A DNA stretch of 64,000 bases from Bordetella genomosp. 4. Lineage in GTDB: Bacteria; Pseudomonadota; Gammaproteobacteria; Burkholderiales; Burkholderiaceae_B. The DNA lies in NCBI RefSeq assembly GCF_002261185.1, contig NZ_NEVQ01000013.1, positions 1,178,001 through 1,242,000 on the forward strand, read 5' to 3'. Positions 1 to 64,000 of this stretch are shown here, piece after piece. How positions within the stretch are numbered: position 1 is the first letter of the stretch; the number at the start of each line of letters is the position of its first letter. The notes under the pieces are model-generated. The model saw only the letters and a list, made by a program, of their open reading frames with translations, searched no databases and was not told the origin of the DNA. A program made the position numbers and the translations under genes.

Positions 1-301
1 TGTTGTGGGCCAAAGCATTCAAATAGGCCAAGCCGCCGGTGTCCTCGGCCTTGCCTGCGCTGACCAGGGACTCGTTGACCGTGATCACGTCGGCAGGCCG
101 GGCCAAGCCGATCAGGCGCGCAATGTGGTGCCAGATCAGGCGATGGTCATGGCGATAAAAATCCTGTTCGTCCAATACATCGGCAATGCGATCCCAGGTG
201 GCGTTATCCAGCAACAGTCCGCCCAAGACCGACTGCTCGGCCTCGATCGAGTGTGGAGGGACGCGTAGATAATCTAATTGGGGATCGGCAGGAGTATTCA
301 T
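1..301 (-). CDS. dnaB: Replicative DNA helicase DnaB, N-terminal part (cut by window edge)
   Basis: The minus strand reads from an ATG at 301 to the window edge, about 100 residues, and continues outside. The protein starts MNTPADPQLDYLRVPPHSIE and goes on with EAEQSVLGGLLLDN and DFYRHDHRLIWHHI, the conserved start of the DnaB N-terminal domain, which packs the hexamer and contacts primase. DnaB unwinds DNA at the replication fork. The helicase domain and Walker motifs lie outside the window. In related bacteria dnaB follows rplI directly; here a kinase-like gene lies between them. Only the start and first third are visible, but the family call is firm. Confidence 0.93.
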   Translation of the reverse strand, partial: MNTPADPQLDYLRVPPHSIEAEQSVLGGLLLDNATWDRIADVLDEQDFYRHDHRLIWHHIARLIGLARPADVITVNESLVSAGKAEDTGGLAYLNALAHN

Positions 302-433
302 AAACAAGACAAGAATGCGGGCGGCGAAGCATCGCGGACAAATGAACGAGCCCCGGTATCTCAACGCCTAATGGGATCGACTGCCTTGTTGCAGCAGCGA
401 AAGACAGTGTCAATAATAAGTCACTTACGACTG

Positions 434-451
434 GATTTCTCGCGAGAAATC
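434..451. promoter_or_regulatory. 18-bp perfect palindrome between kinase-like gene and dnaB
   Basis: GATTTCTCGCGAGAAATC is its own reverse complement. It lies in the 171-base gap between the stop of the kinase-like gene and the dnaB start, both on the minus strand. No T-run follows on that strand, so it does not look like a terminator. It could be a protein-binding site in front of dnaB. A TTGACA box on the minus strand at 408-413 lies just downstream of it. Function is unknown. Confidence 0.35.
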
Positions 452-472
452 ACGTAGTCGCCAACAGTACGG

Positions 473-1312
473 TCAGAGCAAGGTACGCAAGGTATCCGCC
501 ACCTGGAAAAAACCCCGGATATCACGTCCCGGCAGACGCCCTGCCACAGGACGCAGCACGGCCGCGCTGCCGCAAATCACGCGCGCCAGCCGTTTCAGAC
601 GGGCACGGACCTCCGGGGCAGGATAGGTTTCGAAATATGCAGCCAGCATCACTTTGCCAAGCCCTACGGGATCGGCATCGTCCAATTTGCGCAATCCGAG
701 CAGAGACGACAGTAACTGATACAGATCATAGGCCTGGGCGAGCGGCAACGACAACGCTGCGCCAGTGTTTTCTTCGAAGTCGATGCGCCACAGCAGGCCG
801 TCGCGCAACGTCACATTACGAATCTGTGCACCGCCATGGCAGTGCCCCTGCGCATGAAACTGAGCCAGGTCCACAGCCAGCTCACGCACCCATTGCAGGC
901 GCTGTTCAGGGCTCGCATGCCGGATCAGATTGGCAAAATCCTCGCCAACATGCTCCAGCACCAACAATCCGGGAGCCTCCATCCACACATCAGGGACGCG
1001 GCATCCGGCCGCGGACAATTGACGAAGGCGCTCGGCCTCGTAAGCCAAGCCGTTACGCAAGAGCACACTGGGTCTCGGAAACTCGCCCAAAAACACTTTG
1101 CAGCCCACTGCCAGACCCAGCGCCCGCAGATAGCGCAAGCCGTAGCTCAGGCCCTGCATCACGTTCGCCCGGCGGCGCTTTACCACGCACGCCACACCGT
1201 CTATCTCGATTTCACGCACCGAGGGCTCGCGTGCAGCGTCGACGCTGTCCAGCCAGGCTTGCAGTCCAGCGGGGGCTTGGTGATGAGGGGACGTCGCAGG
1301 ATGGTTAGGCAA
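473..1312 (-). CDS. Protein-kinase-fold protein (RIO/BUD32-like), possibly lacking the catalytic Asp
   Basis: This 279-residue protein resembles small bacterial kinases of the RIO/BUD32/Kdo-kinase type. In order: a lysine-rich strand (ACVVKRRRANV), a helical region, a hinge-like stretch (LLVLEHVGEDF), a catalytic-loop-like HCHGGAQIRN and a metal-loop-like RIDFEEN. Active kinases of these families have HGD or HxD in the loop; here the Asp position is Gly, while the Asn and the later Asp are kept. Substrate is unknown; a lipopolysaccharide or small-molecule kinase and a pseudokinase are both possible. The only start in this frame after the upstream stop is TTG at 1312, with a weak ribosome site, so the exact start is uncertain. 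It sits between rplI and dnaB on the same strand. Confidence 0.7.
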   Translation of the reverse strand: MPNHPATSPHHQAPAGLQAWLDSVDAAREPSVREIEIDGVACVVKRRRANVMQGLSYGLRYLRALGLAVGCKVFLGEFPRPSVLLRNGLAYEAERLRQLSAAGCRVPDVWMEAPGLLVLEHVGEDFANLIRHASPEQRLQWVRELAVDLAQFHAQGHCHGGAQIRNVTLRDGLLWRIDFEENTGAALSLPLAQAYDLYQLLSSLLGLRKLDDADPVGLGKVMLAAYFETYPAPEVRARLKRLARVICGSAAVLRPVAGRLPGRDIRGFFQVADTLRTLL

Positions 1313-1455
1313 AGGTAGGCTCAGGGGGGCTCAGATGAATGAACACAGGCCGCGACGGATATGCCAATGCGTATCCGGCGTCGCGGAACAGGTCGAAAGA
1401 GATGGGACGGACATGAGATCGAGCAATCGATCAGCTGAAACCATAGGCTACCATT

Positions 1456-1494
1456 GCTGCCCCCCGAGGGGGCGTTTTTGTCTTGGGGCGGCCC
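1456..1494. repeat. Intergenic GC-rich repeat copy (CCCCCC-GAGGGGG type)
   Basis: The stretch holds GCTGCCCCCCGAGGGGGCG, then TTTTTGTCTTGGGGCGGCCC. The same motif order (GCTGCCCCCC, AGGGGGCG, a T-run, CTTGRGGCGGC) appears twice in tandem near 52.14-52.28 kb. It therefore belongs to a dispersed intergenic family. The C-run and G-run can form a hairpin. It lies just beyond the rplI terminator, outside any gene. Confidence 0.6.
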
Positions 1495-1500
1495 AACAAC

Positions 1501-1527
1501 AAAAAAGCCGGCACCGCCGGCTTTTTT
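1501..1527 (-). terminator. Intrinsic terminator of the rpsF-priB-rpsR-rplI operon
   Basis: A perfect hairpin (AAAAAAGCCGG and CCGGCTTTTTT, loop of about five bases) lies 23 bases after the rplI stop on the minus strand. It ends in a T-run in that direction. The A-run on the other side makes it symmetric. Confidence 0.9.
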
Positions 1528-1549
1528 GCGGGTGTGAATCGAGTGGTGC

Positions 1550-2005
1550 TTAGGAGATGTCGCCTTCGACCAGCACGTTCACGTCCACCAACACATCCGC
1601 GTGCAGCGCGACTTGGATGGGGAATTCGCCGACGGCCTTCAGCGGACCGTTGGGCAGGCGGACTTGAGCCTTTTCGACGGCGTCAAAGCCGGCTTTCTTC
1701 AGGCCTTCGGCCACGTCGCCGTTGGTCACGGAACCGAACAAACGACCGTCAACGCCGGCCTTTTGTTGGATCTTGAGCTGGTAGCCGTTCAGACGGGCAC
1801 CCAGAGCCTCGGCAGCGGCCAGCTTTTCAGCCTGGATTTTTTCCAGTTCGGCGCGGCGGGCTTCGAATTCCTTCAGGGCGGCGTCGGTAGCACGACGAGC
1901 CTTTTTCTGAGGGATCAGGAAGTTGCGAGCGTAACCATCGCGAACACGGACGACTTCGCCCAGGTTGCCGAGGTTGACGACTTTTTCGAGCAGGATAACT
2001 TGCAT
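1550..2005 (-). CDS. rplI: Large ribosomal subunit protein bL9
   Basis: The product is 151 residues, the usual bL9 length. It starts [19 protein letters not shown], followed by [17 protein letters not shown], the rRNA-binding N-terminal domain. A lysine- and alanine-rich connecting helix (about residues 45-75) and the C-terminal domain follow. It binds 23S rRNA near the L1 stalk base and limits frameshifting. It is the last gene of the rpsF operon, 14 bases after rpsR, and is followed by a strong terminator. Confidence 0.97.
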
Positions 2006-2019
2006 TTCAGTGCCCCGGA

Positions 2020-2292
2020 TTAGTTGTGGTTGTCGGTGTAAGGCAACAGGGCCAGGAAGCGCGCACGCTTGATGGCGCTGTCCAGCTGGCGCTGGTAGTG
2101 AGCCTTGGTGCCGGTCAAACGAGCCGGGATGATCTTGCCGTTTTCTTGCACGAAGTCGCGCAGGGTGTCCAGATCTTTGTAATCGATCTCTTCGACGCCA
2201 GCAGCGGTGAAGCGGCAGAACTTGCGGCGCTTGAACAGCGGGTTCTGCTGCGTGAATTTACGTTTCTCTTTGCGTTTTCCGAAGAAAGCCAT
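2020..2292 (-). CDS. rpsR: Small ribosomal subunit protein bS18
   Basis: The protein has 90 residues, with the core [21 protein letters not shown] and the C-terminal [20 protein letters not shown] typical of bS18. bS18 pairs with bS6 on the 30S platform. An AAGAGG ribosome site precedes the ATG at 2292. It lies between priB and rplI, the order seen in many proteobacteria. Confidence 0.97.
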
Positions 2293-2369
2293 GATGTGCC
2301 TCTTAGTCTAGCTGGGCGAGGTTTTGTTCAGCCTTGCCCAAAATCTGATGTCTGAATCCGATGTTTCTG

Positions 2370-2693
2370 TTATGCCACCAACGGGTCATGCCCCGCACTG
2401 CCACCGACTTTACGGGCCTGCTGCATATGCAGCTTGACCTTTACCGAGTCTTTGCGAGCAGCGGCCAGAAAGCCCTGTATCAGCAACTCGGTCCCCAGAG
2501 GGGTGCCAGCCAGCAGTTGTGCCAGATCGCCCAAGGCCACAGCGGTGATCGTCAGCTCGACGCGGCGCGGATGGCCGGCTTCGATGACTTCCGATTCGTG
2601 GGCCAGCAGCATTTCCAGCGCTGGCACGCCGGCGGGAGTGTGGCGCAAAGGCTCGCATTCGAGAACGCGGGCGCTGAGTTCCAGGGTATTCAT
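2370..2693 (-). CDS. priB: Primosomal replication protein N (PriB)
   Basis: This 107-residue single OB-fold protein reads [20 protein letters not shown], then [19 protein letters not shown]. It is of PriB size and sits at the standard PriB position between rpsF and rpsR. PriB binds single-stranded DNA and helps PriA reload DnaB at stalled forks. PriB is a paralogue of single-stranded DNA-binding protein, and the [13 protein letters not shown] end fits its basic surface. The gap to rpsF is 35 bases and to rpsR 77 bases, consistent with one transcript. Confidence 0.93.
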
Positions 2694-2728
2694 CCGCCAG
2701 ATCGTGGTGAAAAAACAGTATCGTCGGG

Positions 2729-3106
2729 TTATTGAGCCTGAGCAGGAGCCGCGGCTTCGGCGCTGGCCTTGCGGGCCTCTTCGCGCTCGACCGACTTCAT
2801 CATGATCGAGGGCGTGGTCTGGGCTTTCTTGGTCTTGATGACCAGGTGGCGCAGAACAGCGTCGTTGTAGCGGAACGAGTGCTCGAGCTCATCCAGCGTG
2901 GCTTGGCCGCACTCGATGTTGATGCAGACGTAATGGGCCTTGACGAGCTTTTGAATGGGGTAAGCCAATTGGCGACGGCCCCAGTCTTCCAGGCGGTGCA
3001 CGGTGCCGCCTTGGCCGGTAACCAGCGCTTGGTAGCGCTCGACCATGGCGGGCACTTGCTCGCTTTGGTCCGGATGGACGATGAACACTACTTCGTAGTG
3101 ACGCAT
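2729..3106 (-). CDS. rpsF: Small ribosomal subunit protein bS6
   Basis: I place the start at the ATG at 3106, which follows AAGGAG at ideal spacing and gives [20 protein letters not shown], the usual bS6 start, and 125 residues in all. The open frame runs further upstream, but that part is unlike bS6. [24 protein letters not shown] is the conserved bS6 core, and an Ala/Glu-rich tail follows. It heads the rpsF-priB-rpsR-rplI operon. In many bacteria the bS6:bS18 complex represses this operon by binding its leader. Confidence 0.97.
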
Positions 3107-3216
3107 AGGTAAAACTCCTTGAGGATGTCCTGGCAGAAAGCGACGCCAAACACGCCGTTCCCCGCCAAGGGGCAGCCCGCCACCCAAAAAACATGGGCAA
3201 TCGAGCAAGAAAGCTT
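3107..3216 (-). promoter_or_regulatory. Leader/promoter region of the rpsF operon
   Basis: These 110 bases separate the DUF817 stop from the rpsF start. On the minus strand the first part is AT-rich (GATAATTAAAAG). The following part is GC-rich and can fold (GCCCCTTGGCGGGG at about 3158-3171). A bS6:bS18-binding leader is known upstream of rpsF in many bacteria, but I could not match the motif with certainty, so this is only a candidate. Confidence 0.35.
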
Positions 3217-4224
3217 TTAATTATCGCCGATTTTTTGGTATGAAGCAATATGCAGCCCTGTGCCGCCACTACAGCGGTAGCGCACAGGACGATTGACAAT
3301 GCTCACCATGACGTAGCTAATTATCATCAGGAGAAACCAGGACCCGAGCTTCGCAGGCGATACCCAATCCCAGCCGTGCTGTTGGTTGGGATAACTCCAA
3401 GCCCGCGCAAAGGTACCGATATTTTCGGCAAACCAGATAAACAACGCCACCAGTCCGAAACCCACCAACAAAGGCATACGCCGGTGTACCCGCCAGATAC
3501 GGTAATACACCCAGGTGCGCGCAAACAGCACACCGGTCAACGCGAACAGAATCACTCGCAGATCGACGATGTAGTGGTGCGTGAAAAAATTGGCGTAGAT
3601 CAGCGCCGACAGCAACAGCGTGGCGGCCAGCGGCGGATGAGAAGTGAACTGGAAATCAAACAGGCGCCAGACCCGCGCCAGATAGCTGCCGACGGCGGCG
3701 TACATGAAACCGGTAAAGAGCGGCACCCCGCCCAGACGCAGGACACTGGCCTCTGGATAGATCCAGGATCCCACCGAGGTTTTGAACAGCTCCATGATGG
3801 TGCCCACGACATGGAACATCAGAATCACCCGGGCCTCGGCCCAGGTTTCCATGCGCAGCATCAACAACACGGCCTGAATGCCTAGCGCCGCCAAGGTCAG
3901 AAAATCGTAGCGCGCCAACGCGGCGTCGGGCGGATACCACCAATGCGTCGCCAGAAGCAAGGCGCACATCAGGCCACCAAAGAGACAGGCCCATGCCTGC
4001 TTGACGCCAAAGCGGAAAAACTCGTATAGCGCCGTACGCACCCGGCTGTGGCCAGCCCAGCGCTGAGCCAAACCGGTTTCCCAATCTTCCAGTTGCGCAA
4101 TCAGCGGCCAGTCACGTGCAGCCGGGTCCGCCGCCACAGCCTCGCGGCAGGCAGCCGGGGCCAAGCCCATGGCGGGCTGGCCGACAGCCGGCGAGCCCGG
4201 CCCCGAGGCGGACGAGCCGCTCAT
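3217..4224 (-). CDS. DUF817 family integral membrane protein
   Basis: The protein has 335 residues. After a soluble Gly/Pro/Ala-rich N-terminus of about 70 residues comes [20 protein letters not shown], the characteristic DUF817 start. Seven or eight hydrophobic spans follow (for example [49 protein letters not shown]). The family includes YoaT of Bacillus and has no known function. The gene starts eight bases after the folE2 stop, so the two are probably co-transcribed. Charged and aromatic residues inside membrane spans ([13 protein letters not shown]) suggest an enzyme or transporter rather than a scaffold, but this is inference. Confidence 0.85.
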
Positions 4225-4232
4225 TCGCGCGC

Positions 4233-5027
4233 TCAGCCCTCTACGACGGCGTACGCGGAATGGTTGTGAATGGATTCGAAGTTTTCGGCCTCGACGCGGT
4301 AGCGCGCCACACCCGGATAGGCCGCCACGCGCGCAGCCACGTCACGCACCAGGTCCTCGACAAATTTGGGGTTGTCGTAGGCGCGCTCGGTGACGTATTT
4401 CTCGTCGGGCCGCTTGAGCAGGCCCCACAGCTCGCAGGAGCCTTCGTCTTCCACTAGGCGAATGATGCGATCCATCGCGACGACGCCGTTCAACACGGCC
4501 GATACCGTCACGTGCGAGCGCTGATTGTGCGCGCCGTATTCGGAAATAGCCTTGGAACACGGGCACAGACTGGTCACAGGGACCTGCACAACCAATTCGA
4601 ACTCAACCTGATCGCCCGCGGCACGCGCGATCCACTGGACCTCGTAATCGAGCAGGCTTTGCACGCCCGATACCGGAGCGGATTTGTTGATGAAATACGG
4701 GAAAGCCGCCGTAATGTCGCCACGTTCGGCATGCAACAAGGGCAACATGTCGCGCGCCATCTCGGAAAACAGCGCCGGCGTCATCGGCACGGTGCGGTAC
4801 TTTTCCAACAATGCCACGAAACGCGACATATGCGTGCCCTTTTCCTCGGCGGGCAGAGCCACCGTCAGGGTCCAGTTCGCCACGGTGGGCTGCGGGCCAT
4901 CGGCCGTCGCCACCAACATGGGATGGCGCACGCCACGGATGCCTACGCGCTGAATCGGGATGTGCCGCGTATCAGCCGAGCTCTGGACATCGGGCATCAC
5001 GAGGGCGGAATCGATCGGAGAATTCAT
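4233..5027 (-). CDS. folE2: GTP cyclohydrolase FolE2 (type IB)
   Basis: The product has 264 residues. It converts GTP to 7,8-dihydroneopterin triphosphate, the first step to folate and queuosine. The family core is visible: [11 protein letters not shown] near the start, then [30 protein letters not shown] with the active-site Cys, and [34 protein letters not shown]. FolE2 can work with metals other than zinc and is often a zinc-starvation substitute for FolE; I found no clear Zur site upstream. It is followed closely by the DUF817 gene. Confidence 0.95.
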
Positions 5028-5225
5028 AGGATTACCTGTCAGGGCAAAAAAGAAAAATCCACTGCCCTGAAATATGTCAAGGGGGCCATTATTACCGAAA
5101 ACATGGCGTCAGGGCCGGGAAAACCCTCTTGCCAGTAGGTTAGCCCGCCCGACTGGCAGCTCGGAGTGTACGCCGAGGCGGTGGATCGGCGCCATGGTAC
5201 GGGCGCCAACTGCCAGTTCCGGAGA

Positions 5226-7118
5226 TTACGACTGCGAGGCCGGCACGGCGTCCGCAGTGGCGTATTGCCGCACAAAACGGGCGCGGATGGCGTTTTCGAT
5301 GCCCGCTGCGTCCAAGCCGACACCCGCCAGCAAGGCCGCTTGATCGCCATGATCGATGAACTGATCGGGCAATCCCAATTGCAAGACCGGCACCTGCACG
5401 CCCTCTTGGTTGAGCAGCTCTGTCACTGCACTGCCTGCTCCGCCCATGATGGCGGCTTCTTCGAGCGTGACCAGGGCATCGTGGCGCGCAGCCAGGTCGA
5501 GGATCAGGTCACGATCAATAGGCTTGACGAAACGCATGTCTGCCACCGTCGCGTCGAGCGACTCGGCGGCGGGCAGCGCGGCGTGTAGCAGGGTGCCGAA
5601 CGCCAGAATGGCAATGCCCTTGCCCTCACGCCGGATCAGGCCTTTACCGACCGGCACGGTATCCAGGCTGGCGGTGATCTCGGCGCCGCATCCGGCGCCA
5701 CGGGGATAGCGCACCGAGGCCGGGCCGGGATATTGGTAACAGGTCGACAGCAGCAGCCGCGCCTCGTTTTCGTCGGAAGGCGTCGCCACCACCATATTGG
5801 GAATGCAACGCAGATAGGCAATATCGTAATTGCCGGCATGCGTGGCCCCGTCGGCCCCGACCAAACCGGCGCGATCCAGCGCGAAGGTCACATCCAGGTT
5901 CTGCAACGCCACATCGTGCACGAGCTGATCATAGCCCCGCTGCAAAAAGGTCGAATAAATCGCCACCACCGGCTTTTGCCCTTCGCAAGCCAGGCCTGCG
6001 CCGAACGTCACCGCATGCTGTTCGGCGATGCCGACGTCGAAATAGCGGCGCGGAAAACGTTTCTCGAACTCAACCAGACCACTACCCTCACGCATCGCAG
6101 GCGTGATTCCCACCAGGCGTTCGTCTTTCTCGGCCATGTCGCAAAGCCATTGTCCGAACACCTGAGTGAAGGTTTTGCGCGACGAGGGCTTGCCCTGTTG
6201 GATACCTACGGTCGGATCGAATTTTCCGGGGCCGTGATACAGCACCGGGTCGGCTTCGGCCAGCTTGTACCCCTGCCCCTTGCGCGTGACCACGTGCACG
6301 AACTGCAGGCCTTGCAAGGCTTTGAGGTTTTGCAGCGTAGGAATGAGTGCATCCAGATCGTGGCCGTCAATAGGGCCGACGTAGTTGAAGCCGAATTCTT
6401 CGAACAAGGTGGCCGGCGTGACCATGCCCTTGGCATGCCCCTCGAAGCGGCGCGCCAACTCGAGCACCGGAGGCACGTGTTGCAACACGGCCCGCCCGAC
6501 ATTTTTGGCGGTCGCATAAAAGCGTCCGGACATCAGACGCGCCAGATAGCGATTCAATGCACCCACCGGCGGCGAGATCGACATATCGTTGTCGTTGAGC
6601 ACCACCAGCAAATTGATATCGGGCGTGACACCGGCGTTGTTCATGGCCTCAAAGGCCATCCCGGCCGACATCGCCCCATCGCCGATCACGGCGATATGCT
6701 GACGTTGGATGCCGGCGTTGCGCGAGGCGACCGCCATGCCCAACGCGGCAGAAATCGAGGTGGACGAGTGCGCCGTGCCAAACGCGTCGTATTCGGACTC
6801 GCTGCGCTTGGGAAAACCTGAAATGCCGCCCGCCTGGCGCAGATGCGCCATGCCAGCGCGCCGGCCTGTCAGGATCTTGTGCGGATAAGACTGATGGCCG
6901 ACATCCCACACGATGCGATCATGCGGCGTGTCAAAAACGCGATGCAGCGCCAAGGTCAGTTCGATGGTACCCAGATTCGACGACAAATGGCCGCCCGTTT
7001 TGGATACCGATTCCAGCACAAAGCCGCGCAGCTCTTGCGCCAGAGCCTTGAGCTCACGGCGGTCTAGTTGGCGCAGGTCCGCCGGGGTGTGGATACGGTC
7101 CAGTATTTCTGTCGTCAT
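5226..7118 (-). CDS. dxs: 1-deoxy-D-xylulose-5-phosphate synthase
   Basis: This 630-residue, full-length enzyme condenses pyruvate and glyceraldehyde 3-phosphate, the first step of the MEP isoprenoid pathway. Visible features are [30 protein letters not shown] near the start, the thiamine-diphosphate motif [18 protein letters not shown] around residue 147, YVGPIDGHD, and [14 protein letters not shown] with the catalytic Glu near residue 370. RYPRGAG and the transketolase C-terminal domain follow. It lies seven bases after ispA in the order xseB-ispA-dxs, a common arrangement coupling DXP and farnesyl diphosphate synthesis. Confidence 0.98.
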
Positions 7119-7125
7119 GCTCGGT

Positions 7126-8037
7126 TCAGCGATCTCTGAGTACGATGTAGTCGGCCAGACGGCCCAACATCGAGGCGGAATCCCCTAGCGGGACCAGTGC
7201 CGCATGAGCCGCAACGCGTAGCTCTTCGGCCAGCGCACGGGCATCGTCCAGTCCCAATAAAGAAACATAAGTGGGCTTGTTGCCCGCGGCGTCCTTGCCT
7301 GCGGTCTTGCCGAGGCTGGCGGTATCGGCGGTCACGTCGAGAATATCATCGACCACCTGAAACGCCAGGCCAATGGCATGGGCGTAGTCGTCAAGCGCCT
7401 CGCGCGTCGCAGAACTGGCGCCAGCCACAATACCGCCCAACGCCACACTACACGCCAGCATAGCGCCGGTTTTCATCGTGTGCATCGTTTGCAGTTCGTC
7501 GCGCGACAGCGAGCGGCCCACACTATCTAGATCGATAGCCTGCCCACCCGCCATGCCCAGGCTGCCGGCGGCCTGGGCCAGCGCGCGCGTGGCTTGCACA
7601 ACCAGGGCCGGCGCGATGGGCATTTCGGCCAACAGCTCAAACGCCAGAGGCTGCAGCGCATCGCCAGCCAGCATGGCCGTGGCCTCGTCAAACTGCACGT
7701 GCGTCGTAGGACGGCCGCGACGCAGCACATCGTCGTCCATGCACGGCAAATCGTCGTGGATCAAAGAATACGCGTGAATGAGCTCGACGGCCGCAGCGGC
7801 ACGATCCATCGAGGCCTGTACTGCGACAGTACTGCCATTGACCGGGCACGCCTGGCCTGCCGCATAGACGAGCGCAGCACGAACCCGTTTGCCGCCACCC
7901 AGCACGGCATAACGCATGGCAGCATGCAGACGCGCGGGTTGCGCGTCCGCCGCCGGCAGACAGTCGTCCAGTACGGTTTCGATATGCTGTGCGCGGCTCT
8001 GCAGCCAGTCCGCGAACGCAAGATGTTGTTGAGTCAT
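7126..8037 (-). CDS. ispA: Farnesyl diphosphate synthase (geranyltranstransferase)
   Basis: The 303-residue protein has both Asp-rich motifs of short-chain trans-prenyl synthases: [20 protein letters not shown] (first motif) and [13 protein letters not shown] (second motif). [15 protein letters not shown] and [20 protein letters not shown] match the basic substrate loops. It joins isopentenyl diphosphate to dimethylallyl and geranyl diphosphate. It sits between xseB (six bases) and dxs (seven bases), so translation is probably coupled across the operon. Confidence 0.97.
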
Positions 8038-8043
8038 TCGATT

Positions 8044-8337
8044 TTATTCTTCGTCCAGCGCATGGGGATCCAGGGGCCGCAGCAGACCGTCCTCCAGGAC
8101 TTTGACCTGCTGCTCCGCCTGCGCCAAGCGCTCTTGGCAGATACGGGTAAGCTCGACGCCGCGGCGATAGGCCGCCAACGATTGCTCTAGCGGCAACGAT
8201 CCCCCTTCCATGGTGGCGACCAGCGTTTCGAGCTCGGCTAACGCCGTCTCGAAATCCTGAGGCAAAGGACGGTCGTCTTGGGGAGTATCGGTGTGCGAGG
8301 AAGTGGCCAAACGGGGCTCCGAGCGCAAAAGAGTCAT
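8044..8337 (-). CDS. xseB: Exodeoxyribonuclease VII small subunit
   Basis: I choose the ATG at 8337, giving 97 residues, although the frame stays open to 8544; the extra N-terminal part is basic and unlike the family. The core FETALAELETLVATMEGGSLPLEQSLAAYRRGVELTRICQERLAQAEQQV is typical XseB, a small helical hairpin that binds XseA in single-strand exonuclease VII. It is the first gene of xseB-ispA-dxs, a frequent neighbourhood in proteobacteria. xseA is not in the window. Confidence 0.94.
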   Translation of the reverse strand: MTLLRSEPRLATSSHTDTPQDDRPLPQDFETALAELETLVATMEGGSLPLEQSLAAYRRGVELTRICQERLAQAEQQVKVLEDGLLRPLDPHALDEE

Positions 8338-8575
8338 TAATTTCTGAATTGTACGAGATCGCGAACCCCGCCCGTTTGTGTATAGACGTGTGAAATAAAT
8401 AAAACCTCTATACCCAGCCTGCGGACTGGTATTCGCGCCAAGCGCCCTTTTCATCCTGAGACGCTTTGTAAAAAAAAGCGCCCGCAAACGCCGTGCCCGC
8501 GCCTCTATTTGCATTTGTATGCCACGGTTAACGGCTGGAAACACCGCCTCCCAGCGGCGCTGCTATGGTGACCGC
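8338..8575. promoter_or_regulatory. Divergent promoter region xseB / acyltransferase
   Basis: These 238 bases separate two divergent genes. The middle (8385-8415) is AT-rich (GTGAAATAAATAAAACCTC), as expected for promoters. No repeat or operator was recognised. Confidence 0.4.
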
Positions 8576-9634
8576 ATGCCTCAACGTCTGAACGCCTCCT
8601 CTCTGTCTACCGCCCAGGCCTTTTCCCCTTCCTCTCTCGACGACCGCCTGGACCGGCTGGATGCCGCACGGTGGCTGGCCGCGCTGGCCGTCGTGCTACT
8701 GCATTGTGCCGCGCAGGCGGTATCGGATGCGAATGCTTATGGGACCAAAGATTGGCTGGCCGCCAATCTCTATGACTCGGCGGTGCGCTGGTGTGTGCCG
8801 GTATTTGTGATGATCAGCGGCGCCTTGCTGCTCAATCGCGACAAGCCCCTGGATGCCCGGCAGTTTTATGCGCGCCGCGCCGCCCGCATTTGCGCGCCTT
8901 TGATTTTCTGGACCTTGTTTTATCTGGCATGGCGCAGTTTGCTCGACTGGTGGGACGACGGCCGCGTCGATTTGTCGTTCTGGCCGCGCAAAATCGCAGA
9001 AGGCGCGCCCTATTACCACCTCTGGTATCTGTACATGATCGTCGGGCTGTATCTTTTTACCCCGATGATCCGCGCGCTCTACCATCGCAGCCAGCCGGCC
9101 GCGCGGCGCCTCTGGGTGGTCGGTATCTTGGGGGTGGCGATTCTGGATGCGTTATATCGCCAGGCGCTGGACACCGGACAGGGCTTTTTCCTGACATGGT
9201 TCCTGCCGTACCTGGGCTATTTTGTGGCCGGCCGCATGATTTACGACGGTGAGCTGCGCATTCCGCGCCCCGGCTTGATGCTGATACTCAGCGTCCTGGC
9301 TACCGCCTGGGGCGTCTTCACCCTGTCGGATTCAGGCAGGCTGAATCTGTATTTCTACGACTATTTCAGCATTACGGTGCCGTTCATGTCTCTGGCGGCA
9401 TTCCAATGGATCATGAATACCCCCCGGCTGCCGCCGCTGTCGACGTTGGCGCCGCTGACATTCGGGGTCTATCTGATCCACCCCTTGTTTCTGGACCTGG
9501 TAGACCGCACCGGACCGGTCATCACGCCCAGCGCCGCCTGGAGCCTGCCGGTACAGACCGTCGCCGTGTTCGGCCTGTCGGCGGCGAGCTGCTGGCTGTT
9601 GCGGCGTCACCCGGCCACACGAAAACTCGTGTGA
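8576..9634 (+). CDS. Acyltransferase family 3 membrane protein (O-acyltransferase)
   Basis: About 352 residues from the ATG at 8576; an upstream ATG at 8519 adds 19 basic residues. RLDRLDAARWLAALAVVLLHCAAQ is the start typical of acyltransferase-3 proteins, with the conserved Arg and His for acyl transfer across the membrane. About ten membrane spans follow (for example VPVFVMISGALLLN, LWYLYMIVGLYLFTPMI, LTFGVYLIHPLFLDLV). Such enzymes acetylate or succinylate surface glycans, but the acceptor cannot be told here. The YHLWYLYMIVGLYLFTP motif is like WecH/OafA-type proteins. No glycan genes are adjacent. Confidence 0.85.
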   Translation: MPQRLNASSLSTAQAFSPSSLDDRLDRLDAARWLAALAVVLLHCAAQAVSDANAYGTKDWLAANLYDSAVRWCVPVFVMISGALLLNRDKPLDARQFYARRAARICAPLIFWTLFYLAWRSLLDWWDDGRVDLSFWPRKIAEGAPYYHLWYLYMIVGLYLFTPMIRALYHRSQPAARRLWVVGILGVAILDALYRQALDTGQGFFLTWFLPYLGYFVAGRMIYDGELRIPRPGLMLILSVLATAWGVFTLSDSGRLNLYFYDYFSITVPFMSLAAFQWIMNTPRLPPLSTLAPLTFGVYLIHPLFLDLVDRTGPVITPSAAWSLPVQTVAVFGLSAASCWLLRRHPATRKLV

Positions 9635-9787
9635 TATTGTGATTTATGACATGTTTCTGACCTAAGCCCCTCTAACTTTTGTCATTTTTTTCTGAGTTGA
9701 TTCGCATTTCGGTGTCGTTTTTACCCCCCGGACTCCCTGAATAGGGTAAACTTCAACGTTTGATCGGCCGGACCGATTTTTCTTCGC
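9635..9787 (+). promoter_or_regulatory. Promoter/leader region of the Rieske oxygenase gene
   Basis: The first half is AT-rich. A TAAACT box in AATAGGGTAAACTTC near 9746-9752 could be a -10 element. A short ATCGG/CCGAT hairpin followed by five Ts lies at 9763-9781. No clear -35 was found, so the promoter is tentative. Confidence 0.35.
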
Positions 9788-9821
9788 GCCAGAACGGAAA
9801 CCCTGCCGTCCTGGCTTTTTT
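9788..9821 (+). terminator. Terminator-like hairpin inside the Rieske leader (possible attenuator)
   Basis: GCCAG at 9788-9792 and ACGG at 9794-9797 pair with CCGT at 9806-9809 and CTGGC at 9811-9815, with one mismatch. Six Ts follow at once (9816-9821). The ribosome site GGAGGG and the ATG at 9840 come only 18 bases later, leaving no room for a promoter between. A transcript of the oxygenase must therefore read through it, which is the layout of an attenuator. It could also be the terminator of the acyltransferase gene with read-through. Confidence 0.55.
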
Positions 9822-9839
9822 ATCCGAGCGGAGGGAATC

Positions 9840-10985
9840 ATGACCGACATTGGTCGGATGGCGCATGTTGTGCCGGCTCGCACCCAGCTACCCGTCAACG
9901 CTTATTTTGACGAAGCCCGCTTCAAGCGCGAGCAAGAACTCATTTTCAACCAGTCATCTCTATACGTCGGCAACCAGAAATTGGTGCCCGAGGTCGGCGA
10001 CTGGCGTACGTTGCCCCAAGAAAACGGAGGGCGCGTGCTGGTTCGCAACCAGCATGGCGTTGAACTCATCTCAAATGTCTGCCGTCACCGCCAGGCATTG
10101 ATGCTCGGCGGCGAGGCCGGAAATGTCGCAGGCAACTGCAACACGAAAGGCAACCTGAAATCCACAGGCGGCAATATTGTCTGCCCCCTGCACCGTTGGA
10201 CGTACAACAACCAAGGCGAGTTGTTGGGCGCGCCTCAGTTCGAGCAAACGCCCTGCATGAATTTGCAGAAGTACCGTTTGCGCGATTGCCATGGTTTGCT
10301 TTTTGAGGGCCCGCGTGACCCGGCTTCGGATATGGCGCCGCTGTTTTCGCGTCCCGAGTTCGACTTTGGCGATTACGTGCTGGACCATGTCGAGATCCAC
10401 CAGTGCAATTACAACTGGAAGACCTTTATCGAGGTCTATCTCGAGGACTATCACGTTGGCCCGTTCCATCCTGGCCTGGGCCGCTTTGTGACCTGCGACG
10501 ACCTGACGTGGGAGTTCAACGACTGGTACAGCCTGCAAAAGGTCGGCGTACACAATGCGTTGGCACAACCCGGCTCGGACGTCTACAAGCAATGGCACGA
10601 TCGCCTGCTGTCGTTCCGCGAGGGCGATGCACCGGATTTCGGCGCGGTATGGGTGACGTATTTCCCGACGCACATGATCGAGCTGTACCCGCATGTGCTG
10701 GTACTGTCGACGCTGTATCCCAAGAGCCCGCAAGAAACCGTGAACGTGGTGGAGTTCTACTACCCCGAGGAGATCGCGGCTTTCGAGCGCGAGTTCGTCG
10801 AGGCGCAACGTGCGGCTTATATGGAAACGGCAGTCGAGGATGACGAGATTGCCGAGCGCATGGATGCGGGGCGCAAGGCATTGATGCTGCGTGGCGTTAA
10901 CGAGACTGGGCCTTATCAATCGCCGATGGAAGATGGCATGCAGCATTTCCATGAGTGGTATCGGCGGGTGATGCAGGAAAGCTGA
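9840..10985 (+). CDS. Rieske non-haem iron oxygenase, large subunit
   Basis: The protein has 381 residues. The Rieske [2Fe-2S] ligands are NVCRHRQ (Cys-x-His, about residues 80-82) and CPLHRW (Cys-x2-His, about 116-119). They are separated by a longer loop than usual, containing GNCNTKGNLKSTGGN. The mononuclear iron site is WKTFIEVYLEDYHVGPFHPGL, with the bridging Asp and two His. Such subunits hydroxylate aromatic rings or demethylate amines using an external reductase; no reductase gene is adjacent and the substrate is unknown. GGAGGG precedes the ATG. A strong terminator follows and a terminator-like hairpin lies in the leader. Confidence 0.9.
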   Translation: MTDIGRMAHVVPARTQLPVNAYFDEARFKREQELIFNQSSLYVGNQKLVPEVGDWRTLPQENGGRVLVRNQHGVELISNVCRHRQALMLGGEAGNVAGNCNTKGNLKSTGGNIVCPLHRWTYNNQGELLGAPQFEQTPCMNLQKYRLRDCHGLLFEGPRDPASDMAPLFSRPEFDFGDYVLDHVEIHQCNYNWKTFIEVYLEDYHVGPFHPGLGRFVTCDDLTWEFNDWYSLQKVGVHNALAQPGSDVYKQWHDRLLSFREGDAPDFGAVWVTYFPTHMIELYPHVLVLSTLYPKSPQETVNVVEFYYPEEIAAFEREFVEAQRAAYMETAVEDDEIAERMDAGRKALMLRGVNETGPYQSPMEDGMQHFHEWYRRVMQES

Positions 10986-11040
10986 TCTTTCTGGCGGTGC
11001 GTCTCTTTCTGGCGATGTGCCTTTAGAGCGTTATTGTTTG

Positions 11041-11078
11041 CAGAGGGCATCTCATTGAGATGCCCTCTGTCCTTTTGA
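11041..11078 (+). terminator. Intrinsic terminator of the Rieske oxygenase gene
   Basis: CAGAGGGCATCTC and GAGATGCCCTCTG form a perfect 13-bp stem around a three-base loop. TCCTTTT follows. It lies 55 bases after the stop codon. Confidence 0.88.
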
Positions 11079-11155
11079 TCGCTGTTAGATGGCGCTCACT
11101 GGGCAGAGTGGATTGCAGCGTTGGGTTTTAGATCGTTGATTAACAACGGTAGTCG

Positions 11156-11396
11156 CTATTGAGACGTCCCTGCCGGGGGCCGCGAATTGCCATGCCGGCC
11201 CTATCGCCTGGTCTGGCCGCCTGCGCGGCCAGACTACCCTTCGTCTGGCTTGTCAGGCGGGGCGGCTGGGCAAACTCGCTCCGCTACGCTGCGCTCAGAC
11301 ATGCCCAGCCGACTACCCCCCGCCTGACAAGCCAGACTCGGCAGCCTCAACGGGCCGGCATGGCAATTCGCGGCCCCCGGCAGGAACTCACAATAG
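11156..11396. repeat. Long palindrome A1 (family A)
   Basis: Perfect 33-bp inverted arms lie at 11169-11201 and 11352-11384; weaker pairing continues outward to about 11156 and 11396. The outer edge reads TTCCTGCCGGGGGC on the inverted side, followed outward by GTGAGT. Inside are two further inverted repeats: a perfect 10-bp stem (11211-11220 with 11225-11234) and a longer one (11244-11272 with 11301-11336). The same outer edge is found in A2 near 29.6 kb. It can be read as an open frame on the plus strand, but the palindrome explains that. No transposase is near. Confidence 0.85.
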
Positions 11397-11473
11397 TGGC
11401 ATGCGTGGAAAACAAATCCTCTTGGTCCACCTATGCTTTCTAATCTACATGCCGTGACATGCTGACCCCAAAC

Positions 11474-11511
11474 GTTGTCAATGGGCGCGCCCGTAGGCGC
11501 CCATTGACAAC
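11474..11511. repeat. Perfect 15-bp inverted repeat between palindromes A1 and B1
   Basis: GTTGTCAATGGGCGC at 11474-11488 is repeated inverted at 11497-11511, with an eight-base loop. No T-run follows on either side. It stands in the spacer between the two larger palindromes and has no counterpart in the second pair that I could see. Confidence 0.75.
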
Positions 11512-11594
11512 AGCACTGCGAGATCTTCTTCCTGGCAGAGATCAGTCCCTACGAAGCCTAAGCACGAAGTTCGTCCCAGCGTTGCCAGGAGCTT

Positions 11595-11770
11595 GAGACA
11601 TTGCGAGTCGATGCGGGGCAGTGGCCGCGTTGGGGCGCCTCGTGGTCGAGCGAGGGAAACCGAAGGAGCGCAGCGACGAGGTTGACGAAGCGGTGTCGGC
11701 CGCGCAGGCGGCCGACCGACCACGTGAAGCCCCAACGCGGCCGCTGCCCCGCATCGACGCCAAAAGAACC
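11595..11770. repeat. Long palindrome B1 (family B)
   Basis: Arms of 30 bp (29 identical) lie at 11607-11636 and 11729-11758, with a 92-base loop. The left flank is GAGACATTGCGAG (11595-11607) and the right flank GCCAAAAGAACC (11759-11770). Both flanks recur around B2 at 29.8 kb (GAGACGCTGCGAG and GCCAAAAGAACC), although the arms differ. The loop includes GTCGGCCGCGCAGGCGGCCG and an AAGCGG stretch. Reversed, these resemble the core of the A1 loop. The MOSC stop codon lies 26 bases beyond the right flank. Confidence 0.85.
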
Positions 11771-11795
11771 AAGCACCGACAACCAACAACAACCT

Positions 11796-12671
11796 CTAAA
11801 AATCAAGCTCGATTTCCACCTCATCACCCACATTCAATCGACTCCCCTCCGGCGCACTCACAATCGCGTTCTGGCCAAAGACAACGCCGATCTCCAATTG
11901 GCGATAGGTCGCCAGCGTACGCCCAGGCTCCTCGTAGCGCTCGCCTGTCAGTTGATCAATATTCGGCATAGGGCAACGCGTGCAAGGCTTTACCAGCGCC
12001 AGACGCACATCGCCGATCGACACCAACGCGGTGACATCCTCGTCAAAGGCCTCCCACTCACCCTCGATGACGATATTGGGCCGGAATCGATCCATCGGCA
12101 CAGGAGACTGACCCTTGGCAATCAAGCGGGCATTCAGATCATCGAGCGAAGCCTGATTGGCGATCAAAAGAGGAAAGCCGTCCGCGAATCCGAACACGTG
12201 ATCGCCGGCAAAGTCTTCGGCAAACTCGGGGTGAGCCTCTCGCCAACGATCAACCCAGTCGGCCTTGGCGGGCCGTTGTGCTTGTACATCGACCTTGACG
12301 AGCACGCAGCTCACGCCGAGCGCCTGACTGAGCCATGCAGCCGCATCGGGGCTCTCCTCGCGGGCGAGGACGGTGTCTTTCCACACGACCACATCGCGCA
12401 CCGTGTCATTCAATTGCGAGCCGTCGAGCGGAATTCGCAGTACGGGCTGACCGGGCGCCTGCAGCTCGAGATGAGTATCCGTGAGCGCCGGCCGAATCCG
12501 CGCCATCGCGGGCCACTGGCGCTGCGTCATGAACTGACCGTCGTCAGCGGTCAAGATCATCCAACGGCGATCACCGAGCAGACCCGCACGGTCGATAGAC
12601 GACGTGGACAAATCAATAGCGGCGCAAGATTTAATGGGATAGATATGCAGGCTGAGTATGCGAGCAGTCAT
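11796..12671 (-). CDS. MOSC domain protein (YcbX/mARC-like molybdenum cofactor enzyme)
   Basis: From the ATG at 12671 the protein has 291 residues. The N-terminal beta-barrel domain begins RILSLHIYPIKSCAAIDLS, then DRRWMILTADDGQFMTQRQWPAMARI. The MOSC domain holds FRPNIVIEG and LALVKPCTRCPMPNIDQLTGER. The Cys in the KPCTRC stretch is at the place that binds molybdenum cofactor in the family. Relatives such as YcbX reduce N-hydroxylated compounds; the redox partner is not encoded here, and no C-terminal 2Fe-2S domain is present. It converges on the Rieske gene across an 810-base palindrome-filled gap. Confidence 0.9.
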   Translation of the reverse strand: MTARILSLHIYPIKSCAAIDLSTSSIDRAGLLGDRRWMILTADDGQFMTQRQWPAMARIRPALTDTHLELQAPGQPVLRIPLDGSQLNDTVRDVVVWKDTVLAREESPDAAAWLSQALGVSCVLVKVDVQAQRPAKADWVDRWREAHPEFAEDFAGDHVFGFADGFPLLIANQASLDDLNARLIAKGQSPVPMDRFRPNIVIEGEWEAFDEDVTALVSIGDVRLALVKPCTRCPMPNIDQLTGERYEEPGRTLATYRQLEIGVVFGQNAIVSAPEGSRLNVGDEVEIELDF

Positions 12672-12762
12672 GACGGCGGCCAATGAGCGAAGAAGAGGAA
12701 TGCGCCAAGCTTAGCATCGGCGTGCATCTCGCAGGGTGACAGGTGGGCCGCCGGCGCTCCGG

Positions 12763-13668
12763 CTATTTACCCTCGCGCAATCGACGCAGCATTTCCAACG
12801 CCGTTTGCAGTGCAGCCTCCGCAGCAGCCAGTGACACCTCGCTCTGCGGCACGCCCCCGGCCGGGGTCATAGGCTCGGAATGTCTCGCGCCATCAGGCAA
12901 GGCCGCATGAACACGCTCGCCTGCTGGCGTCACATCGACATCGAACACCAGCTTTTCGCCGCGATGCCAGGTCGTGAACCACTCGAGCGCTTGGCCATGC
13001 TGATCGTGTCCTTGGCCTTCGAGCATGAGCAATGGACTGCCCTTGTTGACTTCCAGCGCATCCGCCAACGCCGCATCGGCGCCCACTGCGCGGATACGGT
13101 TGCGGCCGCGACCGGGGTGCAGGCCAAAGCGTTGTACCAGGATGCGATGCAGCGAAGCATCCTGCAAGTGATCTGCCGCCAAGCCCGGCAAACGCGCACG
13201 TGGCAACCACGTGCGGACAAAAGCCAAAGGCTCGTCATCGACGCGACGCAGCCTTTCTAATAACAACGTATCCTCAGAGCCAAAAAACGCCGCGACCTCG
13301 GGAGGCGGCGCGGCAGGCTCCAACCGCAATACCCGTGTGCGCAGTGCCGTTCCCGTACTGGCGAATTGTTCGAACAACCCCGTGGAGCGCTGCACCATAC
13401 GATGGTGTTCCAACACAGGGGCCACCGTAGGCGCCCGGCCAGGCTCGCGCCGGATCAACCCCTCGGCCACCAGCGCGGCCAAAGCCTGGCGCACCACACT
13501 GCGCGCCACGCCAAATTGACGACACAACCCTGCCTCACTCGGCAACGCCGTCCCCGGCGCCAATTGCCGCGCCTGAATATCCTGGCGCAGCGCCTGGGCA
13601 ACTTGTACATGCAGCGGGGCGCCGCTGGATCGATCCAACGGCGCCCCGAGGTCGGCGTTCAACGCCAT
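12763..13668 (-). CDS. GntR-family regulator (HutC/UTRA type) of the sugar-acid operon
   Basis: I place the start at the ATG at 13668 after GGAGG, giving 301 residues; the frame is open further upstream. The winged helix reads LPSEAGLCRQFGVARSVVRQ with ALAALVAEGLIRREPGR (about residues 30-75). A UTRA ligand domain follows (LRTRVLRLEPAAPPPEVAAFF, ERLRRVDDEPLAFVRTWLP). It is the last gene of the operon, four bases after pdxA2. It most likely controls the operon in response to the sugar acid or a pathway phosphate, probably through the palindrome at 17101-17126. Confidence 0.88.
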   Translation of the reverse strand: MALNADLGAPLDRSSGAPLHVQVAQALRQDIQARQLAPGTALPSEAGLCRQFGVARSVVRQALAALVAEGLIRREPGRAPTVAPVLEHHRMVQRSTGLFEQFASTGTALRTRVLRLEPAAPPPEVAAFFGSEDTLLLERLRRVDDEPLAFVRTWLPRARLPGLAADHLQDASLHRILVQRFGLHPGRGRNRIRAVGADAALADALEVNKGSPLLMLEGQGHDQHGQALEWFTTWHRGEKLVFDVDVTPAGERVHAALPDGARHSEPMTPAGGVPQSEVSLAAAEAALQTALEMLRRLREGK

Positions 13669-13672
13669 GAAA

Positions 13673-14728
13673 TCAGCCTCCGGTTGTGGAGCGCGCAGTT
13701 TCCCATACTTGCGACCAACCTGGGGCCAAATGTGCGGCACGCTCGGCAGCCAGGACCAGACTATCCTCTCGGGCGACGCCCTTGCCCGCGATGTCGAACG
13801 CGGTGCCGTGATCCACAGAAACACGCACGACCGGCAGGCCAACCGTAATATTCACGCCATCGTCGCCATAGACCGACTTGAACGGTGCATGTCCCTGGTC
13901 GTGATAGCAGGCAATCACGAACTTCCATTTGCCGCGCACCGCTTGCGGGAACAAGGCATCAGCAGGAATGGGACCCGCGGCGAGAATACCGGCAGCATTG
14001 GCCTCGGCCACTGCGGGCACCAGAATATCAGCGTCTTCTGTACCGAAAATGCCGTTTTCGCCAGCGTGCGGATTCAGGCCCGCGACGGCGACCGGCTCGT
14101 CGCTGCGACCCAGCGCTTTTGCAAACGAACCCGCCAAACGTAATACGGCGCGCATACGCTGTGGCGTCACATCGTCAATGGCCTGGCGCAAGGACACATG
14201 CGTCGTGGCATGGAAAATGTACAAATCGCCAGCGGACAATACAAGCGAGAAAGTCTTCACGCCGAATTCGTGGGCCAGCAATTCGGTGTGGCCCGGCCAC
14301 TTGTGGCCGCCCAGATGCATAGCGGCCTTGTTCAACGGCGCCGTCACAATGCCGTCGATACGGCCTTGGCGGGCCAGCTCGCAGGCGGTGGTGACAAAAC
14401 GCACCGAGCCTGCGCCCGCATCAGCGCTCAACTGGCCGAACGGGACGTGTTCCAACGATGGACCGGCCTGAATGACTTCGATCGTGCCGGGTTTGTTTTT
14501 CACCTGTTCCGGACCGTCGACGACGAGCACACGAGAGGCATCGGCGCCCAACGCCTGGGTCGCTTTACGCAATGCACCCGCATCGCCCACCACGACCAGG
14601 CGCGCACGTTGACGCAGATCGTCATGGCCCAACAACATTTTGGCGGTGATCTCCGGCCCAATCCCTGCCACATCACCCAGCGTGACCGCCAGGGTGGGAA
14701 TACGGTTGGGGGTTGCGTCTTGCGTCAT
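13673..14728 (-). CDS. pdxA2: PdxA2-type 4-phosphate dehydrogenase of four-carbon acid sugars
   Basis: This 351-residue member of the PdxA family reads LAVTLGDVAGIGPEITAKML near the start. Metal-site stretches are IVTAPLNKAAMHLGGHKWPGHTELLA and AGLNPHAGENGIFGTEDADILVPA, and ACYHDQGHAPFKSV is near the end. PdxA proper makes pyridoxal phosphate. When next to a DUF1537 kinase and a permease, the PdxA2 branch oxidises D-threonate 4-phosphate or D-erythronate 4-phosphate and decarboxylates to dihydroxyacetone phosphate. The context here favours PdxA2. A role in vitamin B6 synthesis cannot be excluded by reading alone. Confidence 0.85.
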   Translation of the reverse strand: MTQDATPNRIPTLAVTLGDVAGIGPEITAKMLLGHDDLRQRARLVVVGDAGALRKATQALGADASRVLVVDGPEQVKNKPGTIEVIQAGPSLEHVPFGQLSADAGAGSVRFVTTACELARQGRIDGIVTAPLNKAAMHLGGHKWPGHTELLAHEFGVKTFSLVLSAGDLYIFHATTHVSLRQAIDDVTPQRMRAVLRLAGSFAKALGRSDEPVAVAGLNPHAGENGIFGTEDADILVPAVAEANAAGILAAGPIPADALFPQAVRGKWKFVIACYHDQGHAPFKSVYGDDGVNITVGLPVVRVSVDHGTAFDIAGKGVAREDSLVLAAERAAHLAPGWSQVWETARSTTGG

Positions 14729-14730
14729 AT

Positions 14731-15990
14731 TCAGAATCTCCGTTCTCGGACCGCACGCGCGGCCCGGATCAATACATCGTCAGTGCCAAAGCCACCGGCC
14801 TTGGTCACAATGGGCAGCCCTGCGGCCGGCCCGCCGGTCAACGTGCCCAGCGGCACGCCTCCGGTGACTTCGTCTACCAATGCGATGCCGCCGGCCTGTA
14901 GCGCAGCCAGCACCGCACTGGCGCCATCGCCGCCCGTGGCGACCACTCCTGCGACTTTACCGGTACTATCCGCCGCTTCGCCCGCGCGTCCGACTTCATC
15001 GGCGTTCAAACCGCGCCGAATCAGCCGACCCGCCAACTCGCCCAGACGAGCGGCAACGGCACCCGAATCCAACCCGGCCAAGCGGCCTTCGGGCGCCAAT
15101 AACAATAAAGTGGCTTGTGGCGAGGCCGAAGCGACCGATTGGCAAACCTCGGCAGACCACTCTGCCCAAGCCGCATCATCGGCCAATTGCGCCAGCGTCG
15201 GAGACCATGTGCGTGCGCCATCGGCCTGCAGCGCCGCGGCCTGGCGACGTGCGGCACTGTGCTGCGATGTCACCACGACAACAACTGAGCCTTGGCTTTC
15301 TGCACCGGCCCACAAACGCGCCAACGGCGCAGCCAAGCCCCCGGAACCGACGGGCAAGGCACGTTCGCCAATCAACGCAATCGCGCGAGCCAGGCGGTCC
15401 ATATCCTGCGCCGTCGCGGCGTCAACCACCACGACGTCGCCTGCGGCCAGAATCCGGTCGGCCAATGAACGGGGCGTTTCGTCCGCCACGATCTCGACCT
15501 GCGCCCCGCCCAACAGCGTCGGGATATGGCTTTCGGTCACAGGCGTCACCGGATCCGTCGCAGCCGACGTCTCCGTCACGGGCTTGCCGTTCACATAAAG
15601 CACACCGCCACGCACCGTACGGCCCGTATCCGGAAACGCCGGACAGACCACGGCGATCGCGTCGTCACGCCATGCCTGACGGGCAGCATCGATCTCGGCC
15701 TTGAAGGCGCCGCGCAAGGTCGAGTCGACCTTTTTGTACAAACGTTTTACGCCAGCGGCCCGCAGCGCCGCCACATCCTCGCGCACGACAGCCGCGGCCT
15801 GCTCGGCCAGCAACGCCCGGCTATGCGTCGTGACGGCGACCACCTCGGCCTGGCTGGCAGCGGGATCGGCCAATGCCTGCTCGGCCCGGCCGACCGACAA
15901 CTGCGTGGGCCAGCCGGAGCGCACAAATTGCACAGCGGTGTCACCGGAGCCGGTCAGATCGTCAGCAACGATGGCGATGAACAACGTCAC
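14731..15990 (-). CDS. dtnK: DUF1537 four-carbon acid sugar kinase (D-threonate/erythronate kinase type)
   Basis: The protein has 419 residues. IAIVADDLTGSGDTAVQFVRSG at the start is the signature of this kinase family, with the Asp pair that binds substrate. KRLYKKVDSTLRGAFKAEIDAA is a second conserved block. The C-terminal nucleotide-binding domain has VVATGGDGASAVLAALQAGGIALVDEVTGGVPLGTL and LPIVTKAGGFG. It phosphorylates the terminal hydroxyl of C4 sugar acids. It lies two bases from both neighbours, permease and pdxA2. Whether D-threonate, D-erythronate or another tetronate is the substrate is not decided by sequence. Confidence 0.88.
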   Translation of the reverse strand: MTLFIAIVADDLTGSGDTAVQFVRSGWPTQLSVGRAEQALADPAASQAEVVAVTTHSRALLAEQAAAVVREDVAALRAAGVKRLYKKVDSTLRGAFKAEIDAARQAWRDDAIAVVCPAFPDTGRTVRGGVLYVNGKPVTETSAATDPVTPVTESHIPTLLGGAQVEIVADETPRSLADRILAAGDVVVVDAATAQDMDRLARAIALIGERALPVGSGGLAAPLARLWAGAESQGSVVVVVTSQHSAARRQAAALQADGARTWSPTLAQLADDAAWAEWSAEVCQSVASASPQATLLLLAPEGRLAGLDSGAVAARLGELAGRLIRRGLNADEVGRAGEAADSTGKVAGVVATGGDGASAVLAALQAGGIALVDEVTGGVPLGTLTGGPAAGLPIVTKAGGFGTDDVLIRAARAVRERRF

Positions 15991-15992
15991 GA

Positions 15993-17021
15993 TTACACCT
16001 TTGCGTCGGCAACCGCCGGCGTGTTTTCACCCAGAACGGCCGCAACATCATCAGCGGGTTTCAATTCACCAGCACGTTTCAGGAAATACGATGCCAACAA
16101 CGGAGCCAGGATCGAACTGATCAGCACGCATGCAGCCACCTGCGCAGTCGCCGTCCCGACATAATGCTGCAGCGATGGATCGGCGGCAGCAACGACGGCG
16201 GGAGTCGCGATCGCATTACCTGCAGTCGTGCCGGCAGCAAAGCCGATACCGCTCTTGCCACCACGGCGCAGAATATAGCGATAGCCCAGGTACACCAGGA
16301 AGCCGGTCACGGGGCTGATCAACAGCCCCAGGATCAGGCCGGTCATCCCGCCTGACACCACCGAGCCGAGGTTGATCCCCGTTCCCAATGCGAAAGCAAA
16401 AAACGGAATCACGATGTTCGGCACCGGCTTGAGCACATTACGCCATTGCACGTCCAGGTTGCCGACAACCACGCCCAGCAGGAAAGGCACCAGCGCAGCT
16501 ATCAAAGCGGTGACAGGGATATCGGCCAGCCCCGAGGCGCCAAGAAACAACAGGCTGAAGAACGGGCCATCATTTACGGCGCTGGCGACATACGCACCGC
16601 GGTCGCGGCTGTCGCCGTATTGACCGGTATAGGCCAGCCACAGGCCGCCGTTGCTGTTATCGAAAGCGGCCAGCATGGCCAGGATCGACACGCCCCATAT
16701 CCCGTCCAGCCCGACAAAACTGCCCAGCAGGATGATCAATGAGGCCGGCACGATGGTCTTCATCAACAAGATCGTGCCCGCGGTCGCCAGAATCGGGCCG
16801 CCGGTACGCATATTGACCTGGGTACCCGTTGCGAAAATGAGCAGCGCGATCAAAGGCATGGCGCTGTTCTTGAACAATGCCGTGGTAAAGCCCCCTACTG
16901 CCAGCGCGTCAGGCGCAAACGTGCCGATCAGGGAGCCGAGAATCAGGGGTAGCAGCATCAACCCGCCGGGCACCTTCATCATCGCCGAGAACATGGGGAA
17001 ACGGGAAACTTCGGGGTTCAT
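15993..17021 (-). CDS. KdgT-family sugar-acid/proton symporter
   Basis: The protein has 342 residues and about ten membrane spans. KVPGGLMLLPLILGSLIGTFAP at the N-terminus, LLIFATGTQVNMRTGG, AAFDNSNGGLWLAYTGQYGD and GIGFAAGTTAGNAIATPAVVAAADPS match the 2-keto-3-deoxygluconate permease family. As first gene of the operon with a C4-acid kinase and PdxA2, it probably imports the same tetronate rather than KDG. The ATG at 17021 follows GAGACGCCTCTCT. Confidence 0.88.
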   Translation of the reverse strand: MNPEVSRFPMFSAMMKVPGGLMLLPLILGSLIGTFAPDALAVGGFTTALFKNSAMPLIALLIFATGTQVNMRTGGPILATAGTILLMKTIVPASLIILLGSFVGLDGIWGVSILAMLAAFDNSNGGLWLAYTGQYGDSRDRGAYVASAVNDGPFFSLLFLGASGLADIPVTALIAALVPFLLGVVVGNLDVQWRNVLKPVPNIVIPFFAFALGTGINLGSVVSGGMTGLILGLLISPVTGFLVYLGYRYILRRGGKSGIGFAAGTTAGNAIATPAVVAAADPSLQHYVGTATAQVAACVLISSILAPLLASYFLKRAGELKPADDVAAVLGENTPAVADAKV

Positions 17022-17100
17022 AGAGAGGCGTCTCCAACGCTTTTGTCATAGGCCGGCCCGTCCACTGTAAACCGGATGCCGGGTGCGGAAAACGCGTAGT

Positions 17101-17126
17101 GTACAACCTATACGTACAGGTTGTAC
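17101..17126. promoter_or_regulatory. 26-bp near-perfect palindrome, probable GntR operator
   Basis: GTACAACCT at 17101-17109 is repeated inverted at 17118-17126, around a nearly symmetric centre. A further GTACGTAC overlaps the right arm. It lies about 80 bases upstream of the permease start, at the head of the operon that ends with a GntR-UTRA gene. That position and symmetry fit autoregulation. No experimental site is known to me for this regulator. Confidence 0.65.
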
Positions 17127-17381
17127 GTACAGAATTTGTAAATGATTGGCAGCAATAGCTGGGCGAAGCGTTGCGCGGAATACCGATATTTATCCCGAAT
17201 TACGACAAAAACCGACCCAATAAAACCCATTACAAACAAAAATGGAAAAATATTTTCAACAAATCCGGGTTTATCCCAGGTGCTGGCAAGCGCACAATGA
17301 ACTCATCGGGAAACAAACACGAACCACGACGGAAGACCGCCGGATTCCAAATCCCAAATTCAGACAAATGGAGGTCTTATC
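17127..17381 (+). promoter_or_regulatory. Upstream region of the DUF4148 gene
   Basis: This is an AT-rich stretch, markedly so at 17200-17270, with no open frame of its own. It presumably carries the promoter of the DUF4148 gene and part of the divergent sugar-acid promoter. The ribosome site GGAGGTC precedes the ATG at 17382. I see no repeat in it. Confidence 0.4.
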
Positions 17382-17711
17382 ATGAAAACCATAACTTCTG
17401 CCCTGCTAGTTTCGATGAGCCTGCTGAGCGCCGGCGCCTACGCCGCCTCGCCCAATATCGAACCTAACAACGTGCCTTTCCAAGGCGTGTATGGCCAAGT
17501 CGATGCCAACGCCCCGACCCGCGCTCAAGTCATGGCCGATCTGGCCCAAGCCAAGGCCGCCGGCCTGGTGACCTATGGCGAGGAAGAATATCCCGCGCAA
17601 GTCGCCGTCCACTCAGACAAGAGCCGCGACCAGGTCGTTGCCGAGTTGGCTCAAGCCAAGGCTAATGGCGAATACTCCTTCGGCGAACTGGACTACCCGG
17701 TTGTTCGCTGA
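17382..17711 (+). CDS. DUF4148 small periplasmic protein
   Basis: The protein has 109 residues with a clear signal peptide (MKTITSALLVSMSLLSAGAYA, cleavage after AYA). The mature part carries two copies of the family motif: TRAQVMADLAQAKAAGLVTYGEEEYP (about residues 47-72) and SRDQVVAELAQAKANGEYSFGELDYP (about 81-106). DUF4148 proteins are abundant in Burkholderiales and their function is unknown. The gene stands alone, with GGAGG before the ATG and a strong terminator after it. Confidence 0.9.
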   Translation: MKTITSALLVSMSLLSAGAYAASPNIEPNNVPFQGVYGQVDANAPTRAQVMADLAQAKAAGLVTYGEEEYPAQVAVHSDKSRDQVVAELAQAKANGEYSFGELDYPVVR

Positions 17712-17753
17712 GCGCCAGCAATAACGCCCCCAAAAGGAGGGCGCGGTAGCACC

Positions 17754-17790
17754 AAAAACCCTGCCATGCATTGCGCATGGCAGGGTTTTT
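17754..17790. terminator. Bidirectional terminator between DUF4148 and ankyrin genes
   Basis: A perfect 16-bp stem (17754-17769 with 17775-17790), bounded by five As and five Ts, serves both converging genes: DUF4148 on plus and the ankyrin protein on minus. Confidence 0.93.
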
Positions 17791-17838
17791 GTCATCACGA
17801 CGCGGCAAAAAAACGTGCGCGCGTTCCACCCATACTCA

Positions 17839-20085
17839 CTATGCGCGCATCAAGTCGACCAACCGGGACATGATTGCTCTGTCTCGCATCTTGGTTGCAT
17901 GTCCGAGTGCGTCCCGGAGATCTGCCCCTAGAGACAGCAATACCTGCGCCACGTCATCCTGCTTTTGTACAAGAGCCTCCACTAGTGCCACAGCGGTATT
18001 AGTCCCCAGGGACACCAGTCGTTTCGCCACTTCGATCTCGGCATTCGAAATCGCAGACACTAAAGTTTTCGGAGTGTCTACACCGGCTCCGATCAACACC
18101 CTCATCAGGTCGCTATTGTTCCCTGCAACCGCACGGATCAGCTCACGCTGCCCGTCAGTAATCGCCGGGATAAACTGCTTCACTCTCGACGGTTCGCCAC
18201 GCTCTGCCAGATATTTGAGAGTTTTAAAGACGTCGAGTCTTTCCCTCTGGATGAGAGCCTGAGCCAAACGGTTCCCTGTCGGCCTCATCAGCAGGTTTGC
18301 CAACACAATACTTTCATCGCAACCTGCGCGAATCAAGAAAGACAGGCGATCAAGATTATTGCTGTCCGTAGCGTCAACAATGGCATGATGGGGCTCTGCG
18401 CCCGCATCCAACAACAATCGCGCCAACGGCAAACACTTCAGCCTGGTCAACAGCATGAGCGCCTCTCCGGCAGCAGTCTCATCGGCATGCACCAGCTCGT
18501 TGATCAGCGCCCAATCGACGTTCCCAAGCGCGTGCAGCAACTCGGAAAAATTGCGGCGATCGTCCCCGGCATTCTTTGTCATCCCTTGGACGATCGTCTT
18601 GTACTCTTTTCCTTTAGGGCTGGCGATGTAGTCCTGAGCCACGATAAGCTTTGATGCCAGCGTAGCATCGGCATAGCCGGACCGCGCCATCTGCTGGCTC
18701 GTCTGGACCACCTCGTTATACGCCTGCGCCAGCGTAATCTCCAGATCGGCACGCTCAGGCACAGGAGCGTACAAGAGCGCGTCATTAATCGGTGCCTTGG
18801 CGGCAATCAATATTTTGGCCTCGGTTTTCTTGCCCTCCTTGGCCATGTCATACAAGGTCGAGGCAGAATCGACGCCAAGCGCAATCAACGTGCCTAGTGG
18901 TTCGATCTCGTCCGGGTGATCGACGGCGCCCATCGTCAGCGTTCGCACTAGCCCTGAGACGTTTGCGCCGGCGCGAATCAATAATTTCGCGTCATCTTTG
19001 ACCCCGAGCGTAAGCTGCTGGAACAGGAAATCGTGTACATCGACGCCCTCATCAATCAACAGTTTCACGGCGTCCTGACAGCGGCTCGCAGTCAAGGCTT
19101 TCAACACCTGCGTTTTGTCCAACTTGTCACTGATCGACGCTTCACCGAGCAACAACCGTACGGCCTTCACATCACCGTTTTTAGCCTGATTGATCAACGT
19201 GCTTTCAGCCTTGACGCCTGATTTCACTAACAGGCTCATAGCCTGGAGACCATGAGCCTCTGCGGCACGCATCAGCGCTTGCTCTCCTGTCGCGCCGAGC
19301 AGCAACAATGCGCGCACCGCCTCGACACTGTTGGCCGCGACAGCATGGCTCAACGCCGAGAATAGGTCGACGCCCGCTGAAATCAGGTGGCGCACAGCCT
19401 TTCCACACGCGGGCGACAGTGGGGAATGCTGTTCCAACATGCGCATCAGCACAAACGAAGCATCCACACCCGCATCCATCAATGTCTTTACTTTGACTGT
19501 ATCTCCCTCTTCACAAGCACGACGCAGTGCGGCATGCTGCCCGGCAAATAGTTTTTCAAAACCTAGAAGGCCAACTTTGAGCGCCCACGTATGCGCGGCA
19601 GCGACGTCTCCCTTCGTCGCAATCAATAGCAGTGCATTCGCGTACGTGTCGTCCTTTTGCGTGTCGCCCTCAACACTCCTCCCGACCGGGGGAGTCCCGC
19701 CCATCTCGATCAGAACTTTGATCAGCCGTAGATTTCGGGTATCTGCAGCAAGCCGTTCTACCGCAAGCGTCAGCGGTGTATGGCCGTCCCTGTTCACTGC
19801 ATGGATCGCAACGCTCATGTCGCTACGCGGATTTTCCAATAGCGCGATCGCGATACCGATTTTGCCTAGCGCGATGGCCAGATGAAGAGGGGTTTGTCCC
19901 TGGCTATCGACTGCCGACATATCGAACTGGAAACGAGCCAAGGCATCACGAACCGCATTCGGGGCGCCCTGCTCGATCATCGAAAACAACGCGTCAGGAG
20001 GCGGGGGCACGTCTGTTGGCGTAAGAGATCCGTAGATCTGGCCCGTTTCGGAAATTCTGGGAGGATTGTATTGTTCAGTCTGCAC
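17839..20085 (-). CDS. Large ankyrin-repeat protein
   Basis: This 748-residue protein is built mostly of ankyrin repeats. Clear examples are AVDSQGQTPLHLAIALGKIGIAIALLEN, NRDGHTPLTLAVERLAADTRNLRLIKVLIEMGG and AVAANSVEAVRALLLLGATGEQALMRAAE. Later repeats are degenerate. There is no signal peptide, membrane span or enzymatic domain; the proline-rich N-terminus (PTDVPPPPDAL) is flexible. The base composition looks less GC-rich than its neighbours and the codon use is mixed, which hints at acquisition. Ankyrin proteins bind other proteins; some are secreted effectors, but nothing here proves secretion. It stands alone. Confidence 0.85.
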   Translation of the reverse strand: MQTEQYNPPRISETGQIYGSLTPTDVPPPPDALFSMIEQGAPNAVRDALARFQFDMSAVDSQGQTPLHLAIALGKIGIAIALLENPRSDMSVAIHAVNRDGHTPLTLAVERLAADTRNLRLIKVLIEMGGTPPVGRSVEGDTQKDDTYANALLLIATKGDVAAAHTWALKVGLLGFEKLFAGQHAALRRACEEGDTVKVKTLMDAGVDASFVLMRMLEQHSPLSPACGKAVRHLISAGVDLFSALSHAVAANSVEAVRALLLLGATGEQALMRAAEAHGLQAMSLLVKSGVKAESTLINQAKNGDVKAVRLLLGEASISDKLDKTQVLKALTASRCQDAVKLLIDEGVDVHDFLFQQLTLGVKDDAKLLIRAGANVSGLVRTLTMGAVDHPDEIEPLGTLIALGVDSASTLYDMAKEGKKTEAKILIAAKAPINDALLYAPVPERADLEITLAQAYNEVVQTSQQMARSGYADATLASKLIVAQDYIASPKGKEYKTIVQGMTKNAGDDRRNFSELLHALGNVDWALINELVHADETAAGEALMLLTRLKCLPLARLLLDAGAEPHHAIVDATDSNNLDRLSFLIRAGCDESIVLANLLMRPTGNRLAQALIQRERLDVFKTLKYLAERGEPSRVKQFIPAITDGQRELIRAVAGNNSDLMRVLIGAGVDTPKTLVSAISNAEIEVAKRLVSLGTNTAVALVEALVQKQDDVAQVLLSLGADLRDALGHATKMRDRAIMSRLVDLMRA

Positions 20086-20248
20086 AGCTAGACACCTTTT
20101 TGCAATTGAGAATAATGTGCCGTCTGTTTTTATGGTTTTGAAATACTAGATGCAGAATCGGCCACTTTTCTAGGTGACGAGACATCAAAAGCGGTTCCGT
20201 TCAACAGTGAGCAAATGGATAAGCGCTGCAGCTCCGCAAAATAGAAAT
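20086..20248 (-). promoter_or_regulatory. Upstream region of the ankyrin gene
   Basis: AT-rich intergenic stretch reading into the ankyrin gene on the minus strand (GTTTTTATGGTTTTGAAATAC on the plus side). It probably holds its promoter. No defined boxes or repeats were recognised. Confidence 0.35.
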
Positions 20249-20306
20249 AGGACCGATCTCATAAGCGGATCGAATTCGCATTCGATCCACTCATAAGATC
20301 GGTCCT
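20249..20306 (-). terminator. Long hairpin 3' of ectD, probable terminator of ectRABCD
   Basis: Arms of 26 bases (20249-20274 and 20281-20306) enclose a six-base loop. Three positions differ. On the minus strand RNA all three are G-U pairs, while on the plus strand they are C-A or A-C mismatches. On the minus strand a T-rich stretch (ATTTCTATTTTG) follows. Both facts point to a minus-strand RNA structure, the direction of ectD, whose stop lies 102 bases away. Confidence 0.7.
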
Positions 20307-20339
20307 ACACACCTAACGCACAAGCCGAATATGGCGTTG

Positions 20340-20400
20340 ATTGACTCGTGCCATTCTTGGCACGAAGACGGGCGGCGGCATGATTGCCGCCGTCCCCGCA
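20340..20400 (-). repeat. Two short hairpins immediately after ectD
   Basis: CGTGCCA and TGGCACG form a 7-bp stem at 20347-20364, and GGCGGCA and TGCCGCC form another at about 20375-20392. They lie between the ectD stop and the long hairpin. They may protect the 3' end of the mRNA. No T-run follows either. Confidence 0.45.
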
Positions 20401-20407
20401 TATCACG

Positions 20408-21337
20408 CTACGACTCCACTAGCTTCAGCGCGTCCAACGGCGTCACCGCTTTGAATGCCTGGCGGGTCGCAATATGCTCCGGCCGAGGGTCCAATCCATA
20501 CTTCGGCGGATTCAGCGTGTTTTCCATGCTGTTGTAGACCATGAACACATTCGCGCGCGGCCACGGCGAAATATTGCTGTTCGAGCCATGCATGGTATTG
20601 CAGTCGAAGAACACCACCGAGCCAGCCTTGGCCGTCATGGTACGAATGCCACCCTGCTCCACCAGCAACTGCAGGCTGACGGCGTCGGGCACACCGTATT
20701 CCTGTTTTTTCAGCGACTGCTTGTAGTGCTCTTTCGGCGTTTCGCCCACGCATGAAATGAAATGGCGATGCGATCCTGGCACCAGCATCAGCGGGCCGTT
20801 GCATTCATTGTTGTCGCTCAGGAGTACCGAACAACTCAATGCGCGCATCGACGGCATGCCGTCTTCGACGTGCCAGGTTTCGAAGTCCGAATGCCAGTAG
20901 AACTCTTTGCCTTTGAAGCCTGGCTTCATATTGGCGCGCGACTGGTGGATGTATACCTCGGATCCCAATAACTGACGCGCGACATTGGCCAGACGCGGAT
21001 CGCGGGTCAGACGTCCCAACATGGCGTTGAGCACGTGGACACGAAAGATCGAACGCACGGCATTGCTGCCGGGCTCGGTGATGGATTCCTCGCGGCGTAC
21101 GATCGCCGGATCGCGCGTCATGCGGTCGACTTCGGCAATCAGCGCCTGGACCTCTGCCTCGGAAAATACATTTTCCAGCAAGAGGAAGCCATCGCGGTCA
21201 TAGCTTTCAACTTGTTCGGCCGACAACGCGTCGGCGTAGGTACCATCGCCATACACCACAGGGTCTTGGCGGGCGATGATGGCTGAGCTGCGATCCGTAC
21301 GCGAGGCGTACGGATCCTGTGCAGGTGAGATCATCAT
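20408..21337 (-). CDS. ectD: Ectoine hydroxylase
   Basis: The 309-residue Fe(II)/2-oxoglutarate dioxygenase converts ectoine to 5-hydroxyectoine. The EctD signature is present: FYWHSDFETWHVEDGMPSMR with His149 and Asp151, and the second His in NTMHGSNSN (His250). QSRANMKPGFKGKEF and GPLMLVPGSHRHFISC complete the substrate pocket. AGGAGG stands before two consecutive ATGs (21337 and 21334). It is the last gene of ectRABCD, 107 bases after ectC. Confidence 0.97.
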   Translation of the reverse strand: MMISPAQDPYASRTDRSSAIIARQDPVVYGDGTYADALSAEQVESYDRDGFLLLENVFSEAEVQALIAEVDRMTRDPAIVRREESITEPGSNAVRSIFRVHVLNAMLGRLTRDPRLANVARQLLGSEVYIHQSRANMKPGFKGKEFYWHSDFETWHVEDGMPSMRALSCSVLLSDNNECNGPLMLVPGSHRHFISCVGETPKEHYKQSLKKQEYGVPDAVSLQLLVEQGGIRTMTAKAGSVVFFDCNTMHGSNSNISPWPRANVFMVYNSMENTLNPPKYGLDPRPEHIATRQAFKAVTPLDALKLVES

Positions 21338-21444
21338 TAGCCTCCTAATTCGTTAATCACTGGGTTGATCGATGCGCCCTCGATCACCTGCCGTAGACAT
21401 CAGAATGCTGAGCTACGACTGGCGACCGTCGAACGACTGCTCGA

Positions 21445-21846
21445 TTACGCCGCTTCCGCCGTTGCGGGCAATGCATATACGCCATCGGCGTCGTGCACTT
21501 CCTGGCCCGTCAGCGGCGGATTGAACACGCAGATGACGCGCAACGGCTCTTTTCCGCCGCACAGCCAGTGCTCGTCGTTTTCGTTCAGGGCGTAGACCAC
21601 ACCAGGGCCCAAGTCGTATTTTTTGCCGTCGGCGATGGTTTCGATAGAGCCATCGCCCTCGATGCACCACACCGCTTCAAGATGGTTCTTGTAGTGGATG
21701 TGGGTCCGTCCGCCCGGAAAAATGGTGGTCTCGTGAAACGAAAACCCCATTCCGTCCTTCTTCAGCAGCACACGGCGGCTGACCCAGGTGTCGGTCCGGA
21801 CTTCGTCTTGGGTTCCGATCACATCTTTCACATTGCGTACGATCAT
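21445..21846 (-). CDS. ectC: L-ectoine synthase
   Basis: The 133-residue cupin closes N-gamma-acetyl-diaminobutyrate to ectoine. It starts MIVRNVKDVIGTQDEVRTDTW, then GMGFSFHETTIFPGGRTHIHYKNHLEAVWCIEGDGSIE, with the cupin metal and substrate residues, and GVVYALNENDEHWLCGGKEPLRVICVFNPPLTGQEVHD. Its start overlaps the ectB stop by four bases, so translation is coupled; GGAGGAAAA lies inside ectB. Confidence 0.97.
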   Translation of the reverse strand: MIVRNVKDVIGTQDEVRTDTWVSRRVLLKKDGMGFSFHETTIFPGGRTHIHYKNHLEAVWCIEGDGSIETIADGKKYDLGPGVVYALNENDEHWLCGGKEPLRVICVFNPPLTGQEVHDADGVYALPATAEAA

Positions 21847-23150
21847 CGACGTTTTCCTCCAAATTTCAGAACACGGGCAGATTGCCCAGACTCGCCCAGC
21901 GCTTCGGCCACAGAGGCCTCGATCGTTTCGAGACCGCGCGTGAGCAGCTCGTCTTCGATCGTCAGCGCCGGCAACAGCTTCAGGACTTCGTCCTGCGCCC
22001 CCGAGGTCTCGATCACGACACCACGTTTAAAGGCTTGCTGCGCAATACGGTTGGCCAGTGCCGGCTCGGCAGTGGCGACCAGACCTTGAATCAGGCCGCG
22101 GCCGCGCACGGCCAGACCTGCATTGGGATAGCTGTGTGCCAGGTTTTCCAGCCAATCCCGCACCAGACGCTCTTTGCGCTGGACTTCGCTGGCAAACGCA
22201 TCGCTGGCCCAGTAGGAATCCAGCGCCTGAGTCGCCGTGACGAATGCCAGGTTGTTGCCGCGGAACGTGCCGCTATGCGCGCCGGGTTTCCAGATGTCCA
22301 GCTCAGGGCGCATCAGGACCAGCGACATGGGCAGGCCAAAGCCCGACAGCGATTTCGACAGCGTGATGATGTCGGGGCGAATCCCGGCCGACTCAAAGCT
22401 GAAGAAGTTGCCCGTACGGCCGCAACCGACTTGAATGTCATCGACGATCAGCAGCATGTCATGACGGCGGCAGAGCTTTTCCAACTCTTTCAACCAACGC
22501 AGGGTAGCGACGTTGACACCGCCCTCGCCCTGTACCGTTTCGACAATCACGCCAGCCGGCTTGTCCAAGCCGCTGCTGGGATCGTCAAGCATGCGTTCGA
22601 GGTAAGCGATGGTGTCGACGTCGGGACCAAAATAACCGTCATAAGGCATGAACGTCGTATTGCCCAAGGCATAGCCGGCCGCATCGCGGAACTTCATATT
22701 GGCGGTCGCCGCCAATGAGCCGCCGCTGACGCCATGGAACCCATGGGTGAACGAAATGATGTTGGAGCGGCCTTTGACTTGGCGGGCAATCTTCAGCGCC
22801 GCCTCAACCGCGTTGGTACCGGTGGGGCCGGTGAACTGCAAGGTGTATTGCCAATTGCGCGGCTTGAGCAGCACGCGATCGACGGTCTCGAGGAATTGTT
22901 TCTTGGCGCTGGTGGCCATGTCCAGGCCATGCACCACGCCATCCGATTCCAGATACTCGAGCAGTTTCTCTTTGAAGACAGGGTTGTTATGCCCGTAGTT
23001 CAGCGTCCCTGCACCGCTGAAGAAATCGATGTATTCACCGCCCTCTTCGTCGATCAGGAGCGAGCCGCGCGCCTGGCTGAATATGACCGGAAACGACCGG
23101 ATGTAGCCACGCACTTCCGACTCCATCCGGTCAAAAATTTTCAAGTCCAT
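21843..23150 (-). CDS. ectB: Diaminobutyrate-2-oxoglutarate transaminase
   Basis: The protein has 435 residues, slightly longer than most EctB. It makes L-2,4-diaminobutyrate from aspartate semialdehyde, with glutamate as amino donor. Class III aminotransferase motifs are clear: FTGPTGTNAVEAALKIARQV, ETVQGEGGVNVA, LLIVDDIQVGCGRTGNFFSFE and ITLSKSLSGFGLPMS with the PLP lysine. An Arg/Gly/Lys-rich tail extends past the usual end. It lies 108 bases after ectA and overlaps ectC. Confidence 0.97.
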   Translation of the reverse strand: MDLKIFDRMESEVRGYIRSFPVIFSQARGSLLIDEEGGEYIDFFSGAGTLNYGHNNPVFKEKLLEYLESDGVVHGLDMATSAKKQFLETVDRVLLKPRNWQYTLQFTGPTGTNAVEAALKIARQVKGRSNIISFTHGFHGVSGGSLAATANMKFRDAAGYALGNTTFMPYDGYFGPDVDTIAYLERMLDDPSSGLDKPAGVIVETVQGEGGVNVATLRWLKELEKLCRRHDMLLIVDDIQVGCGRTGNFFSFESAGIRPDIITLSKSLSGFGLPMSLVLMRPELDIWKPGAHSGTFRGNNLAFVTATQALDSYWASDAFASEVQRKERLVRDWLENLAHSYPNAGLAVRGRGLIQGLVATAEPALANRIAQQAFKRGVVIETSGAQDEVLKLLPALTIEDELLTRGLETIEASVAEALGESGQSARVLKFGGKRR

Positions 23151-23258
23151 AGAATCCTCCCTTCATCTCGTGAATTGACAGACACAGCCGCACCGATGCC
23201 ACAGAAGGCATTCGGGCAACACTGCGTCCCGGTTCCAATAGACCGCAAACACACTCCC

Positions 23259-23819
23259 CTATTGGGGCGGCAGTGTGAACGGGCCTATCTTCAACAACAT
23301 CTCGTCGTCATGGTCTGCGCCACCGAACAACTGCCGATCAAAGAACGGCTGCTCGGAGACGTGCGCACCCAGCTCGCCGGCCAAGCCGGTGAACGTGCGG
23401 CGCGAGGCCTGGTTATCAGGACCTACCGTGGTTTCAAGATGACGAACATGCTTGAGCTCATCGCGTTGCAAGAGCTCTCGAAGCATGGCGCGGCCTAACC
23501 GTTGGCCGCGTGCTCGGGCGTGCACGGCAACCTGCCAGACGAAAATCACGTCGGGCCGGGTCGGCGGCACATATGCGGATATGAACCCATCGATGCGGCC
23601 GCCGGCACTCTCGGCTACCACACACGTGGCGCTGAAGTGCTCGCACAGCAACAGATAGGCATATAAAGAGTTGACATCGAGTGGCGGGCACTCGGAAACC
23701 AGACGGTGCAATGCGGCACCGTCGGTGCGACGCGGCTGCCTGAGTTGCAGACGCGATGATGAATTGGCCGGCTGAGCGGCCGAGGCTGGCAGAGAGGGGG
23801 TCAGGTCTTGCCCCCTCAT
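23259..23819 (-). CDS. ectA: Diaminobutyrate acetyltransferase
   Basis: The 186-residue GNAT enzyme transfers acetyl from acetyl-CoA to L-2,4-diaminobutyrate. EctA features are [45 protein letters not shown] and the acetyl-CoA loop [35 protein letters not shown] is near the end. The first 25 residues are a Ser/Pro-rich extension. The ATG overlaps the TGA of ectR (ATGA), so the regulator and the first enzyme are translationally coupled. Confidence 0.96.
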
Positions 23820-24361
23820 ACGACCAACCCCGACTCGGGCGGCGCACCGCCGGTGGGGACCTCGAGAATGGGCGAGGACACATCGCCATGCACTTCACTC
23901 ACATGGCCTTCTTGTTCCATTAGATTCACAATGCGCTCCAGCGCTAGGGTAATAGTGGCCTGCTCCAGTTCAGGCAAGGCATTCAGACCATCGGCCAGAT
24001 GCTTTTGCAGTGGCGACGGCGCCCCGGCCGCGAGATCGCGCCCCGCGTCGGTCGCGGTCACGAAAACAATACGGCGGTCTTCGCGGCCGCGTTCGCGGCG
24101 AACGAATCCCTTGTCCTCGAGGCGGTCCAGAATGCCTACCACGGTACTGGGGCTGACGTGGATTTCTCGGCTGATCGCCGTCGCCGTCAGGGGGCCATTG
24201 GCTATGACCGTGCGCAGGCACATCAACTGCGGCGCGGTGATGTGACTCACGGCGGCCAGTTGGCGCGAATGCAGCGCAATCGAGCGCGTGATGCGGCGCA
24301 AGGCACGCAAAATGCGCAGGTCGTACTGCTGTGACGGATCGGGCGTAGGTACGGTGTTCAT
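23816..24361 (-). CDS. ectR: EctR-type MarR regulator of ectoine synthesis
   Basis: The 181-residue MarR protein has a winged helix: [63 protein letters not shown]. EctR proteins repress the ect operon at low salt. Here ectR is the first gene of the operon, on the same strand and overlapping ectA by four bases. Repressor and enzymes would then share a promoter, so autoregulation is likely. The C-terminal [15 protein letters not shown] tail is disordered. Confidence 0.92.
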
Positions 24362-24730
24362 GACTGAAAATAGTTCAGCAGGATTAATTTCTACTCAAAT
24401 GATTCTACCCAGATAATATGCGGATGAGCCGACATGGTCAACCCGTGCTATCCAGAAAAAATGAAGAAATAAGCTCATATTTACAGAAGATAAAGAAAAA
24501 TATGAACTTTTTTATTTTCCCCCGGGAAAAGAATTCGTACGAATCGGACGGGAGAGACGCCGTGATTGCCCTGGAAAAGATGTGCGATTCAAGGGTTTCA
24601 GACACAGTCCAACGACAGAAAGCTATCGGGGCGCTCCTCAGGAATACCCTGATTGCAAAAAAAACAAACGTTTTCTACATTTCACATCCGTTCTCATGTG
24701 TTTTTTTGCGTAGCGGGCCGCCGTTCTTTC
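24362..24730. promoter_or_regulatory. Divergent promoter region ectR / RpiR regulator
   Basis: 369 bases, clearly AT-rich (24455-24540). It holds two palindromes: TTTTCCCCCGGGAAAA (24515-24530) and ATTCGTACGAAT (24533-24544), side by side. They could be operators for the RpiR regulator or another protein. An open frame from 24418 crosses the region but has no family resemblance or good ribosome site, so I do not call a gene. Confidence 0.45.
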
Positions 24731-25672
24731 ATGCCTCCTCCTTCTGCCCCACCGTTGGTATTGCAGCGCCTGCAAAGCCTCTTGGACCAATTGCCGCCTG
24801 AGCTGCGGCGGGCGGCGCATTGGGTGGTGGATCATCCCGCCGAGGTCAGCCTGTGGTCCATGCGGCGCCAAGCCCAGGGCGTGGGTGTTGCACCAGCCAC
24901 TATGCTGCGGCTGGCGCGCGCGGCAGGATACGACAGCTACGAGGCCTTTCGGGCGCCGTTTCAGGCAGCCTTGGCCGGCGAACGTCCTAGCACACTGCGT
25001 GAACGCGCTGCGGAACTGCAGGCGACTCAAGACCAAAACAATGTGCCAGGCCACGACAGGCTGACCGAGATACAAGCCGACGCCATCGAATCTATCGTCT
25101 CGGTAAACAGCCCGGCGACATTCGATGCCGCGGTCAAGACCTTGCTCACGGCGCGTCACGTCGGGTTTTTGGGCACGCGATCGGCCTTTGGCATTGCGTT
25201 TCAAATGCACTATGCCTATCAACTGGTACGACCCAACAGCATATTGATTGATGGACTGGGGGGCTTGCAGGCCGAGGCCATCGACAACCTGTGCGAGGGC
25301 GATGCGTTGATTGCCATTTCGCAAGCGCCCTACCCATCTGCCACAGTTCGTCTGGCGCGCCTGGCGGCTCAGCAGCGCGTGGCCATCATTGCTTTGACCG
25401 ACACCCCCTTGTCCCCCCTGGCCGCGGATGCCCGACACGTCCTGACGTTTGATCGCGCAGATCGCGAACAGGTCGGACAGCGGCCCGCGCGTCGAGGCCC
25501 GGGTTCGTTTTTCCATACGACGGCAGGACTACTGGGATTGGCCGAACACCTCATTGCCCGCCTCACTGCCCGCGGCGGTGAGGCGGTATTGAATCGACTG
25601 AGTGAAATCGAAGCACGTATGCATGCCGACAAAGTGTTTTGGTCGGCATCTGCCGCAGCACCGGATCGTTAA
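24731..25672 (+). CDS. MurR/RpiR-family regulator with SIS domain
   Basis: From the ATG at 24731 the protein has 313 residues. The N-terminal HTH_6 domain reads [58 protein letters not shown]. The SIS domain (about residues 120-260) holds [23 protein letters not shown] and [40 protein letters not shown]. RpiR proteins sense phosphorylated sugars or related metabolites. It precedes a TAXI-TRAP transporter on the same strand (115 bases) and is its likely regulator, although TRAP substrates are usually acids. Confidence 0.88.
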
Positions 25673-25787
25673 CTATTACGCGGCTTCGGAACATCCGGCG
25701 CCGCAGCCATCGCGCACCCTGGCTCGGGTGCATCATTTGCCGGAACACCGGCGGTTTTCACGGGGAAAATCCTCAAAAGGAGTTTGT

Positions 25788-26795
25788 ATGCGTCAGTTCG
25801 TCAAACCCACTTTGGACAACAAAAGAAAAACTGGGGCTCTGGCCGCCATGTGCGCCGCAATGGCCTTGGCGTTTGCCGCGCCGTCGCCCGCCTCGGCACA
25901 GCAGAAATTCGTCAGCATCGGCACCGGCGGCGTGACGGGGGTGTATTACGCCGCGGGCGGGTCGATTTGCCGTCTGGTCAACAAAGACCGCTCATCGCAC
26001 GGCGTGCGCTGCTCGGTCGAGTCCACCGGCGGGTCAGTGTTCAACGTCAACACCATCAAAGCCGGCGAACTGGATCTGGGCGTCGTGCAATCCGATGTCG
26101 GCTACAACGCCTACAACGGCGTCGGTCAATTCAAAGATGCCGGCAAATTCGAAAAACTGCGCTCGGTGTTTTCGATCCACCCGGAACCGTTCACAGTCGT
26201 AGCTCGCAAAGAAGCCAACATCAAGTCGTTTGAAGATTTCAAAGGCAAGCGCTTCAACGTGGGCAATCCAGGCTCGGGCACGCGCGCCTCCATGGAAGAA
26301 CTGCTGGCCACGATGGGCTGGACGCTGAAAGACTTCTCGCTGGCCTCTGAACTGCGGCCCGACGAGCACGGCTCGGCACTGTGCGACGGCAAGATCGACG
26401 GCTTCTTCTATGGCGTCGGCCACCCGTCCGCCAACATCCAGGACCCGGCTACCACTTGCGGCGCGCAACTGGTGTCTTTGACCGGTCCTGCCGTGGATAA
26501 ATTGGTCGAGAAATATGCGTATTACGCGCACGCCACCATTCCGGGCGGGCTCTACCCAGGCAACCCCAATGACACCAAGACCTATGGCGTCACCGCGACC
26601 TTTGTGACCTCCGCCGACGTGCCGGAAGAAACGGTGTACGTGATCGTCAAAGCCGTCTTCGACAATCTGGAAGACTTCAAGAAGCTGCACCCTGCCTTTG
26701 CCCACCTGAAGGCAGAGGACATGGTCAAGAACGGCTTGTCGGCGCCGTTGCATCCCGGCGCCCAGAAGTACTTCAAAGAAAAAGGTCTGCTGTAA
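25788..26795 (+). CDS. TAXI-family TRAP transporter solute receptor
   Basis: The 335-residue protein starts at an ATG after AAAAGGAG. A signal peptide of about 37 residues ends ASA-QQ. The mature part starts [27 protein letters not shown], the TAXI hallmark. [42 protein letters not shown] and [21 protein letters not shown] follow. It binds a substrate in the periplasm for the membrane unit downstream. TAXI receptors often take glutamate, succinate or fumarate; the ligand here is unknown. Confidence 0.93.
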
Positions 26796-26801
26796 ATACG
26801 G

Positions 26802-26847
26802 ATACGGTCTCGGCGCGCGCGCTCAGCGCGTCGCCCCGAGACCGTAT
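26802..26847 (+). repeat. GC-rich hairpin between TRAP receptor and permease genes
   Basis: ATACGGTCTCGG at 26802-26813 pairs with CCGAGACCGTAT at 26836-26847, and the loop contains further GCGC self-pairing. No T-run follows. Such hairpins downstream of receptor genes often stabilise the receptor mRNA so it is made in excess over the permease. The role here is inferred from position. Confidence 0.65.
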
Positions 26848-26927
26848 TCAGCAATTCGCCTGGCTGCGTCCAAGACCTATCACATCGCGCATGCCTGCCA
26901 GGCAGATCAACCATGTAGGGGAATCCG

Positions 26928-29540
26928 ATGAAAACTGAGCCGTCCACCACAACCGCTGATCTAGAGCAGTTGGTTGCGGACGTCGATCGCGGCGGACGCC
27001 AAGCAGGCGGAATCGCCGGCGCCACGTTGGCAATAGGTGCGCTGCTATGGTCGCTGTTCCAGCTCTGGTATGCCTCGCCGCTGCCGTTCTCGCTGCGCTG
27101 GGGCATTTTCAATGATACCGAGGCGCGCGCACTGCACCTGGGCATCGCGATGTTTTTGGGCTACTTGGCCTATCCCGCACGCAAGAGCTCGCCGCGCGAT
27201 CGCATGCCGTGGCACGACTGGATACTCGCCATCGTCGCAGCCTTTTGCGGCGCGTATTTGTTTTTGTTTTACAAAGAACTGGCAGGCCGTCCTGGCCAGC
27301 CCACCACGATGGATGTGGCCACCGCGGCCATCGGTCTGGTGCTGCTGCTGGAGGTCACACGCCGCTCGCTAGGCTTGCCCATGACGGTGCTCGGCGCCGT
27401 ATTCGTGCTGTACGTACTGGCCGGCCCCTGGCTGCCCGACGTGCTCGCGCACCGTGGCGCCTCCATCGAGCGGCTCGCCTCGCATATGTGGCTGACGACA
27501 GAGGGCGTCTACGGCGTCGCGCTGGGCGTGTCGGTCTCGTACATCTTTATTTTTGTCTTGCTGGGTTCGCTGCTGGACAAATGCGGTGCGGGCAACTACA
27601 TGATGCAAGTCTCATTCGCACTGCTGGGCCACTTGCGTGGCGGTCCGGCCAAAGTCGCCGTCGTATCGTCTGCGGTCAACGGACTGGTCTCTGCCTCATC
27701 AGTCGCCAACGTGGTCACAGGCGGGATTTTCACCATCCCCTTGATGAAAAAAGCCGGCTATGGCGGCATTCGTGCAGGCGCTATCGAAACCGCATCATCG
27801 GTCAATGGACAGATCATGCCCCCGGTCATGGGAGCAGCGGCATTTCTGATGATCGAATACGTCGGCATCCCCTACACCGACATCATTCGCCACGCGATTC
27901 TGCCGGCCTCGATCTCGTACATTGCGCTGTTCTACATCGTCCACCTGGAAGCGCTCAAGCTCGGCATCCAGCCCATGATGTCCGGCGGCAAACCCCGTAC
28001 GCCACTGCAGAAACTCGCAGGTTGGGGCATGGGAATTTGCGGCACGCTGATCGTCATGGGATTGGTGTACTGGATCGGGATGGGTGTCAAAGCGGTCGCA
28101 GGCGCGTCTGCGGTCTGGATACTGCTGGCGCTGCTGGTGATCCTGAACGTCTGGCTGCTGCGTGTGGCAGCACGCTATCCCGATTTGTCCGAAGAGATCA
28201 ACGTCACAAACCCTGTGCGTCCCGAGCCATGGCCCACCGTACGGGCCGGCCTGCATTTCCTGATCCCCATCGGCATTCTCGTATGGTGCCTGAGTATCGA
28301 GGAACTGTCTGCCGGGCTGTCCGCATTCTGGGCCGCCGTCGCGATGCTGGTGCAGATGATCACGCAGCGTCCTCTGACTGCATGGTTCCGGCAACAACCC
28401 GTCGCACCTGCTCTGCAGCGCGGCTGGCGTGAGGCTATCGGCGGACTGGAGGACGGTGCCCGCAACATGATCGGCATCGCCATCGCCTGCGGCACTGCAG
28501 GACTGATCGTGGGCGCGATCACGCTCACCGGCCTGGGCTTGCGCATGACCGCGTTCGTCGAATTGGTATCGATGGGCAACGTGCTGCTGATGCTGATCTT
28601 TACCGCCATCGTGTGCCTGATTCTGGGCCTGGGCATGCCGACCACGGCCAACTACATTTTGATGGCCACCTTGATGGCCCCTGTGGTTGTCGAACTCGGT
28701 GCGCAGAACGGACTCGTGATTCCGCTCATCGCCGTGCACATGTTCGTGTTCTATTACGGGATCATGGCCGACATCACACCGCCAGTGGGGTTGGCCACTT
28801 TCGCTGCGGCGGCGATTTCCGGCGAAGATCCCATCAAGACCGGCATCCAGGGCACGACCTATGCATTGCGTACCGCCGTGCTGCCTTTCATGTTTGTCTT
28901 CAACCCGCTGCTGTTGTTGATCGATGTGCATGGATGGGCGGAGTTGCTGTTGGTGATCACCGGCGCGACCTTGGCGTCCCTGACCTTTGCAGCAGCAACG
29001 CTGGGTTGGTTCCGTGTGCGGTGCACGATCGTCGAGATCGCTGTGCTGCTGCTGGTGACGTTCATGCTGTTCCGCCCAGACTGGTTCATGAACCATCTGT
29101 ATGGCAAATACGAAAGCTTGCCTGCGTCCCAGATCAATCAGGTCGCATCCGAACTGCCTGACAGCGGTCGGCTGGTCGCGGTCTTGCATGGCATGAACAT
29201 CGAGGGCGATGAGCTTACGAAAACGGTTGCCGTGACGCTATCGCCATTGCCCGAAGGCGATACCAGCACCGGTGTCGCCGCAGGACGCAAGCGACTGAGC
29301 GACGCCGGTCTCATGGTCACGGCCTTAGGGGATCAAGTCCAAATTGGCGCTGTGCAATTCGGCAGCCGTGCGCGCAAGGCAGGATGGGAGCAAGGATGGG
29401 ATGTCGTCAGCGTCCAGATTCCGAATCCGCATCGGCCGTCGGAGTTCTGGGTGTATATCCCGGCGTTGGCGCTGTTGGCAGCGGTGTGGGGATTGCAAGG
29501 ACGTCGGCAGCGTCGGGAGTTAACGCCTTCTGTCGCGTAG
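26928..29540 (+). CDS. TRAP transporter fused permease (4TM/12TM) with DUF3394 tail
   Basis: The 870-residue protein fuses the small (DctQ) and large (DctM) units, as TAXI systems do. Residues 1-180 hold four to five spans. The DctM part holds VVSSAVNGLVSASSVANVVTGGIFTIPLMKKAGYGG and IETASSVNGQIMPPVMGAAAFLMIEYVGIPY. Later spans include LILGLGMPTTANYILMATLMAPVVVELG and FVFYYGIMADITPPVGLATFAAAAISGEDP. The last 160 residues are a DUF3394-type domain (DWFMNHLYGKYE onward) of unknown role. It uses a sodium or proton gradient. GTAGGGGA precedes the ATG. Confidence 0.95.
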   Translation: MKTEPSTTTADLEQLVADVDRGGRQAGGIAGATLAIGALLWSLFQLWYASPLPFSLRWGIFNDTEARALHLGIAMFLGYLAYPARKSSPRDRMPWHDWILAIVAAFCGAYLFLFYKELAGRPGQPTTMDVATAAIGLVLLLEVTRRSLGLPMTVLGAVFVLYVLAGPWLPDVLAHRGASIERLASHMWLTTEGVYGVALGVSVSYIFIFVLLGSLLDKCGAGNYMMQVSFALLGHLRGGPAKVAVVSSAVNGLVSASSVANVVTGGIFTIPLMKKAGYGGIRAGAIETASSVNGQIMPPVMGAAAFLMIEYVGIPYTDIIRHAILPASISYIALFYIVHLEALKLGIQPMMSGGKPRTPLQKLAGWGMGICGTLIVMGLVYWIGMGVKAVAGASAVWILLALLVILNVWLLRVAARYPDLSEEINVTNPVRPEPWPTVRAGLHFLIPIGILVWCLSIEELSAGLSAFWAAVAMLVQMITQRPLTAWFRQQPVAPALQRGWREAIGGLEDGARNMIGIAIACGTAGLIVGAITLTGLGLRMTAFVELVSMGNVLLMLIFTAIVCLILGLGMPTTANYILMATLMAPVVVELGAQNGLVIPLIAVHMFVFYYGIMADITPPVGLATFAAAAISGEDPIKTGIQGTTYALRTAVLPFMFVFNPLLLLIDVHGWAELLLVITGATLASLTFAAATLGWFRVRCTIVEIAVLLLVTFMLFRPDWFMNHLYGKYESLPASQINQVASELPDSGRLVAVLHGMNIEGDELTKTVAVTLSPLPEGDTSTGVAAGRKRLSDAGLMVTALGDQVQIGAVQFGSRARKAGWEQGWDVVSVQIPNPHRPSEFWVYIPALALLAAVWGLQGRRQRRELTPSVA

Positions 29541-29585
29541 TTGATGGGTTGATCGTTTGCTTGCGGGAACGTTCTCTGTGAACAC

Positions 29586-29719
29586 GTTCCTGTCGGGGGC
29601 AAAACGCCTAGCCGAGCCTATCGCACGGACTCGCCCCATGACCAGGGGGCTCGGCCTCGCTACGCGAGGCTAAATCCGTGCTCTACGGCGCGGCTAGGCG
29701 TTTTGCCCCCGACAGGAAC
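29586..29719. repeat. Long palindrome A2 (family A)
   Basis: Perfect 29-bp arms at 29586-29614 and 29691-29719 enclose a 76-base loop. The outer edge GTTCCTGTCGGGGGC and the following ACTCACAGTAG match A1 (GGAACTCACAATAG beside GCCCCCGGCA), although the inner arms differ. The loop contains GCCTCGC-TAC-GCGAGGC and GCACGGA...TCCGTGC. It lies 45 bases after the TRAP permease stop. Strong enough to stop transcription, but there is no T-run. Confidence 0.87.
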
Positions 29720-29790
29720 TCACAGTAGAGATGAATCACGGATGCAGACGACGTATAGAGCGTGCACATGTTGAGAGCTGCCGTGAATAA

Positions 29791-29950
29791 GAGACGCTGC
29801 GAGCCAGGCCTCGCCGTGCAAAAGGGGCACCGGGCCGTAGAGCGCGGATTCAGCCTCGCGCAGCGAGGCCGAGGCCCCTGGTCATGGGCCGAGTCCGTGC
29901 GATAGGCCCGGTGCCCCTTTTACACGGCGAGGCCTGGCGCCAAAAGAACC
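29791..29950. repeat. Long palindrome B2 (family B)
   Basis: Arms of 34 bp (33 identical) lie at 29803-29836 and 29905-29938. Left flank GAGACGCTGCGAG and right flank GCCAAAAGAACC are shared with B1. The loop (29834-29906) matches the inverted loop of A2 (29617-29689) in 68 of 73 bases. The stop codon of the FAD oxidoreductase lies 36 bases beyond the right flank, after an A/C-rich AACAACAAAC stretch also seen at B1. Confidence 0.87.
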
Positions 29951-29986
29951 TTACCCTTCACCAGCAAACAACAAACAACAAACACC

Positions 29987-31117
29987 CTACCCCAACCGCC
30001 CCCCAACAGTCCGTTCCCCAATCGCCAACCCCACCGTCATCCCCACCCCCGAATGCATCACCGCCACCGTGGTAGCCTCATCAACCGGCATCACAGAGAA
30101 CGGCGCCGGCCCATGCGCCCCATAAACCCCTTGCCAGCGCTCAACAACCCGTAACCGCGCCCCCAACGCCTGCGAGGCCAGCTCGAGCATCGCGTTATCC
30201 ACCGCCTCGTCATTGAACGGCGGCGCATCCTGCCCATAACGATGCGAATCACCAATGATCAATTCCCCATAAGGCGTAGGGCTGATCAAAAGATGAATCC
30301 CATTCTCGAGCAAATACGGCGAGCGCTCCTGGATGATGTCGCGCAACACCTGTGCCGAGGGCAGATCCGAAAACGCCCCATAGTGCACACATGACAGCCC
30401 CGTCAACAACGGACGGTCCAACTGCTCGATAGGATTAGACTCGAACACGGCACGCAGCATTTGCAGCCGTGTCACCTCCAGATCCATCGGCGCAAACAAC
30501 TCAGGCATCAGCGTCAGATAATCATGCCCCGGGCACACAAACACATGCCCGCCCTGAAAATCCCCCGCCGTCGTACTGACAAGGCCGCCCTGCACTGCAC
30601 GCGCCAACGTGCCGGTAATGAACGTCACGCCCAATGACTCCGCCAGATAGCGAGTAATGGCCGGCAACGCTTCGCGCGAATAGATCTGCAGATCGTCGTG
30701 CCCTTGTATCGCGGCGCAATGATGTGCAAGCCTGCCGCCATACAGACGGGCGACCTCGCGGCTGGATAATAGCTGCGCACGATAGCCTTCCTGGTGCAAT
30801 CGCGTATCCGCAAATTCCTGCAATACATCCGCCTCATCGGCATTACGCGCCAGCACGAGCGCACCGTTGGCACGCACATGAAATCCAGCCTTTGCAGCCA
30901 GGTCCAGCCAGAGCTCGCGCGCCTGCTGCGCATGCGACAACATCATGCCGGGAGGCTGCCCCGTGACGATGACTTGGCCAAAATTGCGGACAGTGGCCCC
31001 ATGCGCCTGACGGCTGCGTTCGATGACGGCCACAGACAGACCGCGCTTGGCCGCAGCCCAGGCGTGGGCAACGCCGAGCATACCGGCGCCGACCACGATG
31101 ACGTCGAAGTTTTTCAT
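29987..31117 (-). CDS. FAD-dependent oxidoreductase of the phosphonate cluster (TIGR03364 type)
   Basis: I start at the ATG at 31117, just before KNFDVIVVGAGMLGVAHAWAAAKRG, the FAD-binding Rossmann motif; 376 residues. The D-amino-acid oxidase fold follows (ATVRNFGQVIVTGQ, YGELIIGDSHRYG, VMHSGVGMTVGLAIGE at the C-terminus). This subfamily occurs with phosphonoacetaldehyde hydrolase genes. It probably oxidises 2-aminoethylphosphonate or its N-methyl form to phosphonoacetaldehyde, replacing the transaminase PhnW, which is absent here. It is the last gene of the operon, 16 bases after the receptor gene. Confidence 0.85.
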   Translation of the reverse strand: MKNFDVIVVGAGMLGVAHAWAAAKRGLSVAVIERSRQAHGATVRNFGQVIVTGQPPGMMLSHAQQARELWLDLAAKAGFHVRANGALVLARNADEADVLQEFADTRLHQEGYRAQLLSSREVARLYGGRLAHHCAAIQGHDDLQIYSREALPAITRYLAESLGVTFITGTLARAVQGGLVSTTAGDFQGGHVFVCPGHDYLTLMPELFAPMDLEVTRLQMLRAVFESNPIEQLDRPLLTGLSCVHYGAFSDLPSAQVLRDIIQERSPYLLENGIHLLISPTPYGELIIGDSHRYGQDAPPFNDEAVDNAMLELASQALGARLRVVERWQGVYGAHGPAPFSVMPVDEATTVAVMHSGVGMTVGLAIGERTVGGRLG

Positions 31118-31133
31118 TTCCAAAGAACCCTGC

Positions 31134-32156
31134 TTATTTTTTCTTGGCTTCGGACTTGCCGTCGTAACGCTTGGTCCACTCGGCGATGATGCGGTCACGA
31201 TTGGTGGCGGCCCACGTGAAATCGTTCTTGATCATGCGCGAGCTCAGGTCTGCCGGCAGATTGGGATTGGCCGTTGCGATGGACGGAATCGCCAGCACGG
31301 CAAAGTTCGTCTTGTACAACTCGTTGGCTTCGCGGCTGGCCGAGAAATCCGCCAGTTTTTTCGCAGCATCCAGATTCTTGGTGCCCTTGATGATCGCGGT
31401 CGCCTCGACTTCCCAGCCCAGGCCTTCCGAGGGGAATACGGCCTCGATGGGTGCGCCATCGGCTTTCAGCTTGGCGGCGCGATAGTCAAACGAGATGCCG
31501 ATCGGAAACTCGCCGGCGGCCGCCATGTTGCAAGGCTTGGAGCCCGAATGCGTGTACGAGCCGATATTCTTGTGCAAGGCATCCATGAACGCCCAGCCTT
31601 TTTCTTCGCCAAACATCTGCAGCCACGCACTCACATCCAGGAACCCCGTCCCGGAGGAAGCCGGATTCGGCATCACGATTTTGCCAGCGTATTCGGGCTT
31701 GGTCAGGTCCTGCCATGACGCGGGCTTGGGCAGTTTCTGCTTTTCGGCTTCGATGGTGTTAAAGCAGATCGCGGCAGCGAAACCGTCCATGCCGACCCAG
31801 CTCGGCTCAGCCTTGGCGTCGCGCATGTTAGCGGCGATCTGATCCAAGCCCTTCGGCGCATATGGCAGCAACATGCCTTCACTGTCCATCAAGCCGAGCG
31901 ACGTGCCCGCCAAGCCCCAGACGACATCTGCTTTCGGATTCGCCTTCTCGGCCAGCAATTTCGCGGTGATGATGCCGGTGGAATCACGTACCCATTGAAT
32001 CTTGATATCGGGATTGGCCTTTTCGAACGCCGCCTGATAGGCCTTGATCTGGTCGGCTTCCAGCGCAGTGTAAACGGTCAGCGTGGTCGCAGCCGAAGCG
32101 GTACCCATGACGCCAGTCAGCGCGGCGGCCAGGGCGATTAGCGTATAGTGTTTCAT
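31134..32156 (-). CDS. phnS: 2-aminoethylphosphonate ABC transporter, periplasmic binding protein
   Basis: The 340-residue protein has a signal peptide (MKHYTLIALAAALTGVMGTASA). The mature domain starts TTLTVYTALEADQIKAYQAAFEKANPDIKIQWVRDSTGI, of the Fe(III)/AEP receptor class. It continues VVWGLAGTSLGLMDSEGMLLPY, KIVMPNPASSGTGFLDVSAWLQMFGEEKGWAFMDAL and SGSKPCNMAAAGEFPIGISFDYRAAKLK. The neighbours PhnX, permease and ATPase point to AEP as ligand; without them an iron receptor could be considered. The 119-base gap before phnX may hold an internal hairpin (GGGAGCAGCCCAAAGGCTGC). Confidence 0.9.
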   Translation of the reverse strand: MKHYTLIALAAALTGVMGTASAATTLTVYTALEADQIKAYQAAFEKANPDIKIQWVRDSTGIITAKLLAEKANPKADVVWGLAGTSLGLMDSEGMLLPYAPKGLDQIAANMRDAKAEPSWVGMDGFAAAICFNTIEAEKQKLPKPASWQDLTKPEYAGKIVMPNPASSGTGFLDVSAWLQMFGEEKGWAFMDALHKNIGSYTHSGSKPCNMAAAGEFPIGISFDYRAAKLKADGAPIEAVFPSEGLGWEVEATAIIKGTKNLDAAKKLADFSASREANELYKTNFAVLAIPSIATANPNLPADLSSRMIKNDFTWAATNRDRIIAEWTKRYDGKSEAKKK

Positions 32157-32275
32157 CTTTTACTCCGATAGATTCCGGCATCGCCGGACAGGAAAGGGGA
32201 GCAGCCCAAAGGCTGCAGGATTGGTCAGATTCGCGCGGATGCTTTATCGAGTCAGTGCAGAGGTCGCTCAGACGA

Positions 32276-33097
32276 TCATGGACGCTCGCCAGCAGCCAGA
32301 CGTGACTCGATTTCACTGATGATGGCCGGTAAATCGGCCACGGTATCAATCAGAAAATGCGGAGCGGCGCCAGAGAGCTCCTGGTTGGCACGCGTGCGCG
32401 CTGCATCGCGGCCAGCTGCATCCAGATGCTGATATTCCTCTAGCGTTAACCCGGCGGCATTACCCGATAGCAGCAGGCCAACCGTCCACATTCCGGCGCG
32501 ACGGCCTTCTTCGATACCCGGCGCGGTATCGTCGACCTTGACGCAACCTGCCACATCCGCGAGGCCCAATTCCACGACATTTTTCAACGCCATCGCGGGC
32601 GCCGGGCGGGCGCGCGGCACTTCGTCGCTGGCAACGATGTACTCCGGTGCAATACCTTCGGTGGCGGCGCGCTCGATGACGCGATCCATCACGCTGCGGG
32701 GGTAGCCCGAGCAGGAACCGATTTTCAAACCCCGGTCACGCAAGGTGTTCAACACCTCGACAGCACCAGGGATGGCAGCGGAATACTGCGCCACCTTTTC
32801 CAACTGCATCGGCAAAAAACGTTCGTAGATGGCCGTCACATCATCGTCAGTGGGCAGATGGCCAAATTTTGCCTCGTACTGGCTCGCAATCGCGGGCTCG
32901 TCGCACAGCGTACGAATGTGATCCCATTTGCCCATCCCCATCGGGCCACGGGCCTGCTCCAGCGAAACATCCATGCCGAATTGTGCAAACGCCTCGACAA
33001 AAACTTTGGTCGGCGCAAAGGAGCCGAAATCGACCAAGGTGCCGGCCCAGTCAAAAATCACCGCTTCCAGGCGGACGGGCAATGACGGTACTGTCAT
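32276..33097 (-). CDS. phnX: Phosphonoacetaldehyde hydrolase (phosphonatase)
   Basis: From the ATG at 33097 the enzyme has 273 residues, the usual length. It is a HAD enzyme splitting phosphonoacetaldehyde into acetaldehyde and phosphate. [16 protein letters not shown] carries the nucleophile Asp16, and [12 protein letters not shown] carries the Schiff-base Lys57 of the phosphonatase cap. [16 protein letters not shown] and [28 protein letters not shown] are the later HAD motifs. It lies 19 bases after the permease gene. Confidence 0.96.
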
Positions 33098-33116
33098 GAT
33101 AGTTATTCCAGAAAAA

Positions 33117-34916
33117 TTAGACGGAGACGGGGCGACGCCACGCTTGCGTGCGAGCCACCAGGGCGCGGCTGGCCACATGCATCGCCAACGCCGCGATGGC
33201 GGAGCTGGCCATGATCACAGTGCACATCGCCGCAGCAGGACCTATGAATCCGGCATCGTCCATGTTCAACACCGCCACGGCCGCCAACACCGTAGAGGGG
33301 CTATACAAAAACACCACCGCAGAGACGGTCGTCATCGACGACACGAACAGATAACGAGCAATGTCCAGCGCAGCGGGCAAGCACATCGGAAGCGTCACAC
33401 GCAAAAAGGTGGTGATACGCGGTACTTTCAGCGATGCGGAGGCCGCTTCGAATTCAGGATCCAACGCGTTCAGCGCCGTGGCCGCAGTCAAATGAGCGCT
33501 GGTATAGAAATGCACCACCGTGCACAACACCAGCAACGGCATCGTCCCGTACAACACATTCAGCGGATTCGACGGACTATTGAAAAAGAAGATATAGCCC
33601 AGGCCCAACACCAATCCCGGCACGGCCATCGGCATGAGCGCCAGCATGCCGACCAGGCCACGCAAACTGCGCGCAACCACGCCGCGTGCAGGGATTTTCT
33701 CCATCATCCATGCGCCGACGAAAACCACCGTCGTGCCCACGACTGCCGTGCAGAACGCCAACTGCAGACTATTGCGCCACGCCAACCACCCACCACCGTC
33801 CATATTGTTGAAATCGTATGAACGCAGCGACATGGACAAGTTGTACGGCCACATCTTGACGAACGATGCCCAGACCGCCACACCGATGATCAGCAGCAGG
33901 AACGCCGCCACAATGCCGGCCAGCGTCAAGAACACGGTATCGCGCTTGCGATTCGTTTCGGCCACATAGGGCTGGGCACGGCCACTCATTTGCGCCCCTT
34001 GGCGAGCACGCAAGCGGCGATCCAGCACAAAGGTCAAGATCGCGGGCAACAACAGCATGATGCCGATGGCCGCGCCCTTCGGAAAATTCTGCTGACCGAC
34101 GACCGCTTTATAGGCCTCCATGGCGAGGACGTTATAGTCGCCGCCAACGACCTTGGGCACGCCAAAGTCCGTCACAGTCAAGGTAAAAACCACGCAGCAG
34201 GCGGAAAACACCGCGTAGCGCGTTCCTGGCAAGGTGACCGTCCAGAACGTGCGCAGCGCGCCCGCCCCCATCGCACGGGTCGCATCATAGAGACGGCCGT
34301 CGGCCAATGCGAGGCCGGTCAACAGAATCATGAGCGCATGGGGAAATGTATAAAACGCCTCGCCTACGACAATGCCCCAGAACCCGTAAATCGTGACGCC
34401 GCCGAGCAAGTCTTTCAGCAGACCCTGGTTGCCCAGCAGATACACCAACGCGATCCCCGGCAACAACGAGGGCGCCAGCAACGGCAGCAGCGCGATCGTA
34501 CGCAACAGGCTTTTGCCTACGATGCGCGTGCGCGTCAGCGCATAGGCAAACGCGTACGCGCAGGGCACTACGACCGCCATCGTCACCATGCCCACAGTCA
34601 AACTGCGCGCCACCATCGCCAGAAAACCGTCGGCGCTGATGATGCCGGCCAATACCGACAACCCTGCCCAATTGCCGTCGCTGTCCATGACGGACTTGGC
34701 CAGAATTCCCAGCAACGGCAGCGCCAGGAAAATCAGCAGGCCGAGCACCAAGGCCCCCTGCCCCGCGTTCAGGCCCCACGTGCCCACCCAGGCGGGCATG
34801 GGACGCCTGCCCAACGCATGCGAAGCTCCCTCTGAGGCGAAATGACGGTTACGCACTGCGTTTGCCGCAGCGTCTCGCGTTCCCATTGACAAGGTAGTTC
34901 CAGACGGCTCAGTCAT
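33117..34916 (-). CDS. 2-aminoethylphosphonate ABC transporter, fused permease
   Basis: From the ATG at 34916 the protein has 599 residues with about twelve membrane spans, two ABC permease domains in one chain. Each half has its coupling loop: [48 protein letters not shown] in the first and [25 protein letters not shown] in the second. The fused form is typical of the AEP and FbpB-type importers. An 80-residue hydrophilic N-terminus precedes the first span. It lies seven bases after the ATPase gene. Confidence 0.92.
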
Positions 34917-34923
34917 CGCAGGC

Positions 34924-35997
34924 TCAAGCGTAGGCGCGTATCGCATGGCAAGGCAGCTCCACCCAGCAACGGCTGGCAGCATGAGGGCCCAGCAGGGCGT
35001 CTCCGATTTCAGGGGAAACGATGGAGTGCAACGTGGTACCGGGCACGCCGTCCAGACGCAGCGCCAGACGATAGCTGCGACCCAGGAACACACCATCCAG
35101 CACCTCGGCCAACACGGCGTTGGGCTCATCGGGACGGACCGTACTGACGCGCACGGCTTCCGGGCGTACAAAGAGTTTGCCTGCATCGAGGTCCAGTGCC
35201 GATTCCACGGCCAGCTCCTGACGCCCTACCCGCGCACGATGTGCATCGACGCGCTGGAACGGCAGCCAGTTGGCCTCGCCCACGAAATCCGCGATGAATG
35301 CCGAACCCGGCTGGCGATACAGATCGCGCGGCGTGCCATACTGCTCGATCACGCCGCCGTTCATGACCGCAATACGATCTGCCATGACCATGGCCTCCTC
35401 CTGGTCATGGGTCACCATCAGCATGGTGATCGACAAACGTTTTTGCAACGCGCGCAGTTCAACGCGCAAATGCTCGCGGACGCGGGCATCCAGCGCGGAC
35501 ATGGGCTCATCCAGCAGCAATAACGACGGCGACGGAGCCAAGGCACGCGCCATCGCCACCCGCTGCTGTTGTCCGCCGGAAATCTGCCCGGGATATTTCT
35601 TCGCCGCCCCCTCCAGCCCGACCAGCGTCAGCATTTCCTCGACACGGTGCTCTACGTGTTTGCGATGCGAGCGTTTGCCGCTGAGGCCATAAGCCACGTT
35701 CTGTGCAACAGTCAGATTGGGAAACAGGGCATACGACTGAAACAGAATGCCGTAATCGCGTTCCTGAGGTGGGACGTGAGAAATATCACGTCCCGACAAC
35801 ACGATCGTGCCACTATCCTGCCGCTCCAGCCCTGCGATGGCGCGCAGCAAGGTCGTTTTGCCGCAGCCCGACGGCCCCAGCAGGCAGACCAGCTCGCCCG
35901 CGCGGATATCGAGCGACACATCGGCCAAAGCCGTATGCGCGCCAAATCGCTTGACGAGTTGCCTGACAGAAAGAAATGCTTGGCCGGGTTGGGGCAT
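34924..35997 (-). CDS. phnT: 2-aminoethylphosphonate ABC transporter, ATP-binding protein
   Basis: The 357-residue ATPase shows Walker A GPSGCGKTT (41-49), Q-loop FQSYALFPNL, signature SGGQQQR (141-147) and Walker B LLLLDEP with switch His in VTHDQEE. The C-terminal TOBE-type domain (about 245-357) is regulatory. It is the first gene of the minus-strand operon ATPase-permease-PhnX-receptor-oxidoreductase, divergent from a LysR gene. Confidence 0.94.
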   Translation of the reverse strand: MPQPGQAFLSVRQLVKRFGAHTALADVSLDIRAGELVCLLGPSGCGKTTLLRAIAGLERQDSGTIVLSGRDISHVPPQERDYGILFQSYALFPNLTVAQNVAYGLSGKRSHRKHVEHRVEEMLTLVGLEGAAKKYPGQISGGQQQRVAMARALAPSPSLLLLDEPMSALDARVREHLRVELRALQKRLSITMLMVTHDQEEAMVMADRIAVMNGGVIEQYGTPRDLYRQPGSAFIADFVGEANWLPFQRVDAHRARVGRQELAVESALDLDAGKLFVRPEAVRVSTVRPDEPNAVLAEVLDGVFLGRSYRLALRLDGVPGTTLHSIVSPEIGDALLGPHAASRCWVELPCHAIRAYA

Positions 35998-36214
35998 AGT
36001 GCCTCCGCGTAAAAGACAGAGGCAGTATGAGAACCGCGTATTGTGTGTTTATGACACTACGCAAAAATGTCGTAATAGAAATATCAAATAATTTTGGTTT
36101 ACTTAGGGGTTGGCCTCACGCCCCTTTTTTGGGCCAAGGGATCCGGCCCCTGTTCGGGACAGGGACCTTCGCCTCAGCGTGCGGGCTTTTGCCTCATTTG
36201 ATATTCAGGACACC
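35998..36214. promoter_or_regulatory. Divergent promoter region of the phosphonate cluster
   Basis: The 217 bases between the ATPase gene and the LysR gene are AT-rich around 36040-36105. TGACACTACGCAAAAATGTCGTAAT (36050-36074) has weak inverted symmetry and is the best place for a LysR site. A ribosome site for the LysR start is not obvious. Confidence 0.4.
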
Positions 36215-37078
36215 GTGCTCGTCGCCGAACTCAAATCTTTTTATGCCGTCGCCCGCTGGGGCACTGTCACCAAGGCCGCCGCGCAACTCGGGATCAGCCA
36301 GCCCACCGTCACTGGCCAGTTGCGCCAACTGGAGTCCCGCTACGGCATCGAGCTGTTTTACCGCCATGGGCGCAGCATGCACCTGTCCGATGCGGGCCAG
36401 CGCCTGATGCCCTTGGCCGAAAAACTGGTTCAGCAGGAAACCGAGATCGATTTTTGGCTGCGCGATGCCAGCGACCTGCGTGAGGGCCACCTGCGCGTCG
36501 GCGCCACGGGGCCGTTTTACATCATGGATACGGTGCAGCGGTACAGCCAGCGGTACCCAGGTATTGATTTGACGCTCACGATCGGCAACTCGCAGGCCAT
36601 GTTGCAGGCCCTGCAGGATTACCGTATCGAGGTTGCCACCTCATCGTATCTGAGCGAAGAAAAACACTTCTATCGCCGGATGATCGCCGCCGACCCGCTG
36701 CGCATCGTGACGCATCGCGAGCATCCCCTTGCCCGCCGCAGCCAGGTCCAGTTATCCGACTTGTCCCACTATGCGCTGCTGCTGCGTGAGCCAGGCTCGA
36801 TGACCCGGAAATTGACAGAGAGCGCGCTGGAGGCCGCGGGCGTCACCGTCGGCCGCGTCCTGGAAATCGGCAGCCGCGAATCGATACGCCAGGCCATTCT
36901 GTGCGATCTGGGTATCAGCCTGATTCCGTCACGCGAGGCCCCGACGCATCCCGACCTGGTCACGCTGGACATTACCGACGCGACCATCGTGATGAACGAA
37001 TACCTCTATTGCCTGCGCGAACGCCAACCCGTGCAATTGATTGCACGGTTCCTGGAAATGGCGCCCACAGCGGGTTGA
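36215..37078 (+). CDS. LysR-family regulator of aminoethylphosphonate use
   Basis: I prefer the GTG at 36215, which begins VLVAELKSFYAVARWGTVTKAAAQLGISQPTVTGQLRQLESRYGIELFYRHGR, a complete LysR helix-turn-helix; 287 residues. The frame stays open to an ATG at 36110, giving an unlikely 35-residue extension. The ligand domain has LREGHLRVGATGPFYIMDTVQRY and ESIRQAILCDLGISLIPSREAP. It is divergent from the AEP transporter operon and belongs to the LysR group linked to phosphonatase clusters, so it is the probable activator. Confidence 0.88.
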   Translation: MLVAELKSFYAVARWGTVTKAAAQLGISQPTVTGQLRQLESRYGIELFYRHGRSMHLSDAGQRLMPLAEKLVQQETEIDFWLRDASDLREGHLRVGATGPFYIMDTVQRYSQRYPGIDLTLTIGNSQAMLQALQDYRIEVATSSYLSEEKHFYRRMIAADPLRIVTHREHPLARRSQVQLSDLSHYALLLREPGSMTRKLTESALEAAGVTVGRVLEIGSRESIRQAILCDLGISLIPSREAPTHPDLVTLDITDATIVMNEYLYCLRERQPVQLIARFLEMAPTAG

Positions 37079-37103
37079 GAAAACCACGCCGTTCCCCAAA
37101 CCG

Positions 37104-37979
37104 TCACACGTCGCGCGCTACGGGGCGGGTTGAATCACTGCACCATTCGCTCCACGAGCCCGGATACAGACGCGACCCGCTCAATCCCGCGACCTCCATG
37201 GCCAGCAGATTGTGGCAAGCCGTAATCCCCGAGCCGCACTGATGCACGATCGTCGCGGGGTCGCGATCGCCCAGCAGCGCCGTGAACTCGGCGCGCAGTT
37301 GCGCCGCGTCCTTGAACCGTCCATCCGCCTGCAGGTTCTCACCATTGGGACGATTCAAGGCTCCCGGAATATGGCCTGCCACGGGGTCCATGGGCTCGAC
37401 TTCGCCTCTATAGCGGTTCGCCGCACGGGCGTCCAGCACGGTAAACGCGGGCGCCGCCAGGTTTGCCAGCACCGCATTGGCATCGACAGTATCGGCCAAC
37501 GGCTGGCCCAACAGCGTAGCGTTTTCGGTCTGCTCGGCATGAGTCGCCACCGTGCCGCCGGGAACTTGAGCGTCCGTCGTCGTGGGCAGGCCCGCCGCCG
37601 TCCATCCCTGCCAGCCGCCATCCAGCACAGCGACACGCTCGTGCCCCAGCCAGCGCAACATCCACCACAAATGGGCAGCAAACATACCGCCACTGGCGTC
37701 ATAGGCGACGACAAAGGTATCCGGCCCCACGCCATGCGCGGTCAGCAACGCGGCCAGCGCCTCGCGCGTAGGCAGAGGATGACGGCCATTTTTGCCCGTG
37801 CGCGGCGCGGCGAGCTCCGTTTCGTGATCCAGATAGTGCGCCCCAGGGATATGCCCCTGTTCATATGCGCGCCGCCCCGCAGCATGATCCATCAGGTCGT
37901 GGCGCACGTCGAATACCCGCAGATCGGAAGAACCCAGGCGAGCAGCAAGCTCGGTCGCGGAAATCAAGGTCGTAGTCAT
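37104..37979 (-). CDS. sseA: 3-mercaptopyruvate/thiosulfate sulfurtransferase
   Basis: From the ATG at 37979 the protein has 291 residues in two rhodanese domains. The N-terminal one contains ATELAARLGSSDLRVFDVRHDL and VVAYDASGGMFAAHLWWMLRWLGH and is inactive. The C-terminal one has HQCGSGITACHNLLAM with the catalytic Cys248. The CGSGxTA loop is the 3-mercaptopyruvate type rather than the thiosulfate type (CRKGVTA). It converges on the LysR gene with only 25 bases between stops. Confidence 0.9.
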   Translation of the reverse strand: MTTTLISATELAARLGSSDLRVFDVRHDLMDHAAGRRAYEQGHIPGAHYLDHETELAAPRTGKNGRHPLPTREALAALLTAHGVGPDTFVVAYDASGGMFAAHLWWMLRWLGHERVAVLDGGWQGWTAAGLPTTTDAQVPGGTVATHAEQTENATLLGQPLADTVDANAVLANLAAPAFTVLDARAANRYRGEVEPMDPVAGHIPGALNRPNGENLQADGRFKDAAQLRAEFTALLGDRDPATIVHQCGSGITACHNLLAMEVAGLSGSRLYPGSWSEWCSDSTRPVARDV

Positions 37980-38028
37980 CCGTTTTCGCTCCGGCAAATC
38001 AAAAAAACGCCACGCCTCCATCCCCCCC

Positions 38029-38883
38029 TCACGAGCCGGCGGGCATGCGCATGGTCCGCCACACTGACAATAGTCCCGCGGCGATAATGAGGGCCATCCC
38101 CGCCCAGGCCAGGCCATCGGGCTGATCGCCCCAGAACCCCATGCCCAGCAAGGCGGCAAAAATGATCGTGGTGTATTGCAAGGCAGCCGTCAACAGCGCC
38201 GAGCCGACGCCAAAGGCCCGCGTCATCGTCAATTGCCCGAACAGACCCGCCACGCCGATGCCGACCAGCGAGGCGTAGCCCTCCCAACCGACCTGCCCCC
38301 AACCCTCGAGCGTCAGGCCGAGGGCGCTGCTCAGGCACACCGCCAGCGAGAAAAACAGGACAGTGCGCCATTCGGGCTCGCCGACGCGGCCAAGCAGGCG
38401 GATCTGCATCATCGCCACGGCAGACGTCGCGCCGGCGCACAAACCGAACAACGCCGCCATCCATTGGTCGGGGTTGATGCTGGGACGCAATATGGAAATG
38501 ACCCCGGCAAATCCCAGGACCACAGCCAGGATCCGTACCGGGTCGCGCTGCGATCCGCCCCATCCCAGCATCCAGCAGGCAATAAACAGCGGCGCGGTGT
38601 AATTCAGGCTGGTCGCCGTCGCCAGAGGCAGATGCGAGATCGCAAAAAAACCCAGCCACATGGACGCCACCCCGGCCACATTGCGCCATACGTGCAGGCG
38701 CCAACTGGTCGGCACAATGGACTGACGTCCGGCACGAGCCCAGATCAACAGCAGAACAACCGACGGGAATCCACGGAAAAGGACGATCTGCGGCAGCGAC
38801 GCGCCATACTCCGTGGCCATTTTCACAAATGACCCCATGAGGGCAAACATGGCCGACGCCACCAACATCCAAAGAGCCTGCAT
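38029..38883 (-). CDS. EamA/DMT-family permease
   Basis: From the ATG at 38883 the protein has 284 residues and ten predicted spans in two EamA repeats ([64 protein letters not shown]). The motif [17 protein letters not shown] is common in S-adenosylmethionine or metabolite exporters of this group, but the substrate is unknown. It lies 49 bases after sseA's start side, on the same strand, and is divergent from htpX. Confidence 0.88.
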
Positions 38884-39029
38884 GGGGGCTACGCGATGAA
38901 AATGAAGAAAAACGGGGGAAAGCGCTACTATACTCCGGGTCCGAAAAATCAACGTTGGCCAGACGGGAACTGCCGCGCTTTTTCCCAGTCAAAAAAGGCC
39001 CTCATCGCTCGCAGAGGAATACCCCAAGC

Positions 39030-39911
39030 ATGAAACGCATTTTTCTGTTTATCATCACCAACTTAGCTGTCATGGTGGTGCTATCGGCTACGCTCCGCAT
39101 TCTGGGCGTGGACCGCATGATCACGGCCCAAGGCCTCAACGTCCAAGCGCTGCTGATTTTTTCGGTGGTGGTGGGCTTTACGGGCGCCATCATCTCGCTG
39201 CTGATGAGCAAGCCCATGGCCAAATGGAGCACGGGCGCTCAGGTGATCGATCCTAATGCCCCCGGGGGCCCCCGCGAGGCGTGGCTGATCGATACGGTGC
39301 ACCAGTTGGCCGACCGCGCCGGTATCGGCCGCCCCGAGGTCGCCATCTACGAGGGTGCACCCAACGCGTTTGCGACGGGCGCCTTTAAAAACGATTCGCT
39401 CGTGGCCGTGTCCACCGGCCTGCTCGACAGCATGACCGAAGAAGAAATCGCCGCCGTCCTCGGTCACGAGGTGGCGCACGTGGCCAACGGCGACATGGTC
39501 ACGCTGACCCTGATCCAGGGCGTGGTCAACACCTTCGTCGTATTCCTGGCGCGCCTGGTCGGCTATTTCATCGACCGCGTGGTGTTCAAGAACGAGCGCG
39601 GCGTCGGCATCGGCTACTACGTCACCGTCATCGTCTGTGAGATCGTCTTCGGCATTCTGGCCTCGATCATCGTGGCCTGGTTCTCGCGCCAACGCGAATA
39701 CCGCGCTGATGCCGGTTCGGCTCAACTGATGGGTTCGCGTGAACCCATGATGCGCGCCCTGGCTCGCCTGGGTGGCATAGAGGCGGGCGAGTTGCCGAAG
39801 AGCTTCGAGGCCTCGGGTATCGCCGGCAAAGGCGGCCTGGCTGCGATTTTTGCCTCGCACCCGCCTATTCAGTCCCGTATCGCTGCCTTGCAGCAAATGC
39901 GCGTCGCCTGA
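39030..39911 (+). CDS. htpX: Membrane zinc protease HtpX
   Basis: The 293-residue protein starts [20 protein letters not shown]. It has two N-terminal spans, the zinc motif GHEVAH (His146, Glu147, His150), two further spans ([35 protein letters not shown]) and the third zinc ligand in [14 protein letters not shown]. HtpX degrades misfolded membrane proteins and is often under CpxR control. It is divergent from the EamA gene and ends in a bidirectional terminator. Confidence 0.97.
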
Positions 39912-39954
39912 AACGGCTCGAGAGGGTGATCAGCAACGCTGGCTGACCACCAGC

Positions 39955-39995
39955 AAAAAACCGGCTTGACGATTTTTACGTCAAGCCGGTTTTTT
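39955..39995. terminator. Bidirectional terminator between htpX and quinone oxidoreductase
   Basis: A perfect 17-bp stem (39955-39971 with 39979-39995), with six As on one side and six Ts on the other, separates the two converging genes. This is a typical symmetric terminator. Confidence 0.95.
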
Positions 39996-40073
39996 GTTGA
40001 TGAGACACTGCAAAACCCAACCGCCCTGCGCCACGCTGCAGGCGCTGCGCGAGGGCCTTTTACTGCCCGGCCC

Positions 40074-41063
40074 TTAATCCAAGGTCAGGACGGTTGCCCC
40101 GGTCGTCTTGCGCGAGGCCAAGGCCGTCTGCGCCTCGCCTGCGTCCTCCAAGCGGTAACGCTGGTCGATGCGCACCTTGATCTTTTTCTTCAAGACCAGG
40201 TCGAACATCTCCTTAGCCGCGGCATTCAGTTTCTCGTGCGTGTTGACGTGCAGCCCCAGCGACGGGCGCGTCACATACAAGCAGCCTTTTTGATTCAGCG
40301 TCGCCAGGTTCACGCCCGACACGGGACCCGAGGCATTGCCAAAGCTGACCATCAGCCCGCGTGGCTCTATGCAGTCCAACGAGGTTTCCCAGGTATCCTT
40401 GCCCACGCCGTCGTACACCACCGGGACTTTCTTGCCGTTGGTCAGCTCCAACACGCGCTCGGCCACGTTTTCACGCGAGTAATCGATGGTTTCCCATGCG
40501 CCGTTGGCGCGAGCCAACTCGGCTTTCTCCGGGCTGGAGACCGTACCGATCAGCTTGACGCCCAGCGCCTTGGCCCATTGGCAAGCAATCAAGCCCACGC
40601 CGCCGGCTGCCGCGTGGAACAAGATGGTTTCGTTACCCTGCAGGCGATAGGTCTGGCGGAACAGATACTGTACGGTCAGGCCCTTGAGCATCAGCGCAGC
40701 CGCATCGTCGAACTCGACGCCCTTGGGCAGCTTGACGACCTGCGCCGCCGGCACATTGCGCGCTTGGGCATAGGCACCGATCGGGCTCTGGCCATAGGCC
40801 ACACGATCGCCGATTTTCAGGTGCTTGACGTCCGCGCCCACCGCCTCGACCACGCCCGCTGCCTCAAAACCCAGACCATGTGGCAAGGGATGCGGATACA
40901 AGCCCGTGCGGTAATAGATATCGATGAAATTCAATCCAACCGCATGCTGGCGGATCGTGATCTCGTTGGCTGCGGGCGGCGGGACCTCGACGTCCACGAG
41001 TTTCAGGACTTCGGGTCCGCCATGCTGCTCAATACGGATTGCCTTGACGACATTGCTGGTCAT
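40074..41063 (-). CDS. qor: NADPH:quinone oxidoreductase (zinc-independent)
   Basis: The 329-residue medium-chain reductase begins VVKAIRIEQHGGPEVLKLVDVEVP. It has GLNFIDIYYRTGLYPHPLPHGLGFEAAGVVEAVG, and the nucleotide loop HAAAGGVGLIACQWAKALGVKLIGTVSS. The cysteine zinc ligands of alcohol dehydrogenases are missing, as expected for QOR/zeta-crystallin. It reduces quinones with NADPH. It lies 54 bases before the EamA gene on the same strand. Confidence 0.95.
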   Translation of the reverse strand: MTSNVVKAIRIEQHGGPEVLKLVDVEVPPPAANEITIRQHAVGLNFIDIYYRTGLYPHPLPHGLGFEAAGVVEAVGADVKHLKIGDRVAYGQSPIGAYAQARNVPAAQVVKLPKGVEFDDAAALMLKGLTVQYLFRQTYRLQGNETILFHAAAGGVGLIACQWAKALGVKLIGTVSSPEKAELARANGAWETIDYSRENVAERVLELTNGKKVPVVYDGVGKDTWETSLDCIEPRGLMVSFGNASGPVSGVNLATLNQKGCLYVTRPSLGLHVNTHEKLNAAAKEMFDLVLKKKIKVRIDQRYRLEDAGEAQTALASRKTTGATVLTLD

Positions 41064-41117
41064 ACCAGCCTCCTATGTTGTGATGAATATCCAAACTGCC
41101 TGCGGCGACATACCGCG

Positions 41118-42068
41118 TCATTGCTTTGGCTCTGGACGGCGGCCGCCCATGAGTACCAATATCCCACATAACACCAGCGCGGTTCCCCCTAGCTGCCACA
41201 GCGTAATGGGCTCGTCCAGCAGCCATGCAGCCAGAAACAAGACCGACACCGGTCCCACCATACCCAACAACGACGCGGTCGGCGCGCCAATCAGCGCGAC
41301 CGCCCACATCAACATGAACACCGGCATCACCGTGTTGAATGTGGCGTGTACAAAAGAGTAGACATATACGCCCAAAGGCTGGATCAACATGGATGGCGGG
41401 TGAACGACAAAGAACTGCACGATACAGGCGATGCACGATACCGTCATGGCATAAGCCACCAGCCGCGTTGCGCCCACACGCTTGACGAGCTCGCCCGAGC
41501 AAATCAGGTACACAGCATAGCTGAGCGCCGAGCCAAAAATAAACAAAGCCCCAAGCGCCACATGGGAACCGGTCCCATGCGCCAGATCCTGCGCGAACAC
41601 CAGGATCACGCCCAGATACGAAACCACCATGGCCACCCATTGGCGCGGCGAAACCGGGCGCTTGAGCCACCACGCAGACAACAGCACCACCAGCGTAGGA
41701 GACAAGAACAGGATCAAACGCTCCAGGCTTGCCGTCACATACTGCAGGCCCAGGAAATCCAGAAAGCTGGACAGGTAATACCCCAGCAGTCCCAGCAAAC
41801 ACAGCACGACCCGCTCTCGTCCTGTCAAGACGGGCAGCTCACCCTGAGCAGCCCGGTGGGACTCGCGCCACGCCACTGCGGCAAAAAACGGCAAGGAAAA
41901 CAGCATGCGAAAAGCAATCAAAGTGACCGCGTCGATGCCGTAGCGATAGGTGAATTTCACTACGATGGCCTTGGCGGCAAAAAGCACGGCCCCCACGGTC
42001 GCCAGGAAAAAACCAAGGACACGGGGCGAAACAATCGTGGTGAAGCGCAATTGAGAAGGAAGATTCAT
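41118..42068 (-). CDS. EamA/DMT-family permease
   Basis: From the ATG at 42068 the protein has 316 residues and ten spans in two repeats (GFFLATVGAVLFAAKAIVVKFTYRYGIDAVTLIAFRMLFSLPFF; GALFIFGSALSYAVYLICSGELVKRVG). The second repeat ends GTALVLCGILVLMGGRRPEPKQ. Substrate unknown. It diverges from a second EamA gene at 42224, with 155 bases between. Confidence 0.88.
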   Translation of the reverse strand: MNLPSQLRFTTIVSPRVLGFFLATVGAVLFAAKAIVVKFTYRYGIDAVTLIAFRMLFSLPFFAAVAWRESHRAAQGELPVLTGRERVVLCLLGLLGYYLSSFLDFLGLQYVTASLERLILFLSPTLVVLLSAWWLKRPVSPRQWVAMVVSYLGVILVFAQDLAHGTGSHVALGALFIFGSALSYAVYLICSGELVKRVGATRLVAYAMTVSCIACIVQFFVVHPPSMLIQPLGVYVYSFVHATFNTVMPVFMLMWAVALIGAPTASLLGMVGPVSVLFLAAWLLDEPITLWQLGGTALVLCGILVLMGGRRPEPKQ

Positions 42069-42223
42069 CAGGGGCTTTAAGAAACCACAGCATTCGGGCG
42101 AAGACGAAAGAGATCCCGCACGGCGCCTGCAGCAAAACGGCCGAGGCCACACCGCTATAATCGTCGGATCCTGGGAACGGCGACAACCAAGCCAATCCGG
42201 TCCCCGCTCCTCACGACTCACGC

Positions 42224-43081
42224 ATGACCCGTCAACGCGCCCTAGTTTATATCCACATTGCCGCTGTGCTGTTCGGCCTGACAGGCGTTTTCGGCGAACT
42301 CATCCAGGCCAGCGCCGCCCTCATTACGCTGGGCCGTGCCCTGTTCGCGGTGGTCGCTTTGCTTGGTTTTTCGCGGTTGCAACGCAGGCCGCTGTTCACG
42401 TCGCTGACTCCCGCGCAATTATTCATGTTGATCGTCGCCGGCTGCCTGCTGGCTGCCCATTGGGTGACGTTCTTCATCTCGGTCAAGGTCGGCGGCATCG
42501 CCGTCGCCACGCTGGGTTTTGCCAGTTTTCCGGCTTTCATCACCCTGTTCGAAGGTCTGCTGTTTCGTGAAAAAGTCCGCTTGGCGGAATGGCTGGTACT
42601 CGGACTGGTCACCCTCGGGCTGGTCCTGGTGACGCCGTCGTTCGATTTCGCTGATCAGGGCACAGTGGGCTTGGCCTGGGGCATTCTGTCCGGTCTGTCG
42701 TTCGCGCTATTGGCGCTGAGCAACCGGCGCTCCACCGTCGGGCTGGATGCCATGCAGGTCGCCTGCGGCCAGAACATCGTCGTGGTGCTCGCCATGTTGC
42801 CCTTTGCCGCCAGCCAGTTGCCGCAGCTCGCCGGCATAGACCTGTTCTGGATCGTCTTGCTGGGCGTTTTCTGCACGGGCCTGTCGCACTATTTGTTCGT
42901 GTCCAGCCTGACAAAGCTCAATGCACGTACCGCGGGCCTCGTGATTGCCCTCGAGCCCGTATACGCCATCGCGTTCGCCTGGGTGTTGTTCTCGCAGGAG
43001 CCTAGCCTGCGCATGATGGCGGGGGCCGTGCTGATCGTGGCGGCGATTGTGTGGTCGGGGCTGCGCAAGGCGGCGCATTAA
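42224..43081 (+). CDS. EamA/DMT-family permease
   Basis: The 285-residue protein has ten spans. It starts ALVYIHIAAVLFGLTGVFGELIQASAALITLGRALFAVVALLGF, and its second repeat starts GLAWGILSGLSFALLALSNRRSTVGLDAM. LNARTAGLVIALEPVYAIAFAWVLFSQEP is the conserved end motif. Substrate unknown. Three EamA genes lie within 5 kb but are not close copies of each other. Confidence 0.88.
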   Translation: MTRQRALVYIHIAAVLFGLTGVFGELIQASAALITLGRALFAVVALLGFSRLQRRPLFTSLTPAQLFMLIVAGCLLAAHWVTFFISVKVGGIAVATLGFASFPAFITLFEGLLFREKVRLAEWLVLGLVTLGLVLVTPSFDFADQGTVGLAWGILSGLSFALLALSNRRSTVGLDAMQVACGQNIVVVLAMLPFAASQLPQLAGIDLFWIVLLGVFCTGLSHYLFVSSLTKLNARTAGLVIALEPVYAIAFAWVLFSQEPSLRMMAGAVLIVAAIVWSGLRKAAH

Positions 43082-43122
43082 ACACACATGAGTCTGGATT
43101 TGGCTGTTCGATAATTCCTGCG

Positions 43123-43150
43123 TTGACAATTATTGCCTAGGCAATAAAAT
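43123..43150 (+). promoter_or_regulatory. MarR promoter with overlapping 18-bp operator
   Basis: A -35 box TTGACA (43123-43128) is followed after 16 bases by TAAAAT (43145-43150). The perfect palindrome TTATTGCCTAGGCAATAA (43130-43147) fills the spacer and reaches into the -10 box. A bound dimer would block RNA polymerase. The same core TTGCCTAGGCAA occurs in front of the efflux operon at 43731. Confidence 0.88.
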
Positions 43151-43157
43151 ACGCTCC

Positions 43158-43661
43158 ATGAACGCCCCCCGCTCCGCTCCCGACGACGGCACGCCAGCGC
43201 ACTACCGCGCTACGTCCCGCTGTACCTCCGACGACAATGTCGGTTTCATGATCAAGCAGGTCTATCATTCGCTGACCCGCCTGCTGGACATGGAAACCGC
43301 TCCGTTGGGGCTGACAGCCATCCAATGGCGACCCATCGCCTTGATTGCGCGCGGCACCGCCGACACGCCGGCCGAGCTGGCACGCTTGAACGGAGTCGAT
43401 ACCGGCGCGATGACCCGTACCCTCGACCGCCTCGAGAGCAAGGGCCTGCTGCGCCGGATTCGCAGTCACGAGGATCGCCGCGTGGTCAAAATCGAGCTCA
43501 CCGAATTGGGCCACGAAAAGGCCAAAGCCATTCCTTCCTGTATCGCTCGCGTGTTGAATCATCACCTACGAGGCTTTTCCAACGAGGAGCACTCGCAATT
43601 GCGCCATTTGCTCGGCCGAATGCTGGCCAACGGCTCGGACGGCAAATCCCCCGAGCCCTGA
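43158..43661 (+). CDS. MarR-family repressor of the efflux operon
   Basis: The 167-residue protein has a MarR winged helix: LTAIQWRPIALIARGTADTPAELARLNGVDTGAMTRTLDRLESKGLLRRIRSHEDRRVVKIELTELGHEKA. The N-terminal 30 residues are disordered. It is close to EmrR-type regulators, which bind drugs and release the promoter. Its own promoter carries a perfect palindrome with the same 12-bp core as the one before the efflux genes, indicating control of both. Confidence 0.93.
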   Translation: MNAPRSAPDDGTPAHYRATSRCTSDDNVGFMIKQVYHSLTRLLDMETAPLGLTAIQWRPIALIARGTADTPAELARLNGVDTGAMTRTLDRLESKGLLRRIRSHEDRRVVKIELTELGHEKAKAIPSCIARVLNHHLRGFSNEEHSQLRHLLGRMLANGSDGKSPEP

Positions 43662-43730
43662 CTTCACGCAGCACGAAACCCTGGATCAAAATGGGGATAT
43701 TCCCCTCGGCAGGGCTTTTTTACGCCATAA

Positions 43731-43748
43731 TATTTGCCTAGGCAAATA
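43731..43748 (+). promoter_or_regulatory. 18-bp operator of the efflux operon
   Basis: TATTTGCCTAGGCAAATA is a perfect palindrome with the same core TTGCCTAGGCAA as the MarR promoter operator. A CATAAT box (43726-43731) touches it on the left and could be the -10. The operon starts 55 bases later. Confidence 0.85.
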
Positions 43749-43802
43749 CAGTTTAATCAACAATATTCAGCAAAACGTCAGATTGACTGCTACCGACGAC
43801 TG

Positions 43803-45221
43803 ATGAAACCTCTACTTCCCGTAGCGCTGCTGTTGGTCCTGGCAGGCTGCGCATCTATGGACCCGACGACCGAGCCCGTGGCGCCGCTCGAGGCCACACA
43901 ACTCGGATTGCAGAACGCATCTGTATCCTGGCCCGACACGCAGTGGTGGCGCCGCTATGGCGACGCGCAACTGGATGCGCTGGTTGACGAGGCCTTGGCC
44001 AACAGCCCGTCCATGACATCGGCTCAGGCGCGTCTGGCCCAGGCGAATGCAGCCGTGCGCGGCGCACGCGCGCCGTTGATGCCTCGTGTAGACGCCAACT
44101 ATTCGCTCAGCCGCGAGCATCTGCCCGAAAAATACATTTACCAACCGCCCATGGCGGGGTCTGTGGTTTCGGATAATCGTCTTGCACTGGACTTCAGCTA
44201 CGAGCTGGATTTCTGGGGCAAGAATCGCGCGCGGCTCAATGCCGCGATTTCGCAGCGTGCCGCCGCCGAGGCCGACACCCAGGCAGCGCGCAACGTGCTG
44301 GCTCGCGCCATGGTACGCAGCTATTTGAATCTGCAAAATGCGTTTGCGCAGCGGCAAGTCCTGCAACGTATCGTGCAGCAACGCATCGATGTGCTGCAAC
44401 TGACGCGTGATCGCCAACGCGCGGGCCTGGACACGCAAGTCGAAGTCAAGCAGGCCGAATCGTCGGTCGCCGCGGCCAAGGTAGACCTGACGCAGACAGA
44501 AACCAATCTGGCCCAGTTGCGCAACCAGGTCGCCGCGCTGGCAGGCGCGGGGCCGGTACGCGGCCAGTCCTTGCAACCCGTCGCCCTGTCGGCACGTGCG
44601 GGCGTCATACCGGAGAACGTGCCGCTCGAACTGCTGGGCCATCGCCCCGACATCACGGCTGCACGCTGGCGTGCCGAGGCGGCCCAGCGCCAGATCGAGG
44701 CGGCTCGCGCCGAGTTCTACCCCAATATCAACTTGGTGGCCTTTGCCGGATTTCAAGCTATCGGGACCGGCAACCTGCTGGACGCCGCCAGCCGCACCGC
44801 CGGCATCGGCCCTGCCATCACGCTGCCGATTTTCCATGGCGGCGAACTCAATGCCAACCTGGCGGGCCGCAAGGCGGACGCAGACGTAGCGGTATCGGAT
44901 TACAACCAGACCGTGCTGGACGCCGTGCATCAGACCGCCGACGCCATCGATGGCCTGCGCCTGATCGATCGCGAAATCGAACAGCAACACCAGGCCCGCG
45001 AAGCCATCGATGCCGCCTATGAGCTGGCCGTGCAGCGCTACCGCGCAGGCATGGGCAACTATCTTACGGTGCTGGTCGCCCAGACCGGCGTGCTCACCCA
45101 GACCCGGCTGGATACCGACGTGCGCTTTCGCGCCTACCAGTTAGATGCCGATCTGGCCTATGCCCTGGGTGGCGGCTACGCGCCCGCCGCCGACACCCCG
45201 GCTGACTCCTCTTCTCATTGA
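43803..45221 (+). CDS. Outer-membrane efflux lipoprotein (NodT/OprM family)
   Basis: From the ATG at 43803 the protein has 472 residues. The lipoprotein signal is LLPVALLLVLAGCASMD with the lipobox Cys. Two outer-membrane factor repeats follow: SWPDTQWWRRYGDAQLDALVDEAL with DFSYELDFWGKNRARLNAA, and LLGHRPDITAARWRAEAAQRQIEAARAEFYPNINLVAFAGF. It forms the trimeric exit duct for EmrAB. Its stop overlaps a TTG in the next gene's frame, so the operon is tight. Confidence 0.95.
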   Translation: MKPLLPVALLLVLAGCASMDPTTEPVAPLEATQLGLQNASVSWPDTQWWRRYGDAQLDALVDEALANSPSMTSAQARLAQANAAVRGARAPLMPRVDANYSLSREHLPEKYIYQPPMAGSVVSDNRLALDFSYELDFWGKNRARLNAAISQRAAAEADTQAARNVLARAMVRSYLNLQNAFAQRQVLQRIVQQRIDVLQLTRDRQRAGLDTQVEVKQAESSVAAAKVDLTQTETNLAQLRNQVAALAGAGPVRGQSLQPVALSARAGVIPENVPLELLGHRPDITAARWRAEAAQRQIEAARAEFYPNINLVAFAGFQAIGTGNLLDAASRTAGIGPAITLPIFHGGELNANLAGRKADADVAVSDYNQTVLDAVHQTADAIDGLRLIDREIEQQHQAREAIDAAYELAVQRYRAGMGNYLTVLVAQTGVLTQTRLDTDVRFRAYQLDADLAYALGGGYAPAADTPADSSSH

Positions 45222-45241
45222 CCGACCCGGACCCCGACGTC

Positions 45242-46435
45242 ATGACCGCAACTCCTGTAACTCATCCTGCCCGCAAACGCCTGCTGTTGATCGCCGCTGG
45301 CGTATTCATCGTGCTGGCCGTCTTGTATGCCATCTGGTGGGTCTTGTTTGGCTCTCATGTGGAAAGTACCGACGATGCCTATGTGCATGGAAACCTGGTG
45401 CAAATTACCCCGCAGGTTCCCGGTACTGTGATCGCCATCGAAGCAGGCGACACCGAACATGTCTCGGCCGGCCAGGCCGTGATCCGGCTGGATCCGGCCG
45501 ATGCCGAGATCGCCCTGCAACAGGCCCAGGCCCAGCTGGCCCAGACCGTGCGCCAAGTCCGCACGCTGTACGTGCAAAACGATTCTCTGGCCGCCGATGT
45601 CAACGTTCAACGCGCCAACATCGAACGCGCGCAGGCTGACCTGAAACGCGCACAGAGTGACTTGCAACGGCGCCAGACACTGGCCAAATCCGGCGGCGTC
45701 AGCGGCGAAGAACTGCTGCATGCCCAGACCGAGCTGAAATCAGCACAGTCCGGCCTGGCGCAAGCCGAGGCCACACTGGCTGCCGCACAGGCCCGCCTGG
45801 CGACGAATCAGGCACTGACCAACGGCACAACCGTCACCGATCATCCTGATGTCCGCCAAGCAGCCGCCAGACTGCGTGACGCATGGCTCGCCCATACCCG
45901 CACGGTCCTGCCCGCCCCCGTGGACGGCCTGGTCGCGCGCCGCAGCGTGCAGGTCGGCCAACGTGTCGCCCCCGGCAACACGCTGATGAATGTCGTGCCA
46001 CTCGATCAAGTCTGGGTCGAGGCCAACTTCAAAGAAGGCCAATTACGCCACATGCATCCCGGCCAACGTGCCACGCTGGTCTCCGACATGTACGGTGACG
46101 ACGTTGTCTATCACGGCACCATCGTCGGCCTGGACGCCGGCACGGGCAGCGCGTTCTCGCTCCTGCCCGCACAGAATGCTACGGGCAACTGGATCAAAGT
46201 CGTACAGCGCGTACCGGTACGTATCGAACTCGATCCCGAGGAACTCAAGGCCCATCCGTTGCGCGTCGGCCTGTCGATGGACGTAGAGGTTGATGTCAGC
46301 CAGAAAGAGACGTCATCCGGCACACCAGCCCAGCCGCGCCATGAACCCGCCTGGTCGACGCATGTGTTTACCGATACCCAGGCTGGCGCAGATGCGTTGA
46401 TCGACAAAATCATCAAGGCCAATCTAGAACCATGA
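45242..46435 (+). CDS. emrA: EmrA-type membrane fusion protein
   Basis: From the ATG at 45242 the protein has 397 residues; a TTG at 45218 is an alternative. One N-terminal span (LLLIAAGVFIVLAVLYAIWWVLFG) is followed by ESTDDAYVHGNLVQITPQVPGTVIAIEAGDTEHVSAGQAV, the biotinyl-lipoyl domain. A long coiled coil (about residues 100-200) and PVDGLVARRSVQVGQRVAPGNTLMNVVPLDQVWVEANFKEGQL follow. It bridges EmrB and the outer-membrane duct. It overlaps emrB by four bases. Confidence 0.95.
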   Translation: MTATPVTHPARKRLLLIAAGVFIVLAVLYAIWWVLFGSHVESTDDAYVHGNLVQITPQVPGTVIAIEAGDTEHVSAGQAVIRLDPADAEIALQQAQAQLAQTVRQVRTLYVQNDSLAADVNVQRANIERAQADLKRAQSDLQRRQTLAKSGGVSGEELLHAQTELKSAQSGLAQAEATLAAAQARLATNQALTNGTTVTDHPDVRQAAARLRDAWLAHTRTVLPAPVDGLVARRSVQVGQRVAPGNTLMNVVPLDQVWVEANFKEGQLRHMHPGQRATLVSDMYGDDVVYHGTIVGLDAGTGSAFSLLPAQNATGNWIKVVQRVPVRIELDPEELKAHPLRVGLSMDVEVDVSQKETSSGTPAQPRHEPAWSTHVFTDTQAGADALIDKIIKANLEP

Positions 46436-48021
46436 GCGCGCCCCGTTCCTCTGGACAGCCCAGCGCGCCGCCCCCTCTAGAGGGGGCCACCCGCATCATA
46501 GGCTCCATCGCGCTGTCGACTGCGGTGTTCATGAACGTGCTGGACACCTCGATCGCCAACGTCTCGATCCCTACCATTTCCGGGGACTTGGGCGTCAGCA
46601 GCAGCCAGGGCACGTGGGTCATTACCTCGTTTGCGGTCGCCAACGCCATCACAGTGCCGCTCACCGGCTGGTTGACACAGCGGTTCGGCCAGGTCCGGCT
46701 ATTCCTTATTTCTACCTTGCTGTTCGTGCTGTCGTCATGGCTGTGCGGTTTTTCGCCGTCGCTGGAGGCGCTGATCGCCTTTCGCGTGCTGCAAGGCGCG
46801 GTCGCAGGCCCCATGATTCCGCTGTCACAGGCGCTGATGCTGGCCAGTTTCCCGAAATCCAAAGCCGGCATGGCGCTGGCGATCTGGTCCATGACCACGC
46901 TGGTGGCGCCCGTCGCCGGACCGCTGCTGGGTGGATGGATCTCGGATAACTACACCTGGCCCTGGATTTTCTACATCAACGTCCCTGTGGGCCTGCTGGC
47001 CGCGTGGATCAGTTGGCGAGTCTATCGTGACCGCGAGTCCGCCACCCGCAAGCTCCCCATCGACAAGGTCGGCCTGGTACTGCTGGTGGTCTGGGTGGGG
47101 TCCCTGCAGATCATGCTGGACAAGGGCAAAGAACTCGATTGGTTTGCCAGCCAGACCATTCAGTTGCTCGCCTTGGTCGCCTTTGTCGCGTTCGTGTTCT
47201 TTTTGATCTGGGAACTCACCGATGCCCATCCTATCGTCGACTTGCGCTTGTTCAAGGAGCGTAACTTCACGGTCGGTGCGGTGACGCTGGCGGTGGCGTA
47301 TGGCGTGTTCTTTGGTAATGTCGTGCTGCTGCCGCTCTGGCTGCAAAGCAATATGGGATACACGGCCACATACGCCGGTCTGGTCACCGCTCCCGTCGGG
47401 ATTCTGGCGATTCTGCTGACACCGCTGGTGGGCAAGCTACTGGCGACACGCGATGCGCGGGTTCTCGTCACCATCGCGTTCCTCATTTTCGCGCTGGTGT
47501 GTTTCATGCGATCCAGCTTCAACACCGATGTCGATATGCGGACCTTGATGATTCCTACCATCATCCAAGGAGCCGCGATGGCAGCGTTCTTCGTGCCGCT
47601 GACCTCGATCACCCTCTCGGGTCTGGAGCCATGGCGCATTCCCGCCGCCTCGGGGCTGTCGAATTTTGCCCGCCTGACAGCGGGCGCATTCGGCACCTCC
47701 ATTGCCACGACGGTATGGGAAAACCGCGCTACGCAACACCATGCCCGTTTGACCGAAATCGCCGGCCCGGGACATCAGCCGTTTGACCAGGCCCTAGATA
47801 CCCTGCAAAACGGAGTGGGAATGTCACACCAAGCCGCCCTCGCCCGGCTCGACGGCCTGATCAACACGCAGGCTTTCACCATGTCAGCCATTGACGTGTT
47901 CTACGCCTCAGGGGTGATTTTCATTCTGCTGACCGGGCTGGTGTGGTTCGCGCACGGCCGCAAGAAAACCGCAGCGGGCGGCGACGGCGGAGCCGCCGAA
48001 GCGGCAGCCGGCGCTCACTGA
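46432..48021 (+). CDS. emrB: EmrB-type MFS drug:proton antiporter (DHA2 family, 14 spans)
   Basis: The 529-residue protein has fourteen spans. FMNVLDTSIANVSIPTISGDLGVSSSQGTWVITSFAVANAITVPLTGWLTQRFGQVRLF is the DHA2 start with motif A, and LASFPKSKAGMALAIWSMTTLVAPVAGPLLGGWISDNYTWPWIFYINVPVG follows. The C-terminus is Gly/Ala-rich. It exports hydrophobic drugs and uncouplers. It is the last gene of the MarR-controlled operon. Confidence 0.96.
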   Translation: MSAPRSSGQPSAPPPLEGATRIIGSIALSTAVFMNVLDTSIANVSIPTISGDLGVSSSQGTWVITSFAVANAITVPLTGWLTQRFGQVRLFLISTLLFVLSSWLCGFSPSLEALIAFRVLQGAVAGPMIPLSQALMLASFPKSKAGMALAIWSMTTLVAPVAGPLLGGWISDNYTWPWIFYINVPVGLLAAWISWRVYRDRESATRKLPIDKVGLVLLVVWVGSLQIMLDKGKELDWFASQTIQLLALVAFVAFVFFLIWELTDAHPIVDLRLFKERNFTVGAVTLAVAYGVFFGNVVLLPLWLQSNMGYTATYAGLVTAPVGILAILLTPLVGKLLATRDARVLVTIAFLIFALVCFMRSSFNTDVDMRTLMIPTIIQGAAMAAFFVPLTSITLSGLEPWRIPAASGLSNFARLTAGAFGTSIATTVWENRATQHHARLTEIAGPGHQPFDQALDTLQNGVGMSHQAALARLDGLINTQAFTMSAIDVFYASGVIFILLTGLVWFAHGRKKTAAGGDGGAAEAAAGAH

Positions 48022-48170
48022 GTCCCAAACGACGCACGAATGCCCCGACAGCGATAAACTGCCACCTTTGTGTGCGTAAACGACGAACACAACGGCGGGG
48101 CCGGAATCTTCTGGCCCCGCCGTAGATTCCCACTCGCGCACCTCATCAGTCGAACAACATCTGGAGAACA
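48022..48170 (+). promoter_or_regulatory. Intergenic region before the tartrate dehydrogenase gene
   Basis: 149 bases without a gene. It presumably carries the dehydrogenase promoter; I see no clear boxes, repeat or terminator for emrB. Confidence 0.3.
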
Positions 48171-49247
48171 GTGGTGGCAGGAACCAAGCACAAAATCGCA
48201 GTCATCGCCGGTGACGGCATCGGCAAAGAAGTCGTTCCCGAGGGATTGCGCGTCCTGGACGCGGTGGCAACGCGCTTCGGCATTGATTTTCAGTGGGATC
48301 ATTTCGACTGGAGCTGCGACCACTACGCCAAGCACGGCAAAATGATGCCTGACGACTGGGCGACCCAGATCGGCGGCCACGAGGCAATTTTCTTTGGCGC
48401 CATCGGCTGGCCCGCGACCGTGCCCGATCACGAGGCACTGTGGGGCTCGTTGTTCCAGTTCCGCCGCCATTTCGACCAATACATCAACCTGCGCCCCGTG
48501 CGCCTGATGCCCGGCGTGCCATCGCCCCTGGCCAATCGCAAACCCGGCGATATCGATTTCTTCATCGTCCGCGAAAACACCGAAGGCGAATACTCCAATA
48601 GCGGCGGCCGCCTGTTTGCCGGCACCGAGCGCGAAGTCGTCATCCAGGAAAGCGTCTTTACCCGCATCGGCGCCGACCGCGTATTGAAATTCGCCTTTGA
48701 CCTGGCGCAAAAACGCGGCAAACACCTCACCGCAGCAACCAAGTCCAACGGCATTTCGATTTCCATGCCCTGGTGGGACGAGCGCGTCGCCGACATCGCT
48801 ACCCAGTATCCCGACGTGCGCTGGGACAAATATCACATCGACATTCTGTGCGCGCACTTCGTGCAGCACCCGGACTGGTTCGATGTGGTCGTCGCATCGA
48901 ACCTGTTTGGCGATATCCTGTCTGACCTGGGCCCGGCCTGCACCGGCACCATCGGCATCGCTCCCTCGGCGAACTTGAACCCGGAACGCAAATTCCCCTC
49001 GCTGTTCGAGCCCGTGCACGGCTCCGCCCCCGACATCTACGGCAAAGGCATCGCCAACCCGATCGGCCAGATCTGGAGCGGCGCGCTGATGCTGGATTTC
49101 CTGGGCTATCCGGATGCGTCCAAGGCCGTGGTCAGCGCCATTGAAACCGTACTCGCCGAAGGTCCGCGCACCCGCGACATGCAAGGTACGGCCTCCACGG
49201 AAGAAGTCGGCAAAGCCATCGCCGGGATCATCGCAGCCGGCAAATAA
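48171..49247 (+). CDS. Tartrate/D-malate dehydrogenase (decarboxylating, NAD-dependent)
   Basis: The 358-residue member of the isopropylmalate/isocitrate dehydrogenase family starts HKIAVIAGDGIGKEVVPEGLRVLDAV. RENTEGEYSNSGGRLFAGTEREVVIQESVFTR carries the Arg and Ser substrate residues, and DVVVASNLFGDILSDLGPACTGTIGIAPSANLNP the metal Asp. It resembles tartrate dehydrogenase/D-malate dehydrogenase rather than LeuB. The start is GTG at 48171 or the adjacent GTG at 48174, after CTGGAGA. Stand-alone gene. Confidence 0.9.
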   Translation: MVAGTKHKIAVIAGDGIGKEVVPEGLRVLDAVATRFGIDFQWDHFDWSCDHYAKHGKMMPDDWATQIGGHEAIFFGAIGWPATVPDHEALWGSLFQFRRHFDQYINLRPVRLMPGVPSPLANRKPGDIDFFIVRENTEGEYSNSGGRLFAGTEREVVIQESVFTRIGADRVLKFAFDLAQKRGKHLTAATKSNGISISMPWWDERVADIATQYPDVRWDKYHIDILCAHFVQHPDWFDVVVASNLFGDILSDLGPACTGTIGIAPSANLNPERKFPSLFEPVHGSAPDIYGKGIANPIGQIWSGALMLDFLGYPDASKAVVSAIETVLAEGPRTRDMQGTASTEEVGKAIAGIIAAGK

Positions 49248-49460
49248 GCCGCCTCGGGGCAGATATCCAGCCCCGCGTACGCATCGGGCGCGTGGATAAA
49301 ACGTCTCGCAGAAATTGGAATGACGTTCAATTTCCGAAGGACACCTCATCCACGTGCCCGCAGTGTTTCATCACCCTGGCCTGCGCTCCCAGCCGGCACC
49401 GCCAGCGGCGATCACGAACGCAACCATGATGAACCGGACCGACCGATCACAACGCTACGG

Positions 49461-50393
49461 TCAATAACCACGCTCGCGCGCAATCAAGCCCGTCAAAGGT
49501 TGGCCTTTGAAAAAACGCTCGATTTTGTCGACCACCTGCGCAAGCGTCTCATGTTGCAAGGTGATTGCCGAAACGTGCGGCGTGATGGTGACGGCAGGAT
49601 GCGTCCAGAACGGATGACCGGCAGGCAAGGGCTCTTGGCGAAACACATCCAGCGTCGCTCCCTGCACGCGCCCCGTACCGAGCAGTGCAAGCAAGTCCTC
49701 TTCCACGAGATGGTCGCCACGCCCCATGTTGACGATATGCGCTTGCGGCAACAATTGCTCTAGCGTCTCGCGCCGCAAGATATTGCGCGTTTCGGGTGTC
49801 AGCGGCAAGGTATTGATCAACACCCGCGTACGCGCCAGAAACGCCGGCAATTGTTCTGTTCCCGCAAAGCTTTCTACTCCGGCAGGAACCTTGCCGCTGC
49901 GCGACCATCCGGCTACAGGGTAGTCCAGTGCGGCCAGCGTCTGCGCGACCTTGGTTCCCATGACCCCTGTGCCCAACACACCGATCGGCCATGCTTCACG
50001 CCGCAATTCGGGCAAGGGCTGCCACACGCCAGCACCTTGCTGAGCGACATAATCATCGAATTGCCGGCTCGCACGTGTCACCGCCCAGACGGCATACTCC
50101 GCCATCTGCACGGCCATGCCGGCGTCTTCAAGGCGCACGATAGGCAGTTCGGCGGGCAGCGACGGCAGCTTCAGCAGCCCATCAACGCCCGCGCCGAGAT
50201 TAAACACCACTCGCAGTTTGCGCTCACGCTCGAAAAACTCGGCTGGTGGCGACCACACCACCGCGACGTCAGCGTCTTGCGGCGGCAGATCGGCATGCCA
50301 TAACGCTACCTCGGCATGCGGCATCACCGCCGCCAGCGGCCGGACCCATTTTTCCTCTGCGGCACTATTCGTCGAAACAACCAGAATTTTCAT
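49461..50393 (-). CDS. ghrA: Glyoxylate/hydroxypyruvate reductase A
   Basis: The 310-residue D-2-hydroxyacid dehydrogenase starts MKILVVSTNSAAEEKWVRPL. It has FNLGAGVDGLLKLPSLP, the nucleotide motif IGVLGTGVMGTKVAQTLAALDYPVAGWSRSGK, and NMGRGDHLVEEDLLALLGTGRVQGATLDVFRQEPLPAGHPFW with the catalytic Glu. TPHVSAIT provides the His. This is the GhrA branch, reducing glyoxylate and hydroxypyruvate with NADPH. It converges on the tartrate dehydrogenase gene; no terminator is obvious between them. Confidence 0.94.
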   Translation of the reverse strand: MKILVVSTNSAAEEKWVRPLAAVMPHAEVALWHADLPPQDADVAVVWSPPAEFFERERKLRVVFNLGAGVDGLLKLPSLPAELPIVRLEDAGMAVQMAEYAVWAVTRASRQFDDYVAQQGAGVWQPLPELRREAWPIGVLGTGVMGTKVAQTLAALDYPVAGWSRSGKVPAGVESFAGTEQLPAFLARTRVLINTLPLTPETRNILRRETLEQLLPQAHIVNMGRGDHLVEEDLLALLGTGRVQGATLDVFRQEPLPAGHPFWTHPAVTITPHVSAITLQHETLAQVVDKIERFFKGQPLTGLIARERGY

Positions 50394-50454
50394 TGCAAGG
50401 CCCTCGTGTCAGCATCAACCCTCTATGCTGCCATAGTCTTGCAATCCGACCCGG

Positions 50455-50528
50455 CTGAGCGTGGACCCTCGCAGGCTAATCCTGGCCGCGCTCAGCGTGG
50501 ATCCCCTCGCAGGCGAGTCTTGGCTGCG
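50455..50528. repeat. Two adjacent imperfect direct repeats
   Basis: CTGAGCGTGGACC-CTCGCAGG (unit 50455-50490) is followed directly by CTCAGCGTGGATCCCCTCGCAG (unit 50491-50528). The units agree in most positions over about 36 bases. They lie between ghrA and the HerA-like gene, outside coding sequence. Confidence 0.6.
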
Positions 50529-50580
50529 AACACAAATCACGCCGGTGCCACGCGTCAGCGTGGCGTACGACGCCCGGCAA

Positions 50581-52110
50581 TCAACGCCGCTTCGATCCCA
50601 GCAACGAGCCCAGCACCCCGCGCACCAACTGCCGCGCCATCGAACGTGCCGTGCTCTTGACGACAGACTGCACCACGCCGTCACGCTTGCCGCCACGCGG
50701 GCCGGTAGAGCCAAACAGCAATTCGTTCAAGCCGTCCATCACCCCGCCCGACTCGCTCTGCTCCGCCGTTCCCTTCTGCGCACCCGCAGCCTTGCCTGCT
50801 GCAGATCCAGCCGTCGCATTTGCCACATCGGTGCTGGCACGAGCGGACAACACCTCGTATGCCGACTCGCGATCGACCGCCTTCGCATACTTGGCCGACA
50901 TGGTGGGATCCTGACGCAGCGCCTGCCGCTCCGCGTCCGTGGCCGGTCCGATACGGCTGCCCGGCGGCATGATCCATGCGCGCTGCGTGGGCTCTGGTCG
51001 GCCTTTGGCATCGAGCAGCGACACCAGGGCCTCGCCCACACCCAGTTCCGTAATGGCCGCTTCGATATCCAGTCCCGGATTCGGACGCATGGTCTCTGCG
51101 GCAGTTTTGACCGCCTTCTGGTCGCGTGGCGTAAACGCGCGTAGCGCATGCTGCACACGATTGCCCAACTGACCCAATACCGTATCCGGGATATCCAGAG
51201 GATTCTGGGTCACGAAATACACGCCCACCCCTTTGGATCGCACCAACCGCACAACCTGTTCTATCTTGTCCAACAGCGCCTTGGGCGCATCGTTGAACAA
51301 CAGATGCGCTTCGTCAAAGAAAAACACCAGTTTGGGTTGATCCACATCACCCACTTCGGGCAGCTTTTCGTACAGATCGGCCAGCATCCACAACAGGAAT
51401 ACGCTGTACAGACGCGGCGCCTGCATCAACTTGTCGGCTGCCAGAATATTGATGATGCCGCGCCCCTGCGCGTCGGTGCGCATCAGATCTGCGACATCCA
51501 GCATCGGTTCGCCAAAAAACTGCTCGGCGCCTTGCGACTCCAGTGTCAGCAAATTGCGCTGGATCGCGCCCACCGATGCCGAGGACACGTTGCCATACTT
51601 GGTCTTCAGTTCCGCGGCCCGGTCGGCCACGTTTTGCAGCATGGCGCGCAGGTCCTTCAGATCCAGCAGCAGCTGTCCTTCGTCGTCGGCCACTCGAAAC
51701 ACCAAGGTCAACACGCCCTCTTGGGTATCGTTCAGCTCGAGCATGCGCGACAACAACAAGGGCCCCATGTCAGAGATCGTCGCGCGCACGGGCAGGCCCT
51801 GCTCACCAAACACATCCCATAGCACGGCCGGGTTCCCGCCCCAGACCGGCTCGGGCAACCCGTTGTTTTTCAGGCGTTCCTGCAACTTGGGCGACGCCGT
51901 CCCTTGCTGGGAAACGCCCGTCAGATCACCCTTGATGTCAGCCAGGAACACCGGCGTGCCCATACGGGAAAAGGCCTCGGCCAGCACCTGCAAGGTGACC
52001 GTTTTACCCGTTCCCGTCGCCCCTGTGATACAGCCGTGGCGATTCGCCAATGCCGGCAACAAGGCCAATTGAGTCTCGTTATTTTTTGCAATGACAATGG
52101 GATCAGGCAT
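50581..52110 (-). CDS. HerA/YjgR-like ATPase (DUF853)
   Basis: From the ATG at 52110 the protein has 509 residues. Walker A is GATGTGKT (30-37) and Walker B is [13 protein letters not shown] near residue 268. [32 protein letters not shown] is typical of the YjgR/DUF853 group of FtsK-HerA ATPases, which hold nucleotide-driven motors of unsettled function. The C-terminus is Ala/Gly- and Arg-rich. A nuclease partner such as NurA is not present. Two copies of the GC-rich repeat lie just upstream. Confidence 0.9.
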
Positions 52111-52135
52111 CAGTGCTCTCCGACAGCAAGACAAG

Positions 52136-52204
52136 GCCCCCACGCCGCGCCTTCGGCTTGCTGCCCCCCCAGGGGGCGCTTTTGCCTTGAGGCGGCTCGG
52201 CGGC
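52136..52204. repeat. GC-rich intergenic repeat, copy 1
   Basis: A 69-base unit (GCCCCCACGCCGCGCCTTCG at its start, CTTGAGGCGGCTCGGCGGC at its end) is repeated at 52213-52280 with one base more in the C-run (seven versus six). The middle CCCCCC-AGGGGG can form a hairpin. A shorter relative lies at 1456. The units are 77 bases apart. Confidence 0.88.
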
Positions 52205-52212
52205 AGAAAAAT

Positions 52213-52280
52213 GCCCCCACGCCGCGCCTTCGGCTTGCTGCCCCCCAGGGGGCGCTTTTGCCTTGAGGCGGCTCGGCGGC
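52213..52280. repeat. GC-rich intergenic repeat, copy 2
   Basis: 68 bases, identical to copy 1 apart from one C, so the duplication is recent or kept alike. It lies between the HerA-like gene start and yebC. Confidence 0.88.
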
Positions 52281-52471
52281 AAAAAACAGTGCCGCAAGTG
52301 TAGAGCGTAAGGGCAGCCTTGTGCGGACTTTGAAGATAGGAAAACGGCAGGAATTGTCAATGCCGGGCCGTGCAATGGTCTGGCAGGCGCACAGAACGCA
52401 CATCCGGCCACTCGTCTGTCCTCCAACCACGGTAAAATGCCGGTTTTGCAGACATTTTCATCTGGGACACC
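52281..52471 (+). promoter_or_regulatory. Intergenic region upstream of yebC
   Basis: 191 bases outside the repeats. It probably holds the yebC promoter; no clear boxes were recognised. Confidence 0.3.
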
Positions 52472-53203
52472 ATGGCCGGACACAGTAAATGGGCCAATAT
52501 TCAGCACCGCAAAGGCCGCCAAGACGCCAAACGCGGAAAGCTCTGGACCAAAATCATTCGTGAAATCACCGTCGCGGCGCGTGCCGGCGGCCCGGATCCC
52601 GACAGCAATCCGCGCCTGCGGATGGCCTGGGATAAGGCCACCGACGCCAATATGCCCAAGGACAACATCCAACGCGCCATCCAGCGCGGCGCAGGCGGCA
52701 CCGACGGCGCCAACTACGAAGAAGTCCGCTACGAGGGCTACGGCATCGGCGGCGCGGCCGTCATCGTCGATTGCATGACGGACAATCGCACCCGTACCGT
52801 TGCCGAGGTCCGTCACGCCTTCTCCAAAAACGGCGGCAACCTGGGTCAAGAAGGCTCCGTTGCCTTCATGTTCAAACATTGCGGCCAGTTTGTGTTCGCA
52901 CCGGGCACCCCCGAGGACGCCGTCATGGAAGCCGCCCTCGAAGCCGGCGCCGAAGACGTGACCACCGATGACGAAGGCGTCATCGAAGTCATCTGCGCCC
53001 CAACGGACTACGCCGCCGTGCGCCAGGCGTTCGAATCGGCCGGCCTGAAGGCCGAGGTCGACGGCATCATCATGAAGCCGCAAAACGAAACCGAGCTCAC
53101 TGGCGACGACGCCGTCAAGATGCAAAAGCTGCTCGACGCGCTGGAGAGCCTGGACGACGTGCAGGAAGTCTATACCACCGTTGTATTTGACGAAGCCCAG
53201 TAG
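52472..53203 (+). CDS. yebC: YebC/PmpR-family translation/transcription factor
   Basis: The 243-residue protein starts [23 protein letters not shown] and has [43 protein letters not shown], the family signature. [30 protein letters not shown] follows. Family members bind DNA and were recently linked to relief of ribosome stalling at proline stretches. It precedes purD by 139 bases. Confidence 0.96.
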
Positions 53204-53342
53204 TTAACCGTCATACCCCAGGGACATATGTCCCCGGGCGGGTCTGCAGTAAAAACCGACCGGCGAAACGGGGCGACCCGTCAGCCTTTTGTGCCAAGCC
53301 TGTGGCGGCAACGCCCTGGCCTCTTTAAGAAGTCATCGAAAA

Positions 53343-54644
53343 ATGAAACTCCTGGTAATCGGCTCTGGCGGCCGCGAACACGCCCTGGCTTGGCGCCTGG
53401 CCCGCTCGCCCCGTGTCCACAAGGTCTATGTCGCGCCCGGCAATGGCGGCACCGAGCAGGGCGACCTGCTGCAAAACGTGCCGCTCACCAGCCCAGAGGA
53501 TCTGGCTGATTTCGTCGAGCGCGAGGGAGTTTCTCTGACGGTCGTAGGCCCCGAGGCCCCTCTGGCAGCCGGCGTCGTCGACGTCTTTCGTGAACGCAAA
53601 CTGAAAATCTTCGGCCCGACCAAGGCCGCCGCTCAGCTGGAAAGCTCCAAGGACTACGCCAAGGCCTTCATGGTGCGCCATGGCATTCCCACGGCCCGCT
53701 ACGAAACCTTCACCGATCCGGCCAAGGCGCACGCCTACGTCGACCAGGAAGGCGCGCCCATCGTGATCAAGGCAGATGGCCTGGCCGCTGGCAAAGGTGT
53801 CGTCGTCGCCGCCGACCTGGCCGAAGCCCACGCCGCCATTGACGCCATGCTCGGCGACGGTAGCATGGGTGAGGCCGGTGCCCGCGTCGTCATCGAAGAA
53901 TGCCTCGTCGGCGAAGAAGCCAGCTTCATCGTCATGTGCGACGGCCGCAACGTCCTGGCGCTGGCCACCAGCCAAGACCACAAGCGCCTGAAGGACGGCG
54001 ATGCCGGTCCCAACACGGGCGGCATGGGCGCCTATTCGCCCGCCCCTATCGTCACGCCCGAACTCCATCACCGCATCATGCGCGAAATCATTCTGCCCAC
54101 CGTACAGGGCATGGCGCGCGACGGTATTCCCTACACGGGTTTCCTGTACGCCGGCCTGATGATCGCGCCGGGCGACGATCCGGATCGCGCTATCAAGACG
54201 CTGGAATTCAATTGCCGCATGGGCGACCCCGAAACCCAGCCCATCATGATGCGCGTCAAAAGCGATCTGCTCGATGCGCTCGAGCACGCCGTCGAGGGCA
54301 CGCTTGACCAGGCCGACATCACCTGGGATCGACGTACCGCGCTGGGCGTCGTTCTGGCCGCGCACAACTACCCCGGCACCCCGCGCAACGGCGACACCAT
54401 TGCGCCGCTGCCAGCCGAAACCGAAGACTGCACCATTTTCCACGCAGGCACCCGCCTGGAGAACGGTCAATTGAAAACCTCTGGCGGCCGCGTGCTTTGC
54501 GTCACCGCATTGGGCGACTCCGTCCGCATGGCGCGCGAGCGCGCTTATGCTGCCGTTGACGGCGTGCATTTCGATGGCCGCCAATACCGGACAGACATCG
54601 GATGGCGCGCGCTGAAACCGTCCCAACAAAAGGCCAAACCTTAA
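53343..54644 (+). CDS. purD: Phosphoribosylamine-glycine ligase
   Basis: From the ATG at 53343 the protein has 433 residues, the usual length. It starts KLLVIGSGGREHALAWRLARSPRVHKVYVAPGNGGTEQG. ATP-grasp residues include PIVIKADGLAAGKGVVVA and EFNCRMGDPETQPIMMR. It catalyses the second step of purine synthesis. A terminator follows. Confidence 0.97.
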   Translation: MKLLVIGSGGREHALAWRLARSPRVHKVYVAPGNGGTEQGDLLQNVPLTSPEDLADFVEREGVSLTVVGPEAPLAAGVVDVFRERKLKIFGPTKAAAQLESSKDYAKAFMVRHGIPTARYETFTDPAKAHAYVDQEGAPIVIKADGLAAGKGVVVAADLAEAHAAIDAMLGDGSMGEAGARVVIEECLVGEEASFIVMCDGRNVLALATSQDHKRLKDGDAGPNTGGMGAYSPAPIVTPELHHRIMREIILPTVQGMARDGIPYTGFLYAGLMIAPGDDPDRAIKTLEFNCRMGDPETQPIMMRVKSDLLDALEHAVEGTLDQADITWDRRTALGVVLAAHNYPGTPRNGDTIAPLPAETEDCTIFHAGTRLENGQLKTSGGRVLCVTALGDSVRMARERAYAAVDGVHFDGRQYRTDIGWRALKPSQQKAKP

Positions 54645-54696
54645 TCAAACGCAAAGCATTGGTGGCCCCTCAGGCTTAAGCTATCCAGGTCACGCG

Positions 54697-54744
54697 GCGT
54701 CAGCTCCTCGCCAACCGCCGCGCCCTACGCTGCTGACGCTTTTT
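54697..54744 (+). terminator. Terminator after purD
   Basis: GCGTCAGC at 54697-54704 pairs with GCTGACGC at 54732-54739 across a GC-rich loop that can also pair internally. TTTTT follows at 54740-54744. It lies 35 bases before hemF, so hemF probably has its own promoter or depends on read-through. Confidence 0.65.
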
Positions 54745-54779
54745 GTCAGCAACCAGCCTGAATCCCATCTGGACACCGC

Positions 54780-55691
54780 ATGAGCAACATCCCCGTTTCC
54801 GACGTACGAGACTACCTGACCGGCCTGCAAGCACACATCGTGCAAGCGCTGGAGCAAGCCGGCGGCGAAGGCTTCCGCACCGACGCCTGGCAGCGCGCCG
54901 AAGGCGGCGGCGGTGTGTCTCGCCTGATCGAAGGCGGTCAGTTGCTCGAACGCGGCGGCGTGTTGTTCAGCCACGTCCAAGGCACCCAATTGCCTCCTTC
55001 TGCCAGCGCGCACCGCCCAGAGCTGGCCGGCCGTCCGTGGCAAGCCATGGGCGTGTCGATGGTGTTGCATCCTCGCAACCCCTATGTGCCCACCGTGCAC
55101 ATGAACGTGCGCATGTTCATGGCTGCGGCTCGTCCGGGGCAGGACGAAGACGACGTGTTCTGGTTCGGCGGCGGCATGGACCTGACACCGTACTATCCCT
55201 TCGAAGAAGACGCACGGCATTTCCACCAGATATGCCACGATGCGCTCGCCCCCCACGGCGACACGTACTATCCCCGCTACAAACGCTGGTGTGACGAATA
55301 CTTTTTCCTGAAACATCGCCAGGAAACCCGCGGCGTCGGCGGCGTGTTCTTCGACGACCTCAACGAACCCGGCTTTGACGCCTCGTTTGCGCTGCTGCGC
55401 TCGGTTGGCGACGCATTTTTGCCTGCCTACCTGCCCATCGTCGAACGCCGCCGCCATATCCCGTATGAACAGGCTCAGCGCGATTTTCAGGCCTATCGGC
55501 GCGGGCGGTATGTCGAGTTCAATCTCGTATTTGACCGCGGCACGCTATTCGGCCTGCAATCCGGTGGCCGCACTGAGTCGATTTTGCTTTCGATGCCGCC
55601 CATGGCACAGTGGCGGTACGACTGGCACCCCGAGCCCGGCACGCCGGAATCCGAGCTCGCCGCCTTCCTGAAACCCCGAGACTGGGTGTAA
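54780..55691 (+). CDS. hemF: Oxygen-dependent coproporphyrinogen III oxidase
   Basis: The 303-residue enzyme makes protoporphyrinogen IX for haem synthesis. Conserved blocks are [74 protein letters not shown] and [43 protein letters not shown] is near the end. nadD follows after 20 bases. Confidence 0.97.
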
Positions 55692-55711
55692 TCCCAACGC
55701 CGCTGTCCACA

Positions 55712-56341
55712 ATGCCTGTCCATCAAGAAAACGAACCCCGTATTGGCCTGCTGGGCGGCAGTTTCGACCCCATTCACCTCGCCCACCTGGCGTTGGCTCG
55801 CGCGGCCTTGCGTGAATTGCATCTCGCACAGGTGCAATTCATCCCCGCTGCCAACCCATGGCAACGCGCGCCCCTGAACGCCGCGCCCGAGCATCGCCTG
55901 CGCATGATCGAGCTGGCGATCGATGGCGAGTCCGGCATGGCCGTCAATCCGAGCGAAATCGAACGCGGCGGCGCCACCTACACCGTCGACACCATACGTG
56001 CCTTGCCGGCTGGCGCCCGTTACGTCTGGATCCTGGGCGCCGATCAGCTGACCAATTTCTGCACTTGGCACCAATGGCAAGAGATCTCCGCCAGGGTAGA
56101 CCTGGCCGTTGCGACGCGCCCGGGCACGCCATTGATTCCCCCAGAGGAACTGACCGAATGGCTAGCCAGCCAGCGCCGTCAGGATGGCTCCACACACCGC
56201 GAATTGACCACGCTGCCCTTTACTCCCATGGCGATATCCGCCTCTGACATCCGTGCCAGACTGGCTCGCGGCGACACGACCGAGGGCCTGCTCACCGAGC
56301 CGGTCGCCCGTTACATCGCAGCACACGGCCTTTACCGCTAA
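55712..56341 (+). CDS. nadD: Nicotinate-nucleotide adenylyltransferase
   Basis: From the ATG at 55712 the protein has 209 residues. [29 protein letters not shown] carries the (H)xGH-type nucleotidyltransferase motif, and [14 protein letters not shown] the ISxT-like motif near the end. It adenylates nicotinate mononucleotide in NAD synthesis. It is 20 bases after hemF and 84 before rsfS. Confidence 0.95.
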
Positions 56342-56425
56342 TTCCAATAGGCCGCCCCCGGCAGCCGGATTCGCGCTGCCGTCAAACGGCTCCACCAGGT
56401 CCCCTCGCGGGTTATATTTACATCC

Positions 56426-56827
56426 ATGGATATTCAAAAACTACAACGCGCCGTCATTGACGCCCTCGAAGACGTCAAAGCCCAAGACATCAAAGTCTTT
56501 AACACGACGCACCTGACCAGCCTGTTCGACCGCGTGGTCATTGCCAGCGGGACCTCCAACCGGCAAACCCGCGCCCTGGCCTCCAGCGTGGCCGATTGCG
56601 GCCGCGCCCTGGACCTGACCGGCATCACCGTCGAAGGCGAAGACACCGGCGAATGGGTCGTCGTCGACTTGGGCGATATTGTCGTCCACGTCATGCAGCC
56701 GGCAATCCGCCAGTATTACAACCTCGAAGAAATCTGGGGCGACAAACCCGTTCGCGTCAAACTGCTGCCCGGATCGGGATCGCCCGTGCACGCAGCTGAA
56801 CGAGCCGGCGACACCGACGAAGCCTGA
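56426..56827 (+). CDS. rsfS: Ribosome silencing factor RsfS
   Basis: The 133-residue protein starts MDIQKLQRAVIDALEDVKAQDIKVFNTTHLTSLFDRVVIASGTSNRQTRALASSVAD. It has GEDTGEWVVVDLGDIVVHVMQPAIRQYYNLEEIWGD, as RsfS does. It binds uL14 on the 50S subunit to block subunit joining in stationary phase. Order nadD-rsfS-rlmH is standard. Confidence 0.96.
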   Translation: MDIQKLQRAVIDALEDVKAQDIKVFNTTHLTSLFDRVVIASGTSNRQTRALASSVADCGRALDLTGITVEGEDTGEWVVVDLGDIVVHVMQPAIRQYYNLEEIWGDKPVRVKLLPGSGSPVHAAERAGDTDEA

Positions 56828-56979
56828 CATCCTCGACAGCCAGCTCGCGTGGCTCGACTCGCCATAGCCTGATTCGCCTTGGGTCGAGCCCTCCTTAGCC
56901 GTAAACTGAAGCTGCCGTACCCTGGACTCATCACGCCTCAAACCGTATCGTGTGAGCTCCTTCAGCCAGAGGCCATCAC

Positions 56980-57450
56980 GTGAAACTCATCGTCATCGCC
57001 GTCGGCAACCGCATGCCCGCCTGGGTCGAAACCGCCTGGGACGACTACGCGAAACGCTTACCCGCCGACTGCGCCCTCGAACTGCGGGAAATCAAGCCTG
57101 AACCGCGCACAACCGGTAAAACACCAGCGCAAATGATGGCGGCAGAAGCCCGCCGCATCGAGGCCGCCATACCTCCTGGCGCCTTGAAACTCGCACTGGA
57201 CGAACGCGGGCGCGATCTGACCACCATGGCCCTGTCGCAGCGCCTCGAACAATGGCGCGGCGATGGCCGGGACGTGGTATTCCTGGTGGGCGGCCCGGAT
57301 GGCCTGGACGCCTCGCTCAAAGCCGCCAGCGACGGGCAAATACGCCTGTCTTCGCTGACATTGCCGCACCCCATGGTGCGCGTCGTACTCGCCGAGCAAC
57401 TCTATCGTGCCTGGGCCATCATGACCAATCATCCCTATCATCGGGCTTGA
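56980..57450 (+). CDS. rlmH: 23S rRNA pseudouridine-1915 N3-methyltransferase RlmH
   Basis: The 156-residue SPOUT methyltransferase starts [28 protein letters not shown]. The SAM knot is [57 protein letters not shown]. It modifies pseudouridine 1915 in helix 69. Confidence 0.97.
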
Positions 57451-57512
57451 AATCACCAGGCGCCAGACTATCCGACTCATTCATGGTCAACCCGAGCCCC
57501 TTTCCCAGCAAC

Positions 57513-58112
57513 ATGACCCCACAGATCTATCTCGCCTCGGCCAGCCCGCGCCGCCGTGAACTGTTGACCCAGATCGGGGTGGCCCACACGGTACTACAAG
57601 TCCCCGCGCCTCCAGGAGAAGACGAGCCGCAGCATGCCGGCGAAGCGGCAGCGGACTACGTCAAACGCACTGCGCGCGAAAAAGCCGAGCGCGGACAGCA
57701 ATGGATGACATCCCAATCACTATCAACGCTGCCCATCCTGGCGGCCGATACTACTGTCATCCTGCGCGACGAGGTATTGGGCAAACCCACCGACCGCGCC
57801 CACGCCATCGACATGCTCAGCCGCCTGTCCGGCACCGCTCATCACGTTCATACCGCCGTCGTCCTGTGGCACGACGGCCAACTGTACGAAGACGTATCGA
57901 TCTCCGAAGTCCGCATGCGCACACTCGACGCAGACGACATCGCCCGCTACTGCGACAGCGGCGAACCCTTTGGCAAGGCGGGCGCGTACGGCATCCAGGG
58001 CCTGGCAGGCACATTCATCGCCCATCTCGCCGGCAGCTACACCGGCGTCATGGGCTTACCCGTATTTGAAACGGCGAATCTGCTGCGCCGCGTGGGCATA
58101 TTGCTGCCGTAG
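57513..58112 (+). CDS. maf: Maf-like nucleotide pyrophosphatase
   Basis: From the ATG at 57513 the protein has 199 residues, starting MTPQIYLASASPRRRELLTQIGVAHTVL; an ATG at 57483 adds ten residues. ADTTVILRDEVLGKPTDRAHAIDMLSRLSGTAHHVHTAV and YCDSGEPFGKAGAYGIQGLAGTFIAHLAGSYTGVMGLPVFET are the Maf signature. It hydrolyses dTTP/UTP or modified nucleotides. In many relatives rng follows, but here a Bug gene follows on the opposite strand. Confidence 0.95.
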   Translation: MTPQIYLASASPRRRELLTQIGVAHTVLQVPAPPGEDEPQHAGEAAADYVKRTAREKAERGQQWMTSQSLSTLPILAADTTVILRDEVLGKPTDRAHAIDMLSRLSGTAHHVHTAVVLWHDGQLYEDVSISEVRMRTLDADDIARYCDSGEPFGKAGAYGIQGLAGTFIAHLAGSYTGVMGLPVFETANLLRRVGILLP

Positions 58113-58134
58113 CCTCATCTGATTCGCCCCAATC

Positions 58135-58174
58135 AAATGGCCAACCTGCACAATTCACAGGCTGGCCATTTTTT
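58135..58174 (+). terminator. Bidirectional terminator between maf and Bug receptor
   Basis: AAATGGCCAACCTG (58135-58148) pairs with CAGGCTGGCCATTT (58158-58171) with one mismatch; more Ts follow. It stands between converging genes. Confidence 0.88.
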
Positions 58175-58195
58175 GTTTGGATAAACGCGGCGGAA

Positions 58196-59185
58196 TTACT
58201 TTTCCGCTTTCGCCCCGGAGATCTGCACCAGCTCCGCTGCCTCGACCATCCCCTTTTGCACCATATCCCAATACGTATCGATCGACATGGGTTCAGCGGG
58301 CACGGAGCCGAGATCTATGAACTTTTTACGCAGTTCGGGATCTTGCATTGCCTTGGTCAAGGCCTCATTCAACTTCATCAAAATCGGACGCGGCGTCCCG
58401 GCAGGCGCCACGAGCCCATACCAGGAATCCATATAAAACCCTTTGACGCCCGCCTCATCAAACGTCGGCACATCCGGCAACGCGGCGATCCGCGATTTCG
58501 CCGTGATCGCCAGGGGACGCACTTTGCCCGAAGCAATCGGCGCCATCGCACCCGTCGTGATGATCATATCGATACGGCCCGCCATCACATCCGTCAACGC
58601 GGGCGCAGTGCCTTTGAACGGGACGTGCAAAATATCGATTCCGGTACGTGTCTTGAAACTCGCTCCCGCCAGATGCTGCGACGAGCCCACACCGCCGGAG
58701 CCGTACGTCAACTTCCCCGGATTCGCTTTCGCGTACGCCACATAATCCTGGACCGTTTTAAACGGCGAATCCAGCGGCACCAACATCGTCGAAGGCGAAG
58801 TATTGACCAACCCTACCGGCGCAAAATCCTTGATCGGGTCATATCCGATATTGTCGTAGAGCGCTGAATTCAGCCCGTGCGATGCGACCGTCGCCAACAT
58901 GATGGTGTAGCCATCAGGCGCGGCGCGTGCAGCAGCCACCGAGCCAATATTGCCGCCCGCTCCTCCTTTGTTGTCCACGACAATGGACTGGCCCAAATGC
59001 TTGCCCATTTCCGCGGCCACCATGCGCCCTACGCCGTCCGCCGGCCCACCGGCAGCCCAGCCGATAACCATCGTGACGGGCCTGCTCGGATAGCTATCCG
59101 CCGATTCAGCCTGAGCGGACAAAGCAGACAGCCCGAGAGAGAGTGCAAACGCAACCTGTTTATAACGACGCAATAGTGTGGTCAT
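58196..59185 (-). CDS. Bug (TctC) family periplasmic substrate-binding protein
   Basis: The 329-residue protein has a signal peptide ending SALSAQA. The mature part starts SYPSRPVTMVIGWAAGGPADGVGRMVAAEM, the Bug signature, then VVDNKGGAGGNIGSVAAARAAPDGYTIMLAT. Such receptors serve tripartite tricarboxylate transporters or signalling; the membrane parts are not adjacent. Ligand unknown. Confidence 0.94.
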   Translation of the reverse strand: MTTLLRRYKQVAFALSLGLSALSAQAESADSYPSRPVTMVIGWAAGGPADGVGRMVAAEMGKHLGQSIVVDNKGGAGGNIGSVAAARAAPDGYTIMLATVASHGLNSALYDNIGYDPIKDFAPVGLVNTSPSTMLVPLDSPFKTVQDYVAYAKANPGKLTYGSGGVGSSQHLAGASFKTRTGIDILHVPFKGTAPALTDVMAGRIDMIITTGAMAPIASGKVRPLAITAKSRIAALPDVPTFDEAGVKGFYMDSWYGLVAPAGTPRPILMKLNEALTKAMQDPELRKKFIDLGSVPAEPMSIDTYWDMVQKGMVEAAELVQISGAKAEK

Positions 59186-59254
59186 AGAAAAATGCCTGAT
59201 CAGAAAAAATCATCACATTACGGTACTGCGCCGTTGAATACGACGCGCTGGCTA

Positions 59255-59908
59255 TCACGTCTCCGACGCGACCTGACGCAACGCCTGCTCAAACGCCTCG
59301 GGCGGCTGCCCGCCAGACACCAGATACTTATCATTAATGATCACTGACGGCACAGAAGTAATCCCCAACTCGCGCCATTTCGCCTGCTCCGCGCGAACCT
59401 CGTCCGTGTAGCGTCCGGACTCTACGACATCGCGGGCAGCATCTGCGTCCAGCCCCACGTCTTGTGCGGCTTGTACCAACACGTCGGTCTCACTAGTGTC
59501 GTAGTTATCAAAGTGATAGACCTTCAGCAGTTGCCGCTTGAGCGCGACTTGCTGCTCCTGCCCCAGCGTGCCTGCCCAATGCAGCAATCGGTGCGCGCCG
59601 AACGTATTGTAGGAGCGGCTCTCCTCAGTCTGATGCATCGGCATCCCCACCGCTGCCGCGCGCTCCGCGATCACCTTGCGGTTCTCCTGCAAACGCGCCT
59701 GGTCAAAGCCGTACTTTTTCATCAAACGCTCACCCGTATTCTGCCCACCCTTGGGCATATCCGGATTCAGCTCGAACGGCTGCATATGAATCTCGAACTG
59801 CGCCTCGGAGCCGATGCGATCGATAGCGGTCAACAACCCACCCAGGCCTACTGCACACCACGGGCACGCGACATCGGATACGAAATCAATTTTGATCTTT
59901 TTGGACAT
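59255..59908 (-). CDS. DsbA-fold oxidoreductase (FrnE-like)
   Basis: The 217-residue cytoplasmic protein starts KIKIDFVSDVACPWCAVGLGGLLTAIDRIG with the CPWC pair (Cys15, Cys18). FELNPDMPKGGQNTGERLMKKYG and LGITSVPSVIINDKYLVSGGQPPEAFEQAL, with the cis-Pro, follow. There is no signal peptide. FrnE-type proteins act as intracellular disulfide isomerases or carry out polyketide-related oxidations. It lies 69 bases before the Bug gene on the same strand. Confidence 0.92.
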   Translation of the reverse strand: MSKKIKIDFVSDVACPWCAVGLGGLLTAIDRIGSEAQFEIHMQPFELNPDMPKGGQNTGERLMKKYGFDQARLQENRKVIAERAAAVGMPMHQTEESRSYNTFGAHRLLHWAGTLGQEQQVALKRQLLKVYHFDNYDTSETDVLVQAAQDVGLDADAARDVVESGRYTDEVRAEQAKWRELGITSVPSVIINDKYLVSGGQPPEAFEQALRQVASET

Positions 59909-60129
59909 GAATGGCTCCGAACGAAGTGTGCTGATGGAGTAAGCCTATGCACCAAATACAAGGAAATACGAGCTGGAGGCTAAAACATCAATCTAACACG
60001 GGCCGCCAATCAATAGAATTCACCGCCGTCAAACGGCATGGCGACATAAAACCGCCTGAGTGGTCGACTGCATGATTTTGCATCTGCTTGCCTTATGATT
60101 AACGCGTCTGCCATCACCCGGACGCGCCC

Positions 60130-60476
60130 ATGATCCGACTAACGCGAGCCCCCGATTTAATGCTGGCTCAACACTGTTAATGCTGGCTCAACACTGGCTC
60201 AACCTGCTGACGCAAGCAGGCATCCCCTGCCACCTCACGAACCGCTACATGCAAGGCGGCGCGGGGGAAATCCCCGTGGACCAATGCGGCCCAGATATCT
60301 GGTTGGAAAACGCGCAGGATAAGGCCGCGGCCATGCAAATTATCGATGGCCCAGTGAGGAACGAGCTATTCAACGCCAGATTCAATTGGCACTGCGACGA
60401 CTGCGGCGAATGGCTGGAGCCTCAATTCACCACCTGCTGGCAATGCGGCGCTGCACGTTCGCAGAGTAACGAATAA
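60130..60476 (+). pseudogene. DUF2007 protein gene with 20-bp duplication near its start
   Basis: The reading from ATG 60130 is MIRLTRAPDLMLAQHC then TAA. A perfect 20-bp tandem repeat (60157-60176 and 60177-60196, unit TTAATGCTGGCTCAACACTG) breaks the frame. Removing one unit restores MIRLTRAPDLMLAQHW running into the long frame. The downstream frame from ATG 60180 gives 98 residues (MLAQHWLNLLTQAGIPCHLTNRY...) ending in a zinc ribbon, CDDCGEWLEPQFTTCWQCG. The TAA and ATG overlap (TAATG), so restart could rescue a protein lacking its first ten residues. The family function is unknown. Confidence 0.7.
60157..60196. repeat. 20-bp perfect tandem duplication
   Basis: The unit TTAATGCTGGCTCAACACTG occurs twice in direct contact. 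Being 20 bases, it shifts the frame by two and adds a TAA. Perfect identity suggests a recent slippage event that could revert. Confidence 0.97.
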
Positions 60477-60519
60477 GCGCGACGTCTTAATCGCTCAATC
60501 GCTTAATCGCGACACCGGT

Positions 60520-61284
60520 CTATTTGCGCTTGCTGATAGCCCTCGCCGCACGCATGACCAATGGCCCCAGTTCTTGCCGCGCACGGTCCAATGACCAGCG
60601 CGGCTTGGGAACAGAGATATTCACCGCCCCTATCGGCGCACCGGTTTCGTCATAGATGGCGGCCGCGACGTTCACATCGCCCGCATAAAACTCCTCGTCC
60701 GCATAGCCATACTGATCGTGGCGGGCTTGCTCGATCAACGCTCGCAACGCCGCAATGTCGGTGGTGGTGCGCGGCGTGTGCTTTACAGGTGTGACAGACT
60801 CCAGCTTCTGATCGAGTTCCGCAGGTGGCAAATGCGCCCATAAAGCACGCCCCGACGCGGACGATATGCATGGGATACGGGTGCCCACCGGCATGTACTC
60901 CGGGATATGGCGAGCTGGCGCGACCCGCATGACAAAGACCATGTTGTCCGCATCGTCAGGCACGCTCAAATTGACGATTTCTCCGCACTCCTGATTCAGC
61001 TGATGCAGCACAGCATGCGCGTGTTGAAACAACGGTTGCCGATACAGATAGCTGTACCCCAGCCCGACGCCTTTGACGGTCACGCTATAACGCTTACTAC
61101 GCGGGTCCTTCGATAAATAGCCTGTGCGCTCCAGCGTATACGCCACGCGCTGCGCCGACCCCATCGTGATGCCGTTGATCTGGGCGATCTCCTGCAGACT
61201 CAGCGAGGCATGGGCTCGAAACGACTCGAGCACCGACAGTCCTTTCTCCAATGACTGGATCATCAACGCGGAAGGCTCAGACAT
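60520..61284 (-). CDS. IclR-family regulator
   Basis: The 254-residue protein has an N-terminal winged helix (KGLSVLESFRAHASLSLQEIAQINGITMGSAQRVAYTLERTGYLSKDPRSKRYSVTVKG) and an IclR ligand domain (VMRVAPARHIPEYMPVGTRIPCISSASGRALWAHLPPAEL). It is divergent from the FAD oxidoreductase and probably controls it. The operator candidate lies at 61400-61435. Confidence 0.93.
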   Translation of the reverse strand: MSEPSALMIQSLEKGLSVLESFRAHASLSLQEIAQINGITMGSAQRVAYTLERTGYLSKDPRSKRYSVTVKGVGLGYSYLYRQPLFQHAHAVLHQLNQECGEIVNLSVPDDADNMVFVMRVAPARHIPEYMPVGTRIPCISSASGRALWAHLPPAELDQKLESVTPVKHTPRTTTDIAALRALIEQARHDQYGYADEEFYAGDVNVAAAIYDETGAPIGAVNISVPKPRWSLDRARQELGPLVMRAARAISKRK

Positions 61285-61399
61285 TCAAACTCCAAAAATT
61301 GGCGAGACGCAGATTAGCAGCCAGACCCGCCATCGTCCTTCCTAGGGAAACCCAGACGTTGCCGCGTGGACGGCCTTGCAGTATAAATTCCCATCATTA

Positions 61400-61435
61400 T
61401 ATCGCTATACGTTTTTATTTATCGAATAGCGATAA
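61400..61435. promoter_or_regulatory. Nested inverted repeats, candidate IclR operator
   Basis: TATCGCTAT (61400-61408) is inverted at ATAGCGATA (61426-61434). Inside the right half, TTATCG and CGATAA (61419-61435) form a second palindrome around five bases. It lies in the 176-base divergent gap, 25 bases before the oxidoreductase start. Confidence 0.6.
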
Positions 61436-61460
61436 TAAACAACAACAGAAGGGGTGAGCG

Positions 61461-62744
61461 TTGCACCACCAAAGCAGTCATTCAGCCGCATTTCCGGATC
61501 ATGTCGAGGTCGCCATCGTGGGCGGCGGCATCATCGGAATCAGCACCGCCTACGCCCTCGCCCGCGCCGGCGTGCGGACGGCGGTATTTGAAAAAGCAAC
61601 GCTAGGCTGTGAACAGTCGTCCCGCAATTGGGGGTGGGTCAGGACGCTGGGACGCGATCTGCCAGAGGTCCCGCTGGCGATACGTTCGAATCAGATTTGG
61701 GGAGAAATCCAAGAGCAAATCGATGTGGGATTTCGCCGTACAGGCATGCTGTACTTGCAGGACAATGATGCGGACGCATCCTCGCACCAAGCCTGGATCG
61801 ACAATGCACGAGCCTATGGCACCGATGCGCGCCTGCTTGATAGCGTGGCCGCCAAACGCCTGCTGCCCCAAACCGCCCGGGTCTGGACCGGGGCCATGTA
61901 CAGCGCCACCGACGGCGTTGCCGAGCCCCAATTGGCCACGACTGCGATCGCCGCATTAGCACGCGCCGCCGGAGCTCAAATTCTGGAAGACTGCGCCGTG
62001 CGTGGCGTAGAACAGTCCGCGGGGCGAGTATCCGCTCTGCTCACCGAAAAGGGGCGTGTCGAAACCGCCACGGTACTGATCGCTGCCGGCGCCTGGTCCA
62101 GGCTGTTTTGCGGCAACTTGGGCGCAGACTTTCCCCAGCTAAAGGTTCGTGGGTCGGTACTGCGCACGACACCCGTCGATACGGGTTCGACAGCGGCGAT
62201 CAACGGCAAGGACTTTACCTGCCGCAAGCGTGCAGACGGCGGCTACACCGTATCGCAATTCGGCGCCTCGATGGCGGATGTCGTGCCCGATAGTTTCAGA
62301 TTGATGCGTTACTTCATGCGCTCATGGCTGGCCAATCGCAGCTTTGTGCGGTTGAGATTCGGCAAACGGTTTTTCGAAGAGCTGTCCCTGCCTCGCCGTT
62401 ACCCCACGGATCGACAATCGCCGTTCGAACGCCATCGCGTGTTGGATCCGCGTCCGTCGATACGAGGCAATGCGCAGGCCTGGAAGAAATTGACGGACGC
62501 CTTTCCGGCATTCCATCACGCCCGCATCGCACAATCCTGGGCAGGCTACATCGATGTCACACCAGATGCGATGCCCGTCATGGATGCCGTGCCCAATGTG
62601 CCCGGCCTATTTCTGGCCTCGGGGTTTTCCGGTCATGGCTTTGGTATCGGACCCGCCGCCGGCGAGGCCATGGCTCAGCTCATTCAAGGTAAACGAACCA
62701 CTGTTGACTTGAAGCCATTCCGCTATGACCGATACCACCGCTAG
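61461..62744 (+). CDS. FAD-dependent amino-acid oxidase/dehydrogenase (DAO family)
   Basis: The 427-residue protein starts at TTG 61461 after AGAAGGGG; no ATG is placed better. VEVAIVGGGIIGISTAYALARAGVRTAVFEKATLGCEQSSRNWGWVRTLGRD is the FAD motif. AGYIDVTPDAMPVMDAVPNVPGLFLASGFSGHGFGIGPAAGEAMAQLI is the C-terminal one. It oxidises an amine or D-amino acid. The M19 dipeptidase gene follows after 45 bases, and a Bug receptor after that, suggesting a catabolic unit for a peptide-like or amino-acid derivative. Confidence 0.9.
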   Translation: MHHQSSHSAAFPDHVEVAIVGGGIIGISTAYALARAGVRTAVFEKATLGCEQSSRNWGWVRTLGRDLPEVPLAIRSNQIWGEIQEQIDVGFRRTGMLYLQDNDADASSHQAWIDNARAYGTDARLLDSVAAKRLLPQTARVWTGAMYSATDGVAEPQLATTAIAALARAAGAQILEDCAVRGVEQSAGRVSALLTEKGRVETATVLIAAGAWSRLFCGNLGADFPQLKVRGSVLRTTPVDTGSTAAINGKDFTCRKRADGGYTVSQFGASMADVVPDSFRLMRYFMRSWLANRSFVRLRFGKRFFEELSLPRRYPTDRQSPFERHRVLDPRPSIRGNAQAWKKLTDAFPAFHHARIAQSWAGYIDVTPDAMPVMDAVPNVPGLFLASGFSGHGFGIGPAAGEAMAQLIQGKRTTVDLKPFRYDRYHR

Positions 62745-62789
62745 GTCATCCAGTCCAAATAATCATCTCAATAGCAAGGGAAATAGTTC

Positions 62790-63812
62790 ATGATCAGCCG
62801 CACCGCCGATTTGCATCGTCAAGCCACGATTGTCGATGGCCTGGTTTTCTTTAGTGATGGCAGTACCCGCGACATGTTGACCGGTGGCGTGAGCGCCATC
62901 AACGTCACAATCAGCGACATGGGCGCCGATTTTGAACAGGCACTTAAAGACACCATGCTATGGCGTCAACGTTGTGCGGCGCCTGATAGCCCCTGGCTGC
63001 TGGTCGAAAACGCCGAAGATATCGCGCGCGCCAAGCAGACCGGCAAGCTCGGACTCATCATGGGTTGGCAAAATGCCAAGCCTCTCGGCGATCAGATCGA
63101 CCGTGTCGCGCTTTTCCACACACTCGGCATCCGTGTCATTCAACTGACCTACAACGAGGCCAATCTGATCGGCGACGGATGCCTCGAAAAACGCAATGCA
63201 GGCTTGAGCGATCTGGGCCTGAATATGGTCGACGAGATGAATCGCGTCGGCATAGCGATCGACCTGAGCCATTGCGCGCCCCAGACTTGCCTGGACGCCG
63301 CGGCACGCAGCACTCGGCCGGTTTTTCTGACCCATGCCAACGCGAATGCCGTGATCAAGCGCCCGCGCAACAAATCGGACGACGTCATCAAGGCGGTGGC
63401 AGCTACGGGCGGCGTGATCGGCTGCAGCATTCACGCCTACCTCAATTGGAGCGGCGATCCGAAGCAACAGCCCTTGTTGTCGGACTTCGTCGCGAACGTC
63501 AAATATATCGGAGACCTGGTTGGCTACGAACATGTGGGCATAGGCACCGACTATCCGTCCGTAGACACCTATGAGGCCGTGCGTCACGTGATGGTGATGT
63601 CGCGCACCAAATACGCCAGATCCGGCGGAGACTTCTCCGATGCCTTCGGCGATGTGATGGAAGCACGATATCCCGTCGAGATGCCCACCCCGGCACAATT
63701 TCCCGCCTTCACCGAGGCGCTGCATCAGGCCGGGTTGACGGACAGCCAGATCCTGGGCGTGCTGGGCGGCAACTTCGCCCGTGCGTTTGCGCAAGCCTGG
63801 GACGCCAACTGA
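62790..63812 (+). CDS. Peptidase M19 (renal dipeptidase) family protein
   Basis: The 340-residue protein keeps LTYNEANLIGDGCLEKRNAGLSDLGLNMVDEMNRVGIAIDLSHCAPQT and PVFLTHANANAVIKRPRNKSDDVIKAVAATGGVIGC, which carry two zinc His. The usual N-terminal DxHxD reads VDGLVFFSDG, so the first His-x-Asp pair is missing. The usual Glu loop (EGG) reads MGWQNAKPL. The metal site is therefore altered, as in a subgroup of proteobacterial members, and the substrate may not be a dipeptide. Start ATG at 62790. Confidence 0.9.
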   Translation: MISRTADLHRQATIVDGLVFFSDGSTRDMLTGGVSAINVTISDMGADFEQALKDTMLWRQRCAAPDSPWLLVENAEDIARAKQTGKLGLIMGWQNAKPLGDQIDRVALFHTLGIRVIQLTYNEANLIGDGCLEKRNAGLSDLGLNMVDEMNRVGIAIDLSHCAPQTCLDAAARSTRPVFLTHANANAVIKRPRNKSDDVIKAVAATGGVIGCSIHAYLNWSGDPKQQPLLSDFVANVKYIGDLVGYEHVGIGTDYPSVDTYEAVRHVMVMSRTKYARSGGDFSDAFGDVMEARYPVEMPTPAQFPAFTEALHQAGLTDSQILGVLGGNFARAFAQAWDAN

Positions 63813-63829
63813 AACTCGCGGAGATCCTC

Positions 63830-64000
63830 ATGACATCACTCGCCAGCAGCATTCGCAACGCTGCACCACAACAGTCCATCTCCCGTTGCGCCAGATTTGC
63901 CGCCGCCTTGGTAACCGGTATGGCCGCAATCCTTCCCATTACAGCATCCGCAGCGGATGACTACCCCACTCGGCCTGTGCATATCATCGTGCCCTATCAA
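63830..64000 (+). CDS. Bug (TctC) family receptor, N-terminal part (cut by window end)
   Basis: Fifty-seven codons are visible. GCGGAGATCC precedes the ATG at 63830. A signal peptide (ending ITASAA) is followed by DDYPTRPVHIIVPYQ, the Bug mature start. It lies 17 bases after the M19 gene, so it is in the same operon as the oxidoreductase and peptidase and probably captures their substrate. Confidence 0.9.
   Translation, partial: MTSLASSIRNAAPQQSISRCARFAAALVTGMAAILPITASAADDYPTRPVHIIVPYQ

Follow-up and report, generated by a model that had tools for sequence, protein, structure and literature searches.

How transcription ends between converging genes in high-GC bacteria is poorly mapped, because Rho terminators carry no fixed sequence. 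Two such junctions lie in a stretch of 64,000 nt from Bordetella genomosp. 4 (the window; GCF_002261185.1, NZ_NEVQ01000013.1, positions 1,178,001 to 1,242,000), and at each of them two long palindromes separate the genes, one (A) adjoining the plus-strand gene and the other (B) adjoining the minus-strand gene. This locus raises the question of what the paired palindromes are, and which of the two genes each of them serves.

The palindromes at both junctions proved to be real (Table 1) and are not chance structures, since none of 200 shuffles folded as well as A1 (RNA fold, z = -16.4) and none of 200 folded as well as B1 (DNA fold, z = -10.4). A sequence-only reading of this DNA had assigned common edges to the A palindromes. 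The short motif CCTGYCGGGGGC was indeed found at all four A edges, but the longer TTCCTGYCGGGGGC was found at only three of the four, the left edge of A1 reading GTCCCTG and so lacking the full motif; similarly, GTGAGT lies outside the A edges on the spacer side but not on the other side. The B flanks GAGACNNTGCGAG and GCCAAAAGAACC were present at both B sites and nowhere else in the window, and the gaps between B palindrome and minus-gene stop codon were 26 and 36 bases, as had been reported. The treatment of A and B as two unrelated elements did not hold, since the cores of A2 and B2 are inverted relatives of each other, with 91% complementarity across 82 nt; rather, A and B are flank types able to carry the same core. 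Site 1 contains a third, smaller hairpin (H1) inside the conserved B1 leader, and junction 1 also retains an intrinsic-terminator-like hairpin before A1. Rfam gave no match at the gathering threshold anywhere in the 64-kb window, and a known RNA family was rejected on that ground.

Table 1. Features of the two convergent junctions (positions within the window)
Feature	Position	Strand	Remarks
Plus-strand gene, junction 1	9840..10985	+	Rieske oxygenase-like; GbcA matches weak, below cut-off
Short hairpin 3' of plus gene, upstream of A1	11041..11069	+	Intrinsic-terminator-like; read from sequence
Tail behind A1 in RNA sense	11076..11165	-	C 29, G 16 of 90
Palindrome A1, core class II	11166..11387	-	Minus strand is predicted RNA sense
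Class III leader before B1 (model R2)	11467..11606	+	Conserved; ends in GAGACATTGCGAG
Hairpin H1 within B1 leader	11474..11511	+	Arms variable, complementary; loop conserved
Palindrome B1, core class III	11607..11758	+	Plus strand is predicted RNA sense
Tail behind B1, begins GCCAAAAGAACC	11759..11848	+	C 35, G 7 of 90; extends antisense into minus gene
Minus-strand gene, junction 1	11796..12683	-	NCBIfam: no match
Plus-strand gene, junction 2	26928..29540	+	TRAP transporter fused permease, TIGR02123
Tail behind A2 in RNA sense	29496..29585	-	C 30, G 20 of 90; overlaps plus gene end
Palindrome A2, core class I	29586..29719	-	Minus strand is predicted RNA sense
B-type flank GAGACGCTGCGA(G) before B2	29791..29802	+	
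Palindrome B2, core class I, inverted relative to A2	29803..29938	+	Plus strand is predicted RNA sense
Tail behind B2, begins GCCAAAAGAACC	29939..30028	+	C 41, G 7 of 90; extends antisense into minus gene
Minus-strand gene, junction 2	29987..31198	-	TIGR03364 family FAD-dependent oxidoreductase

Exact-string searches of the genome returned 8 matches to CCTGYCGGGGGC and 4 to GCCAAAAGAACC, and the edge motifs were rejected as a family finder because they gave few sites, two of them false (L001 and L004, where the motif occurs without a palindrome). The family became visible only through similarity search and covariance models, and it is far larger than the exact-motif set. More than 100 very long hairpins occur in the genome, many forming facing pairs between converging genes; 128 copies of 98 to 222 bp as detected were analyzed, and all copy numbers are to be read as "at least." Each copy is built of near-perfectly complementary, fast-changing arms around one of three conserved core types, and the family is present throughout the genus Bordetella. 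The proposed obligate pairing of A with B was not upheld, since 47 of the 74 clusters have just one hairpin (at least 8 of those 47 at contig ends) and the 27 pairs are of mixed core makeup (III+III, 9; I+I, 9; I+II, 6; I+III, 2; II+III, 1). The strict order within pairs did stand, the two hairpins being inverted towards each other in 27 of 27 two-hairpin clusters. Thus, the A and B edges do occur independently of each other, but not in random orientation. A gene finder run on a subset of the 27 two-hairpin clusters predicted no genes inside them.

Junction orientations were taken from gene calls made with our own codon-score finder rather than from curated annotation. On this basis, 42 of 65 hairpin junctions were convergent, compared to 16 of 251 other junctions (p = 1e-22), the background junctions being drawn from the same stretches, themselves picked around hairpins. 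The preference was repeated in an independent set of sites chosen by the leader model (15 of 18 convergent), which supports an association of the repeat family with the 3' ends of genes. Among tandem single hairpins, only 10 of 15 ran in the same direction as the upstream gene (p = 0.30). Intrinsic terminators were not depleted at hairpin junctions (22 of 84 gene ends versus 7 of 32; p = 0.81), and the idea that the hairpins replace intrinsic terminators was not supported.

The arms of the hairpins carry a record of the strand on which pairing has been kept. In class I, both-sided arm changes were found in 38 of 53 pairs. Transition mismatches, scored in pairs predicted on both strands for 73 of 92 hairpins (off-length ones and L108 excluded), comprised 22 A.C and 2 G.T pair-columns (p = 3.6e-5), and an excess of A.C on one strand means G.U pairs on the opposite strand. 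The same one-strand bias was observed in the 60 hairpins of relatives (27 versus 7; p = 8e-4) left after removal of identical copies, of matches that were weak or cut off, and of duplicates on the opposite strand, as well as in 9 further hairpins of this genome (11 versus 2), and the stems of H1 contain four G.U and no A.C in the same RNA sense. Weaker results came from the outer 26 nt of the arms alone (11 A.C versus 5 G.T) and from 27 further class III hairpins (2 A.C, 0 G.T), which represent only 8 distinct arms, one with mis-set ends. Deamination alone is inadequate as an explanation, because both G-to-A and T-to-C changes occur. The RNA-sense strand also gave the more stable fold in 119 of 128 hairpins. 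The hairpins therefore show compensatory pair changes with G.U tolerated on one strand, as expected of a structured RNA, which bears out the RNA-level structure suggested earlier, and the predicted RNA sense is well supported by these comparisons. The assignment of A to the plus gene and B to the minus gene appears to be reversed, since the strand signals place the RNA of A on the minus strand and that of B on the plus strand. The view that each hairpin is part of the nearest gene's 3' UTR was dropped because the G.U and tail tests indicate the other strand.

In the RNA sense, the region 15 to 75 nt behind the hairpin is C-rich and G-poor (A 29, C 41, G 15, and T 15%). C exceeded G in this tail in 125 of 127 hairpins of this genome and in 55 of 57 hairpins of relatives (the 60 above minus L192, L193, and the second hairpin of L188), while control stops were unskewed; a 78-nt window with a C-G difference of at least 20% was found at 107 of 127 hairpins but at only 18 of 229 control stops. 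C-rich, G-poor untranslated RNA (a C>G bubble) is what marks a Rho-dependent terminator, as in one confirmed by experiment in B. pertussis (described in PMC9426467), and a rho gene is present in the genome. No U tract of an intrinsic terminator lies directly behind the hairpins, RNA-sense positions 0 to 15 being A 36, C 30, G 19, and T 15%; the other strand continues TCRCA beyond the hairpin. Isolated hairpins had C>G tails in 53 of 54 cases, even without a gene reading into them, so the tail is perhaps a property of the element and not of its use. Because the tail test alone reads alike for a region C-rich for the far transcript and one G-rich for the near transcript, the choice between these rests on the agreement of tail and G.U tests.

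On balance, we favor the reading that a hairpin and its tail together end the RNA of the gene across the junction, as a Rho-dependent 3'-end module. Each palindrome would encode a long RNA hairpin, functional on just one of the two strands, with transcript, hairpin, and Rho-loading tail following in that order. RNA polymerase leaving a gene would traverse the intergenic region (median read-through distance of the far gene in pairs, 424 nt) and transcribe the hairpin first and the tail next; once loaded on the tail, Rho would stop transcription where the opposite gene ends or slightly within its 3' end. The RNA may then be trimmed back to the hairpin by 3'-to-5' exonucleases, with the hairpin protecting the mRNA. 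A pair would thus consist of crossed modules, A, which adjoins the plus gene, serving the minus gene, and B, which adjoins the minus gene, serving the plus gene. Several results weigh against this reading: the length of read-through that it demands in pairs, the undepleted intrinsic terminators, the direction of the tandem singles, the outer-26-nt arm test, the tails of isolated hairpins, and the two-way reading of the tail test when taken alone. If the proposed module is true, the sequence of one genome would by itself reveal more than 100 Rho-dependent ends together with their strand and direction, and the family would be a clear case of repeats with fast-evolving stems whose pairing is nevertheless kept on a single RNA strand. 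Parallels exist in E. coli, where Rho-ended RNA is trimmed to a stem-loop and where, as described for the galM terminator, a stem-loop marks the 3' end and is followed by an unstructured region rich in C and poor in G (PMC9927376). The Bordetella combination differs from that description in being a repeat family of very long hairpins, crossed between two genes and known from sequence alone.

The strongest competing explanation, to which we give slightly less than an even chance, is that these are MITE-like nonautonomous mobile elements whose inverted order stems from terminal inverted repeats and whose junction preference shows where insertion is tolerated. Composite III-III units of about 700 to 865 bp are 82 to 96% identical with sharp ends (10 compared), a subfamily of 8 units is 88 to 94% identical, and three I-I pairs are 93 to 94% identical over 506 to 578 bp. 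As short, dispersed, near-identical copies with terminal inverted repeats and no transposase gene, the III-III units have the character of MITEs, and in a related genome (G007) junction 1 is empty, with the genes 64 bases apart and only a short terminator between them. However, no target-site duplication was visible by eye in 50 nt on each side of 10 units, and at three orthologous junctions across species (L118/L189/L210, L124/L183, and L207/L184) the hairpins occupy the same place and orientation with changed arms, the second hairpin of L124/L183 having switched core class. Other orthologous comparisons differed in arrangement (L085/L214 and L074/L220) or had no such hairpin in the examined stretch (L191 versus L123; L174 versus L089). 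Mobility also leaves the one-strand G.U pairs and the one-strand tail unexplained. The two readings are compatible, as spread could carry 3'-end modules. Tentatively, and with some doubt, the III-III units may be bidirectional Rho terminators in portable form, about 800 bp long, dispersed, and with two crossed modules each. Such a unit, on landing between converging genes, would provide each gene with a new mRNA end, the two 3' UTRs overlapping in antisense, and would shape the adjoining coding ends into Rho-loading antisense sequence.

As to the source of such elements, the earlier statement that no transposase is involved holds for Y1/RAYT transposases across the whole genome: a search for Y1 (PF01797) gave no match, while an E. 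coli positive control matched, which counts against the mobile-element explanation and led us to reject a RAYT/REP origin. One III-III unit had no match in plasmids and the site 1 sequence had none in phages, and these origins were likewise set aside. REP/BIME sequences, as described in PMC3733652, resemble the hairpins in being palindromic and intergenic, mainly between convergent and co-directional genes and often as head-to-head dimers. They differ in length (20 to 40 bp versus 98 to 222 bp), in the GTAG or CGTC tag at one end (no such unpaired end tag was found here, GTAG/GTTG being confined to an internal loop of the RNA-sense strand), and in the link between GTAG families and Y1 transposases, which this genome lacks, although according to that account not every REP family has one (CGTC type).

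It is unlikely that the hairpins are mRNA 3' stabilizers without Rho that only block exonucleases, as proposed for REP RNA, with an incidental tail composition. The RNA-sense hairpins are very stable and stand at gene 3' ends, which speaks for it, but the tail skew is strong, strand-specific, found in relatives, and missing at control stops. Less probable again is that outward promoters in the spacer make small or antisense RNAs against both genes' 3' ends, of which the hairpins are parts; the RNA sense is directed outward from the spacer and the conserved leader of class III includes a hairpin of its own, yet no sigma-70-like promoter was found by consensus in the one interior scanned (L105, 2160 to 2650), and a leader is missing from many single hairpins of classes I and II. 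A role in DNA, as cruciforms, gyrase sites, or insulators between converging units with template-switch correction keeping the arms perfect, fits the near-perfect Watson-Crick arms and the convergent location but is already disfavored and very improbable, since A.C and G.T should be equally frequent under a double-strand function or symmetric correction, whereas this genome and others are strongly one-sided, and since such a role does not predict the tail.

Within the genus, Bor-1 (117 bp, 196 copies) and Bor-2 (167 bp, 17 copies) of B. bronchiseptica (Petrillo 2008, PMC2267715), with short Bor repeats also described in PMC1590033, are intergenic with predicted structure and have sizes near classes I and III, whereas the published descriptions give no function, pair order, strand sense, tail, or arm covariation for them. 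They are at most catalogued relatives of the hairpin family, likened by description only; the Rho-dependent module, if true, would supply a function for Bordetella repeats listed since 2006-2008 without one in those descriptions. BRE (Hot 2011, PMC3110155), compared by description only, differs in being about 90 bp, tandem, present in 8 to 22 copies per Bordetella genome, and without paired inverted order, but is likewise a Bordetella intergenic repeat, and a transcript has been detected for it.

Re-examination of the sequence confirmed the long palindromes that the sequence-only reading had placed, one with an A-type and one with a B-type flank, at each of two convergent junctions of the window. 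The inner parts of the two palindromes at junction 2 (A2 and B2) were 91% complementary across 82 nt; these two palindromes are therefore related, carrying one core in opposite orientations within different flanks. Two further convergent junctions of the window (17753-17791 and 39954-39996) each have a short palindrome bearing A and T tracts, the typical form of a bidirectional intrinsic terminator.

Paired palindromes at two convergent junctions of the window
Palindrome	Position	Location
A1	11166-11387	Junction 1, flanked by Rieske-type gene and minus-strand gene
B1	11607-11758	Junction 1, flanked by Rieske-type gene and minus-strand gene
A2	29586-29719	Junction 2, TRAP permease gene / FAD oxidoreductase gene
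B2	29803-29938	Junction 2, TRAP permease gene / FAD oxidoreductase gene

Similarity searches of the source genome with each site as the query returned 63 and 68 matches, counts that include some double rows in which both arms or both strands of one place were matched. Palindromes from the fetched stretches were grouped by core into classes I, II, and III (median hairpin lengths, 133, 218, and 162 bp, respectively), and the final tests included 128 hairpins (51 of class I, 17 of class II, and 60 of class III). When oriented by core, all hairpins followed a common plan consisting of a TTCTNTTNRGNC-like flank, G-arm-core-arm-C, and then TCRCA. A and B were two versions of the flank, either of which may enclose a class I or class II core, and class III cores occurred in B-like flanks. 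Class III hairpins also had a leader of ~140 nt on the spacer side, containing a small hairpin (H1) with a conserved loop and variable arms. In the source genome, a covariance model of class I scored above 97 bits at 50 places, and a model of the conserved class III leader gave 80 matches, mostly as oppositely oriented pairs. Two hairpins were present in 27 of 74 clusters and were inverted towards each other in all 27, in the core combinations III+III, I+I, I+II, I+III, and II+III; the other 47 clusters held a single hairpin, with at least 8 of them located at contig ends. Since several contigs of the source genome (C1, C2, C6, C8, C11, C12, C15, and C21) start or stop within hairpin elements, the repeats are a probable cause of breaks in the assembly, and the copy numbers are lower bounds.

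Class I was found in all nine genomes of the genus examined, including the source genome, in 5 of 10 genomes that belong to the family but not to the genus, where each gave one or two weak matches, and in none of 12 genomes of other families. The leader model matched 7 of 8 other genomes of the genus, 2 of 10 genomes of other genera, and none of 12 genomes of other families. In the genome collection, 18 of the 19 stretches with the class I core were named Bordetella records. The remaining one, a Roseomonas record from outside the Betaproteobacteria, held a single exact match to the core pattern (L163, positions 6389 to 6413) that may be due to chance or transfer.

Based on gene calls from a codon-score finder made for this analysis, hairpin junctions were convergent in 42 of 65 cases and divergent in 3, versus 16 and 45, respectively, of 251 other junctions in the same stretches (P = 1e-22 for the convergent excess). 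In a second set, picked solely by leader-model match, 15 of 18 sites were read as convergent; three more stretches, at contig ends, were left unscored.

Among the class I consensus pairs, 38 of 53 had both sides altered somewhere with pairing retained. For the strand test, rare transition mismatches in the arms were scored as G.T or A.C, which should be balanced under equal selection on the DNA duplex or on either strand. Read core-forward, A.C occupied 22 pair-columns versus 2 for G.T (38 versus 2 cells; class I, 8:1; class II, 10:0; class III, 4:1), and A.C mismatches of this strand are G.U on the opposite strand. The direction was the same across 60 hairpins of relatives within the genus (27 versus 7), and nine additional source-genome hairpins gave 11 versus 2; an earlier, cruder count over the outer 26 nt agreed weakly (11 versus 5). 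H1 stems, read in the sense in which the arm mismatches are G.U, contained four G.U and no A.C mismatches. Both transition kinds fed the asymmetry, and the strand with the G.U mismatches formed the stabler fold in 119 of 128 hairpins. Replication-strand effects were ruled out as the cause, because both orientations occur within pairs. The one-sided mismatches argue that the hairpin works at the RNA level, on the strand that runs out of the spacer in the direction of the adjoining gene's 3' end; this strand is termed RNA-sense.

On the RNA-sense strand, the tail 15 to 75 nt behind the hairpin contained 29% A, 41% C, 15% G, and 15% T. C exceeded G in 125 of 127 hairpins (class I, 50 of 50; class II, 15 of 17; class III, 60 of 60). 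Isolated hairpins showed this excess in 53 of 54 cases; for hairpins of other genomes, it was present in 55 of 57 tails versus only 34 of 57 sequences on the opposite side. The same strand past stops at hairpin-free junctions had ~28% C and ~30% G (126 sequences). With a 78-nt window, as applied to B. pertussis Rho sites (PMC9426467), a C-over-G excess of at least 20% was found at 107 of 127 hairpins versus 18 of 229 control stops. The tails of B1 (35 C and 7 G of 90) and B2 (41 C and 7 G of 90) were pronounced, and those of A1 (29 C and 16 G of 90) and A2 (30 C and 20 G of 90) were milder. The tail extends into the antisense strand of the last 100 nt of the adjoining gene, where C and G were 35.5 and 23.6 in 151 hairpin-adjoining genes versus 30.9 and 29.7 in 279 other genes; the coding ends of these 151 genes were G-rich in sense, as if their reading frame had been shaped by selection for the antisense tail.

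Rho binds C-rich, G-poor, unstructured RNA. The RNA-sense order of hairpin and then tail matches Rho ending plus trimming to a stem-loop, and a rho gene is present in the source genome; Rho-ended RNAs are described as being cut back to an upstream stem-loop (PMC9927376). In a pair, the transcript of the plus-strand gene would meet A first, in the wrong sense, cross the spacer, and then make B in the right sense, followed by the B tail, antisense to the end of the minus-strand gene; the transcript of the minus-strand gene would do the mirror image, using A. Since each hairpin would be reached in the right sense only by the far-gene transcript, the strand signals suggest that A serves the minus-strand gene and B serves the plus-strand gene; this would reverse the sequence-only reading, which had paired A with the plus-strand gene and B with the minus-strand gene. 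RNA sense, tail, position, and order are the steps of this scheme shown here, which far-gene read-through (over a median of 424 nt before the distal hairpin of a pair), Rho loading, trimming, and protection would complete. Counting against such a Rho module, hairpin junctions were not poorer in intrinsic terminators than other junctions, and single hairpins between co-directional genes had the expected sense in only 10 of 15 cases.

At three orthologous junctions, other species have hairpins that match in position and orientation; their arms were altered on both sides, and the core class of the second hairpin had changed once. Junction 1 in a related genome (G007) was without A or B, its genes lying 64 bases apart with a short terminator only, and the remaining comparisons were mixed. 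III-III units were 82 to 96% identical (10 copies) and had sharp ends; in one subfamily of 8 units, 88 to 94% identical, no target duplication was visible. Shared orthologous sites, gain or loss by junction, and near-identical III-III units together suggest that the hairpins are both inherited in place and spreading.

Short Bor repeats (PMC1590033) and the intergenic stem-loop families Bor-1 and Bor-2 of Bordetella (PMC2267715) have been catalogued by Petrillo and colleagues; by their published descriptions, Bor-1 and Bor-2 may be relatives of the hairpins here. In the literature searched, the 2008 paper (PMC2267715) was the only one found on Bor-1 in Bordetella stem-loop repeats, and no paper was found that connects repeats of this kind with Rho or with crossed 3' ends, though others may exist. 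The hairpins resemble REP elements in place and layout and a Rho terminator with a guard hairpin in likely action, but differ from both in their larger size, strand marking, and crossed arrangement.

In one stretch (L123, positions 2376 to 2664), a class III hairpin directly adjoins GTTTCACGTGAAAC palindromes, which resemble parS sites; the orthologous stretch of G007 has GTTTCACGTGAAAC-type palindromes and lacks the class III hairpin. A different palindromic repeat, with GTGTCTGACTCCC...GGTGTCAGACACC cores, was present at junctions in other Bordetella genomes (L199, L201, L173, L174, and L220) and could be the published BRE. In L199, it recurs every ~240 bp, together with pieces resembling the TRAP gene end.
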